From positions 60,066,245-60,130,244 of the forward strand of contig CM067322.1 in assembly GCA_034231615.1 (NCBI GenBank): 64,000 nucleotides of DNA, given 5' to 3'. Positions 1 through 64,000 of this stretch are shown one piece after another. How positions within the stretch are numbered: position 1 is the first letter of the stretch; each line of letters starts with the position of its first letter. The notes under the pieces were generated by a model that made no database searches, was not told where the DNA came from, and saw nothing but the letters and a program-made list of their open reading frames with translations. The stretch is from Meghimatium bilineatum. Lineage: Eukaryota; Mollusca; Gastropoda; Stylommatophora; Philomycidae. The position numbers and the translations under genes were made by a program.

Positions 1-16
1 AATATCATAATGCATC

Positions 17-80
17 ACACGGGACTTGAATCAAGTCCGCTCCGCTCATATGGCACACACTCGTCTCGCAATTTGAATCA
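17..80 (-). repeat. tRNA-like dispersed repeat fragment, copy 1
   Basis: On the minus strand this reads through a GATTCAAGTCCCGTGTG block that resembles a tRNA B-box/TPsiC arm, preceded by a TTGCGAGACGAGTG segment. The same arrangement (TTGCGAGGTGAAT, then GGTTCAAATCCCATGTG) recurs on the minus strand at 16255-16335. The shared order suggests two decayed copies of a tRNA-derived repeat. No complete cloverleaf can be folded by eye, so it is not called a tRNA gene. Confidence 0.35.
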
Positions 81-159
81 ACAAGTTTTTTTGTTTGTTT
101 TCGGCTACGTCGTCTAAGAGATTGAAACAGATGAAAACAATCAGAAAAATGGAAGACAA

Positions 160-530
160 ACAGATTATGATGTATGACAATGCGTCGGTACATTGATCTC
201 TGCTGGTAAAGCAGTACCTCGCAAAGCACAATGTGATTATCTTGGAACAGCCTCCATATTCTCTCAACCTTACACCGGCTCATTTTTTCTTGTTCCCTCG
301 ACTGAAATGAACAACTGAAAGAACAAATTACATTGTTTAAAAAACTTGCGATAAGACAGATGAGAAGTGTCAATGAATGGATTACACGAATGTTGCTAGC
401 AGCTGTATGCGCGTTGGCAAAAGTGTATAGTTACCGAAGGGAACTACTTTCCTGGAATTGTGGTATAGATAATTTACCGCACGATGAATTGTTACTTATT
501 TCTATATCATCCAATATTCCTAGACCTTTT
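160..530 (+). pseudogene. decayed mariner-family transposase (3' part)
   Basis: Reading from 167, the translation gives MMYDNASVH, then a stop at 194-196, then VKQYLAKHNVIILEQPPYS and LNLTPAHFFLFPRLK, ending in a stop. These are the HDNAxxH and PPYSPDLAPxDFFLF blocks of Tc1/mariner transposases. After at least one frameshift the terminal motif ARWQKCIVTEGNYFPG appears at about 405-455. The second catalytic Asp (codon 176-178) is present. The position of the third (codon 281-283) is exactly 34 residues further on, as in DD34D mariners, but it is now His. With in-frame stops and a lost catalytic residue it cannot be active. No terminal inverted repeats were located. Confidence 0.8.
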
Positions 531-540
531 TGAAACTACC

Positions 541-636
541 TTGTGTATGTGTGTGTATATATATATAAATATGTGAGTGTGTGTGTGTGTGTGCGTGCGC
601 GCGTGCGTGCGTGCGTGCGTGTGTGTGTGTGTGTGC
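541..636. repeat. TG/CG microsatellite
   Basis: A run of GT dinucleotides with a TATATATA stretch and a CGTG-repeat segment. It lies 55 bases before the acceptor of the first visible exon. Confidence 0.9.
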
Positions 637-691
637 TCTTATGCGTTTCTGTGCAGTTATTGTATATCACAGTAACATTTCAATATTACAG

Positions 692-788
692 GCGGCTTTA
701 ATTTTTGGGACAAAACTGGCCACAGAGCACATGAGAAAAGATAAAGGAGGTCGCGGAGGACGCATTATTAACATAAGCTCTACCGCAG
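692..788 (+). CDS. HPGD: 15-PGDH-like dehydrogenase, exon with active-site serine
   Basis: The acceptor is ATATTACAG ending at 691 and the donor is GTAATT starting at 789. The 97-base exon enters in phase 0 and leaves after one base. It encodes AALIFGTKLATEHMRK, then the GGRGGRIINISSTAG strand. The NISS motif carries the catalytic serine of classical short-chain dehydrogenases, on the strand after the helix that packs at the dimer interface. The preceding exons, with the TGxxxGxG cofactor motif and the NNAG motif, are not in the window, so this is an internal exon. An apparent ATG upstream (581) belongs to the microsatellite and is not a start. Exon boundaries are supported by the in-phase join to 3711, where the split glycine codon g|gt is restored. 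Confidence 0.85.
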
Positions 789-940
789 GTAATTAATGAA
801 GAGAGGATGAGAATGAAAGAGGTTGTAACCAAGAAATACTAGAAACAATAACATAGGAAATGAAAATTGGACAGCTAAATTATGTTAATAGAGAACAGAC
901 TTGCAGAATAAACGTGCAAAAATGACAAAAAGTCGGAAAT

Positions 941-1085
941 AGACGATACAGACAGACATAGATGTAAGATACCGTAGGACGGACACATAAGTTACGGAAA
1001 GATAGACATGGTGGATATAGACAAACATAGAAGGTACGAAAATAACAGAAACAGAGGATATAGACAGACAGATGGAAATATTCGG
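941..1085. repeat. degenerate GACA/GATA-type short repeat
   Basis: Imperfect runs of ACAGACAGAC, GATAGAC and ATAGACAAACATAG. The stretch has no coding signal on either strand. A similar degenerate stretch occurs at 2670-2870. Confidence 0.45.
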
Positions 1086-1198
1086 ACACGTGACAACATG
1101 GCGGAAAACGCGACAGCTCTGAGCTCCTAAAATTTCTGCAAATATTAAATAGCTAGTGATGTGGTTTCATGGTATGTGTGAATTTTTACATATTTATT

Positions 1199-1853
1199 TA
1201 ATATTTCGGCACAACTGCGGTATAAGTCTTCACTGTGACCTATGTTCTATTTTCGAGGTATTACCTAACCTTTACAGCGTAATTAGTAGAATTTGTATTT
1301 AAAATTAAGTTGTATTAATTGAAAAGGCATATTCATTTCGGGTAAAAATTACGTTTCATCCACCGTTGTGCTATAAATAACGCTTTAGACGAGAGTGCTT
1401 AGAGAATTAATTATTAATTCTAAACACTGATTGTACGCCTTCTCACCCTTCCCAAAAAACTCTATAAACTAATTATAATTCTTTAACCCCCCCCCCGCCC
1501 TTTTAACAAAAATCTCTAATTTTATGCAACTTATCTAACACTGCAAAGGATCAAAAGTTTCAACGGTGGACGAAACTTAAGATGCGCCTTAATTTCGTAT
1601 AAGTATTTACATTAGGGGTGGTGGTACGGGTTATGATCAGTTATAAATGAAAAAATAAATTAGTTATAAAATTATAATTATAAGTGTGGTTGGTGTCGTT
1701 TGTGTCAGGAGATGTGACGTCACGGCCACCATTAATTTCAATAATTTAATTGGTGTTACACGGAAATCCGTGACGTCTGCTACTTGAAAATGTAAACAGT
1801 GTGTGCTATTTATAGCACAGTAAAGACTTAAACCGTAGTTTTACCGATATTTC
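1199..1853. mobile_element. non-autonomous element with terminal inverted repeats
   Basis: The ends at 1199-1237 and 1816-1853 are inverted repeats of about 38 bases with roughly 80% identity by eye. The best blocks are GCGGTATAAGTCTTCACTGTG on the left and, reverse-complemented, ACGGTTTAAGTCTTTACTGTG on the right. Inside are a second inverted pair (TTTCATCCACCGTTG at about 1354 against CAACGGTGGACGAAA at 1560), a small hairpin around 1398-1430 and a palindromic GTGACGTCAC at about 1714. No ORF is present. This looks like a MITE or foldback element. A target duplication could not be fixed, so the borders may extend further. Confidence 0.5.
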
Positions 1854-3430
1854 TTGTGTCTTATCGTGAACATATTTACACGTTTTTGTTTATGTGTGCA
1901 TGTGTGAATTATTATAAATGATGTTGTTTACAACAGTAGACCTATGTGTATCCATTACACTTAGTACCAAGTACATAAAGTGTTTTCCTACTGTCACGTT
2001 TTTTTTCGTGTACTGACTGTGTATGGCGTCTCTCTGAGTTTTATAACTTTGTGTGTGTTGCCTCTCTGGACGGGTCATAATTAAAATTTCTTTTACAACC
2101 GTGTACATTGAAATGTGCTCAATGTGTCCCCGAGCAGATGGGTCAGCAACTTTATAAACGTCCTTTAAATCCACCAGTCTCAGTGGGTCAGTACGGGAGT
2201 GCTTTAGAGACAGAAAACCCCCCAGTGCCTAACAATTTAGCACGGAAGTGCTTATGACTAAGGGAAGTAAATCCCCATTAAAAAATCTAGATGGGGGGAA
2301 GGGCCCTAATGCAGTTGATGGTCGCATCTGATCATCTTCTGGCATCTCCTACAGTTCTGCTTAATTTCAGGAGTATCGGTAAAGCCTTTCCCTCGGACTT
2401 CATCAACGAAACCGAGAGGGGTTAGTGCAAAATAAGCAAAGCACTTTCTCAATACAAGCCGCCCGGATTTAACAATAAATGTCAAGGGAGAAGTAGAAAT
2501 AAACAAGTCTCTCAGTTTTGACACACGGAATGTTATCTTTTATTACTGCGATATGATCGCTTGAAAAGTCACCATTTCTGAGAAAATATTCAATGAATTG
2601 CTTCTTCTTATTGCTAAATGACCATCTGAAGGTCGCAAAATGCCATACATGTATATAAAATGTTATTTACGGATACAGACGGTTCGAAAAGACAGAACAC
2701 GAGATAGAGGACTCAGAGACAGGTAGATATAGAAGAAACGGAGGGGCATGTACAGAAGGTACAGAAATACATACATAGAACTTTCAGAAAGAGAGACAGA
2801 AGATACATAAAGACAGACATCTATATCTAAGGTACTGACAGATCAACACATTCATGAATACTAATGCAGACATAGAGTTCAAAAAGACATACAAATAAAT
2901 ATACCACAAATATAGCAAAATGTAAGTAAAGTGAAGCGGAAACACACAAGTTTAATGATAGGCCTTATGAAGGTACGAACGGACGTAGATAAAAGTAGAT
3001 ATATATTGGTAGAAAATAGAAGAGATATTCAAGTAATGTATGTATTAACGCAAGTATTTAACATAACTCAGATATTATAAACACATTGAAGATTCCAAGT
3101 GTTGGTTACTAAACACAAAAACAAAAAGAAAACTACCCCTGTTTGCTCATATAAAGAGACATAACTGTTTAGACAAACAAATAATGGAGGGCAAAGTATC
3201 TGATGAGAGGAGAAAGTGCAGAACAAGAACACGATAGAGTGTCGACATTAAAGATAATATGAATACATCGTTGGAAAATGCAAGCCGCATCGCCCAAGAC
3301 AGAGAGGGGTTCAGAGAGTTTATTGAGAAGACATCGTTCTGGAGAGAATACGTCACATGACACAGGTGGACAAATATATAAAGATATAGAAAGACAAAGA
3401 TATGCAGATCCAGCAAAGCCTATTTGAACT
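1854..3430. other. intronic sequence, no gene recognised
   Basis: Intron 1 sequence with no exon-like segment matching the dehydrogenase and no recognisable transposon protein. A degenerate AGACA/ATAGA repeat runs from about 2670 to 2870. Minus-strand reading frames around 1890-2174, 2306-2524 and 3147-3416 resemble no family I know, and I treat them as chance. Confidence 0.5.
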
Positions 3431-3435
3431 ATATT

Positions 3436-3500
3436 GCTATTTGAAATATATTGATATTTGAAATATATCTATATATATAAATATATATTTTATTTGAATA
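3436..3500. repeat. AT-rich microsatellite
   Basis: Repeats of GATATTTGAAATATAT followed by an alternating TA run, within intron 1. Confidence 0.7.
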
Positions 3501-3710
3501 TGTGTCAATATTTCTATGTAAAGTGAGAATTTGCACTTTTGGTTATTATAGAATTGAATGTGTTGTATCTCACAAAATATCACATTTATGTATAGTGTAT
3601 TTATGTTTTATGTATATCACATAGCAAAAATTGAATGTGTTGAATTATTAAAAATCGGTGTACTAATGGTGTTCTCGTATATTAAATGTGCACGTATTTG
3701 TATCCTCTAG

Positions 3711-3787
3711 GTTTGGACATTTTCTACTTCATCCCTGTCTACACAGGAGCAAAGCATGCAGTCAGAGCTTTCACAACTGCTTTATCT
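3711..3787 (+). CDS. HPGD: 15-PGDH-like dehydrogenase, exon with catalytic Tyr and Lys
   Basis: The acceptor is TATCCTCTAG ending at 3710 and the donor is GTGAGT at 3788. The 77-base exon completes the glycine codon begun in the previous exon and leaves in phase 0. It encodes LDIFYFIPVYTGAKHAVRAF followed by TTALS. YTGAK is the SDR YxxxK catalytic pair; in the family the Tyr acts as the acid/base and the Lys orients the nicotinamide ribose. The KHAVRAFT helix matches the 15-PGDH pattern of KHxxxxFT. It lies 2.9 kb from the previous exon and 7.1 kb from the next. Confidence 0.88.
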
Positions 3788-3949
3788 GTGAGTACATGCA
3801 TTCTTCTTCCTCTTCTTCTTATGTGTTTGTTCTCAAATAATCGTCACAAATTTCAAGTCCTTCCTTACAGGGAGAGTGAAATACGTTGTTCTACGATTTA
3901 ATTTGGTCTAGCACATACAATTTCGGCATATTTTTAATTCAGGTGAGCA

Positions 3950-4280
3950 TTCCTAGACTTCCTGTCTGCTGTCAGACATCAAGTGTGAATTAACTGTACA
4001 CCATGACGGTTTATAGCCCACTGCCAGCTTTACATGCCAACATAATTCAGTTAGTGGTAGACTACGAGGGGATGGTAAGCAGGGATTTGAACATGGGTAC
4101 ATCTCGTACAAGGTGTTCCGCTGAAAGTAAACTGGATTCTTATAATTAGATGGTCCATGTTCCTTCAAGTACTGAACCTTTACTCATCTTTAAGCGTGGT
4201 TCGGGTATAGGGAGCATTCTATAGTAGAGTTGGACTAGGATCGGTTCGCCCTCTTAGCTGAGGTTTCATTCATCGACATT
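3950..4280 (-). repeat. dispersed repeat family A, inverted copy
   Basis: The reverse complement contains GCTAAGAGGGCGAA, GTCCAACTCTACTA, GATGAGTAAAGGTTCAGTAC and GGAACACCTTGTACGAG in that order. The same blocks, diverged, run along the plus strand at about 9845-10025 (GCTAAGAGGGCGAA, GTCCAACTCCTCTG, GATGAGAAACGGTTGAGTAC, GGAACACCTCGTGCGAG). It is non-coding and lies in intron 2. A GTTCAAATCCCTGC block inside hints at a tRNA-derived origin. Confidence 0.6.
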
Positions 4281-4282
4281 GT

Positions 4283-5117
4283 GAACACGTTGTCAAAGTC
4301 TGAGCCTCTACAAACATTTAAGAGCATACTGGGATATTTGCTTTTTCAACGAGATGTGCTTTCAAAAGAAAACAACAAGTATTTTCAAACTCAACACAGC
4401 TTTAATTACTTCTTCTTCTGCGTTCGTTCTAAAACTCCTGAAGATTAGCAGCATGTACTCGCTTTAATTACGATTTCCGTATCTCGTGTTCACCTTTTTA
4501 TTTGCACATGGCGCTGTGATGCCTTCTCAATGTACTCGTAATAACTTTTCTTATCTGGAGAATTGATAACTATTCTCTCTGTTTGTTAAATTGGGACATG
4601 ACAGCCAGGCAGAACAGGCTACACGCTGTCATCCACTGCTGCGACAGTATTTTGGTTGTTGGGACCGAGAGATACATTCATAGATCTTGCTTGTCATGTG
4701 CAATCAAATCTCATTCCTTCTCATTGTTTAGCACAAGGATCGAAGCAGAGTCTGTTTTCTTGGCGCACTTGGAAATGATGTTATGATCTTGGTTATCTTT
4801 TAACCATGTGAATCACACAAGAGAAATGCGAAATACTTTGTGCCCGAAGAAGCACTTTACAAACAATATTTTATATTTGTTCGTTTACTTCGATATCCGT
4901 ATATTATTAGCATTACGTTTTGTTTCATATGTACGCAGTTCGTGGGGGGGGGGCACCTTCTTTCATATCTTTCAACCCAGAAAAAACCCTAACTCTCGTA
5001 ATTATGTAATGCTTTAATATGCCTACTACAAAGTTATGTGTGTATTCAGAAGAAATGTCCAGACTTTCATGAAGATATTCAATCACATGAAAAACTGCTA
5101 CAAATGTTTATAACTTC
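4283..5117. other. intron 2 sequence, nothing recognised
   Basis: No exon matching the dehydrogenase, no transposon protein, and no tandem repeat beyond a short poly-G run near 4942. Confidence 0.5.
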
Positions 5118-5280
5118 ATTCACTACGTTTTTTATTATTGATTTATATTGGCCACCTTTTATATAGTTGGATTCGCAGGCCAAAAATAACAAAGAACGAC
5201 CAACGAAATACACTAAAATAATAAAAATTGGTCTTTCATGTCATGTTTACGTTTTCTGTTGAAAAGTCTACAAGTACTGT
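5118..5280. repeat. dispersed repeat family B, copy 1
   Basis: Shares ordered, diverged blocks with 14205-14360: ACGTTTTTTATTATTG, then TATATAGTTGGATTCGCAGG, CCAAAAATAACAAAGA, AAAATTGGTCTTTCATG and TTTACGTTTTCTGT. The two copies lie in the same orientation, in intron 2 and just downstream of the gene. Confidence 0.55.
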
Positions 5281-5566
5281 AGACTGTCATGGCGAAGGTA
5301 TCTGGTTCATATCTCGATTGTCAATTGTACATCTATACCGTTAATAAAGCAATAGTAACCTACTGAAGGTATGTGAATTGCACAGAAAATCACTACAGCC
5401 CAAAAATTCTAGCTTTATCGCTATCATGATTAGAGCATGCAAATAGCATTTGAGAAGCAGTCAATATGAATGCGTGACTTCAATAAGACTAGATACTAGA
5501 AATAATGCCATCAAATCGAAGCTACCTTTACTTTGCTGTAACTGTGAAAATCGAAGTATATAAACA

Positions 5567-5696
5567 CCTGCTGGTTCATTGAAAATAATCCTTCTAAAAT
5601 GACGTATTTAACTTTTCCCGTTATATTTATTAGCTATTTTCACGGGAAAATGAATGTGCGTCACTTTAGAAAGATGATTCCCGATAAGCCAGCAGG
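5567..5696. mobile_element. foldback (hairpin) element, about 130 bp
   Basis: The two arms are imperfect inverted repeats over about 52 bases, meeting at a short AT-rich loop near 5625-5640. Matching blocks are CCTGCTGG with CCAGCAGG at the tips, CTTCTAAAATGACG with CTTTCTAAAGTGACG (reverse-complemented), and CTTTTCCCGT with ATTTTCCCGT at the loop. There is no coding capacity. It is probably a foldback MITE. Confidence 0.6.
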
Positions 5697-5699
5697 ATT

Positions 5700-6357
5700 G
5701 TATTGCTGACAAATGACACAACAATAGTGACAAATGGGGGCGACAATATACACATTTTGCCACGTCCGGTCTCAAAGAGATTCAAAGGTCGTATCAGATA
5801 TTCAATGCTAATAGTTGGTGTGCAGCTGACTAAAGCTTCTCTGTAGTAAAGTACGACACTTTCAACGGCAGATGCGATGCCATATGTGCTATGTCTGGGT
5901 GAATGGTCATAAAAAATATGAACGTCGAAATTCAGATAATATTGTCACAATATTGCAAAACGGCGTGTCACTTGTAATCTAGGCCACTTGTAACAATAAT
6001 AACATGTTCAGTGTCATGTAATAATGATATTGATGATAATGACAATGGGTGTAATTCCCTATAGCTGGGCAGTCTTCTTCTCTGGATGAACCTGTCCATA
6101 CCTTTCTTGAAATCTCGAGGCATGACAGAGAGAAAATGTTTGATTGCTCCATCCCCCCCCCCCTCCTCAAACAGCCCTGTTGTGGGTCTTTAGCAGGTCT
6201 CATCACTTCAAAGCTCATATTATGCGTTAGTTGATCCCAGCTGTACTCTCTTTTGACATGCATGACAGGCGGCAGTGCCACTTTGCTACACCTCGGAGCT
6301 GATTCAAGAAATGGGAGATGTTATCTCTGTAAACATGTCAGTGTTTTGGCGTAGCAG
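5700..6357. other. intron 2 sequence, nothing recognised
   Basis: No domain or repeat was identified apart from a poly-C run near 6152. A 100-residue minus-strand frame here (5979-6281) matches nothing I know. Confidence 0.45.
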
Positions 6358-6367
6358 ATGCAAGACG
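6358..6367. repeat. target-site duplication of SINE, left copy
   Basis: ATGCAAGACG, repeated exactly at 6641-6650 on the far side of the SINE. Confidence 0.85.
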
Positions 6368-6640
6368 AGAGCCGCGTTAGCGCAGTGGTTAGCGCACTGG
6401 CTTCGCATATGAGTGGTCCTGGGTTCATTCCCCAGCTGAGGCGGAAATATTTTCAGATCGCAACGGCTTCCAGGTCGACCCAGCCTTAAATGGGTACCAG
6501 ATTAATCCGGGAAGTAAAGACTGCGAGGGAGAGGGGATGGCTACCGCCCTCATTTGCAGAGCCTGTGAAATGTGAGATCGCTAACATCTCACACCCCTAC
6601 GGCATTAATAAATGCTGTGGGTTATTTTACTTTACTTTTA
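6368..6640 (+). mobile_element. tRNA-derived SINE
   Basis: The head has an internal RNA polymerase III promoter: an A-box-like AGCGCAGTGGTTAGCGCA at 6379-6396 and a B-box GGGTTCATTCC at 6421-6431, at tRNA-like spacing. A body of about 170 bases unrelated to tRNA follows (CAGCCTTAAATGGGTACC, CGGGAAGTAAAGACTGCGAG, CTCACACCCCTACGGC), then a TTATTTTACTTTACTTTT tail. It is flanked by a perfect 10-bp duplication, as expected for LINE-mediated retroposition. It sits in intron 2 in the sense orientation. It is not a functional tRNA gene: no acceptor-stem pairing closes the molecule. Confidence 0.88.
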
Positions 6641-6650
6641 ATGCAAGACG
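6641..6650. repeat. target-site duplication of SINE, right copy
   Basis: Exact copy of the 10 bases at 6358-6367. Confidence 0.85.
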
Positions 6651-6744
6651 GACAAATGTATATCTGTAAACACGTATATCTACAAACACTGTATCTATAA
6701 GGTCATGAAAAGAGAGCCATGAGTAAAAAAGATTTTACGTGACA

Positions 6745-6770
6745 TATATATGTGTATATATATATATATT
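6745..6770. repeat. TA/TG microsatellite
   Basis: Alternating TATATA with one TGTG interruption, directly abutting the hAT insertion site. Confidence 0.8.
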
Positions 6771-7235
6771 AAGACTAGGGCTGTACCGGATTAAAATTTT
6801 TGGAATCCGGCCCGATTTGGCCGGATTTGTGAAGTGAGATCCGCACGGAACCGGATTTACAATTAAAAAAAAATAAAAGTTGAATAATGTACTACATCAC
6901 TTGACTTAGGTGAGTGAAGTTACTTGACTGTTCATTACTGTAGTTTATTACGAGAGACATGACAAAGATGACATATACGCATATTAAATCATTTAAATGT
7001 AAAATAATTATATTTACATTAGAATAAGTAATATTAAGTTCCATAAGTTCAAGATGAAACATAATACATAAGCACATAATGCTAATTTAGTAATTTTAAT
7101 TTTTAGTATTCAGTTTTTAGTTTTCACATTGTTTTCAGTTGGCAATTTGGCAGCTCAGTTACAACACACAACAACAGTACATTGAACAGATTGAATTTAT
7201 TGAAATACATTCATTCAGTACTTTCACTATTTCAG

Positions 7236-7448
7236 TCAGTCAGTCTTCATTATGGCTGTGAAGTTTTGTGGTACAAGGCTACTACGGTGGTTAGTGATAA
7301 TGTCTCCTGCAGTACTGTTCCGATGGCACACTTGTAGGTGGTGGTGCAAGAAATGCCTGCGCCAATCTAACCATACTTGGAAATCTTTGCTTATTGGCAT
7401 GCCACCATAATTGACTGTTGGGTACTGCTGCTTGCTTTGTGCAAACAC
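7236..7448 (-). pseudogene. hAT transposase C-terminal (dimerisation) remnant
   Basis: Minus-strand translation shows AGDIITNHRSSLVPQNFTAI, matching the conserved hAT C-terminal pattern of AGDxxTxxRxxLxPxNxxAL. The usual SxPSE motif just before it appears only in a neighbouring frame, which indicates a frameshift. The part preceding it (SKQQYPTVNYGG, WLDWRRHFL) is diverged. It is not a functional enzyme. Confidence 0.75.
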
Positions 7449-7489
7449 GATCCCAGATTCATCATAGATGTGGTCGCCAATACAATGGC

Positions 7490-7708
7490 CTACAGTGATG
7501 CTTTCTTTTCCATCATTTCGTCATAGCTTTTCCTGTGCATCGATCGCAAATGGGTCTGCATTGATGATGTTGAGAAGTCTTTGGGGCGATCTGATCGTCC
7601 ACGCAAGAACTGTTTGACACAAAACTTACATATTACCTTCGCTGAATCATCGTCCTTAACCTTGAAGTAATCCCAAACGGCGCTGTATGACTTATATTTT
7701 GATCCCAT
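7490..7708 (-). pseudogene. BED-type zinc finger of hAT transposase
   Basis: A 72-residue frame starting MGSKYKSYSAVWDYFKV shows all BED finger landmarks: the aromatic WDYF motif, CKFC as the zinc Cys pair, and HLRSMH as the His pair. The region is intact, but it runs straight into the deletion instead of the catalytic core, so it is only the N-terminal DNA-binding part. In hAT transposases this finger contributes to recognition of the element's ends. Confidence 0.85.
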
Positions 7709-7989
7709 TTTATTTTATCGGCAGAACCAAAGAAGTTTACGAAAATTCGAAATATTCAAGTCTCATGAACTCATGAAGTAATGTACCATTAAAATTCAAA
7801 ATGAAATCTTAAAATGCTTATTTACATCAGCGAGAAATAGTCAACTGGAAGTGCTACTCCTCATGAAACATGTACAGAAAATTTTCTTGCCTAGGCAACA
7901 CAAATCAGGCAAAATTGGATCGGAGCCGGATTTGTAAAAATGGCCGGATTCCGGATTTACCGGAGCCGAAATCCGGTACACCCCTAATT

Positions 7990-8053
7990 AAGACTGACTA
8001 ATGTGGTTTTCGGTACGTGCTGTATTTAGTAAGACTGACTAATGTGGTTTTCG
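7990..8053. repeat. 41-bp spaced direct repeat
   Basis: AAGACTGACTAATGTGG and its next six bases occur at 7990 and again at 8031. The first copy begins inside the right-hand target duplication of the hAT element. Confidence 0.75.
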
Positions 8054-9470
8054 TATGACATTGGTTATCTAACCAAAGGAATGCTGAAATCAGATGTTCC
8101 AGACCAAAAAGCATAGATCTTGTTGCCAACTGTAATCCAGAACAGAATATATTGTGTTCTTTGGACTACATGATGCTTACCAGCAGAACTTGGAAAACGA
8201 AGGTTAAATAAAGTAACACTGCTATCTGCTATGCGTGATGTAATTGTCTAGTGAGGTAGACAATTGGATTCGCTACCATACCATATTATCTCATCTGTGA
8301 TGAAGCCTGCTGAAGACTTCTGATAGGAATGCTGGAAAGATTCAACCCTTCTTTCTGCAGAATACCTCGATTGAAAGTCATCGTTTCCTTCGTATTAGAA
8401 ACGCTCGTGGCATTGCGCGATACATTCACATTACGTAAAAACAACCACTTTTGAAAAAGCAACGGAACACATTTCACCATCAAGAAAAATGCAAATGGAA
8501 CACTATTTTAGATCTATTTTAAAAAATAGAAAAATCCACCTGTCCATATACAAAAATATATAATAGACTCATACTACCTTGGAAATATACCATTCGGACA
8601 AAATGTTATTATTTTTATTTTCCCGCTAAATATTGTATAGATGCCTTTTTTGTATATTGTTCTCTAAAACATTTATCGTCTTTGCAATGTGGGCACCCGG
8701 GCTTCCATTGAACATTACTGGCATGCTTATTTGGTGTAAGTAAGCATAAAGAGCGTGAGTGTGCTTAGTATACGTCTTAAAACCCGAGGTCTTGTTGATT
8801 GGATTACCAGAACCGCGATCTCCACTATTTTTGATGGTTGTAAAGCTCTATTAAAACCAATTGGACTTACATTTTACTAACCAAGTATACGTCATTGTTT
8901 GGATCAGTCTGCTATTGCTGTAAAAAAATGTTACGTTAATCAGGCTTCATGAATTACAACGAGCGTTTTACAGAAAGTTGAAACCAAATAGAAAGTCTAT
9001 ACTTTCTGACAAAGTACAGAAATCATTCACAGTCGTCGATTGTGTTCAAAAGGTCGCATGAGGAGTTTGAATATTACAAATAGATTTAAGATGTGGACAT
9101 CGATGTGAGCAAAATGTGTTATTTCGCGTTGACACGTGGCCTGACACACATCCTTTTAGGTTTTGGGGATCGTGTCCGAGAATGTGGAGGTAGCAGAAAG
9201 AAAGAGATTTGACTGCACAAGAGACAGACAATATCTCTGACACCATCAGCATCACCACATATAACGACACTGTCGACATACAGTGAAACTAGTCAGCTCA
9301 GTCCGAACATTGGAGGGGCGGTCAATGTAAAATGCACGTAAAGGTAGATGCATGGCGAGAGACAAATAGATTTCATTCCGAGTACAGTGAAACAATGAAA
9401 GGGCAGAACAGCGCTAGAGGGCAGCGCGAACTGCAAATAGAAAGTGAAAAGTCCCTAGGAAAGGGGAACT
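8054..9470. other. intron 2 sequence, no gene recognised
   Basis: Neither strand shows a recognisable domain, exon or repeat boundary in this stretch. Confidence 0.45.
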
Positions 9471-9479
9471 ACAAGCTCC

Positions 9480-10060
9480 GTCAGCACGAGTCGAGCTTCT
9501 AGTTACCTGTGTCCCTTACAGGCAGAGACCCAGACCCATTCATTGGCGTTTGGTAAAGCAAGAAGACCTAATCCAACTCTAATGTCCAGCCTTCTTAAAC
9601 CGGAAATATGCTCGCGAAGAGAAATGGTTCTGTACCCGATGGGCATAGGCAAGAAAGTGACAACGATGGTAGTCCTGGCCCAACTCTACTGTCAAGGTTT
9701 CCTATACCGGAAATACACTTGAAGGGAGAAAGGGTTCAGTACCTGATGGGCTCAGGCGCTATTGGGACAAGGACGCTCAGCTTGAGAACGCCTTGCTCTC
9801 AAACGCGTGGTGTGAGACTCGAACTAGGACAAGGGGTACACGATGTCGGTGAATGACACTTCGGCTAAGAGGGCGAAAGAGCCAGGGTCCAACTCCTCTG
9901 TTGAGTTCTTCCCCTTAAGGAACCAGGCTCACGGATGAGAAACGGTTGAGTACCCAATGGGCACAGGCACAGTACGTCCAATTACACGACGCAAGTTCAT
10001 AGACAGTGGAACACCTCGTGCGAGTCAGACGAGAGCAAAAATCGTCTGGGCGAAGAGTCG
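9480..10060 (+). repeat. dispersed repeat family A, complex copy with internal duplications
   Basis: Three diverged sub-copies follow one another. Each pairs a CCAACTC block (about 9572, 9684, 9889) with a following CCGGAAATA- or AACGGTT-type block and a GTACC(C/T)GATGGG or GTACCCAATGGGC block. The last part matches the inverted copy at 3950-4280 almost block for block. The reading frame at 9608-9856 is an incidental consequence of the repeat. No protein family is recognised. Confidence 0.55.
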
Positions 10061-10654
10061 CCACTACGCGTGCCTGGATACAGATATAGAGGCTGTCACA
10101 GGCTAAGGGTAGCCGAATTGTCAAGGCATGCCGAAATCGGATGTACTAGTCCTACAAGGCGCATAACGGTGGCACAACGTAATCGCGCTCCCGGCGGAAA
10201 TTGCACGGATATCCGTGATGGTTACAATGGAGCGAACGCAAAACAAACAAACAAAACTGGAGGTAAACAAACGTTGCATTGTACACCAAAAAGAAAAGAA
10301 ACCATTGACGTTATCTGCTCTTAACCAATATGGGAAAACCGTGCACACACACACACATTGTCAAAATTGCGCATTATTTTAGACATCAATACCCTTATTG
10401 GCTGCATGATAAATGCCACATGCCCGTGCTATTGCCACGACATGTAAGGATTTGCTTTAAATCTCACCTTCGACAGAAAGAAACTCAGTCTTTAACGAGG
10501 CACTTTGAACCTTATGACTGTGATACCAACGCCATAAACATAGTTAAATTTATAACAGCAACTTTAAAATGCAGATTTTATAAAATATACTACGTAAAAT
10601 AGATATGAAGGCATTAAGCTCACTGTTTTATAATCAGAGAATTTAAACACAAAT
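10061..10654. other. intron 2 sequence, nothing recognised
   Basis: Contains a short CACACACACAC run near 10347. No exon or transposon domain was seen. Confidence 0.45.
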
Positions 10655-10800
10655 TTTTACACCAAAGACGTATGTGTCTGGCCATTGGCGCAAATAAAAT
10701 CGACACAGCGCATTTCCTTTCTCTTGATTACATCCTGCTACATATCTAGTAGGATCATTGTCCTGCTACAAGAGAGATCCAGCAGGAGTTTGAGAATTAA
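10655..10800 (+). repeat. dispersed repeat family C, copy 1
   Basis: Shares ordered blocks with 18513-18680: ATTGGCGCAAATAAA, then CGACACA, CCTGCTA, AGGATCATT(G/A)TC, TGCT(A/T)CAAGAGA and AGAGAT/AGATAA. It lies just upstream of the third visible exon. It is non-coding. Confidence 0.55.
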
Positions 10801-10886
10801 TAATACAGAAGAAACACAATTTTTAAACGACAAACTGGCAGGCTGCAAGAATTAATCTTGATGTTTAAATAACCTGTCTTCTTTAG

Positions 10887-11032
10887 CAACAACCTAACAT
10901 TGAAGAGATTGGTGTGGAGTATGCTGTTCTCTGTCCTGATGCAGTAACTACTGATATGGTCACAAAGCTTGACAACGAAAGGTGTTTTAATTATACTGAA
11001 ACAAAGCAGCTATTTGTTGAGCACGATGTACC
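10887..11032 (+). CDS. HPGD: 15-PGDH-like dehydrogenase, post-catalytic exon
   Basis: The acceptor is a pyrimidine-rich TGTCTTCTTTAG ending at 10886 and the donor is GTAAGT at 11033. The 146-base exon starts in phase 0 and leaves after two bases of a proline codon. It encodes QQPNIEEIGVEYAVLCPDAV and then TTDMVTKLDNERCF, followed by NYTETKQLFVEHDV. EIGVEYAVLCP is the sixth beta-strand of the Rossmann fold. TTDM follows it in the SDR pattern of PGxVxT, here with Asp replacing the usual Gly. The rest is the substrate-binding lid, variable in this family and slightly shorter here than in vertebrate 15-PGDH. Confidence 0.85.
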
Positions 11033-11162
11033 GTAAGTTTTGTTTTAACAATGTATCCATTTGTTATCTGATACAAGCTTTCATGGGTTTTTGTTTTTTT
11101 TACAAAATTGCATGAAGATAATTCAAGAGCAAGCCCATATAAAGTTCATTTTTGGGAGTTAG

Positions 11163-11565
11163 ATGAAAGATAAATGGAGCATAACACTCAACACTATAAA
11201 ACTAGACTACACCAAGGCGTTTCATTGTGTTAAACAAAACCAACCATGGTCCATCATGGGAGACATGAGCTTCCCAAAAAATCAAATATATATTATTGAA
11301 ACACTTTATCACGAACAACAAGCAGCAGTAAGAGTGGTGGGAGAAATATCTGAATGGTTCGCTGTTCAAAGTGGAGTGAGACAGGGATGCACTCTATCCC
11401 CTTATCCTTTTAACATTTATGCAGAGAATATAATGAGAAATGTTAGAGAAGAACTGGAGGAAAACGAGTTTCATCCAATAAATATCGGTGGGTACAAGAT
11501 TCCATAAAAAAGATATGCAGACAATACAGTCTTCCTTACTACACATTCTGAGGACTGAAACAGCT
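11163..11565 (+). pseudogene. LINE reverse transcriptase fragment
   Basis: The translation shows LDYTKAFHCVKQNQPW, the RT block normally DxxKAFDxV, with the second position changed from Asp to His. It then shows VQSGVRQGCTLSPYPFNIYA and ENIMRNV, the RT GVRQGCxLSPxLFNxYxE block. After a stop at about 11505 the next frame gives RYADNTVFLTT, the YADD active-site box with the second Asp now Asn. Two catalytic acidic positions are therefore lost. It is 5' and 3' truncated, sits in intron 3 in the sense orientation, and belongs to a non-LTR retrotransposon. Confidence 0.85.
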
Positions 11566-11815
11566 AATCACAACAACAACGAAATACAGCGAGATCCAAA
11601 ATCTATATCTAAGCGTACAGAAAACAAATATTATGACAACAGACAAAACAAAATCAATATATATGTTTGATTACCATAACTTTTAGACTTAGGAAGCCAG
11701 CAATAATGACACAAAAGTCGAATTGTAGTTTTTCCACTTTAGATGTTTCACATCTAGATCTATATGTTTTAGTACGTTTGAATGTAAGAAAATTTTATTT
11801 AAATATTTGATTTAA

Positions 11816-12130
11816 ATGAAACACGCATATTCCCTTTACAAGCTAAACACTATGAAAGCTATGTTTTGTTTCACAACACAACATAAGACCACAAACACGC
11901 CTACTATCCCTATAACACAAGAACACAAGCACGCCTACTCCACCTACAAGGTAAACACTATGGAAGCTATGCTTTGTGCTTTGCTTCATAACACAAGAAC
12001 ACATACACGCCTGCTATATCCATATTACAAGAACACAAACACGTCTACTATCCCTACAAGCTAGACACTATGGAAGCTATGCTTTGCTTCACAACACAAG
12101 AACAAAAACCCGCCTAATATCCCCACAACA
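11816..12130. repeat. minisatellite block 1 (ACAAGAACACAAACACGCC type)
   Basis: Diverged units containing CACAAGAACAC followed by ACACGCCTACTATCCC. Some are interleaved with a second motif (CTATGGAAGCTATGCTTTG) that repeats three times. It abuts the 3' end of the LINE fragment at 12125-12650. Confidence 0.75.
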
Positions 12131-12650
12131 GCCAGTCAGTTCCTCCTTTGCCAAGTTTGGCACATAGGATGGATGTCATAGTGTTCCATGCCTGTCGGTC
12201 AGTTGCCAAGGAATGCAGGTCTTGTGCATTTTAAGACTTGTCCTGGATTTATGTCTTCTTTTATTCTAAGTATGTGACCGACGTATGTTCAGCGGAGTTT
12301 TATGACGATGTTCATCACATAGTATTGTTCTGTCTCCTCTCTCAGTATGTCGTTTAATTTGAAGTCTTTCCGATTAGTGTTTGTGATTTTTCTGAGGCAT
12401 CTATTCTCGAAGCCAACTAACATCTTATCCATTATTGCGGTAGATTTCCTACTTTCACATCCATATGTCAATAATGGAATCACACGTGCATTGAATAGTC
12501 GCAGTTTGATGTGTTTACTTTCGATCTTCGATCTCCAGATGATTGAAAGTTTGTTAAAGGCGTTGGAGGCTAGAGCTATTCAAGTATTTGATTTCTGAGT
12601 TTGTATCACCGTCAGCTGTTATCTTGCTTCCCAAATATACGAAATTTGAA
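12125..12650 (-). pseudogene. LINE ORF2 C-terminal region, copy 1
   Basis: Minus-strand reading, with frameshifts, gives FVYLGSKITADGDTNSEIK, then ALASNAFNKLSIIWRSKIES, RLFNARVIPLLTYGCESR, FENRCLRKITNTNRKDFK, YVGHILRIKED and finally DRQAWNTMTSILCAKLG. These are the ordered blocks downstream of the RT domain in many non-LTR elements (YLGS, LLYGCExW, FExRCLRxI, GHxLRM, Dxxx WxxL). The 5' part, with the endonuclease and RT, is absent, which is normal for 5'-truncated LINE copies. The product would be non-functional. It lies antisense within intron 3. Confidence 0.82.
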
Positions 12651-12654
12651 ATGC

Positions 12655-12785
12655 CCAAAGTACAAGAACAAAAACACGCCCACTATCCGCACAACACAAG
12701 AACAAAAGCACGCCTACTTTCCCCACAACATAAGAATAAAAATATTCACACTCTCCCCACAACACAAGAACAAAAACACGTATGG
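12655..12785. repeat. minisatellite block 2 (same unit as block 1)
   Basis: Four units of an approximately 34-bp repeat, each containing CACAAGAACAAAAACACG and a CCCCACAA or CCGCACAA end. It lies exactly between LINE copies 1 and 2. Confidence 0.82.
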
Positions 12786-13330
12786 CCCTCGCATATGTTG
12801 AGTATATTGTGGAATTTGTCGTCTCTTTTATCTCGTTGATCCATCGTTTTCGTGGCCGGCCTCTAGATCTGTCTTCACTGTATTTGTAGTATATCTTGCT
12901 GTGGTACGCAGACTGATGGTAATCTGCTAAAATTTGCAAACCATATTACCTGCTGTCCCCTAATGTGTTCCAGGATTGGGATGGTGCCTGTTCTTTGTTT
13001 AATATCATCATTCCTCATTCTGTCTTTTAGTGATAACCTTGGATTCTGCGAAAACATGCCATTTCAGCTATCACAAGTTTGCGGATGCCCTTTGATTTTG
13101 TTGTCCACATTTGGCACTGGTAGCACAGCATTGACATAATAATCATTTTAAACAGTGTTATTTTAGTGTTTAAGTCTACATTTTTGTTTCTGAAGATTGG
13201 TGTCATTCGCTCCAGGGCTTGATATGTTTTGTTACATCTATTGTGTATTTCTTTACTGCTCTTGACGTCTGCTGTTAAATTGCTTCCTATGTATGTGAAT
13301 TTTGTCACTTTATTAAGTCTGTGGTTCCCA
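12786..13330 (-). pseudogene. LINE ORF2 C-terminal region, copy 2
   Basis: Minus-strand translation gives LNKVTKFTYIGSNLTADVK, then CNKTYQALERMTPIFRNKN, LFKMIIMSMLCYQCQMW, MACFRRIQGY, then in another frame RLSLKDRMRNDDIKQRTG and PILEHIRGQQVIWFANFSRL, then RSRGRPRKRWINEIKETT. The order matches copy 1, but the blocks are diverged enough to be a separate insertion or subfamily. It stops after the GRPRKRW block without the terminal DxxxW segment and joins minisatellite block 2. Frameshifts mark it as dead. Confidence 0.82.
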
Positions 13331-13331
13331 A

Positions 13332-13335
<4 letters not shown>

Positions 13336-13412
<77 letters not shown>
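13336..13412. repeat. TA microsatellite
   Basis: About 37 uninterrupted AT dinucleotides next to the 5' end of LINE copy 2. Predicted Tyr-Ile runs on both strands are artefacts of this. Confidence 0.95.
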
Positions 13413-13415
<3 letters not shown>

Positions 13416-13810
13416 TATATTGGTGTTTCTTTCTGTTATTCATATCTTCATTACTTGTAATGTTATGAAATTAATTAATAAGTCCACAGAAAATTTGATG
13501 TGACCACTAACCTATCTAATGATAGAGTGCACGTCACCACACCCCTATCCGCTGGCTTCCATTCAGTAATGTCATGTACGTAGATTGAAAAACGTACATG
13601 TGACAAAATATTTTTTTCCAGTAAACTGTAATAGTAACTGAAACAAAACAAACCCGAGCGGAGCCAGGACTTCAAAACCGGGACATTTCCTGTCAATATG
13701 AGACGTATGGTAACCCTACATTTACAAATAATAGAACATATAATAATATGTTAATGTACCTGCTTATCACCATATACTTAATATACATTTATTGGTTTCT
13801 ATGATTTCAG
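13413..13810. other. 3' end of intron 3
   Basis: Unique-looking AT-rich sequence ending in the acceptor ATGATTTCAG at 13801-13810. No other feature was seen. Confidence 0.5.
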
Positions 13811-13931
13811 GATCACTGATGTAGTCAACGCTTTTCTTGAACTTCTTAAACTCGAAAAAATGAACGGGTCCATCTTGAGAATCACTAAAGAAGGCATATC
13901 ATATCGTAAAATGGAGCACGTGGATGCTTAG
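13811..13931 (+). CDS. HPGD: 15-PGDH-like dehydrogenase, terminal exon
   Basis: The first base completes the proline codon started at 11031-11032. The exon encodes ITDVVNAFLELLKLEKMNG and then SILRITKEGISYRKMEHVDA, ending in TAG at 13929-13931. ITDVVNAFLELL is the last long helix, and NGSILRITKEG is the seventh beta-strand and the C-terminal tail that closes the substrate pocket in this family. No AATAAA was found in the next 400 bases, so the poly(A) site is undefined. Confidence 0.88.
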
Positions 13932-14204
13932 TGTACAGTAAACATCTAACCGACATGCTTAGATGCCTGGCGATGATAGAAGTTAAGAGTGATGTAAAAT
14001 CACAATTGGCACTAGAAAAAATACCAGGAGAAATACATTTATTCAGGGCAATTTTTAACATATATATATATATAGAAATTTTTGTCTGGTTTTCTTATTT
14101 GTTTTTCTGTCTGGGGCACTTAGAACCGGTTTATCTGTATAACGTCATTTACATGTTTTAGTTACAATCTGAGACTATCTACTTTACAGGACCTCTGTAC
14201 AGAA
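13932..14204. other. probable 3' untranslated region
   Basis: Sequence following the stop codon. It holds a short TATATATA run near 14060 and no canonical poly(A) signal. Confidence 0.35.
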
Positions 14205-14360
14205 CTTCGTTCGTTACGTTTTCGATTATTGTAGTAATTTTTGTTGATCAGTATTTATATATTTGGAGTCGCATGTCAAAAATAGCCAGGTAGACCAAAA
14301 ATGAATGGAAATAATCAAAATCGGCCTTTCGTGTAATATTTACATTTTCTGTACACAGGT
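14205..14360. repeat. dispersed repeat family B, copy 2
   Basis: Ordered blocks TACGTTTTCGATTATTG, TATATTTGGAGTCGCATG, TCAAAAATAGCCAGG, AAAATCGGCCTTTCGTG and TTTACATTTTCTGT match 5118-5280 in the same orientation. Confidence 0.55.
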
Positions 14361-14512
14361 CTTAACACTGGAGACTCGGCATGTGAAATTCGTGTTTCAG
14401 AATTTCCCGTGACGTTTAAACGCTAAAATTAATTAACATAGTCGTCACTGTTTCATTCGGTATCACCAACTATATTGTTAATATTTCTCTCAATTGTCTC
14501 GATCATAAGCAG

Positions 14513-14586
14513 AGACACACGCGCGCGACCACACACACATACGCACGCACGCACACACACACACACACACACGCACACACACACAC
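14513..14586. repeat. CA/CG microsatellite
   Basis: Runs of CACACA with interspersed CGCACGCA. Confidence 0.92.
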
Positions 14587-14699
14587 TATCGAGAGGTATT
14601 CGTCATCAACGAAAGTACATAACTGCCAACTAAACGGTTGAATAGTAATACTAAATGTAGTAGTTGCTATTGCCGTTGTACGACTATTACGTCGCTGCT

Positions 14700-14800
14700 T
14701 CAGTTACCACTGCAACAACTACTACTACCTCTGCTATTATAAATACTACTTCTACTACTACTACTGCAACTAATACTACTACAACTACTGTTCTTACTGT
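14700..14800. repeat. degenerate ACT trinucleotide repeat
   Basis: Interrupted ACTACTACT runs. The same motif returns, longer, at 15515-15830. Confidence 0.75.
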
Positions 14801-15208
14801 CGGTCGGAGACGGCAATTTAATCTGAACTGATATAATAATTAAGATTGTAATGAAGACTGTGGTGTGTTTGACTCTGTCTAACGATTTCTATGAGTGACT
14901 GAAATTATCGTCCACACCTAGAAGATGTGTGCAATGAGTCTGTGAAACTTTGAGCACTTCTTGTCTTTCTTATAGCACACCTCAGTTACATCAGCATGTG
15001 TCTACGATTATCATCAGCTGTGCCACTCCTGCTTCTGCAACGTCAGTCGAGCTGTCTTGTACAACTCTCCCATAAATGTATGTCTACATTGAAGTGAGAC
15101 AGTGATGTATTAAGCGTATTTTTAAAACACTTCTTCTGCCTTTATGTTGTTTTTTTGGAGTCGGTCTGAAATGTTCCACATAACAGTTTCTTTTGGTAGA
15201 CGAATATC
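14801..15208. other. intergenic, nothing recognised
   Basis: No coding or repeat signal identified. Confidence 0.45.
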
Positions 15209-15435
15209 CTTCACGTGGACCAGGTGCCATGTCCATCTTATAGCTTCACGTAAACCAGGTGCCATGTCCAGCCTGTAGCTTCACGTGGATCAGGCTACAT
15301 GTCCAATTTGTAGCTTCATGTGAACTAGGTGACGTGTCCAACTTGTATGCGCCTTCACAAGGACCAGGTGACATTTCCAGCTTGTATATGCCCTCACATG
15401 AAATAGTGACATGTCCAGCGTGTATGTGCCTTGGC
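15209..15435. repeat. 35 to 40-bp minisatellite, six units
   Basis: Units begin CTTCACGTGGACCAGG or close variants at 15209, 15244, 15279, 15314, 15353 and 15393 (spacings 35, 35, 35, 39, 40). Each contains a CATGTCCA-type block and ends in TGTAG or TGTATG. The small frame across it (15259-15492) is repeat-derived. Confidence 0.85.
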
Positions 15436-15514
15436 CAGAATTATGCCTTAGTTTACATATTTAGATTGTATCAATACCTCAATATCTGGTAGTTTATACC
15501 ACCAATGGATGTAG

Positions 15515-15639
15515 CAGTAGTACTAATACTAATACAACCACAATTACTACTGATACTACTAAGCCACAGCTATTACTACTACAACAAACTAGTAGTTCTA
15601 ATATTATCCCACTACAACAACAATTACAAGTGGATATGA

Positions 15640-15680
<41 letters not shown>

Positions 15681-15830
15681 CTCTACTACTACTACTACAA
15701 CTATTGATACATTTACTACTATTACTACTACTACTACTGCTACTACTATTACTACTACAACAACCACTGCAACAACCCTTCAACTACCGCTACAGTTAAC
15801 AACAATTACAACTACTACAACGTGTGCACT
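15515..15830. repeat. ACT/ACC trinucleotide repeat region
   Basis: A longer pure run of about 12 CTA triplets near 15640-15670, an ACC run, and many interrupted ACT/ACA triplets around it. Confidence 0.88.
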
Positions 15831-16037
15831 TTTCATAACATAACAGAAGAACAAAACGCATGGCGTAAATGTAATTAAACACCGGTGCTAAAAACATGTC
15901 TGGATGACTGCTGTCGTTAGATTCTGAGAAAGCACACTGAAATGTTAAAAGTGAAATTATTACACTTCACATGTGCCATTATTGCTGCTCGATTCACGTT
16001 CTATAACGTCTTTACATATTAATCCGTTTAGATACAT

Positions 16038-16125
16038 TGAACCAAATGTACAGTAACAATGTATACCAAATGTATAGTAACAATGTATACCAAATGTATA
16101 GTAACAATGTATACCAAATGTATTT
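16038..16125. repeat. 24-bp tandem repeat, three to four units
   Basis: CCAAATGTATAGTAACAATG repeats at 24-base spacing from about 16041, with only the first unit varied. Confidence 0.9.
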
Positions 16126-16254
16126 CAAATTATATTCGTTATATAGCACCAGTTGCAGCTTTGTCGATGTTGTCAAGTATGAGTATTACTGGCAAATCTC
16201 GACATAGTTCAAAATCATCGAGGTGTTATAGATTTTAAAAAAATCAGAAGGCAG

Positions 16255-16335
16255 CACATGGGATTTGAACCAGGTCAGTTAATTTGGCACCTATTCACCT
16301 CGCAAGTGTTAACTCAAGTTGCGAGACGAATGGGG
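16255..16335 (-). repeat. tRNA-like dispersed repeat fragment, copy 2
   Basis: The minus strand reads CTTGCGAGGTGAATAGGTGC and then CTGGTTCAAATCCCATGTG, parallel to the fragment at 17-80. GGTTCAAATCC fits a tRNA B-box. A TTGCGAGACGAATGG block and its inverted partner also lie here, giving a small stem. Confidence 0.4.
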
Positions 16336-16768
16336 GCCAATTGAGCAGACCTAGAACAAATTCCGTTTTCTGCATTGTTTTTTTTTTAGAGAGTTGGTGA
16401 CAACAAGGAGTGCGTTAATGTAGCAATTGTTTTTAAATATCGAATACATACAACCATTTTATTACTATTAAGAGAGACAATTATAAGTCTTGCGGTAAAT
16501 AGTTCATTCATCAAATACACGGGTCTCCCAAACATTTTTTCTAGACGCGACCTCATTTTATAAAAGCAAAGTGATCGTGGACTCTCCATTAAAAAAAATG
16601 GATAAAAGAACACAGAGGGAAAGGTTTTTCCATTATAATATACATAAATATAACGTTAGCATTCAACATATTTAATGCAGTGATTGAAATTTGTAACGCA
16701 TGGTTTGCGTCTGTGGGTCTCACCAATGGCCCATTAGACAAACCACCCATGCAACAGAAAAACCTAAG
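16336..16768. other. intergenic, nothing recognised
   Basis: Contains an oligo-T run at about 16378-16388. No gene or repeat assigned. Confidence 0.4.
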
Positions 16769-16828
16769 TAGATGACATGCCGTTATATTGAGGTTATCTA
16801 TTATAGAAGCTTCATGGCATGTCATCTA
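16769..16828. repeat. perfect 13-bp inverted repeat (stem-loop)
   Basis: TAGATGACATGCC at 16769-16781 pairs exactly with GGCATGTCATCTA at 16816-16828 around a 34-base loop. It could be a foldback remnant. No terminator or regulatory role is claimed. Confidence 0.7.
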
Positions 16829-17639
16829 TACAATTATGCCTCTCATACTTTTAATTTTTTGTTACAATGTATTTTATGCCATATAGTATTCTTTTTCTTT
16901 ATTTGTTTATGTATGCACCCTCTGTGGTTGGGAGAGAGCCAGAGATGTACTGTGCAGCACTGATGAGGAGGAAACTGACATCACTGTTTTTCCTATGACT
17001 GAGGCCCATCATAGAGGCACAGGGACTCAGGACGTGACAATCCTTTTGACTTGAACATTTGGTTGCATGACTGGAGCAATAGAGAAGTTCGGCATAACCA
17101 GTAGTCAATTGGTGGCGGAGAATGAGCACAGCGAACCCTATCTTGGCTACAGTGGCTAGGCGCAGTGAATAGGTTGAAACCTACCTTCCTGGAGGTGTGA
17201 TAGTTATTCTCTGGCTCTGTCCCGGGTTGGGCCTAAAATCCACAGACTTCCCAGCAATATAATACCATCTAATGGCATTAGGTCAAAGGGCATGAGTCCA
17301 TGGACCGCTGGATCAGCAACCAACCAACAAAAAGATACTAATAAAAAAGCAAACATTGTTCAACAACCTCAACCTCCGTATTATCGACAAGGGAGATTAG
17401 AAGCTATTGAAAAGCGCTCTCAAGTAAACACAAATACACAAACTCAAAATTGCACTGTATCCTACCCACATGACTAGCACCTTAGTTTTACCTTGCAAAC
17501 GTCAAATATTGAAGAGTGTTTCGTCTGTTTTGTATTTTATTTTATTTTTCTTTCCGTTTGCATCACTTACTTGAGAAACATCTTGGAACGTGTTAGAAAA
17601 CATCAAGCTGATTATGCTTGGCGTAGGAATACATCTGTG
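16829..17639. other. intergenic, nothing recognised
   Basis: A higher-GC stretch around 16910-17300 has frames on both strands (for example 16899-17129 minus, 17292-17477 plus), but none matches a family I recognise. Confidence 0.4.
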
Positions 17640-18480
17640 CTGAACCCCATTCGTGACTAGAAATTCTTTAAATGGATTAAGAGCTGCCTGAGCGACAGAA
17701 TCGTAACCTTTGATAAGAGTTACCACATTGTTCCGACAGGCCGACGTTGTGTTTGAACTAGTTGCGGGCACGGCGTGGGTGAGCGGAATAACATAGATAC
17801 CTGTCGCAGGGGACAGAGCTGTGCCCTGTTGTCGACGTCTGTTTTGGCGGCATTGGACTTGAAACACCATCTAGTCAAATGGCTGCTGGAACAGAGGGCG
17901 GAGCACTTATGGGAATGCCTCACGTGCTGTGAGGCAAGTTTTCTAATCAAGAAGCTACAGTGAACAACAGACTGCCATCTAAATCAGTGGTTCTCAACTT
18001 GGGCTATATGCCAAGTGAGGGGAGTGGTCACGAGATAAATTTTGAAATAGGGAGGCCGCTTGCATGTCATGGGAGGGCATATAAAAGTAGCCCCTGTAGC
18101 AGAAGTAAACAACGGGAATTATAATAATAACTCGTAAAAGGTATTGTTTCAACAGTAGTAAACAACAAGAACTATAACGATAACACTTAAGCGGTCTTGG
18201 TGACTTGTAGGCCAAAATAAAGTCAATGACCTTTTCTAAGACCGAAGACGTAATTTGTCTCAAAGGTGTCACAGACACAAAAATCATTTTAGAACCATTG
18301 ATCTAAACTCATGTTTGAAGTGGTACTACCACCAGACTCAACACTCAGTGGCATCATGTTTTAATATTCAAAAATGCCCTATCTGAATGTTTCACACCCC
18401 CAAAGCCCAGTATGCAGATGACCTTATCGCAAGCCCGTAGGAAGAAGTGGTATTTCAGAGGTAATTGTGGTTTGCCCCAT
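17640..18480 (+). pseudogene. LINE reverse transcriptase pseudogene split by insertions (copy 1)
   Basis: Separated segments match the second RT fossil at 19340-19795 in order. FFKWIKSCLSDR lies at about 17664-17699, parallel to YKWIKKYLSNR. TVNNRLPSK lies at about 17958-17984, parallel to EVNNKLSSK. After the inserted element, LMFEVVLPPDSTLSGIMF lies at about 18307-18362 (RT motif GLPQGSVLSxxLF), then QYADDL at about 18408-18428, the RT catalytic box. Two interruptions break it: an unidentified 250-base stretch (about 17700-17950) and the hAT-type element at 17985-18300. Frameshifts make it non-functional. Confidence 0.7.
17985..18300. mobile_element. hAT-type miniature element inserted in LINE
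   Basis: It begins CAGTGGTTCTCAACTTGGG and ends, reverse-complemented, CAATGGTTCTAAAATG. The CAGTGGTTCT start is typical of hAT elements. The flanks are ATCTAAAT (17977-17984) and ATCTAAAC (18301-18308), 7 of 8 identical, fitting an 8-bp target duplication. Removing the 316 bases and one flank rejoins the LINE reading frame at LPSK. There is no coding capacity inside. Confidence 0.82.
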
Positions 18481-18512
18481 TAGAAAAATAAAACAGACAT
18501 TTAACACTAAGT

Positions 18513-18680
18513 ATAGCCGAAGTTCGGATGTGTTGAGCTATTGGCGCAAATAAATCAACGACACAACCATCTCCATTATCTGCACAACCTGCTAGTGGAA
18601 ATCTAAGAGGATCATTATCTTGCTTCAAGAGAAGATAATGACAGAGTCAAAACGAACGCTACAAATAAATAAGTGGGAAC
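18513..18680 (+). repeat. dispersed repeat family C, copy 2
   Basis: Blocks ATTGGCGCAAATAAA, CGACACA, CCTGCTAG, AGGATCATTATC and TGCTTCAAGAGA parallel 10655-10800 in the same orientation and order. Confidence 0.55.
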
Positions 18681-19339
18681 AACAACAGTATTGGAAAAAC
18701 CCGTATTGGCGATAGTAAAAAAAACGTTCAGTGTTTAACCATTTCAATTGAACGATGGTCGTCTGTAGCAATATCGCTAGTAGTAACAATTTCTAACTGT
18801 TGTTTGTATTACTGATAAGATATTAGAGAATTGCAATGTGTTAATTTCCTTTTTTTTTTTGTTTTGCATTCGTACGCTAATGATTTTAATGAACGTAAAC
18901 AAGAAATCTGATGAAAAACGATATATTGTAATTAAGATGTACGCCACGCATTACATAGCATGCACTAGTCTTTTTTTAGTTGATCATTTGCTTGTCTAAC
19001 CTTAGTAAAAGGAAAATGTGCTAACACTAGATTTGTCTCATTTTTGCTTGTAACAATGATCCGCGATGGTACACACACATCACGTGCACCCTTTAAAAGA
19101 GACTGGACTTCCATGTGGATGCCCGAAATGTAACAGCGCTGTCGATTCAGAACATCATTATTAACTAATAACACATTGTAATCATCACTAATACACACAG
19201 TACAAATGTTGACCTGGGCTAGCATTGGACATTCCACACAATATTTCCAAACATAAGTTGAATAGTGTTAAATTTAATTAGTGTACAATCTCTTTAACTT
19301 CTAACATTAGTAAACTTAGAGAGCGAATGCAGAACAACA
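18681..19339. other. intergenic, nothing recognised
   Basis: AT-rich, with an oligo-T stretch at 18850-18860. No gene assigned. Confidence 0.4.
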
Positions 19340-19795
19340 GATTATAATGGTGGTTGGAAGCTTCAGCATCCTCAACAACTCTCAAGCAGGTTTCCGAAGA
19401 GGATCACCGACTTAAGACCAACTCTTTTTCTTCACCTAGAATGTGAAACACAATTTTCAACAAGAAAAGAGTACAGTCGCTGTCTTTGTAGACCTGCATT
19501 AAGCATAAATCAAGGTATGGAGAAAGGAGCTATTACTAAAAAAAGCAAAACATTGGCATTTGTGAAAAGAAGTACAAATGGATTAAGAAATACTTAAGCA
19601 ACAGAACCATGCAAACTGAAGTAAACAACAAACTATCATCCAAACGCGTGCTTGAGGTAGGGCTATCCCAAGTCTCAGTCCTCAGATGCACCATATTCTT
19701 AATCTTCATAAATGATCTCGCTTGCCTGTTTAGCAACCAGAAAACCATGTTTGCAGATGACCTTGTCCTATGAACAACTGATTCAGACTTAATAC
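19340..19795 (+). pseudogene. jockey-like LINE reverse transcriptase pseudogene (copy 2)
   Basis: Translation in changing frames gives ILNNSQAGFRRGSPT, DQLFFFT, STVAVFVDLH, KVWRKELLLK, YKWIKKYLSNRTMQTEVNNK, RVLEVGLSQVSVLRCTIFL, IFINDLACLFSNQK and MFADDLVL. These are the consecutive RT blocks of jockey/I-type elements (NxxQAGFRxGxST DQL, VAVFLDLxxA, GxPQGSVLxxxLFxxxINDL, FADD). The catalytic FADD is present, but stops interrupt the block around the first catalytic Asp. The fossil ends within a few dozen bases of FADD, where the A/C-rich macrosatellite begins. Confidence 0.85.
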
Positions 19796-19799
19796 CAAA

Positions 19800-20952
19800 A
19801 ACAAAACAAAATAAAACACAAACAAAACAACAACAAAATAGAAAGAAAACACAACATACAAAACATAAATCAAAACACACAAAAATCAAACATAACAAAA
19901 TAAATGAAAACAAATACACAACACAACAGAAGAAAACATCACAAAACATAACAAAAAATACAAAAACAAAACAAACACAACAAAGAAAAACAACAAAATA
20001 AACGAAAAATCAACACACAAAAACAAAAGTAAAATGAAAACAAACCATACCAAAAACAAAATAAAAACAAGCATTCTTGTAGAATTTTTGTATTTGACCA
20101 GGAGTTTAAGAAGAGGATCTATCTAGCTATCTATCCATCCACTTATCTGTTTTTGTTTCGCTTTGTTCTGTTTTTTTTTATTTCTTTCTGTTGTTTTGTA
20201 TAGTTTAGTGTTGTTTTTGCATTTTTAATGTTGTGTTTTGTTATGTTCTATTTTGTTTGTTTAATTTAATGCTTTTCTATTTTGTTGTTTTTCTGTGTTG
20301 TTTCGTTTTATTTTTGGTATTTTGTTTTGTTTTGTTATTTTATATCTTTATTGTTTTTTTAATTTAATTTTGTTTTTGTTATTTTATGTTATGTTTTTTA
20401 GTTTTTTATTATTTTTGTTTTGTTTTTGCATAATTATATTTTTTATAGTTTTATGTTTTGTGTGTTTTGCAGTGTTTTTGTTGTTGTTATTTTTATGTTT
20501 TGTTTCTTTTCGTTTTTAGTTTGATTCTCGTGTATTTTTTTTGCTGTTTTGGTTTATGTTTACTTTAATTTGTATTGAGTTATGTTGTGTTTTGTTTTCT
20601 TTGATGTTAGTTTTTTGTGCTGTTTTTTTTGTTGTTGTTTGTGTTGTTTCGTTTTTTTGTATTTTTATATTTTTTTTTATTTTAAATTTAATTTTTGTAA
20701 TTATTTTAAGTTAATTTTTTTTTAATTTATTGTGTTTTGTTTTTCTTTATAATTGTTTTGTTTTTGTAGTATAATATTTTGTTTTCTTTTGTTGTGTTTT
20801 GGTTTTCTTCATTTGTGTTGTTATTGATATTTTATTGTATTTTTATATATTTCTTTGTTGTTTTTTTAATTTAATTTTTGTTATTTAATGTTTTTTTTAA
20901 TTTTGTTGTTGTGTTTTGTTTTTTCTTTATTATTGTTATTTCTTGTTGTTTT
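19800..20952. repeat. macrosatellite unit 0 (left partial)
   Basis: Starts directly in the A/C-rich block without core 1. Core 2 begins at about 20068 (with AGAATTTTTG in place of AGACATTTTTG), then a shortened T/G block of about 790 bases. This is the left edge of the array. Confidence 0.85.
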
Positions 20953-23900
20953 AACATTCCTTGGACACTGCTGCATTCCTGGTAGCCTGTAACAATCCTT
21001 GGATCCTGCTGTATTCCTGGTAGGTCGTATCGATGCTTGGATACAGTTGAATTAGATTGTCTCGCTTCGAGGACTAAATATGCACCCCTAAATTTTCCTA
21101 TCAGACCCATGACTCTGACACAAACATGACCCTGACACAATACAAAACAAAACAAATAAAACAAAACAAAAACAAGAAAATAAATACAAAACATACCAAA
21201 AACAAAACAAAATAAAAACAAACAAAACAACAACAAAATAGAAAGAAAACACAACATACAAAACATAAATCAAACATAACACACAAAAATCAAACATAAC
21301 AAAATAAATGAAAACAAATACACAACACAACAGAAGAAAACATCACAAAACATAACAAAAACAAAACAAACACAACATAGAAAACAAAGAAAAACAGAAC
21401 AAAATAAACGAAAAATCAACACAAAAAACAAAAGTAAAATGAAAACAAACCATACCAAAAACCAAATAAAAACAAGCATTCGTGTAGACATTTTTGTATT
21501 TGACCAGGAGTTTAAGAAGAGGATCTATCTAGCTATCTATCCATCCAGTTATCTGTTTTTGTTTCGCTTTGTTCTGTTGTTTTTTTATTTGTTTATGTTG
21601 TTTTGTATAGTTAAGTGTTGTTTTTGCTTTTTTAATGTTCTATTTTGTTTGTTTAATTTAATGTGTTTCTGTTATGGTTTCTTTGTGTATGTGTTTTGTT
21701 TTTATGTTTTCTCCTTTTTTCTTTGTTTTTCCAAATTTTGTTTGTGCTTATTCTGGTTTGATTGTTTAAATATGTTTGTTCTGTTTTGGGTTTATGTTGT
21801 TTTGTTGTGTTTTCTTTTCTTTTCTTTTTGTTATGCTATGTTATGTTTTTGATTTTTCCTTTATTCTTTTCAATTTTGTTATTCTTGTGTGTTGTTTCGT
21901 TTTATTTTTGGTATTTTGTTTTGTTTTTTCATATCTTTATTGTTTTTTAAATTTAATTTGTGTTATTTTATGTTATGTTTGTGATTTTTTTATTATTATT
22001 CTTTTGTTTTTGCATCATTATATTTTTGTTGGTTTTATGTTTTGTGTGTTTTGCTGTGTTTTGTTTGTTTTTATTTTTATGTTTTATTCCTTTTCGTTTT
22101 TAGTTTGATTCTTGTGTATTTTTTTGCTATGTTTTGTTCTTTTTTGGTTTATGTTTTGTTTAATTTGTATTGAGTTATGTTGTTTTTATTTCTTTGATGT
22201 TATTTTTTTGTTGTTTTGTTGTTGTTGTTTCTTTTTTATTTTCGTATTTTTGATTTTTTTGTAAAATTTAATTTTTGTAATTATTTAATGTTAATTTTTT
22301 TTTAATTTGTTGTGTTTTGTTGTTCTTTATTATTGTTTTGTTTTTGTAGTATAATAACTTGTTTTCTTTTGCTGTGTTTTGGTTTTCTTCATTTGCTTTT
22401 TTTATGTTTTGTTCTCTTGTTTATTTGATGTGCTATGTTTTGTTTTTTTTCTTTTAGTTTATGTTGTTGTTTTATTTTTGTTGCGCTATGTATTTTTCTT
22501 GTTTTTTTCTGTTTTCTCAAATTTTTATTTGTTTTTTTTCTGCATTGATTTTTTTAAAATGTTTGTTCTGATTTGGGTTTCTGTTTTATTTTTGTTGCGT
22601 TATGTTTTGTTGTGTTTTTGTTTTGTTGTTTTCATTTCTTTTTATTTTGCTATATTGTGTTTTGTTGTTTTCTTTGTTGTTTGTTTTTATGTTTTGTTGT
22701 TCTTTTGTGTTGTTTCGTTTTATTTTGGGTATTTTGTTATTTTTAATCTTTATTGTATTTTTGTTTTAATTATTTTTGCTATTTTATGTTTTGTTTTTGT
22801 ATTATATTTTGTTATGTTGTGTTTTTTTTGTATTGCTGTTTTGTTTGTTTTTAATCTCTTGTATTTTTGATGTGCTATGTTTGGTAATATTTTTGTTTTT
22901 CAGCTATATTTTGTTTTGTTTTTGTTGCATTATGTGTTGTTTTATTTTTTTTTTGTTTTGCTATGTTCTGTTTTGTTGCTTTATTTCTTTGTTGTTTGTT
23001 TTCTGTTTTGTTCTTTTGTGTTGGTATTGATATTTTTTGTTAATTTATATATTTCTTTGTTGTTTTTTAAAATTTAATTTCTGTTATTTAATGTTTTTTT
23101 TTTTAAATTTTGTTGTGTTTTGTTTGTTTTCATTTTTGTTTAATTTTTATGTTTAGTTTGTTTCTCTTGTATGTTTTTTTCCTATGTTTTTCCTATGTTT
23201 TTCCTGGTTTTTTTTGGTTTATGTTTTGTTTTATTTTTGTTGAGTTATGTTGTGTTGTTTTTTTTTCTTTGATGTTTGTTTTTTTTGCAGTTTTTTGTTT
23301 CGTTTTTTTGTATTTTTATATTTTTGATTTTCTTATTTTTTAAATTAATTGTTGTTGTTATTTTAAGTGTATTTTTATTTTTAATTTGTTGTGTTTTGTT
23401 TTCTTTATTATTGTTTTGTTTTTGTATTATAATATTTTTTTCTTTTGCTGTGTTTTGGTTTTCTTCATTTGCTTTTTTTATGTTTTCTTCTCTTGTTTAT
23501 TTGATGTACTATATTTTGTTTTGTTCTTTTAGTTTATGTTGTAATGTTATATTTTTGTTGCGTTATGTTTTTTTTTCTTGTTTTCTCCAATTTTGTTTGT
23601 TTTTTCTCGTTTGATTTTTTTTAAATGTTTGTTCTGATTTGGGTTTCTGTTTTATTTTTGTTGCGTTATTTTTTTGTTTTGTTGTTTTCATTTCTTTTAT
23701 TTTGCTATATTGTGTTTTATTGTTTTCTTTGTTGTTTGTTTTTATGTTTTGTTGTTCTTTTGTGTTGTTTCGTTTTATTTTGGGTATTTTTGTTTTAATT
23801 AGTTTTGTTATTTTATGTTTTGTTTTTGTATTATATTTTGTTATGTTGTGTTTTTTGTTATTGCTGTTTTGTTTTCATTTTTTTCTGTTTTGTTTGTTTT

Positions 23901-24186
23901 TAATCTCTTGTATTTTTGATGTGCTATGTTTGCTAATGTTTTTGTTTTTCTGCTATATTTTGTTTTGTTTTTGTTGCATTGTGTTGTTTTATTTTATTTT
24001 TGTTTTGCTATGTTCTGTTTTGTTGCTTTTTTCTTTGTTGTTTGTTTTCTGTTTTGTTCTTTTGTGTTGTTTCGTTTTGTTTTTGATATTTTTTTGTATT
24101 TTTATATATTTTTTTTTTTTTTTAAATTTAATTTGTATTATTTTATGTTTTCTTTATTATTGTTATGTTGTTGTTTGTTTTTGTTT
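20953..24186. repeat. macrosatellite unit 1, type I core, 3,234 bp
   Basis: Core 1 begins AACATTCCTTGGACACTGC (type I). Core 2 is at about 21473. The extra length is in the T/G block, which contains more sub-monomers than the 2-kb units, including a type-I-like tail near 23030-23100 that is not followed by a core. Confidence 0.88.
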
Positions 24187-27100
24187 AACAATCCTTGGAC
24201 ACCGCAGCATTCCTGGTAGGCTGTAACAATCTTTGAATCCTGCTGTATTTCTGATAGGTCGTATCGATGCTTGGATACAGGTGAATTAGATTGCCTCGCT
24301 TCGAGGACTAAATATTCACCCATAAATCTTCCTATCAGAACCATGATTCTGACCCAAACATGACCCTGACACAATACCAAAAAAAAAAAAAAAAAAAAAC
24401 ACAAAACAAGAAAATAAAATAAATACAAAACATACCAAAAACAAAACAAAAACAAAACAACAACAAAATAGAAAGAAAACACAACATACAAAACATAAAT
24501 CAAAACACACAAAAATCAAACATAACAAAATAAATGAAAACAAATACACAACACAACAGAAAAAAACATCACAAAACATAACAAAAAATACAAAAACAAA
24601 ACAAACACAACAAAGAAAAACAGAACAAAATAAACGAAAAATCAACACAAAAAATCAAAAGTAAAATGAAAACAAACCATACCAAAAACAAAATAAAAAC
24701 AAGCATTCTTGTAGATATTTTTGTATTTGACCAGGAGTTTAAGAAGAGGATCTATCTAGCTATATATCCATCCATTTATCTGTTTTTGTTTTGTATAGTT
24801 TTGTGTTGTTTTTTCTTTTTTAATGTTCTATTTTGTTTGTTTAATTTAATGTGTTTCTGTTATGGTTTTTTTGTGTATGTGTTTTGTTTTTATGTTTTCT
24901 TCTTTTTTCTTTGTTTTTCCAAATTTTGTTTGTGTTTTTTCTGGTTTGATTGTTTAAATATGTTTGTTCTGTTTTGGGCTTATGTTGTTTTGTTGTTTTC
25001 TTTTCTTTTTGTTATGCTATGTTATGTTTTGATTTTTTCTTCGTTCTAATCTATTTTGTTGTTCTTGTGTGTTGTTTCGTTTTATTTTTGGTATTTTGTT
25101 TTGTTTTTTCATATCTTTATTGTTTTTTAAATTTAATTTGTGTTATTTTATGTTATGTTTGTGTTTTTTTTATTATTATTCTTTTGTTTTTGAATCATTA
25201 TATTTTTGTTGGTTTTATGTTTTGTGTGTTTTGCTGTATTTTGTTTGTTTTTATTTTTATGTTTTATTCCTTTTCGTTTTTAGTTTGATTCTTGTGTATT
25301 TTTTTTGCTATGTTTTGTTCTTTTTTGGTTTATGTTTTGTTTAATTTGTATTGAGTTATGTTGTTTTTATTTCTTTGATGTTATTTTTGTTGTTGTTGTT
25401 GTTGTTTCGTTTTTTTCGTATTTTTGATTTTTTTGTAAAATTTAATTTTTGTAATTATTTAAAGTTAATTTTTTTTTAAATTTGTTGTGTTTTGTTTTTC
25501 TTTATTATTGTTTTGTTTTTGTAGTATAATATCTTGTTTTCTTTTGCTGTGTTTTGGTTTTCTTCATTTGCTTTTTTTGTTTTGTTCTCTTGTTTATTTG
25601 ATGTGCTATGTTTCGTTTTTTTTCTTTTAGTTTATGTTGTTGTTTTATTTTTGTTGCGTTATGTATTGTTTTTTTCTTATTTTTTTCTGTTTTCTCAAAT
25701 TTTTATTTGTTTTTTTCTGCTTTGATTTTTTTTAAATGTTTGTTCTGATTTGGGTTTCTGTTTTATTTTTGTTGCGTTATGTTTTGTTGTGTTTTTGTTT
25801 TGTTGTTTTCATTTCTTTTTATTTTGCTATATTGTGTTTTGTTGTTTTCTTTGTTGTTTGTTTTTATGTTTTGTTGTTCTTTTGTGTTGTTTCGTTTTAT
25901 TTTGGGTATTTTATTATTTTTAATCTTTATTGTATTTTTGTTTTAATTATTTTTGCTATTTTATGTTTTGTTTTTGTATTATATTTTGTTATGTTGTGTT
26001 TTTTTTATTGCTGTTTTGTTTGTTTTAAATCTCTTGTATTTTTGATGTGCTATGTTTGGTAATATTTTTGTTTTTCAGCTATATTTTGTTTTGTTTTTGT
26101 TGCATTATGTGTTGTTTTATTTTTTTTTTGTTTTGCTATGTTCTGTTTTGTTGCTCTATTTCTTTGTTGTTTGTTTTCTGTTTTGTTCTTTTGTGTTGGT
26201 ATTGATATTTTTTGTATGTTTATATATTTCTTTGTTGTTTTTTTAAATTTAATTTTTGTTATTTAATGTGTTTTTCTTTAAATTTTGTTGTGTTTTGTTT
26301 GTTTTCATTTTTGTTTAATTTTTATGTTTAGTTTGTTTCTCTTGTATGTTTTTTTCCTATCTTTTGGTTTTTTTTGGTTTATGTTTTGTTTTATTTTTGT
26401 TGAGTTATGTTGTGTTGTTTTTTTTTCTTTGATGTTTGTTTTTTTTTTGCTGTTTTTTGCTTCGTTCTTTTGTATTTTTATATTTTTGATTTTCTTATTT
26501 TTTAAATTAATTGTTGTTGTTATTTTAAGTGTATTTTTATTTTTAATTTGTTGTATTTTGTTTTCTTTATTATTGTTTTGTTTTTGTATTATAATATTTT
26601 TTTCTTTTGCTGTGTTTTGGTTTTCTTCATTTGCTTTTTTTATGTTTTCTTCTCTTGTTTATTTGATGTACTATATTTTGTTTTGTTCTTTTAGTTTATG
26701 TTGTAATGTTATATTTTTGTTGCGTTATGTTTTTTTTCTTGTTTTTTCCAATTTTGTTTGTTTTTTCTCCTTTGATTTTTTTAAAATTTTTGTTCTGATT
26801 TGGGTTTCTGTTTTATTTTTGTTGCGTTATGTTTTTGTTTTGTTGTTTTCATTTCTTTTATTTTGCTATATTGTGTTTTATTGTTTTCTTTGTTGTTTGT
26901 TTTTATGTTTTGTTGTTCTTTTGTGTTGTTTCGTTTTATTTTGGGTATTTTTGTTTTAATTAGTTTTGTTATTTTATGTTTTGTTTTTGTATTATATTTT
27001 GTTATGTTGTGTTTTTTGTTATTGCTGTTTTGTTTTCATTTTTTTCTGTTTTGTTTGTTTTTAATCTCTTGTATTTTTGATGTGCTATGTTTGCTAATAT

Positions 27101-27350
27101 TTTTGTTTTTCTGCTATTTTTTGTTTTGTTTTTGTTGCATTATGTGTTGTTTTATTTTATTTTTGTTTTGCTATGTTCTGTTTTGTTGATTTTTTCTTTG
27201 TTGTTTATTTTCTGTTTTGTTCTTTTGTGTTGTTTCGTTTTGTTTTTGATATTTTTTTGTATTTTTATATATTTTTTATTGTTTTTTTAAATTTAATTTG
27301 TATTATTTTATGTTTCTTTATTATTGTTATGTTGTTGTTTGTTTTTGTTT
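24187..27350. repeat. macrosatellite unit 2, type II core, 3,164 bp
   Basis: Core 1 begins AACAATCCTTGGACACCGC (type II). An A19-type homopolymer follows the core at about 24380. The T/G block closely parallels that of unit 1. Confidence 0.88.
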
Positions 27351-29470
27351 AACAATCCTTGGACACCGCAGCATTCCTGGTAGGCTGTAACAATCTTTGA
27401 ATCCTGCTGTATTTCTGATAGGTCGTATCGATGCTTGGATACAGGTGAATTAGATTGCCTAGCTTCGAGGACTAAATATTCACCCATAAATCTTACTATC
27501 AGAACCATGACTCTGACCCAAACATGACCCTGACACAATACAAAAAAAAAAAAAAAAACAGAACAAGAAAATAAAATAAATACAAAACATACCAAAAACA
27601 AAACAACAACAAAATAGAAAGAAAACACAACATACAAAACATAAATCAAAACACACAAAAATCAAACATAACAAAATAAATGAAAACAAATACACAACAC
27701 AACAGAAAAAAACATCACAAAACATAACAAAAAATACAAAAACAAAACAAACACAACAAAGAAAAACAGAACAAAATAAACGAAAAATCAACACAAAAAA
27801 TCAAAAGTAAAATGAAAACAAACCATACCAAAAACAAAATAAAAACAAGCATTCTTGTAGATATTTTTGTATTTGACCAGGAGTTTAAGAAGAGGATCTA
27901 TCTAGCTATATATCCATCCATTTATCTGTTTTTGTTTCGCTTTGTTCTGTTGTTTTGTATAGTTTTGTGTTGTTTTTTCTTTTTTAATGTTCTATTTTGT
28001 TTGTTTAATTTAATGTGTTTCTGTTATGGTTTTTTTTGTGTATGTGTTTTGTTTTTATGTTTTCTCCTTTTTTCTTTGTTTTTCAAAATTTTGTTTGTGT
28101 TTTTTCTGGTTTGATTGTTTAAATATGTTTGTTCTGTTTTGGGTTTATGTTGTTTTGTTGTTTTCTTTTCTTTTTGTTATGCTATGTTATGTTTTGATTT
28201 TTTCTTCGTTCTTTTCTATTTTGTTGTTCTTGTGTGTTGTTTCGTTTTATTTATGGTATTGTTTTGTTTTGTTATTTTATATCTATATTGTTTTTTTAAT
28301 TTAATTTTGTTTGTTATTTTATGTTATGTTTTTTTATTATTATTGTTTTGTTTTTGCATCATTATATTTTGTTGGTTTTATGTTTTGTATGTTTTGCTGT
28401 GTTATTTTTATTTCTTTTCGTTTTTAGTTTGATTGTCGTGTATTTATTTTTTTTGCTGTTTTGTTCTTTTTTGGTTTATGTTTAGTTTTATTTTTATTGA
28501 GTTATGTTGTGTTTTTTTTTCTTTGATGTTATTTTTTTTCCTTTTTTTCTTTATATTTTTGAATTGTTTTTTTTTAAATTTAATTTTTGTAGTTATTTTA
28601 AGTTAATTTATTTTTTTAATTTGTTGTTTTGTTTTCTTTATTATTGTTTTGTTTTTGTAGTATAATATTTTGTTTTCTTTTGCTGTGTTTTGGTTTTCTT
28701 CGTTTGCTTTTTAATGTTTTGTTCTCTTGTTTATTTGATGTGCTATGTTTTGTTTTGTTCTTTTAGTTTATGTTGTTTTATTTTTGTTGCGTTATGTATT
28801 GTTTTCTTTGTTTTCTCCAAATTTGTTTGATTTTTCTGCTTTGATTTATTTTAAATATTTGTTCTGATTTGGGTTTCTGTTTTATTTTTGTTGCGTTATA
28901 TTTTGTTGTGTTTTTGTTTTGTTGTTTTAATTTCTATTTGTTTAGCTATATTGTGTTTTGTTGTTTTCTTTGTTGTTTGTTTTTATGTTTTGTTGTTCTT
29001 TTGTGTTCTTTCGTTTTATTTTGTGTATTTTGTTATTTTATATCTTTATTGTATTTTTGTTTTAATTAGTTGTGTTATTTTAGGTATTGTTTTTGTATTA
29101 TATTTTGTTATGTTGTGTTTTTTTTGTATTGCTGTTTTTTTTCATTTTTTTCTGTTTTGTTTGTTTTTAATCTCTTGTATTTTTGATGTGCTATGTTTGG
29201 TAATATTTTTGTTTTTCAGCTATATTTTGTTTTGTTTTTGTTGCATTATGTGTTGTTTAATTTTATTTTTGTTTTGCTATGTTCTGTTTTGTTGCTTTTT
29301 TTCTTTGTTGTTTGTTTTCTGTTTTGTTCTTTTGTGTTGTTATTGATATTTTTTGTATGTTTATACATTTCTTTCTTGTTTTTTTAAATTTAATTTCTGT
29401 TATTTAATGTTTTTTTAAATTTTGTTGTTGTGTTTTGTTTTTCTTTATTATTGTTATTTCTTGTTGTTTT
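27351..29470. repeat. macrosatellite unit 3, type II core, 2,120 bp
   Basis: Type II core with a poly-A tract at about 27542. The shorter T/G block ends in a type-I tail (TGTTATTTCTTGTTGTTTT) leading to the next, type I, core. Confidence 0.88.
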
Positions 29471-32400
29471 AACATTCCTTGGACACTGCTGCATTCCTGG
29501 TGGGCTGTAACAATCCTTGGATCCTGCTGTATTCCTGGTAGGTCGTATCGATGCTTGGATACAGTTGAATTAGATTGTCTCGCTTCGAGGACTAAATATG
29601 CACCCCTAAATCTTCCTATCAGAACCATGACTCTGACACAAACATGACCCTGACACAATACAAAACAAAACAAATGAAACAAAACAAAAACAAGAAAATA
29701 AATACAAAACATACCAAAAACAAAGCAAAAACAAACAAAACTACATCAAAATAGAAAGAAAACACAACATACAAAACATAAATCAAAACACACAACACAA
29801 CAAAATAAATGAAAACAAATACACAACACAACAGAAAAAAACATCATAAAACATAACAAAAATAAAACAAACACAACATAGAAAACAAAGAAAAACAGAA
29901 CAAAATAAACGAAAAATCAACACAAAAAACAAAAGTAAAATGAAAACAAACCATACCAAAAACAAATAAAAACAAGCATTCTTGTATACATATTTGTATT
30001 TGACCAGGAGTTTAAGAAGAGGATCTATCTAGCTATCTATCCATCCATTTATCTGTTTTTGTTTCGCTTTGTTCTGTTGTTTTTTATTTGTTTATGTTGT
30101 TTTGTATAGTTATTTTGTTGTTTTTGCTTTTTTAATGTTCTATTTTGTTTGTTTAATTTAATGTGTTTCTGTTTTGGTTTTTTGTGTATGTGTTTTGTTT
30201 TTATGTTTTCTCCTTTTTTCTTTGTTTTTCAAAAAAAACTTTCTTTTTTTCTGGTTTGATTGTTTAAATATGGTTGTTTTGGGTTTATGTTGTTTTGTTG
30301 TGTTTTCTTTTCTTTTCTTTTTGTTATGCTATGTTATGTTTTTGATTTTTCCTTTGTTCTTTTCAATTTTGTTGTTCTTGTGTGTTGTTTCGTTTTATTT
30401 TTGGTATTTTGTTTTGTTTTTTCATATCTTTATTGTTTTTTAAATTTAACTTGTGTTATTTTATGTTATGTTTGTGATTTTTCTATTATTATTAATTTTT
30501 TTTGCATCATTATATTTTTGTTGGTTTTATGTTTTGTGTGTTTTGCTGTATTTTGTTTGTTTTTATTTTTATGTTTTATTCCTTTTCGTTTTTAGTTTGA
30601 TTCTCGTGTATTTTTTTTGCTATGTTTTGTTCTTTTTTGGTTTATGTTTTGTTTAATTTGTATTGAGTTATGTTGTTTTTTATTTCTTTGATGTTATTTT
30701 TTGTTGTTGTTGTTTCGTTGTTGTTTTTTTGTATTTTTGATTTTTTTGTAAAATTTAATTTTTGTAATTATTTAAAGTTAATTTTCTTTAAATTTGTTGT
30801 GTTTTGTTTTTCTTTATTATTGTTTTGTTATTGTAGTATAATATCTTGTTTTCTTTTGCTGTGTTTTGGTTTTCTTCATTTGATTTTTTTGTTTTGTTCT
30901 CTTGTTTATTTGATGTGCTATGTTTTGTTTTTTTCTTTTAGTTTATGCTGTTGTTTTATTTTTGTTGCGTTATGAATTGTTTTTTTCTTGTTTTTTCAGT
31001 TTTCTCAAATTTGTATTTCTTTTTTTCTGCTTTGATTTTTTTTAAATGTTTGTTATGATTTGGGTTTCTGTTTTATTTTTGTTGCGTTATGTTGTGTTGT
31101 GTTTTTGTTGTTTTCATTTCTTTTTATTTTGCTATATTGTGTTTTGTTGTTTTCTTTGTTGTTTGTTTTTATGTTTTGTTGTTCTTTTGTGTTGTTTCGT
31201 TTTATTTTGGGTATTTTGTTATTTTATATCTTTATTGTATTTTTGTTTTAATTATTTTTGTTATTTTATGTTTTGTTTTTGTATTATATTTTGTTATGTT
31301 GTATTTTTTTGTATTGCCGTTTTGTTTGTTTTTAATCTCTTGTATTTTTGATGTGCTATGTTTGGTAATATTTTTGTTTTTTTTCAGCTATATTTTGTTT
31401 TGTTTTTGTTGCATTATGTGTTGTTTTATTTTATTTTTGTTTTACTATGTTCTGTTTTGTTGCTTTATTACTTTGTTGTTTGTTTTCTGTTTTGTTCTTT
31501 TGTGTTGTTATTGATATTTTTTTGTATGTTTATATATTTCTTTGTTGTTTTTTTAAATTTAATTTTTGTTATTTAATGTGTTTTTTTTTAAATTTTGTTG
31601 TGTTTTGTTTGTTTTAATTTTTGTTTATTTTTATGTTTAGTTTGTTTCTCTTGTATTTTTTTTCCCTATCTTTTGTTCTTTTTTGGTCCATGTTTTGTTC
31701 TATTTTTGTTGAGTTATGTTGTGTTGTTTTTTTTCTTTGATGTTTGTTTTTTTTGCTGTTTTTTATTTAGTTTTTATTTGTATTTTTATATTTTTGATTT
31801 TATTTTTTAAATTAATTGTTGTTATTTTAAGTGTATTTTTATTTTTAATTTGTTGTGTTTTGTTTTCTTTATTATTGTTTTGTTTTTGTATTATAATATT
31901 TTTCTCTTTTGCTGTGTTTTGGTTTTCTTCATTTGCTTTTTTATGTTTTGTTCTCTTGTTTATTTGATGTGCTATGTTTTGTTTTGTTCTTTTAGTTTAT
32001 GTTGTAATGTTATATTTTGTTGCGTTATGTTTTTTTTTCTTGTTTTCTCCAATTTTGTTTGTTTTTTTCTGCTTTGTTTTTTTGTAAATGTTTGTTCTGA
32101 TTTGGGTTTCTGTTTTATTTTTGTTGCGTTATGTTTTTGTTTTGTTGTTTTCCTTTCTTTTATTTTGCTATATTGTGTTTTATTGTTTTCTTTGTTGTTT
32201 GTTTTTATGTTTTGTTGTTCTTTTGTGTTTTTTCGTTTTATTTTAATTATTTTTGTTTTAATTAGTTTTGTTATTTTATGTTTTGTTTTTGTATTATATT
32301 TTGTTATGTTGTGTTTTTTTTTATTGCTGTTTTGTTTTCATTTTTTTCTGTTTTGTTTGTTTTTAATCTCTTGTATTTTTGATGTGCTATGTTTGCTAAT

Positions 32401-32655
32401 ATTTTTTGTTTTTCTGCTATATTTTGTTTTGTTTTTGTTGCATTATGTGTTGTTTTATTTTATTTTTCTTTTGCTATGTTCTGTTTTGTTGCTTTTTTCT
32501 TTGTTGTTTGTTTTCTGTTTTGTTCTTTTGTGTTGTTTCGTTTTGTTTTTGATATTTTTTTGTATTTTTATATATTTTTTATTGTTTTTTTTAAATTTAA
32601 TTTGTATTATTTTATGCTTTCTTCATTATTGTTATGTTGTTGTTTGTTTTTGTTT
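29471..32655. repeat. macrosatellite unit 4, type I core, 3,185 bp
   Basis: Second type I core. The long T/G block resembles that of units 1 and 2. Confidence 0.88.
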
Positions 32656-34765
32656 AACAATCCTTGGACACCGCAGCATTCCTGGTAGGCTGTAACAATC
32701 TTTGAATCCTGCTGTATTTCTGATAGGTCGTATCGATGCTTGGATACAGTTGAATTAGATTGCCTCGCTTCGAGGACTAAATATGCACACATAAATCTTC
32801 CTATCAGAACCATGACTCTGACCCAAACATGACCCTGACACAATACAAAACACAAAAAAACAACAACAAAACACAAACAAGAAAATAAAATAAATACAAA
32901 ACATACCAAAAACAAAAGAAAAACAAAACAACAACAAAATAGAAAGAAAACACAACATACAAAACATAAATCAAAACACACAAAAATCAAACATAACAAA
33001 ATAAATGAAAACAAATACACAACACAACAGAAAAGAACATCACAAAACATAACAATACCAAAAAAAACACAACAAAGAAAAACAACAAAATAAACGAAAA
33101 ATCAACACAAAAAATCAAAAGTAAAATGAAAACAAACCATACCAAAAACAAAATAAAAACAAGCATTCTTGTAGACATTTTTGTATTTGACCAGGAGTTT
33201 AAGAAGAGGATCTATCTAGCTATCTATCCATCCATTTATCTGTTTTTGTTTCGCTTTGTTCTGTTGTTTTGTATAGTTTTGTGTTGTTTTTTTATTTTTT
33301 AATGTTCTATTTTGTTTGTTTAATTTAATGTGTTTCTGTTACGGTTTTTTTGTGTATGTGTTTTGTTTTTATGTTTTCTCCTCTTTTTTTTCCAAATTGT
33401 GTTTGTTTTTTCTGGTTCGATTGTTTAAATATGTTTGTTCTGGGTTTATGTTGTTTTGTTGTGTTTTCTTTTCTTTTTGTTATGCTATGTTATGTTTTGA
33501 TTTTTTATTTGTTCTTTTCTATTTTGTTGTTCTTGTGTGTTGTTTCGTTTTATTTATGGTATTTTGTTTTGTTATTTTATATCTTTATTGTTTTTTTAAT
33601 TTAATTTTGTTTGTTATTTTATGTTATGTTTTTTTATTATTATTGTTTAGTTTTTGCATCATTATATTTTCGTTGGTTTTATGTTTTGTGTGTTTTGCTG
33701 TGTTATTTTTATTTCTTTTCGTTTTTAGTTTGATTGTCGTTGATTTATTTTTTTTTGCTGTTTTGTTCTTTTTTGGTTTATGTTTATTTTTATTTAGTTA
33801 TGTTGTGTTTTTCTCTTCTTTAATGTTGTGTTTTTTTTTCTTTGATGTTCGGTTTTTTTGTATTTTTTTATATTTTTGAATTGTTTTTTTTTTTAATTTA
33901 ATTTTTGTAGTTATTTTAAGTTAATTTATTTTTTTAATTTGTTGTTTTGTTTTCTTTATTATTGTTTTGTTTTTGTAGTATAATATTTTGTTTTCTTTTG
34001 CTGTGTTTTGGTTTTCTTCATTTGCTTTTTTCTGTTTTGTTCTCTTGTTTATTTGATGTGCTATGTTTTGTTTTGTTCTTTTAGTTTATGTTGTTTAATT
34101 TTTGTTGCGTATTTGTTGTTTTCTTTGTTTTCTCAAAATTTGTTTGTTTTTTCTGCTTTGATTTTTTTTTAATGTTTGTTCTGATTTGCGTTTCTGTTTT
34201 ATTTTTGTTGCGTTATGTTTTGCTGTGTTTTTGTTTTGTTGTTTTCATTTCTTTTTATTTTGCTATATTGTGTTTTCTTTGTTGTTTGTTTTTATGTTTT
34301 GTTGTTCTTTTGTGTTGTTTCGTTTTATATTGGGTATTTTGTTATTTCATATCTTTATTGTATTTTTGTTTTAATTAGTTTTGTTATTTTATGTTTCGTT
34401 TCTGTATTATATTTTGTTATGATGTGTTTTTTTGTATTGCTGTTTTGTTTTCATTTTTTTCTGTTTTGTTTGTTTTTAATCTCTTGTATTTTTGATGTGC
34501 TATGTTTGTTAATATTTTTGTTTCTCTGCTATATTTTGTTTTGTTTTCGTTGCATTATGTGTTGTTTTATTTTATTTTTGTTTTGCTATGTTCTGTTTTG
34601 TTGATTTTTTCTTTGTTGTTTGTTTTCTGTTTTGTTCTTTTGTGTTGTTTCGTTTTGTTTTTGATATTTTTTGTATTTTTATATATTTTTTATTGTTTTT
34701 TTAAATTTAATTTGTATTATTTTATGTTTTCTTTATTATTGTTATGTTGTTGTTTGTTTTTGTTT
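32656..34765. repeat. macrosatellite unit 5, type II core, 2,110 bp
   Basis: Type II core, with CACACATAAATC where most units have CACCCATAAATC. First of the run of roughly 2-kb units. Confidence 0.88.
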
Positions 34766-36802
34766 AACAATCCTTGGACACCGCAGCATTCTTGGTAGGC
34801 TGTAACAATCTTTGAATCCTGCTGTATTTCTGATAGGTCGTATCGATGCTTTGATACAGTTGAATTAGATTGCCTCACTTCGAGGACACCCTCGAATATG
34901 CACCCATAAATCTTCCTATCAGAACCATGACTCTGACCCAAACATAACCCTGACACAATACAAAACAAAACAAAAACAAAACACAAACAAGAAAATAAAA
35001 TAAATACAAAACATACCAAAAACAAAACAAAACAACATCAAAATAGAAAGAAAACACAACATACAAAACATAAATCAAAACACACAAAAATCAAACATAA
35101 CAAAATAAATGAAAACAAATACACAACACAACAGAAAAAAACATAACAATACAAAAACTAAACAAACACAACAAAGAAAAACAGAACAAAATAAACGAAA
35201 AATCAACACAAAAAATCAAAAGTAAAATGAAAACAAACCATACCAAAAACAAAATAAAAACAAGCATTCTTGTAGACATTTTTGTATTTGACCAGGAGTT
35301 TAAGAAGAGGATCTATCTAGCTATCTATCCATCCATTTATCTGTTTTTGTTTCGCTTTGTTCTGTTGTTTTGTATAGTTTTTGCTTTTTTTAATGTTCTA
35401 TTTTGTTTGTTTAATTTAATGTGTTTTTGTTATGGTTTTTTTGTGTATGTGTTTTGTTTTTATGTTTTCTCCTCTTTTTTTTCCAAATTGTGTTTGTGTT
35501 TTTTCTGGTTTGATTGTTTAAATATGTTTGTTCTGGGTTTATGTTGTTTTGTTGTGTTTTCTTTTCTTTTTGTTATGCTATGTTATGTTTTGATTTTTTA
35601 TTTGTTCTTTTCTATTTTGTTGTTCTTGTGTGTTGTTTCGTTTTATTTATGGTATTCTGTTTTGTTATTTTATATCTTTATTGTTTTTTTAATTTAATTT
35701 TGTTTGTTATTTTATGTTATGTTTTTTTTATTATTATTGTTTAGTTTTTGCATCATTATATTTTTGTTGGTTTTATGTTTTGTGTGTTTTGCTGTGTTAT
35801 TTTTATTTCTTTTCGTTTTTAGTTTGATTGTCGTTGATTTATTTTTTTTGCTGTTTTGTTCTATTTTGGTTTGTTTTTTTAAATTTTTATTGAGTTATGT
35901 TGTGTTTTTCTTTTCTTTAATGTTGTGTGTTTTTTTTCTTTGATGTTCGTTTTTTTTTATATTTTTGAATTGTTTTTTTTAAATGTAATTTTTTAAGTTA
36001 TTTTAAGTTAATTTTTTTTTTAATTTGTTGTTTTGTTTTCTTTATGATTGTTTTGTTTTTGTAGTATAATATTTTGTTTTCTTTTGCTGTGTTTTGGTTT
36101 TCTTCATTTGCTTTTTTATGTTTTGTTCTCTTGTTTATTTGATGTGCTATGTTTTGTTTTGTTCTTTTAGTTTATGTTGTTTTATTTTTGTTGCGTTATG
36201 TATTGTTTTCTTTGTTTTCTCAGAATTTGTGTGTTTTTTCTGCTTTGATTTTTTTAAATGTCTTTTCTGATTTGGGTTTCTGTTTTATTTTTGTTGCGTT
36301 ATGTTTTGTTGTGTTTTGCTATATTGTGTTTTGTTGTTTTCTTTGTTGTTTGTTTTTATGTTTTGTTGTTCTCTTCGTTTTATTTTGGGTATTTTGTTAT
36401 TTTATATCTTTATTGTATTTTTGTTTTAATTATTTTTGTTATTTTATGTTTTGTTTCTGTATTATATTTTGTTATGTTGTGTTTTTTTGTATTGCTGTTT
36501 TGTTTTCATTTTTTTCTGTTTTGTTTGTTTTTAATCTCTTGTATTTTTGATGTGCTATGTTTGTTAATATTTTTGTTTCTCTGCTATATTTTGTTTTGTT
36601 TTTGTTGCATTATGTGTTGTTTTATTCTATTTTTGTTTTGCTATGTTCTGTTTTGTTGATTTTTTCTTTGTTGTTTGTTTTCTGTTTTGTTCTTTTGTTT
36701 TGTTTCGTTTTGATATTTTTATATATTTTTTATTGTTTTTTTAAATTTAATTTGTATTATTTTATGTTTTCTTTATTATTGTTATGTTGTTTGTTTTTGT
36801 TT
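34766..36802. repeat. macrosatellite unit 6, type II core, 2,037 bp
   Basis: Core 1 carries an 8-base insertion (GGACACCCTCGAATATG) and the CCTCACTTCGAGG variant of the core hairpin that persists through the central units. Confidence 0.88.
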
Positions 36803-38838
36803 AACAATCCTTGGACACCGCAGCATTCTTGGTAGGCTGTAACAATCTTTGAATCCTGCTGTATTTCTGATAGGTCGTATCGATGCTTGGATACAGTTGA
36901 ATTAGATTGCCTCACTTCGAGGACTAAATATGCACCCATAAATCTTCCTATCAGAACCATGACTCTGACCCAAACATAACCCTGACACAATACAAAACAA
37001 AACAAGAAAATAAAATAAATACAAAACATACCAAAAACAAAACAACATCAAAATAGAAAGAAAACACAACATACAAAACATAAATCAAAACACACAAAAA
37101 TCAAACATAACAAAATAAATGAAAACAAATACACAACACAACAGAAAAAAACATAACAATACAAAAACTAAACAAACACAACAAAGAAAAACAGAACAAA
37201 ATAAACGAAAAATCAACACAAAAAATCAAAAGTAAAATGAAAACAAACCATACCAAAAACAAAATAAAAACAAGCATTCTTATAGACATTTTTTTATTTG
37301 ACCAGGAGTTTAAGAGGAGGATCAATCTAGCTATCTATCCATCCATTTATCTGTTTTTGTTTCGCTTTGTTCTTTTGTTTTGTACAGGTTTTTGCTTTTT
37401 TTAATGTTCTATTTTGTTTGTTTAATTTAATGTGTTTTTGTTATGGTTTTTTTGTGTATGTGTTTTGTTTTTATGTTTTCTCCTTTTTTCTTTGTTTTTC
37501 CAAATATTTTTTTTTCTGGTTTGATTGTTTAAATATGTTTGTTCTGTTTTGGGTTTATGTTGTTTTGTTGTGTTTTCTTTTCTTTTTGTTATGCTATGTT
37601 ATGTTTTGATTTTTTATTTGTTCTTTTCTATTTTGTTGTTCTTGTGTGTTGTTTCGTTTTATTTATGGTATTCTGTTTTGTTATTTTATATCTTTATTGT
37701 TTTTTTAATTTAATTTTGTTTGTTATTTTATGTTATGTTTTTTTATTATTATTGTTTAGTTTTTGCATCATTATATTTTTGTTGGTTTTATGTTTTGTGT
37801 GTTTTGCTGTGTTATTTTTATTTCTTTTCGTTTTTAGTTTGATTGTCGTTGATTTATTTTTTTTGCTGTTTTGTTCTTTTTTGGTTTGTTTTTTTAAATT
37901 TTTATTGAGTTATGTTGTGTTTTTCTTTTCTTTAATGTTGTGTTTTTTTTTCTTTGATGTTCGGTTTTTTTGTATTTTTTTATATTTTTGAATTGTTTTT
38001 TTTTTAAATTTAATTTTTGTAGTTATTTTAAGTTAATTTATTTTTTTAATTTGTTGTTTTGTTTTCTTCATTATTGTTTTGTTTTTGTAGTATAATATTT
38101 TATTTTCTTTTGCTGTGTTTTGGTTTTCTTCATTTGCTTTTTTCTGTTTTGTTCTCTTGTTTATTTGATGTGCTATGTTTTGTTTTGTTCTTTTAGTTTA
38201 TGTTGTTTAATTTTTGTTGCGTATTTGTTGTTTTCTTTGTTTTCTCAAAATTTGTTTGTTTTTTCTGCTTTGATTTTTTTTTAAATGTTTGTTCTGATTT
38301 GCGTTTCTGTTTTATTTTTGTTGCATTATGTTTTGTTGTGTTTTTGTTTTGCTATATTGTGTTTTGTTGTTTTCTTTGTTGTTTGTTTTTATGTTTTGTT
38401 GTTCTTTCGTTTTATTTTGGGTATTTTGTTATTTTATATCTTTATTGTATTTTTGTTTTAATTATTTTTGTTATTTTATGTTTTGTTTCTGTATTATATT
38501 TTGTTATGTTGTGTTTTTTTGTATTGCTGTTTTGTTTTCATTTTTTTCTGTTTTGTTTGTTTTTAATCTCTTGTATTTTTGATGTGCTATGTTTGTTAAT
38601 ATTTTTGTTTCTCTGCTATATTTTGTTTTGTTTTTGTTGCATTATGTGTTGTTTTATTTTATTTTTGTTTTGCTATGTTCTGTTTTGTTGATTTTTTCTT
38701 TGTTGTTTGTTTTCTGTTTTGTTCTTTTGTGTTGTTTCGTTTTGTTTTTGATATTTTTTGTATTTTTATATATTTTTTTAATTTAATTTGTATTATTTTA
38801 TGTTTTCTTTATTATTGTTATGTTGTTTGTTTTTGTTT
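36803..38838. repeat. macrosatellite unit 7, type II core, 2,036 bp
   Basis: Core 2 is variant: TTATAGACATTTTTTTATTT and GAGGAGGATCAATC. Confidence 0.88.
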
Positions 38839-40859
38839 AACAATCCTTGGACACCGCAGCATTCTTGGTAGGCTGTAACAATCTTTGAATCCTGCTGTAT
38901 TTCTGATAGGTCGTATCGATGCTTGGATACAGTTGAATTAGATTGCCTCACTTCGAGGACTAAATATGCACCCATAAATCTTCCTATCAGAACCATGACT
39001 CTGACCCAAACATAACCCTGACACAATACAAAACAAAACACAAACAAGAAAATAAAATAAATACAAAACATACCAAAAACAAAACAACATCAAAATAGAA
39101 AGAAAACACAACATACAAAACATAAATCAAAACACACAAAAATCAAACATAACAAAATAAATGAAAACAAATACACAACACAACAGAAAAAAACATAACA
39201 ATACAAAAACTAAACAAACACAACAAAGAAAAACAGAACAAAATAAACGAAAAATCAACACAAAAAATCAAAAGTAAAATGAAAACAAACCATACCAAAA
39301 ACAAAATAAAAAACGAGCATTCTTATAGACATTTTTGTATTTGACCAGGAGTTTAAGAAGAGGATCTATCTAGCCATCCATTTATCTGTTTTTGTTTCGC
39401 TTTGTTCTGTTGTTTTGTATAGTTTTTGCTTTTTTTAATGTTCTATTTTGTTTGTTTAATTTAATGTGTTTTTGTTATGGTTTTTTTGTGTATGTGTTTT
39501 GTTTTTATGTTTTCTCCTTTTTTCTTTGTTTTTCCAAATATTTTTTTTTCTGGTTTGATTGTTTAAATATGTTTGTTCTGTTTTGGGTTTATGTTGTTTT
39601 GTTGTGTTTTCTTTTCTTTTTGTTATGCTATGTTATGTTTTGATTTTTTATTTGTTCTTTTCTATTTTGTTGTTCTTGTGTGTTGTTTCGTTTTATTTAT
39701 GGTATTCTGTTTTGTTATTTTATATCTTTATTGTTTTTTTAATTTAATTTTGTTTGTTATTTTATGTTATGTTTTTTTATTATTATTGTTTAGTTTTTGC
39801 ATCATTATATTTTTGTTGGTTTTATGTTTTGTGTGTTTTGCTGTGTTATTTTTATTTCTTTTCGTTTTTAGTTTGATTGTCGTTGATTTATTTTTTTTGC
39901 TGTTTTGTTCTTTTTTGGTTTGTTTTTTTAAATTTTTATTGAGTTATGTTGTGTTTTTCTTTTCTTTAATGTTGTGGTTTTTTTTCTTTGATGTTCGGTT
40001 TTTTTGTATTTTTTTATATTTTTGAATTGTTTTTATTTAAATTTTAATTTGGGTAGTTATTTTAAGTTAATTTATTTTTTTAATTTGTTGTTTTGTTTTC
40101 TTCATTATTGTTTTGTTTTTGTAGTATAATATTTTATTTTCTTTTGCTGTGTTTTGGTTTTCTTCATTTGCTTTTTTCTGTTTTGTTCTCTTGTTTATTT
40201 GATGTGCTATGTTTTGTTTTGTTCTTTTAGTTTATGTTGTTTAATTTTTGTTGCGTATTTGTTGTTTTCTTTGTTTTCTCAAAATTTGTTTGTTTTTTCT
40301 GCTTTGATTTTTTTTTAATGTTTGTTCTGATTTGCGTTTCTGTTTTATTTTTGTTGCGTTATGTTTTGCTGTGTTTTGCTATATTGTGTTTTGTTGTTTT
40401 CTTTGTTGTTTGTTTTTATGTTTTGTTGTTCTCTTCGTTTTATTTTGGGTATTTTGTTATTTTATATCTTTATTGTATTTTTGTTTTAATTATTTTTGTT
40501 ATTTTATGTTTTGTTTCTGTATTATATTTTGTTATGTTGTGTTTTTTTGTATTGCTGTTTTGTTTTCATTTTTTTCTGTTTTGTTTGTTTTTAATCTCTT
40601 GTATTTTTGATGTGCTATGTTTGTTAATATTTTTGTTTCTCTGCTATATTTTGTTTTGTTTTTGTTGCATTGTGTTGTTTTATTTTATTTTTGCTATGTT
40701 CTGTTTTGTTGATTTTTTCTTTGTTGTTTGTTTTCTGTTTTGTTCTTTTGTGTTGTTTCGTTTTGTTTTTGATATTTTTTGTATTTTTATATATTTTTTA
40801 AATTTAATTTGTATTATTTTATGTTTTCTTTATTATTGTTATGTTGTTTGTTTTTGTTT
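38839..40859. repeat. macrosatellite unit 8, type II core, 2,021 bp
   Basis: Core 2 has AAACGAGCATTCTTATAG and lacks eight bases of the CTATCTATCCATCC stretch (about 39370). Confidence 0.88.
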
Positions 40860-42886
40860 AACAATCCTTGGACACCGCAGCATTCTTGGTAGGCTGTAAC
40901 AATCTTTGAATCCTGCTGTATTTCTGATAGGTCGTATCGATGCTTGGATACAGTTGAATTAGATTGCCTCACTTCGAGGACTAAATATGCACCCATAAAT
41001 CTTCCTATCAGAACCATGACTCTGACCCAAACATAACCCTGACACAATACAAAACAAAACAAGAAAATAAAATAAATACAAAACATACCAAAAACAAAAC
41101 AAAATCAAAATAGAAAGAAAACACAACATACAAAACATAAATCAAAACACACAAAAATCAAACATAACAAAATAAATGAAAACAAATACACAACACAACA
41201 GAAAAAAACATAACAATACAAAAACTAAACAAACACAACAAAGAAAAACAGAACAAAATAAACGAAAAATCAACACAAAAAATCAAAAGTAAAATGAAAA
41301 CAAACCATACCAAAAACAAAATAAAAACAAGCATTCTTGTAGACATTTTTGTATTTGACCAGGAGTTTAAGAAGAGGATCTATCTAGCTATCTATCCATC
41401 CATTTATCTGTTTTTGTTTCGCTTTGTTCTGTTGTTTTGTATAGTTTTTGCTTTTTTTAATGTTCTATTTTGTTTGTTTAATTTAATGTGTTTTTGTTAT
41501 GGTTTTTTTGTGTATGTGTTTTGTTTTTATGTTTTCTCCTTTTTTCTTTGTTTTTCCAAATATTTTTTTTTCTGGTTTGATTGTTTAAATATGTTTGTTC
41601 TGTTTTGGGTTTATGTTGTTTTGTTGTGTTTTCTTTTCTTTTTGTTATGCTATGTTATGTTTAGATTTTTTATTTGTTCTTTTCTATTTTGTTGTTCTTG
41701 TGTGTTGTTTCGTTTTATTTATGGTATTCTGTTTTGTTATTTTATATCTTTATTGTTTTTTTAATTTAATTTTGTTTGTTATTTTATGTTATGTTTTTTT
41801 ATTATTATTGTTTAGTTTTTGCATCATTATATTTTTGTTGGTTTTATGTTTTGTGTGTTTTGCTGTGTTATTTTTATTTCTTTTCGTTTTTAGTTTGATT
41901 GTCGTTGATTTATTTTTTTTGCTGTTTTGTTCTTTTTTGGTTTGTTTTTTTAAATTTTTATTGAGTTATGTTGTGTTTTTCTTTTCTTTAATGTTGTGGT
42001 TTTTTTTCTTTGATGTTCGGTTTTTTTGTATTTTTTTATATTTTTGAATTGTTTTTATTTAAATTTTAATTTGGGTAGTTATTTTAAGTTAATTTATTTT
42101 TTTAATTTGTTGTTTTGTTTTCTTCATTATTGTTTTGTTTTTGTAGTATAATATTTTATTTTCTTTTGCTGTGTTTTGGTTTTCTTCATTTGCTTTTTTC
42201 TGTTTTGTTCTCTTGTTTATTTGATGTGCTATGTTTTGTTTTGTTCTTTTAGTTTATGTTGTTTAATTTTTGTTGCGTATTTGTTGTTTTCTTTGTTTTC
42301 TCAAAATTTGTTTGTTTTTTCTGCTTTGATTTTTTTTTAATGTTTGTTCTGATTTGCGTTTCTGTTTTATTTTTGTTGCGTTATGTTTTGCTGTGTTTTG
42401 CTATATTGTGTTTTGTTGTTTTCTTTGTTGTTTGTTTTTATGTTTTGTTGTTCTCTTCGTTTTATTTTGGGTATTTTGTTATTTTATATCTTTATTGTAT
42501 TTTTGTTTTAATTATTTTTGTTATTTTATGTTTTGTTTCTGTATTATATTTTGTTATGTTGTGTTTTTTTGTATTGCTGTTTTGTTTTCATTTTTTTCTG
42601 TTTTGTTTGTTTTTAATCTCTTGTATTTTTGATGTGCTATGTTTGTTAATATTTTTGTTTCTCTGCTATATTTTGTTTTGTTTTTGTTGCATTGTGTTGT
42701 TTTATTTTATTTTTGTTTTGCTATGTTCTGTTTTGTTGATTTTTTCTTTGTTGTTTGTTTTCTGTTTTGTTCTTTTGTGTTGTTTCGTTTTGTTTTTGAT
42801 ATTTTTTGTATTTTTATATATTTTTTTAATTTAATTTGTATTATTTTATGTTTTCTTTATTATTGTTATGTTGTTTGTTTTTGTTA
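40860..42886. repeat. macrosatellite unit 9, type II core, 2,027 bp
   Basis: Retains the five-base GTTTT near 42714 that the 2,022-bp units lack. Its tail ends in GTTTTTGTTAAACA. Near-identical to unit 13. Confidence 0.9.
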
Positions 42887-44908
42887 AACAATCCTTGGAC
42901 ACCGCAGCATTCTTGGTAGGCTGTAACAATCTTTGAATCCTGCTGTATTTCTGATAGGTCGTATCGATGCTTGGATACAGTTGAATTAGATTGCCTCACT
43001 TCGAGGACTAAATATGCACCCATAAATCTTCCTATCAGAACCATGACTCTGACCCAAACATAACCCTGACACAATACAAAACAAAACAAGAAAATAAAAT
43101 AAATACAAAACATACCAAAAACAAAACAAAATCAAAATAGAAAGAAAACACAACATACAAAACATAAATCAAAACACACAAAAATCAAACATAACAAAAT
43201 AAATGAAAACAAATACACAACACAACAGAAAAAAACATAACAATACAAAAACTAAACAAACACAACAAAGAAAAACAGAACAAAATAAACGAAAAATCAA
43301 CACAAAAAAACAAAAGTAAAATGAAAACAAACCATACCAAAAACAAAATAAAAACAAGCATTCTTGTAGACATTTTTGTATTTGACCAGGAGTTTAAGAA
43401 GAGGATCTATCTAGCTATCTATCCATCCATTTATCTGTTTTTGTTTCGCTTTGTTCTGTTGTTTTGTATAGTTTTTGCTTTTTTTAATGTTCTATTTTGT
43501 TTGTTTAATTTAATGTGTTTTTGTTATGGTTTTTTTGTGTATGTGTTTTGTTTTTATGTTTTCTCCTTTTTTCTTTGTTTTTCCAAATATTTTTTTTTCT
43601 GGTTTGATTGTTTAAATATGTTTGTTCTGTTTTGGGTTTATGTTGTTTTGTTGTGTTTTCTTTTCTTTTTGTTATGCTATGTTATGTTTTGATTTTTTAT
43701 TTGTTCTTTTCTATTTTGTTGTTCTTGTGTGTTGTTTCGTTTTATTTATGGTATTCTGTTTTGTTATTTTATATCTTTATTGTTTTTTTAATTTAATTTT
43801 GTTTGTTATTTTATGTTATGTTTTTTTATTATTATTGTTTAGTTTTTGCATCATTATATTTTTGTTGGTTTTATGTTTTGTGTGTTTTGCTGTGTTATTT
43901 TTATTTCTTTTCGTTTTTAGTTTGATTGTCGTTGATTTATTTTTTTTGCTGTTTTGTTCTTTTTTGGTTTGTTTTTTTAAATTTTTATTGAGTTATGTTG
44001 TGTTTTTCTTTTCTTTAATGTTGTGGTTTTTTTTCTTTGATGTTCGGTTTTTTTGTATTTTTTTATATTTTTGAATTGTTTTTATTTAAATTTTAATTTG
44101 GGTAGTTATTTTAAGTTAATTTATTTTTTTAATTTGTTGTTTTGTTTTCTTCATTATTGTTTTGTTTTTGTAGTATAATATTTTATTTTCTTTTGCTGTG
44201 TTTTGGTTTTCTTCATTTGCTTTTTTCTGTTTTGTTCTCTTGTTTATTTGATGTGCTATGTTTTGTTTTGTTCTTTTAGTTTATGTTGTTTAATTTTTGT
44301 TGCGTATTTGTTGTTTTCTTTGTTTTCTCAAAATTTGTTTGTTTTTTCTGCTTTGATTTTTTTTTAATGTTTGTTCTGATTTGCGTTTCTGTTTTATTTT
44401 TGTTGCGTTATGTTTTGCTGTGTTTTGCTATATTGTGTTTTGTTGTTTTCTTTGTTGTTTGTTTTTATGTTTTGTTGTTCTCTTCGTTTTATTTTGGGTA
44501 TTTTGTTATTTTATATCTTTATTGTATTTTTGTTTTAATTATTTTTGTTATTTTATGTTTTGTTTCTGTATTATATTTTGTTATGTTGTGTTTTTTTGTA
44601 TTGCTGTTTTGTTTTCATTTTTTTCTGTTTTGTTTGTTTTTAATCTCTTGTATTTTTGATGTGCTATGTTTGTTAATATTTTTGTTTCTCTGCTATATTT
44701 TGTTTTGTTTTTGTTGCATTGTGTTGTTTTATTTTATTTTTGCTATGTTCTGTTTTGTTGATTTTTTCTTTGTTGTTTGTTTTCTGTTTTGTTCTTTTGT
44801 GTTGTTTCGTTTTGTTTTTGATATTTTTTGTATTTTTATATATTTTTTAAATTTAATTTGTATTATTTTATGTTTTCTTTATTATTGTTATGTTGTTTGT
44901 TTTTGTTT
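42887..44908. repeat. macrosatellite unit 10, type II core, 2,022 bp
   Basis: The first 450 bases carry the variant set of the 50-56 kb units (AAAAAAACAAAAG before core 2), and the rest the variant set of units 11 and 12. The unit is therefore a mosaic. Confidence 0.9.
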
Positions 44909-46930
44909 AACAATCCTTGGACACCGCAGCATTCTTGGTAGGCTGTAACAATCTTTGAATCCTGCTGTATTTCTGATAGGTCGTATCGATGCTTGGATAC
45001 AGTTGAATTAGATTGCCTCACTTCGAGGACTAAATATGCACCCATAAATCTTCCTATCAGAACCATGACTCTGACCCAAACATAACCCTGACACAATACA
45101 AAACAAAACAAGAAAATAAAATAAATACAAAACATACCAAAAACAAAACAAAATCAAAATAGAAAGAAAACACAACATACAAAACATAAATCAAAACACA
45201 CAAAAATCAAACATAACAAAATAAATGAAAACAAATACACAACACAACAGAAAAAAACATAACAATACAAAAACTAAACAAACACAACAAAGAAAAACAG
45301 AACAAAATAAACGAAAAATCAACACAAAAAATCAAAAGTAAAATGAAAACAAACCATACCAAAAACAAAATAAAAACAAGCATTCTTGTAGACATTTTTG
45401 TATTTGACCAGGAGTTTAAGAAGAGGATCTATCTAGCTATCTATCCATCCATTTATCTGTTTTTGTTTCGCTTTGTTCTGTTGTTTTGTATAGTTTTTGC
45501 TTTTTTTAATGTTCTATTTTGTTTGTTTAATTTAATGTGTTCTTGTTATGGTTTTTTTGTGTATGTGTTTTGTTTTTATGTTTTCTCCTTTTTTCTTTGT
45601 TTTTCCAAATATTTTTTTTTCTGGTTTGATTGTTTAAATATGTTTGTTCTGTTTTGGGTTTATGTTGTTTTGTTGTGTTTTCTTTTCTTTTTGTTATGCT
45701 ATGTTATGTTTTGATTTTTTATTTGTTCTTTTCTATTTTGTTGTTCTTGTGTGTTGTTTCGTTTTATTTATGGTATTCTGTTTTGTTATTTTATATCTTT
45801 ATTGTTTTTTTAATTTAATTTTGTTTGTTATTTTATGTTATGTTTTTTTATTATTATTGTTTAGTTTTTGCATCATTATATTTTTGTTGGTTTTATGTTT
45901 TGTGTGTTTTGCTGTGTTATTTTTATTTCTTTTCGTTTTTAGTTTGATTGTCGTTGATTTATTTTTTTTGCTGTTTTGTTCTTTTTTGGTTTGTTTTTTT
46001 AAATTTTTATTGAGTTATGTTGTGTTTTTCTTTTCTTTAATGTTGTGGTTTTTTTTCTTTGATGTTCGGTTTTTTTGTATTTTTTTATATTTTTGAATTG
46101 TTTTTATTTAAATTTTAATTTGGGTAGTTATTTTAAGTTAATTTATTTTTTTAATTTGTTGTTTTGTTTTCTTCATTATTGTTTTGTTTTTGTAGTATAA
46201 TATTTTATTTTCTTTTGCTGTGTTTTGGTTTTCTTCATTTGCTTTTTTCTGTTTTGTTCTCTTGTTTATTTGATGTGCTATGTTTTGTTTTGTTCTTTTA
46301 GTTTATGTTGTTTAATTTTTGTTGCGTATTTGTTGTTTTCTTTGTTTTCTCAAAATTTGTTTGTTTTTTCTGCTTTGATTTTTTTTTAATGTTTGTTCTG
46401 ATTTGCGTTTCTGTTTTATTTTTGTTGCGTTATGTTTTGCTGTGTTTTGCTATATTGTGTTTTGTTGTTTTCTTTGTTGTTTGTTTTTATGTTTTGTTGT
46501 TCTCTTCGTTTTATTTTGGGTATTTTGTTATTTTATATCTTTATTGTATTTTTGTTTTAATTATTTTTGTTATTTTATGTTTTGTTTCTGTATTATATTT
46601 TGTTATGTTGTGTTTTTTTGTATTGCTGTTTTGTTTTCATTTTTTTCTGTTTTGTTTGTTTTTAATCTCTTGTATTTTTGATGTGCTATGTTTGTTAATA
46701 TTTTTGTTTCTCTGCTATATTTTGTTTTGTTTTTGTTGCATTGTGTTGTTTTATTTTATTTTTGCTATGTTCTGTTTTGTTGATTTTTTCTTTGTTGTTT
46801 GTTTTCTGTTTTGTTCTTTTGTGTTGTTTCGTTTTGTTTTTGATATTTTTTGTATTTTTATATATTTTTTAAATTTAATTTGTATTATTTTATGTTTTCT
46901 TTATTATTGTTATGTTGTTTGTTTTTGTTT
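44909..46930. repeat. macrosatellite unit 11, type II core, 2,022 bp
   Basis: Has TGTGTTCTTGTTATGG near 45536, shared only with unit 12. Otherwise it appears identical to its neighbours. Confidence 0.9.
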
Positions 46931-48952
46931 AACAATCCTTGGACACCGCAGCATTCTTGGTAGGCTGTAACAATCTTTGAATCCTGCTGTATTTCTGATA
47001 GGTCGTATCGATGCTTGGATACAGTTGAATTAGATTGCCTCACTTCGAGGACTAAATATGCACCCATAAATCTTCCTATCAGAACCATGACTCTGACCCA
47101 AACATAACCCTGACACAATACAAAACAAAACAAGAAAATAAAATAAATACAAAACATACCAAAAACAAAACAAAATCAAAATAGAAAGAAAACACAACAT
47201 ACAAAACATAAATCAAAACACACAAAAATCAAACATAACAAAATAAATGAAAACAAATACACAACACAACAGAAAAAAACATAACAATACAAAAACTAAA
47301 CAAACACAACAAAGAAAAACAGAACAAAATAAACGAAAAATCAACACAAAAAATCAAAAGTAAAATGAAAACAAACCATACCAAAAACAAAATAAAAACA
47401 AGCATTCTTGTAGACATTTTTGTATTTGACCAGGAGTTTAAGAAGAGGATCTATCTAGCTATCTATCCATCCATTTATCTGTTTTTGTTTCGCTTTGTTC
47501 TGTTGTTTTGTATAGTTTTTGCTTTTTTTAATGTTCTATTTTGTTTGTTTAATTTAATGTGTTCTTGTTATGGTTTTTTTGTGTATGTGTTTTGTTTTTA
47601 TGTTTTCTCCTTTTTTCTTTGTTTTTCCAAATATTTTTTTTTCTGGTTTGATTGTTTAAATATGTTTGTTCTGTTTTGGGTTTATGTTGTTTTGTTGTGT
47701 TTTCTTTTCTTTTTGTTATGCTATGTTATGTTTTGATTTTTTATTTGTTCTTTTCTATTTTGTTGTTCTTGTGTGTTGTTTCGTTTTATTTATGGTATTC
47801 TGTTTTGTTATTTTATATCTTTATTGTTTTTTTAATTTAATTTTGTTTGTTATTTTATGTTATGTTTTTTTATTATTATTGTTTAGTTTTTGCATCATTA
47901 TATTTTTGTTGGTTTTATGTTTTGTGTGTTTTGCTGTGTTATTTTTATTTCTTTTCGTTTTTAGTTTGATTGTCGTTGATTTATTTTTTTTGCTGTTTTG
48001 TTCTTTTTTGGTTTGTTTTTTTAAATTTTTATTGAGTTATGTTGTGTTTTTCTTTTCTTTAATGTTGTGGTTTTTTTTCTTTGATGTTCGGTTTTTTTGT
48101 ATTTTTTTATATTTTTGAATTGTTTTTATTTAAATTTTAATTTGGGTAGTTATTTTAAGTTAATTTATTTTTTTAATTTGTTGTTTTGTTTTCTTCATTA
48201 TTGTTTTGTTTTTGTAGTATAATATTTTATTTTCTTTTGCTGTGTTTTGGTTTTCTTCATTTGCTTTTTTCTGTTTTGTTCTCTTGTTTATTTGATGTGC
48301 TATGTTTTGTTTTGTTCTTTTAGTTTATGTTGTTTAATTTTTGTTGCGTATTTGTTGTTTTCTTTGTTTTCTCAAAATTTGTTTGTTTTTTCTGCTTTGA
48401 TTTTTTTTTAATGTTTGTTCTGATTTGCGTTTCTGTTTTATTTTTGTTGCGTTATGTTTTGCTGTGTTTTGCTATATTGTGTTTTGTTGTTTTCTTTGTT
48501 GTTTGTTTTTATGTTTTGTTGTTCTCTTCGTTTTATTTTGGGTATTTTGTTATTTTATATCTTTATTGTATTTTTGTTTTAATTATTTTTGTTATTTTAT
48601 GTTTTGTTTCTGTATTATATTTTGTTATGTTGTGTTTTTTTGTATTGCTGTTTTGTTTTCATTTTTTTCTGTTTTGTTTGTTTTTAATCTCTTGTATTTT
48701 TGATGTGCTATGTTTGTTAATATTTTTGTTTCTCTGCTATATTTTGTTTTGTTTTTGTTGCATTGTGTTGTTTTATTTTATTTTTGCTATGTTCTGTTTT
48801 GTTGATTTTTTCTTTGTTGTTTGTTTTCTGTTTTGTTCTTTTGTGTTGTTTCGTTTTGTTTTTGATATTTTTTGTATTTTTATATATTTTTTAAATTTAA
48901 TTTGTATTATTTTATGTTTTCTTTATTATTGTTATGTTGTTTGTTTTTGTTT
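46931..48952. repeat. macrosatellite unit 12, type II core, 2,022 bp
   Basis: By eye indistinguishable from unit 11, including the TGTGTTCTTG variant near 47558. Confidence 0.9.
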
Positions 48953-50979
48953 AACAATCCTTGGACACCGCAGCATTCTTGGTAGGCTGTAACAATCTTT
49001 GAATCCTGCTGTATTTCTGATAGGTCGTATCGATGCTTGGATACAGTTGAATTAGATTGCCTCACTTCGAGGACTAAATATGCACCCATAAATCTTCCTA
49101 TCAGAACCATGACTCTGACCCAAACATAACCCTGACACAATACAAAACAAAACAAGAAAATAAAATAAATACAAAACATACCAAAAACAAAACAAAATCA
49201 AAATAGAAAGAAAACACAACATACAAAACATAAATCAAAACACACAAAAATCAAACATAACAAAATAAATGAAAACAAATACACAACACAACAGAAAAAA
49301 ACATAACAATACAAAAACTAAACAAACACAACAAAGAAAAACAGAACAAAATAAACGAAAAATCAACACAAAAAATCAAAAGTAAAATGAAAACAAACCA
49401 TACCAAAAACAAAATAAAAACAAGCATTCTTGTAGACATTTTTGTATTTGACCAGGAGTTTAAGAAGAGGATCTATCTAGCTATCTATCCATCCATTTAT
49501 CTGTTTTTGTTTCGCTTTGTTCTGTTGTTTTGTATAGTTTTTGCTTTTTTTAATGTTCTATTTTGTTTGTTTAATTTAATGTGTTTTTGTTATGGTTTTT
49601 TTGTGTATGTGTTTTGTTTTTATGTTTTCTCCTTTTTTCTTTGTTTTTCCAAATATTTTTTTTTCTGGTTTGATTGTTTAAATATGTTTGTTCTGTTTTG
49701 GGTTTATGTTGTTTTGTTGTGTTTTCTTTTCTTTTTGTTATGCTATGTTATGTTTTGATTTTTTATTTGTTCTTTTCTATTTTGTTGTTCTTGTGTGTTG
49801 TTTCGTTTTATTTATGGTATTCTGTTTTGTTATTTTATATCTTTATTGTTTTTTTAATTTAATTTTGTTTGTTATTTTATGTTATGTTTTTTTATTATTA
49901 TTGTTTAGTTTTTGCATCATTATATTTTTGTTGGTTTTATGTTTTGTGTGTTTTGCTGTGTTATTTTTATTTCTTTTCGTTTTTAGTTTGATTGTCGTTG
50001 ATTTATTTTTTTTGCTGTTTTGTTCTTTTTTGGTTTGTTTTTTTAAATTTTTATTGAGTTATGTTGTGTTTTTCTTTTCTTTAATGTTGTGGTTTTTTTT
50101 CTTTGATGTTCGGTTTTTTTGTATTTTTTTATATTTTTGAATTGTTTTTATTTAAATTTTAATTTGGGTAGTTATTTTAAGTTAATTTATTTTTTTAATT
50201 TGTTGTTTTGTTTTCTTCATTATTGTTTTGTTTTTGTAGTATAATATTTTATTTTCTTTTGCTGTGTTTTGGTTTTCTTCATTTGCTTTTTTCTGTTTTG
50301 TTCTCTTGTTTATTTGATGTGCTATGTTTTGTTTTGTTCTTTTAGTTTATGTTGTTTAATTTTTGTTGCGTATTTGTTGTTTTCTTTGTTTTCTCAAAAT
50401 TTGTTTGTTTTTTCTGCTTTGATTTTTTTTTAATGTTTGTTCTGATTTGCGTTTCTGTTTTATTTTTGTTGCGTTATGTTTTGCTGTGTTTTGCTATATT
50501 GTGTTTTGTTGTTTTCTTTGTTGTTTGTTTTTATGTTTTGTTGTTCTCTTCGTTTTATTTTGGGTATTTTGTTATTTTATATCTTTATTGTATTTTTGTT
50601 TTAATTATTTTTGTTATTTTATGTTTTGTTTCTGTATTATATTTTGTTATGTTGTGTTTTTTTGTATTGCTGTTTTGTTTTCATTTTTTTCTGTTTTGTT
50701 TGTTTTTAATCTCTTGTATTTTTGATGTGCTATGTTTGTTAATATTTTTGTTTCTCTGCTATATTTTGTTTTGTTTTTGTTGCATTGTGTTGTTTTATTT
50801 TATTTTTGTTTTGCTATGTTCTGTTTTGTTGATTTTTTCTTTGTTGTTTGTTTTCTGTTTTGTTCTTTTGTGTTGTTTCGTTTTGTTTTTGATATTTTTT
50901 GTATTTTTATATATTTTTTTAATTTAATTTGTATTATTTTATGTTTTCTTTATTATTGTTATGTTGTTTGTTTTTGTTA
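48953..50979. repeat. macrosatellite unit 13, type II core, 2,027 bp
   Basis: Has TGTGTTTTTG in place of TGTGTTCTTG, retains GTTTT near 50807, and ends in the GTTTTTGTTAAACA tail. Confidence 0.9.
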
Positions 50980-53678
50980 AACAATCCTTGGACACCGCAG
51001 CATTCTTGGTAGGCTGTAACAATCTTTGAATCCTGCTGTATTTCTGATAGGTCGTATCGATGCTTGGATACAGTTGAATTAGATTGCCTCACTTCGAGGA
51101 CTAAATATGCACCCATAAATCTTCCTATCAGAACCATGACTCTGACCCAAACATAACCCTGACACAATACAAAACAAAACAAGAAAATAAAATAAATACA
51201 AAACATACCAAAAACAAAACAAAATCAAAATAGAAAGAAAACACAACATACAAAACATAAATCAAAACACACAAAAATCAAACATAACAAAATAAATGAA
51301 AACAAATACACAACACAACAGAAAAAAACATAACAATACAAAAACTAAACAAACACAACAAAGAAAAACAGAACAAAATAAACGAAAAATCAACACAAAA
51401 AAACAAAAGTAAAATGAAAACAAACCATACCAAAAACAAAATAAAAACAAGCATTCTTGTAGACATTTTTGTATTTGACCAGGAGTTTAAGAAGAGGATC
51501 TATCTAGCTATCTATCCATCCATTTATCTGTTTTTGTTTCGCTTTGTTCTGTTGTTTTGTATAGTTTTTGCTTTTTTTAATGTTCTATTTTGTTTGTTTA
51601 ATTTAATGTGTTTTTGTTATGGTTTTTTTGTGTATGTGTTTTGTTTTTATGTTTTCTCCTTTTTTCTTTGTTTTTCCAAATATTTTTTTTTCTGGTTTGA
51701 TTGTTTAAATATGTTTGTTCTGTTTTGGGTTTATGTTGTTTTGTTGTGTTTTCTTTTCTTTTTGTTATGCTATGTTATGTTTTGATTTTTTATTTGTTCT
51801 TTTCTATTTTGTTGTTCTTGTGTGTTGTTTCGTTTTATTTATGGTATTGTTTTGTTTTGTTATTTTATATCTTTATTGTTTTTTTAATTTAATTTTGTTT
51901 GTTATTTTATGTTATGTTTTTTTATTATTATTGTTTAGTTTTTGCATCATTATATTTTTGTTGGTTTTATGTTTTGTGTGTTTTGCTGTGTTATTTTTAT
52001 TTCTTTTCGTTTTTAGTTTGATTGTCGTGTATTTATTTTTTTTGCTGTTTTGTTCTTTTTTGGTTTGTTTTTTTTAAATTTTTATTGAGTTATGTTGTGT
52101 TTTTCTTTTCTTTAATGTTGTGTGTTTTTTTTCTTTGATGTTCGTTTTTTTGTATTTTTTTGAATTGTTTTTTTTTTATGTAATTTTTGTAGTTATTTTA
52201 AGTTAATTTTTTTTTTAATTTGTTGTTTTGTTTTCTTTATTATTGTTTTGTTTTTGTAGTATAATATTTTGTTTTCTTTTGCTGTGTTTTGGTTTTCTTC
52301 ATTTGCTTTTTTATGTTTTGTTCTCTTGTTTATTTGTTGCGTTATGTATTGTTTTCTCAGAATTTGTTTGTTTTTTCTGCTTTGTTTTTTTTAAATGTCT
52401 GTTCTGATTTGGGTTTCTGTTTTATTTTTGTTGCGTTATGTTTTGTTGTGTTTTTGTTTTGCTAAATTGTGTTTTGTTGTTTTCTTTGTTGTTTGTTTTT
52501 ATGTTTTGTTGTTCTTTCGTTTTATTTTGGGTATTTTGTTATTTTATATCTTTATTGTTTTTTTAATTTAATTTTGTTTGTTATTTTATGTTATGTTTTT
52601 TTATTATTATTGTTTAGTTTTTGCATCATTATATTTTTGTTGGTTTTATGTTTTGTGTGTTTTGCTGTGTTATTTTTATTTCTTTTCGTTTTTAGTTTGA
52701 TTGTCGTGTATTTATTTTTTTTGCTGTTTTGTTCTTTTTTGGTTTGTTTTTTTAAAATTTTTATTGAGTTATGTTGTGTTTTTCTTTTCTTTAATGTTGT
52801 GTGTTTTTTTTCTTTGATGTTCGTTTTTTTGTATTTTTTTGAATTGTTTTTTTTTTATGTAATTTTTGTAGTTATTTTAAGTTAATTTTTTTTTTAATTT
52901 GTTGTTTTGTTTTCTTTATTATTGTTTTGTTTTTGTAGTATAATATTTTGTTTTCTTTTGCTGTGTTTTGGTTTTCTTCATTTGCTTTTTTATGTTTTGT
53001 TCTCTTGTTTATTTGATGTGCTATGTTTTGTTTTGTTCTTTTAGTTTATGTTGTTTAATTTTTGTTGCGTATTTGTTGTTTTCTTTGTTTTCTCAAAATT
53101 TGTTTGTTTTTTCTGCTTTGATTTTTTTTTAATGTTTGTTCTGATTTGCGTTTCTGTTTTATTTTTGTTGCGTTATGTTTTGCTGTGTTTTGCTATATTG
53201 TGTTTTGTTGTTTTCTTTGTTGTTTGTTTTTATGTTTTGTTGTTCTCTTCGTTTTATTTTGGGTATTTTGTTATTTTATATCTTTATTGTATTTTTGTTT
53301 TAATTATTTTTGTTATTTTATGTTTTGTTTCTGTATTATATTTTGTTATGTTGTGTTTTTTTGTATTGCTGTTTTGTTTTCATTTTTTTCTGTTTTGTTT
53401 GTTTTTAATCTCTTGTATTTTTGATGTGCTATGTTTGTTAATATTTTTGTTTCTCTGCTATATTTTGTTTTGTTTTTGTTGCATTGTGTTGTTTTATTTT
53501 ATTTTTGTTTTGCTATGTTCTGTTTTGTTGATTTTTTCTTTGTTGTTTGTTTTCTGTTTTGTTCTTTTGTGTTGTTTCGTTTTGTTTTTGATATTTTTTG
53601 TATTTTTATATATTTTTTTAATTTAATTTGTATTATTTTATGTTTTCTTTATTATTGTTATGTTGTTTGTTTTTGTTA
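50980..53678. repeat. macrosatellite unit 14, type II core, 2,699 bp
   Basis: Expanded: a T/G segment recurs at a 679-base offset (the CTTTATTGTTTTTTTAA block at 51871 and 52550). Confidence 0.9.
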
Positions 53679-55698
53679 AACAATCCTTGGACACCGCAGC
53701 ATTCTTGGTAGGCTGTAACAATCTTTGAATCCTGCTGTATTTCTGATAGGTCGTATCGATGCTTGGATACAGTTGAATTAGATTGCCTCACTTCGAGGAC
53801 TAAATATGCACCCATAAATCTTCCTATCAGAACCATGACTCTGACCCAAACATAACCCTGACACAATACAAAACAAAACAAGAAAATAAAATAAATACAA
53901 AACATACCAAAAACAAAACAAAATCAAAATAGAAAGAAAACACAACATACAAAACATAAATCAAAACACACAAAAATCAAACATAACAAAATAAATGAAA
54001 ACAAATACACAACACAACAGAAAAAAACATAACAATACAAAAACTAAACAAACACAACAAAGAAAAACAGAACAAAATAAACGAAAAATCAACACAAAAA
54101 AACAAAAGTAAAATGAAAACAAACCATACCAAAAACAAAATAAAAACAAGCATTCTTGTAGACATTTTTGTATTTGACCAGGAGTTTAAGAAGAGGATCT
54201 ATCTAGCTATCTATCCATCCATTTATCTGTTTTTGTTTCGCTTTGTTCTGTTGTTTTGTATAGTTTTTGCTTTTTTTAATGTTCTATTTTGTTTGTTTAA
54301 TTTAATGTGTTTTTGTTATGGTTTTTTTGTGTATGTGTTTTGTTTTTATGTTTTCTCCTTTTTTCTTTGTTTTTCCAAATATTTTTTTTTCTGGTTTGAT
54401 TGTTTAAATATGTTTGTTCTGTTTTGGGTTTATGTTGTTTTGTTGTGTTTTCTTTTCTTTTTGTTATGCTATGTTATGTTTTGATTTTTTATTTGTTCTT
54501 TTCTATTTTGTTGTTCTTGTGTGTTGTTTCGTTTTATTTATGGTATTGTTTTGTTTTGTTATTTTATATCTTTATTGTTTTTTTAATTTAATTTTGTTTG
54601 TTATTTTATGTTATGTTTTTTTATTATTATTGTTTAGTTTTTGCATCATTATATTTTTGTTGGTTTTATGTTTTGTGTGTTTTGCTGTGTTATTTTTATT
54701 TCTTTTCGTTTTTAGTTTGATTGTCGTGTATTTATTTTTTTTGCTGTTTTGTTCTTTTTTGGTTTGTTTTTTTAAAATTTTTATTGAGTTATGTTGTGTT
54801 TTTCTTTTTTTTAATGTTGTGTGTTTTTTTTCTTTGATGTTCGTTTTTTTGTATTTTTTTGAATTGTTTTTTTTTTATGTAATTTTTGTAGTTATTTTAA
54901 GTTAATTTTTTTTTTAATTTGTTGTTTTGTTTTCTTTATTATTGTTTTGTTTTTGTAGTATAATATTTTGTTTTCTTTTGCTGTGTTTTGGTTTTCTTCA
55001 TTTGCTTTTTTATGTTTTGTTCTCTTGTTTATTTGATGTGCTATGTTTTGTTTTGTTCTTTTAGTTTATGTTGTTTAATTTTTGTTGCGTATTTGTTGTT
55101 TTCTTTGTTTTCTCAAAATTTGTTTGTTTTTTCTGCTTTGATTTTTTTTTAATGTTTGTTCTGATTTGCGTTTCTGTTTTATTTTTGTTGCGTTATGTTT
55201 TGCTGTGTTTTGCTATATTGTGTTTTGTTGTTTTCTTTGTTGTTTGTTTTTATGTTTTGTTGTTCTCTTCGTTTTATTTTGGGTATTTTGTTATTTTATA
55301 TCTTTATTGTATTTTTGTTTTAATTATTTTTGTTATTTTATGTTTTGTTTCTGTATTATATTTTGTTATGTTGTGTTTTTTTGTATTGCTGTTTTGTTTT
55401 CATTTTTTTCTGTTTTGTTTGTTTTTAATCTCTTGTATTTTTGATGTGCTATGTTTGTTAATATTTTTGTTTCTCTGCTATATTTTGTTTTGTTTTTGTT
55501 GCATTGTGTTGTTTTATTTTATTTTTGTTTTGCTATGTTCTGTTTTGTTGATTTTTTCTTTGTTGTTTGTTTTCTGTTTTGTTCTTTTGTGTTGTTTCGT
55601 TTTGTTTTTGATATTTTTTGTATTTTTATATATTTTTTTAATTTAATTTGTATTATTTTATGTTTTCTTTATTATTGTTATGTTGTTTGTTTTTGTTA
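53679..55698. repeat. macrosatellite unit 15, type II core, 2,020 bp
   Basis: Standard length, but shares GTCGTGTATTTATT and GATGTTCGTTTTTTTG variants with the expanded units on either side. Confidence 0.9.
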
Positions 55699-58354
55699 AA
55701 CAATCCTTGGACACCGCAGCATTCTTGGTAGGCTGTAACAATCTTTGAATCCTGCTGTATTTCTGATAGGTCGTATCGATGCTTGGATACAGTTGAATTA
55801 GATTGCCTCACTTCGAGGACTAAATATGCACCCATAAATCTTCCTATCAGAACCATGACTCTGACCCAAACATAACCCTGACACAATACAAAACAAAACA
55901 AGAAAATAAAATAAATACAAAACATACCAAAAACAAAACAAAATCAAAATAGAAAGAAAACACAACATACAAAACATAAATCAAAACACACAAAAATCAA
56001 ACATAACAAAATAAATGAAAACAAATACACAACACAACAGAAAAAAACATAACAATACAAAAACTAAACAAACACAACAAAGAAAAACAGAACAAAATAA
56101 ACGAAAAATCAACACAAAAAAACAAAAGTAAAATGAAAACAAACCATACCAAAAACAAAATAAAAACAAGCATTCTTGTAGACATTTTTGTATTTGACCA
56201 GGAGTTTAAGAAGAGGATCTATCTAGCTATCTATCCATCCATTTATCTGTTTTTGTTTCGCTTTGTTCTGTTGTTTTGTATAGTTTTTGCTTTTTTTAAT
56301 GTTCTATTTTGTTTGTTTAATTTAATGTGTTTTTGTTATGGTTTTTTTGTGTATGTGTTTTGTTTTTATGTTTTCTCCTTTTTTCTTTGTTTTTCCAAAT
56401 ATTTTTTTTTCTGGTTTGATTGTTTAAATATGTTTGTTCTGTTTTGGGTTTATGTTGTTTTGTTGTGTTTTCTTTTCTTTTTGTTATGCTATGTTATGTT
56501 TTGATTTTTTATTTGTTCTTTTCTATTTTGTTGTTCTTGTGTGTTGTTTCGTTTTATTTATGGTATTGTTTTGTTTTGTTATTTTATATCTTTATTGTTT
56601 TTTTAATTTAATTTTGTTTGTTATTTTATGTTATGTTTTTTTATTATTATTGTTTAGTTTTTGCATCATTATATTTTTGTTGGTTTTATGTTTTGTGTGT
56701 TTTGCTGTGTTATTTTTATTTCTTTTCGTTTTTAGTTTGATTGTCGTGTATTTATTTTTTTTGCTGTTTTGTTCTTTTTTGGTTTGTTTTTTTTAAATTT
56801 TTATTGAGTTATGTTGTGTTTTTCTTTTCTTTAATGTTGTGTGTTTTTTTTCTTTGATGTTCGTTTTTTTGTATTTTTTTGAATTGTTTTTTTTTTATGT
56901 AATTTTTGTAGTTATTTTAAGTTAATTTTTTTTTTAATTTGTTGTTTTGTTTTCTTTATTATTGTTTTGTTTTTGTAGTATAATATTTTGTTTTCTTTTG
57001 CTGTGTTTTGGTTTTCTTCATTTGCTTTTTTATGTTTTGTTCTCTTGTTTATTTGTTGCGTTATGTATTGTTTTCTCAGAATTTGTTTGTTTTTTCTGCT
57101 TTGTTTTTTTTAAATGTCTGTTCTGATTTGGGTTTCTGTTTTATTTTTGTTGCGTTATGTTTTGTTGTGTTTTTGTTTTGCTAAATTGTGTTTTGTTGTT
57201 TTCTTTGTTGTTTGTTTTTATGTTTTGTTGTTCTTTCGTTTTATTTTGGGTATTTTGTTATTTTATATCTTTATTGTTTTTTTAATTTAATTTTGTTTGT
57301 TATTTTATGTTATGTTTTTTTATTATTATTGTTTAGTTTTTGCATCATTATATTTTTGTTGGTTTTATGTTTTGTGTGTTTTGCTGTGTTATTTTTATTT
57401 CTTTTCGTTTTTAGTTTGATTGTCGTGTATTTATTTTTTTTGCTGTTTTGTTCTTTTTTGGTTTGTTTTTTTAAAATTTTTATTGAGTTATGTTGTGTTT
57501 TTCTTTTCTTTAATGTTGTGTGTTTTTTTTCTTTGATGTTCGTTTTTTTGTATTTTTTTGAATTGTTTTTTTTTTATGTAATTTTTGTAGTTATTTTAAG
57601 TTAATTTTTTTTTTAATTTGTTGTTTTGTTTTCTTTATTATTGTTTTGTTTTTGTAGTATAATATTTTGTTTTCTTTTGCTGTGTTTTGGTTTTCTTCAT
57701 TTGCTTTTTTATGTTTTGTTCTCTTGTTTATTTGTTGCGTTATGTATTGTTTTCTCAGAATTTGTTTGTTTTTTCTGCTTTGTTTTTTTTAAATGTCTGT
57801 TCTGATTTGGGTTTCTGTTTTATTTTTGTTGCGTTATGTTTTGTTGTGTTTTTGTTTTGCTAAATTGTGTTTTGTTGTTTTCTTTGTTGTTTGTTTTTAT
57901 GTTTTGTTGTTCTTTCGTTTTATTTTGGGTATTTTGTTATTTTATATCTTTATTGTATTTTTGTTTTAATTATTTTTGTTATTTTATGTTTTGTTTCTGT
58001 ATTATATTTTGTTATGTTGTGTTTTTTTGTATTGCTGTTTTGTTTTCATTTTTTTCTGTTTTGTTTGTTTTTAAACTCTTGTATTTTTGATGTGCTATGT
58101 TTGTTAATATTTTTTGTTTCTCTGCTATATTTTGTTTTGTTTTTGTTGCATTATGTGTTGTTTTATTTTATTTTTGTTTTGCTGTTCTGTTTTGTTGATT
58201 TTTTCTTTGTTTTCTGTTTTGTTCTTTTGTGTTGTTTCGTTTTGTTTTTGATATTTTTTTGTATTTTTATATATTTTTTATTGTTTTTTTTAAATTTAAT
58301 TTGTATTATTTTATGCTTTCTTCATTATTGTTATGTTGTTGTTTGTTTTTGTTT
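55699..58354. repeat. macrosatellite unit 16, type II core, 2,656 bp
   Basis: Same 679-base internal expansion as unit 14 (CTTTATTG blocks at 56590, 57269 and 57948). Confidence 0.9.
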
Positions 58355-60305
58355 AACAATCCTTGGACACCGCAGCATTCCTGGTAGGCTGTAACAATCT
58401 TTGAATCCTGCTGTATTTCTGATAGGTCGTATCGATGCTTGGATACAGTTGAATTAGATTGCCTCGCTTCGAGGACTAAATATGCACCCATAAATCTTCC
58501 TATCAGAACCATGACTCTGACACAATACAAAACAAAAAAAACACAAACAAGAAAATAAAATAAATACAAAACATACCATAAACAAAACAAAAAAATAGAA
58601 AGAAAACACAACATACAAAACATAAATCAAAACACACAAAAATCAAACATAACAAAATAAATGAAAACAAATACACAACACAACAGAAAAGAACATCACA
58701 AAACATAACAATACAAAAACAAAACAAACACAACAAAGAAAAACAGAACAAAATAAACGAAAAATCAACACAAAAAATCAAAAGTAAAATGAAAATAAAC
58801 CATACCAAAAACAAAATAAAAACAAGCATTCTTGTAGATATTTTTGTATTTGACCAGGAGTTTAAGAAGAGGATCTATCTAGCTATATATCCATCCATTT
58901 ATCTGTTTTTGTTTCGCTTTGTTCTGTTTTGTATAGTTTTGTGTTGTTTTTTCTTTTTTAATGTTCTATTTTGTTTGTTTAAGTTAATGTGTTTCTGTTT
59001 TTTTTGTGTATGTGTTTTGTTTTTATGTTTTCTCCTTTTTTCTTTGTTTTTCAAAATTTTGTTTGTGTTTTTTCTGGTTTGATTGTTTAAATATGTTTGT
59101 TCTGGGTTTATGTTGTTTTGTTGTGTTTTCTTATCTTTTTGTTATGCTATGTTATGTTTTGATTTTTTCTTTGTTCTTTTCTATTTTGTTGTTCTTGTGT
59201 GTTGTTTCGTTTTATTTATGGTATTCTGTTTTGTTATTTTATATCTGTTTTTTAATTTAATTTTGTTTGTTATTTTATGTTATGTTTTTTTTATTATTAT
59301 TGTTTTGTTTTTGCATCATTATATTTTTGTTGGTTTTATGTTTTGCTGTGTTATTTTTATTTCTTTTCGTTTTTAGTTTGATTGTCGTGTATTTATTTTT
59401 TTGCTGTTTTGTTCTTTTTTGGTTTGTTTTTTTTAAATTTTTATTGAGTTATGTTGTGTTTTTCTTTTCTTTAATGTTGTGTGTTTTTTTTCTTTGATGT
59501 TCGTTTTTTTGTATTTTTTTGAATTGTTTTTTTTAATGTAATTTTTGTAGTTATTTTAAGTTAATTTTTTTTTTAATTTGTTGTTTTGTTTTCTTTATTA
59601 TTGTTTTGTTTTTGTAGTATAATATTTTGTTTTCTTTTGCTGTGTTTTGGTTTTCTTCATTTGCTTTTTTATGTTTTGTTCTCTTGTTTATTTGTTGCGT
59701 TATGTATTGTTTTCTTTGTTTTCTCAGAATTTGTTTGTTTTTTCTGCTTTGTTTTTTTTAAATGTCTGTTCTGATTTGGGTTTCTGTTTTATTTTTGTTG
59801 CGTTATGTTTTGTTGTGTTTTTGTTTTGCTAAATTGTGTTTTGTTGTTTTCTTTGTTTGTTTTTATGTTTTGTTGTTCTTTCGTTTTATTTTGGGTATTT
59901 TGTTATTTTATATCTTTATTGTATTTTTGTTTTAATTATTTTTGTTATTTTATGTTTTGTTTCTGTATTATATTTTGTTATGTTGTGTTTTTTTGTATTG
60001 CTGTTTTGTTTTCATTTTTTTCTGTTTTGTTTGTTTTTAATCTCTTGTATTTTTGATGTGCTATGTTTGTTAATATTTTTGTTTCTCTGCTATATTTTGT
60101 TTTGTTTTTGTTGCATTATGTGTTGTTTTATTTTATTTTTGTTTTGCTGTTCTGTTTTGTTGATTTTTTCTTTGTTTTCTGTTTTGTTCTTTTGTGTTGT
60201 TTCGTTTTGTTTTTGATATTTTTTTGTATTTTTATATATTTTTTAAAATTTAATTTGTATTATTTTATGCTTTCTTCATTATTGTTATGTTGTTTGTTTT
60301 TGTTT
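58355..60305. repeat. macrosatellite unit 17, type II core, 1,951 bp
   Basis: The core has the intact CCTCGCTTCGAGG hairpin. It lacks the ACCCAAACATGACCCTG segment near the end of core 1 that most units carry. Confidence 0.88.
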
Positions 60306-62298
60306 AACAATCCTTCGACACCGCAGCATTCCTGGTAGGCTGTAACAATCTTTGAATCCTGCTGTATTTCTGATAGGTCATATCGATGCTTGGATACAGT
60401 TGAATTAGATTGCCTCGCTTCGAGGACTAAATATGCACCCATAAATCTTCCTATCAGAACCATGACTCTGACACAATACAAAACAAAAAAAACACAAACA
60501 AGAAAATAAAATAAATACAAAACATACCATAAACAAAACAAAAAAATAGAAAGAAAACACAACATACAAAACATAAATCAAAACACACAAAAATCAAACA
60601 TAACAAAATAAATGAAAACAAATACACAACACAACAGAAAAGAACATCACAAAACATAACAATACAAAAACAAAACAAACACAACAAAGAAAAACAGAAC
60701 AAAATAAACGAAAAATCAACACAAAAAATCAAAAGTAAAATGAAAATAAACCATACCAAAAACAAAATAAAAACAAGCATTCTTGTAGATATTTTTGTAT
60801 TTGACCAGGAGTTTAAGATGAGGATCTATCTAGCTATATATCCATCCATTTATCTGTTTTTGTTTCGCTTTGTTCTGTTTTGCATAGTTTTGTGTTGTTT
60901 TTTCTTTTTTAATGTTCTATTTTGTTTGTTTAAGTTAATGTGTTTCTGTTTTTTTTTGTGTATGTGTTTTGTTTTTATGTTTTCTCCTTTTTTCTTTGTT
61001 TTTCAAAATTTTGTTTGTGTTTTTTCTGGTTTGATTGTTTAAATATGTTTGTTCTGGGTTTATGTTGTTTTGTTGTGTTTTCTTATCTTTTTGTTATGCT
61101 ATGTTATGTTTTGATTTTTTCTTTGTTCTTTTCTATTTTGTTGTTCTTGTGTGTTGTTTCGTTTTATTTATGGTATTCTGTTTTGTTATTTTATATCTGT
61201 TTTTTAATTTAATTTTGTTTGTTATTTTATGTTATGTTTTTTTTATTATTATTGTTTTGTTTTTGCATCATTATATTTTTGTTGGTTTTATGTTTTGCTG
61301 TGTTATTTTTATTTCTTTTCGTTTTTAGTTTGATTGTCGTGTATTTATTTTTTTGCTGTTTTGTTCTTTTTTGGTTTGTTTTTTAAAATTTTTTTATTGA
61401 GTTATGTTGTGTTTTTTTTACTTTGATGTTCGTTTTTTTTGTATTTTTTTTTATTTTTGAATTGTTTTTTTTAAATTTAATTTTTGTAGTTATTGTAAGT
61501 TAATTTTTTTTTTAATTTGTTGTTTTGTTTTTGTTATTATTGTTTTGTTTTTGTAGTATAATATTTTGTTTTCTTTTACTGTGTTTTGGTTTTCTTCATT
61601 TGCTTTTTTATGTTTTGTTCTCGTTTATTTGATGTACTATGTTTTGTTCTTTTAGTTTATGTTGTTTTATTTTTGTTGCGTTATGTATTATTTTTGTTTT
61701 CTTGTTTTTTCTCAAATTTTGTTTTTTTCTGCTTTGATTTTTTTTAAATGTTTGTTCTGATTTGGGTTTCTGTTTTATTTTTGTTGTGTTTTTCTTTTGT
61801 TGTTTTCATTTCTTTTTGTTTTCCTATATTGTGTTTTGTTGTTTTCTTTGTTTGTTTTTATGTTTTGTTGTTCTTTTGTGTTGTTTCGTTTTATTTTGGG
61901 TATTTTGTTATTTTATATCTTTATTGTATTTTTGTTTTAATAATTTTTGTTATTTTATGTTTTGTTTTTGTATTATATTTTGTTACGTTGTTTTTTTTAA
62001 TTGCTGTTTTGTTTGTTTTTAATCTCTTGTATTTTTGATGTGCTATGATTGGTAATATTTTTGTTTTTCTGTTATATTTTGTTTCGTTTTTGTTGCATTA
62101 TGTGTTTTATTTTTGCTATGTTCTGTTTTGTTGCTGTTTTCTTTGTTGTTTGTTTTCTGCTTTGTTCTTTTGTGTTGTTATTGATATTTTTTGTACTTTA
62201 TATATTTCTTTGTTTTTTTAATTTAATTTTTATTTAATGTTTTTTTTAATTTTGTTGTTGTGTTTTGTTTTTTCTTTATTATTGTTATTTCTTGTTTT
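60306..62298. repeat. macrosatellite unit 18, type II core, 1,993 bp
   Basis: Shares the short core-1 end with unit 17. Core 1 shows CCTTCGACACCGC and AGGTCATATCGATG point changes. The end of its T/G block switches to type-I-like sequence. Confidence 0.88.
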
Positions 62299-63118
62299 AA
62301 CATTCCTTGGACACTGCTGCATTCCTGGTGGGCTGTAACAATCCTTGGATCCTGCTGTATTCCTGGTAGGCTGTATCGATGCTTGGATACAGTTGAATTA
62401 GATTGTCTCGCTTCGAGGACTAAATATGCACCCATAAATCTTCCTATCAGAACCATGACCCTGACACAATACAAAACAGAACAAACAATAAAACCAAAAA
62501 AACACACAAACAATAAAATAAATACAAAACATACCAAAAACAAAACAGAAAGAAAACACAACATACAAAAATAAAACAAATCAAAACACACAAAAATCAA
62601 ACAACAAAATAAATGAAAACAAATACAAACTACAACAGAAAAAAAACATCACAAAACAAAACAAAAATACAAAAACAAAACAAACACAACACAGTTAAAA
62701 CAAAACAAAAATCAACACAACAAAACAAAGTAAAATGAAAACAAAACTTACATAAAACAAGCATTCTTGAAGACATTTTTGTAATTGACCAGGAGTTTAA
62801 GAAAAGGTTCTATCTAGCTATCTATCGATACATCTGTTTTTGTTTTGCTTTTTTATTTATTTCTGTTGTTTTTGCTTTTTTATATTGTTTTGTTATGTTT
62901 TATTTTATTTGTTTAGTTTAATCTGTGTTTTTGTTATGTTTTTTTTCTAGTTTTTTTTAAATTGTGTTTGTTTTTTCTGCTTTGTTCTTTTGTGTTGTTA
63001 TTGATATTTTTTGTACTTTATATATTTCTTTGTTTTTTTAATTTAATTTTTATTTAATGTTTTTTTTAATTTTGTTGTTGTGTTTTGTTTTTTCTTTATT
63101 ATTGTTATTTCTTGTTTT
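62299..63118. repeat. macrosatellite unit 19, type I core, 820 bp
   Basis: Strongly shortened: core 1, A/C block, diverged core 2 (GAAGACATTTTTGTAATTG, TATCTATCGATACATC) and only about 330 bases of T/G sequence. It is repeated exactly by the next unit. Confidence 0.9.
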
Positions 63119-64000
63119 AACATTCCTTGGACACTGCTGCATTCCTGGTGGGCTGTAACAATCCTTGGATCCTGCTGTATTCCTGGTAGGCTGTATCGAT
63201 GCTTGGATACAGTTGAATTAGATTGTCTCGCTTCGAGGACTAAATATGCACCCATAAATCTTCCTATCAGAACCATGACCCTGACACAATACAAAACAGA
63301 ACAAACAATAAAACCAAAAAAACACACAAACAATAAAATAAATACAAAACATACCAAAAACAAAACAGAAAGAAAACACAACATACAAAAATAAAACAAA
63401 TCAAAACACACAAAAATCAAACAACAAAATAAATGAAAACAAATACAAACTACAACAGAAAAAAAACATCACAAAACAAAACAAAAATACAAAAACAAAA
63501 CAAACACAACACAGTTAAAACAAAACAAAAATCAACACAACAAAACAAAGTAAAATGAAAACAAAACTTACATAAAACAAGCATTCTTGAAGACATTTTT
63601 GTAATTGACCAGGAGTTTAAGAAAAGGTTCTATCTAGCTATCTATCGATACATCTGTTTTTGTTTTGCTTTTTTATTTATTTCTGTTGTTTTTGCTTTTT
63701 TATATTGTTTTGTTATGTTTTATTTTATTTGTTTAGTTTAATCTGTGTTTTTGTTATGTTTTTTTTCTAGTTTTTTTTAAATTGTGTTTGTTTTTTCTGC
63801 TTTGATTTTTTTGATGTTTGTTCTATTTTGGGTTTTTGTTGTTTTGTTTTCTTTTTGTTTTGCTATTTTTATTGTTTTTTTGTTCTTGAGTGTTGTTTCG
63901 TTTTCTTTTTGGTATTTTTTTGTTGCTATTTTATATCTTTATTGTTTTTTAATTTAATTTGTTATGTTATTTTATTTTATTTATTATTGTTTTGTTTTTC
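63119..64000. repeat. macrosatellite unit 20, type I core, runs off the window
   Basis: Identical by eye to unit 19 up to about 63804, then continues into a T/G block with no duplicate in the window (TTTGATTTTTTTGATGTTTG). Confidence 0.88.

What the first reader, a model, noticed from the sequence alone, without database searches (positions are those of the whole stretch)
19800..64000. 44-kb macrosatellite whose strands alternate between amino (A/C) and keto (T/G) composition
Each unit of about 2 kb reverses base composition twice: almost pure A/C for about 300 bases, core 2, then almost pure T/G for 1.3 kb or more, then core 1. Ordinary satellites do not show such block-wise keto/amino skew. 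The reverse complement of the A/C block has the same vocabulary as the T/G block (for example TTTTTGGTAT, TTTTGTTATG), so the A/C block may be an inverted, diverged copy and each unit could fold back around core 2. I recognise no described satellite with this plan. Whether it is structural, centromeric or transcribed is unknown.
Basis: partly seen in the sequence, partly recalled or inferred. Interest (0 to 1): 0.75.

Follow-up and report, generated by a model that had tools for sequence, protein, structure and literature searches.

The report
Satellite with alternating T/G and A/C blocks
This is a long, apparently non-coding eukaryotic tandem repeat whose roughly 2-kilobase units join two short unique cores to oppositely oriented, worn-down TTTTG-type simple-sequence blocks; it looks odd but seems to grow by ordinary duplication and recombination.

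Summary
From about 19,792 to the window end, 20 copies of core 1 and 21 of core 2 alternate with A/C blocks (about 86% A+C, 277-351 bp) and T/G blocks (about 83% G+T; 18 of 21 are 1.35-2.6 kb). Nineteen units are 820-3,234 bp long, 13 of them 1,951-2,120 bp. Units U08-U13 are 99.7-100% alike; outer units are 92-95% to them, as in a satellite array.

The inverted-copy idea is not supported. Reverse-complemented A/C blocks match T/G blocks no better than Markov-shuffled sequence in 4 of 4 units tested; simulated copies of 69% identity or more were mostly detected, copies near 60% were not. The T/G block is instead a nest of direct duplications. Both block types show a five-base periodicity. Fold-back energy is explained by composition. 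Point changes are eroding the keto bias, 36 against 6, so asymmetric mutation is not now maintaining it.

Best reading: a composite satellite/microsatellite, a new variant of a known kind. Host species, abundance and function are undetermined; the whole-genome tool did not complete.

The parts
19792..64000 (+). Tandem array, cut by the window end; begins inside a truncated A/C block
   Evidence: Core 1 starts: 20953, 24187, 27351, 29471, 32656, 34766, 36803, 38839, 40860, 42887, 44909, 46931, 48953, 50980, 53679, 55699, 58355, 60306, 62299, 63119
44909..46930 (+). Example unit of the homogenised centre (U11 counting from core 1 at 20953; called U10-type here because the script labels the unit starting at 42887 U10 and this one U11)
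   Evidence: 2,022 bp; the scripts used these coordinates under the label U10
44909..45101 (+). core 1 of the example unit
45102..45382 (+). A/C block of the example unit
45383..45464 (+). core 2 of the example unit
45465..46930 (+). T/G block of the example unit; contains diverged direct duplications at shifts of about 300-320, 400, 745 and 1,070 bp
20074..20154 (+). first core 2; the other 20 core 2 copies start at 21479, 24706, 27852, 29979, 33166, 35267, 37277, 39320, 41334, 43361, 45383, 47405, 49427, 51454, 54153, 56173, 58829, 60780, 62764, 63584
20953..24186 (+). long unit U01 (3,234 bp), T/G block with an internal direct duplication at a shift of 1,029-1,078 bp
50980..53678 (+). long unit U14 (2,699 bp), T/G block with a recent direct duplication at a shift of 679 bp
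62299..63118 (+). short unit U19 (820 bp)

Best explanation
An apparently non-coding composite satellite/microsatellite. Shown: each unit holds two short complex cores separated by degenerate simple sequence with a five-base periodicity, TTTTG-like on one side and CAAAA-like on the other; the T/G block contains nested direct duplications, old and recent; the array centre is homogenised and its outer units diverged; point changes now erode the T/G bias. Inferred: the blocks began as TTTTG/CAAAA-type microsatellites in opposite orientation on the two sides of the cores, expanded by slippage and local duplication, and the composite unit was amplified by unequal crossing-over or gene conversion. 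Strand composition is then a relic of the motif that expanded, kept by turnover. Any cellular role (heterochromatin, centromere) is unshown.
For: Tandem cores and unit lengths. Centre-to-edge identity gradient. Lag-5 autocorrelation of G 0.16-0.27 in 2 T/G and 2 A/C blocks, the largest of lags 1-25 in each (no shuffle control was run). Direct duplications in T/G: 17 of 23 windows of the example unit match elsewhere in the block above the maximum of 60 null scores; its two halves score 70.3 against null mean 18.3, maximum 29.2 of 100. Singleton changes in T/G: 36 keto-to-amino, 6 amino-to-keto, binomial p 2.8e-6, largest ratio in 1,200 equilibrium simulations 3.0; same with another aligner, 28:4 with wider context, 27:5 to 40:10 leaving out one group, 26:8 and 20:4 in short units only. 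No RNA gene in the array by Rfam gathering scores.
Against: Five-base slippage is not clearly active now: multiples of five are 14 of 45 among gap lengths 4-27 (p 0.07). Base composition explains most of the shared vocabulary of the two blocks. A/C and core 2 are less variable than T/G (24 of 260 and 7 of 82 variable sites against 207 of 1,213; p 0.001 and 0.045), which neutral turnover alone does not predict, though singleton rates show no deficit for core 2 (5 of 62 against 63 of 796). Nothing tested explains why the blocks have opposite orientations. No copy outside this array could be examined. Homology of the frames in the array to known proteins was not searched.
Confidence: 0.7

Rival explanations
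1. The unit derives from a foldback-type transposon or an inverted duplication: A/C and T/G are the two arms around core 2, since diverged, later amplified as a satellite.
For: Opposite strand bias on the two sides of each core and shared 5-mers; foldback elements have fed satellites before (Tetris, PMC4079207, abstract seen). In plain scoring U01 exceeded 2 of 6 null sets.
Against: Composition-corrected alignment finds no inverted similarity in 4 of 4 units nor in 8 of 8 A/C windows of U01. The arms are unequal, about 300 against 1,350-2,600 bp. Copies at about 60% identity would be missed (2-4 of 40 detected), so an ancient origin stays open.
Confidence: 0.12
2. Core 2 is a bidirectional start (replication origin or promoter) and strand-asymmetric mutation makes both departing strands keto-rich, with core 1 as the meeting point.
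For: The skew flips from A/C to T/G at core 2 and back at core 1, the sign expected (recalled) at an origin or divergent promoter.
Against: Changes within T/G now run against the bias, 36 to 6. A five-base period is not expected from point mutation. The A/C block gave only 4 usable singletons, too few to test. Past asymmetric mutation is not excluded.
Confidence: 0.06
3. Assembly artefact.
For: Some neighbouring units are identical in the matrix (U11 and U12 at 1.000); no reads could be examined.
Against: Most units differ in length and sequence, with a graded divergence from centre to edge and several length classes. Copy number may still be wrong.
Confidence: 0.04

Closest known systems
TmSat4/(AC)n satellite/microsatellite conjunction of Tribolium madens (PMC13081366; abstract, passages and section 8 seen)
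   Same: Complex satellite units regularly separated by strand-biased simple sequence of variable length.
   Different: There the spacers are one dinucleotide, up to 418 bp; here two degenerate five-base-periodic blocks of opposite strand bias, up to 2.6 kb, per unit.
TmSat2 of Tribolium madens, subunits in opposite orientation inside a 704-bp monomer (PMC13081366; passages seen)
   Same: Potential fold-back inside each tandem unit.
   Different: TmSat2 arms are related in sequence; here the pairing potential is explained by composition.
Tetris foldback element and TIR-220 satellite, Drosophila virilis (PMC4079207; abstract and section list seen)
   Same: A repeat-rich unit amplified into a satellite.
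   Different: Tetris has terminal inverted repeats with about 220-bp internal repeats; no recognisable inverted arms here.
Heptanucleotide satellites of Drosophila virilis (PMC6922343; passages seen)
   Same: A/C bias of one strand.
   Different: 7-bp repeats without cores; no reversal within a unit is mentioned in the passages seen.

Membership tests
satellite DNA | head-to-tail units of one orientation | tested here: met
   20 core 1 and 21 core 2, all on the + strand
satellite DNA | concerted evolution with a homogenised centre | tested here: met
satellite DNA | high copy number and heterochromatic location | not testable with these tools
   own-genome search not answered; no cytology
satellite/microsatellite conjunction | complex units alternating with simple sequence | tested here: met
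   composition and lag-5 periodicity (no shuffle control); the simple sequence is strongly degenerate
foldback transposon | long inverted repeats | tested here: not met
   power
foldback transposon | target-site duplications and dispersed copies | not testable with these tools
   genome could not be searched
tandem RNA-gene array (rDNA, tRNA, snRNA) | an RNA gene in the unit | tested here: not met
   one Rfam match in the window, a tRNA at 6371-6443, outside the array
CENP-B-box centromeric satellite | NTTCGNNNNANNCGGGN (recalled motif) | tested here: not met
   best match in one unit has 2 mismatches and lies in the T/G block; many centromeric satellites lack the box (recalled), so this excludes little

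The most novel reading that the evidence does not exclude
Dyad symmetry kept at the level of composition rather than sequence: each single strand of a unit can fold A/C onto T/G around core 2 whatever the exact letters, so that turnover keeps complementary block composition as a structural property of the array, with the less variable A/C block and core 2 as its nucleus.
Probability: 0.08. Interest if true: 0.65.

Novelty: new variant of a known kind. Interest (0 to 1): 0.33.

Why it matters
It is a satellite unit whose strand composition reverses inside each unit, with enough variation between units to separate three possible sources of the bias: inverted copying, asymmetric mutation, and expansion of simple motifs. 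The data here favour the last. If fold-back by composition were shown to matter, it would extend the macro-dyad idea proposed for Tribolium satellites (PMC13081366, abstract and passages seen) to arrays without a sequence dyad.

Tried and rejected
Inverted copy: in plain scoring U01 scored 213, above all 60 second-order T/G shuffles and all 100 third-order A/C shuffles but within the other four null sets; U10, U17 and U18 lay within all their null sets. Composition-corrected scoring put U10, U01, U03 and U17 inside the null at both settings. Encoded fold-back: z -1.66, +0.38, -1.44 against 30 block shuffles each; two of three lean towards better folding, so a weak effect is not excluded. RNA structure of the cores: none more stable than shuffles, z 0.53, 0.52, 2.35, 1.08. 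Core 1 has one perfect 10-bp inverted pair, 82 bp apart; core 2 none of 6-12 bp.

Coding: 139 stop-to-stop frames of 80 aa or more overlap 20,000-64,000; they look low-complexity by eye and were not searched against families. Five flank frames: one RVT_1 match above cut-off; ten more flank frames: no Pfam family at 0.01. This is 15 of the 36 flank frames, some of them trimmed by a codon.

Relatives: a 20-base core 1 pattern and a 24-base core 2 pattern, 0 exact matches in viral contigs; the core 2 pattern, 0 in prokaryote genome contigs; the example unit, no match in phages. As described by the tools these are viral or prokaryote collections, so the negatives mean little for a eukaryote repeat.

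Dropped before counts: in the substitution test, columns within 4 of a gap in any of 18 units (796 of 1,211 T/G columns kept) and units U00p, U19, U20p; near-identical units were merged into 10 groups. In one search U00p, U19 and U20p aligned at only 80-88% to the 18 other units; they are short and may be misaligned. Singletons take the majority as ancestral; star-tree equilibrium simulations give a small bias from this. The table showed 150 of 553 rows.

Full report
WHAT IS THERE. The window looks eukaryotic: the first 19.8 kb holds reverse-transcriptase fragments, a tRNA-headed repeat and microsatellites. From about 19,792 a tandem array begins and runs to the window end. G+T in 500-bp steps swings from 0.24 to 0.84, against 0.38-0.57 in the flank.

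A NOTE ON LABELS. numbers units U01-U19 from their core 1, so the unit at 44909-46930 is U11 there and U10 is 42887-44908. The scripts used 44909-46930 under the label U10. The two units are 99.9% alike, so no result turns on this; here I call 44909-46930 the example unit. The column-based tests used the sequences, with block limits taken from the example unit (both are 2,022 bp). The label U17 means A/C 60477-60779, core 2 60780-60861 and T/G from 60862, which is U18; the label U18 means A/C 62470-62763 with T/G 62842-63112, which is U19.

ARRAY DYNAMICS. Between core 1 starts there are 19 units: 13 of 1,951-2,120 bp, 3 of about 3.2 kb, 2 of about 2.7 kb and 1 of 820 bp. U08-U13 are 99.7-100% alike. 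U01, U02 and U04 are 92-94% to them, U03 95%, U18 95%, U17 97%; the partial or short U00p, U19 and U20p are 80-87%, with possible misalignment. This is the pattern of unequal exchange or conversion with diverged edges.

INSIDE THE UNIT. With scoring corrected for the T-rich background, T/G shows strong direct self-similarity. In the example unit 17 of 23 windows match elsewhere in the block above the null maximum, at shifts of about 300-320, 400, 580, 745 and 1,070 bp; in U01 mainly 1,029-1,078 and about 800 bp; in U14 mainly 679 bp with scores up to 117.7 for 120-bp windows. So the block grows by nested direct duplications, some old, some recent. Reverse-complemented A/C blocks score 16.1-20.8 against T/G in four units at two settings, null means 16.6-21.3. 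With a fixed threshold of 25, simulated 281-bp copies were detected in 33-40 of 40 at 69% identity or more, 30 and 14 of 40 at 65% (2% and 5% indels), and 4 and 2 of 40 at 60%. Null maxima reached 30.3, so this power is somewhat optimistic. A recognisable inverted copy is excluded; an ancient one is not. Lag-5 autocorrelation of G is 0.16-0.27 in two T/G and two A/C blocks, the largest of lags 1-25 in each, which points to TTTTG/CAAAA-type simple sequence; no shuffle control was run for this.

FOLDING. A/C, core 2 and an equal length of T/G (644-748 nt) fold at -98 to -112 kcal/mol with 169-232 cross-block pairs, against -55 to -64 for four flank stretches of 642 nt. Shuffling within each block gives means of -86 to -105, z -1.66, +0.38 and -1.44. 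The fold-back potential is real but is mainly a property of composition.

WHY THE BIAS. Changes private to one unit group in T/G run 36 keto-to-amino against 6 the other way, and 40 away from T against 12 towards it. Star-tree equilibrium simulations never exceeded a ratio of 3.0 in 1,200 runs. The result held with another aligner (36:6), wider context (28:4), leaving out one group (27:5 to 40:10) and short units only (26:8; wider context 20:4). Point mutation is eroding the bias, so expansion and homogenisation must have made and kept it; that last step is inference. A/C gave 4 usable singletons, too few to test.

CONSTRAINT. Among 10 representative units core 1 is as variable as T/G (28 of 176 against 207 of 1,213 sites, p 0.75); core 2 and A/C are less variable (7 of 82, p 0.045; 24 of 260, p 0.001). 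Singleton rates agree for A/C (4 of 175) but not for core 2 (5 of 62 against 63 of 796). This may be selection, conversion or lower mutability.

LEFT EDGE. The flank just before the array reads FADDLVL in one + frame, a motif typical (recalled) of reverse transcriptases; ATACCAAAAAC occurs both at this junction and inside the array. The array may have been joined there at short homology; this is inference.

COMPARISON. The nearest described kind that I found is the satellite/microsatellite conjunction TmSat4/(AC)n; its authors also cite a Penaeus vannamei case and call such records scarce (PMC13081366, passages and section 8). This array differs by two opposite blocks per unit and by their length and degeneracy, and is filed as a new variant of that kind. 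Species and abundance remain unknown because the genome tool did not complete (nine calls).

Noticed in passing
12289-12945 (-): A broken retrotransposon-like frame (read by eye) is interrupted by an A/C-rich 34-bp minisatellite at 12662-12780; a related motif recurs at 11837-12099.
   Followed up: partly
6371-6640 (+): tRNA-headed, SINE-like repeat: Rfam tRNA match at 6371-6443, followed by a tail ending near TTTTACTTTACTTTT.
   Followed up: no
11163-11507 (+): Reverse-transcriptase fragment (Pfam RVT_1, 1.4e-10).
   Followed up: partly
20952-21044 (+): The start of core 1 is itself a short tandem of a 19/38-bp motif.
   Followed up: partly
45102-45464 (+): A/C block and core 2 have fewer variable sites between units than the T/G block; cause unknown.
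   Followed up: partly
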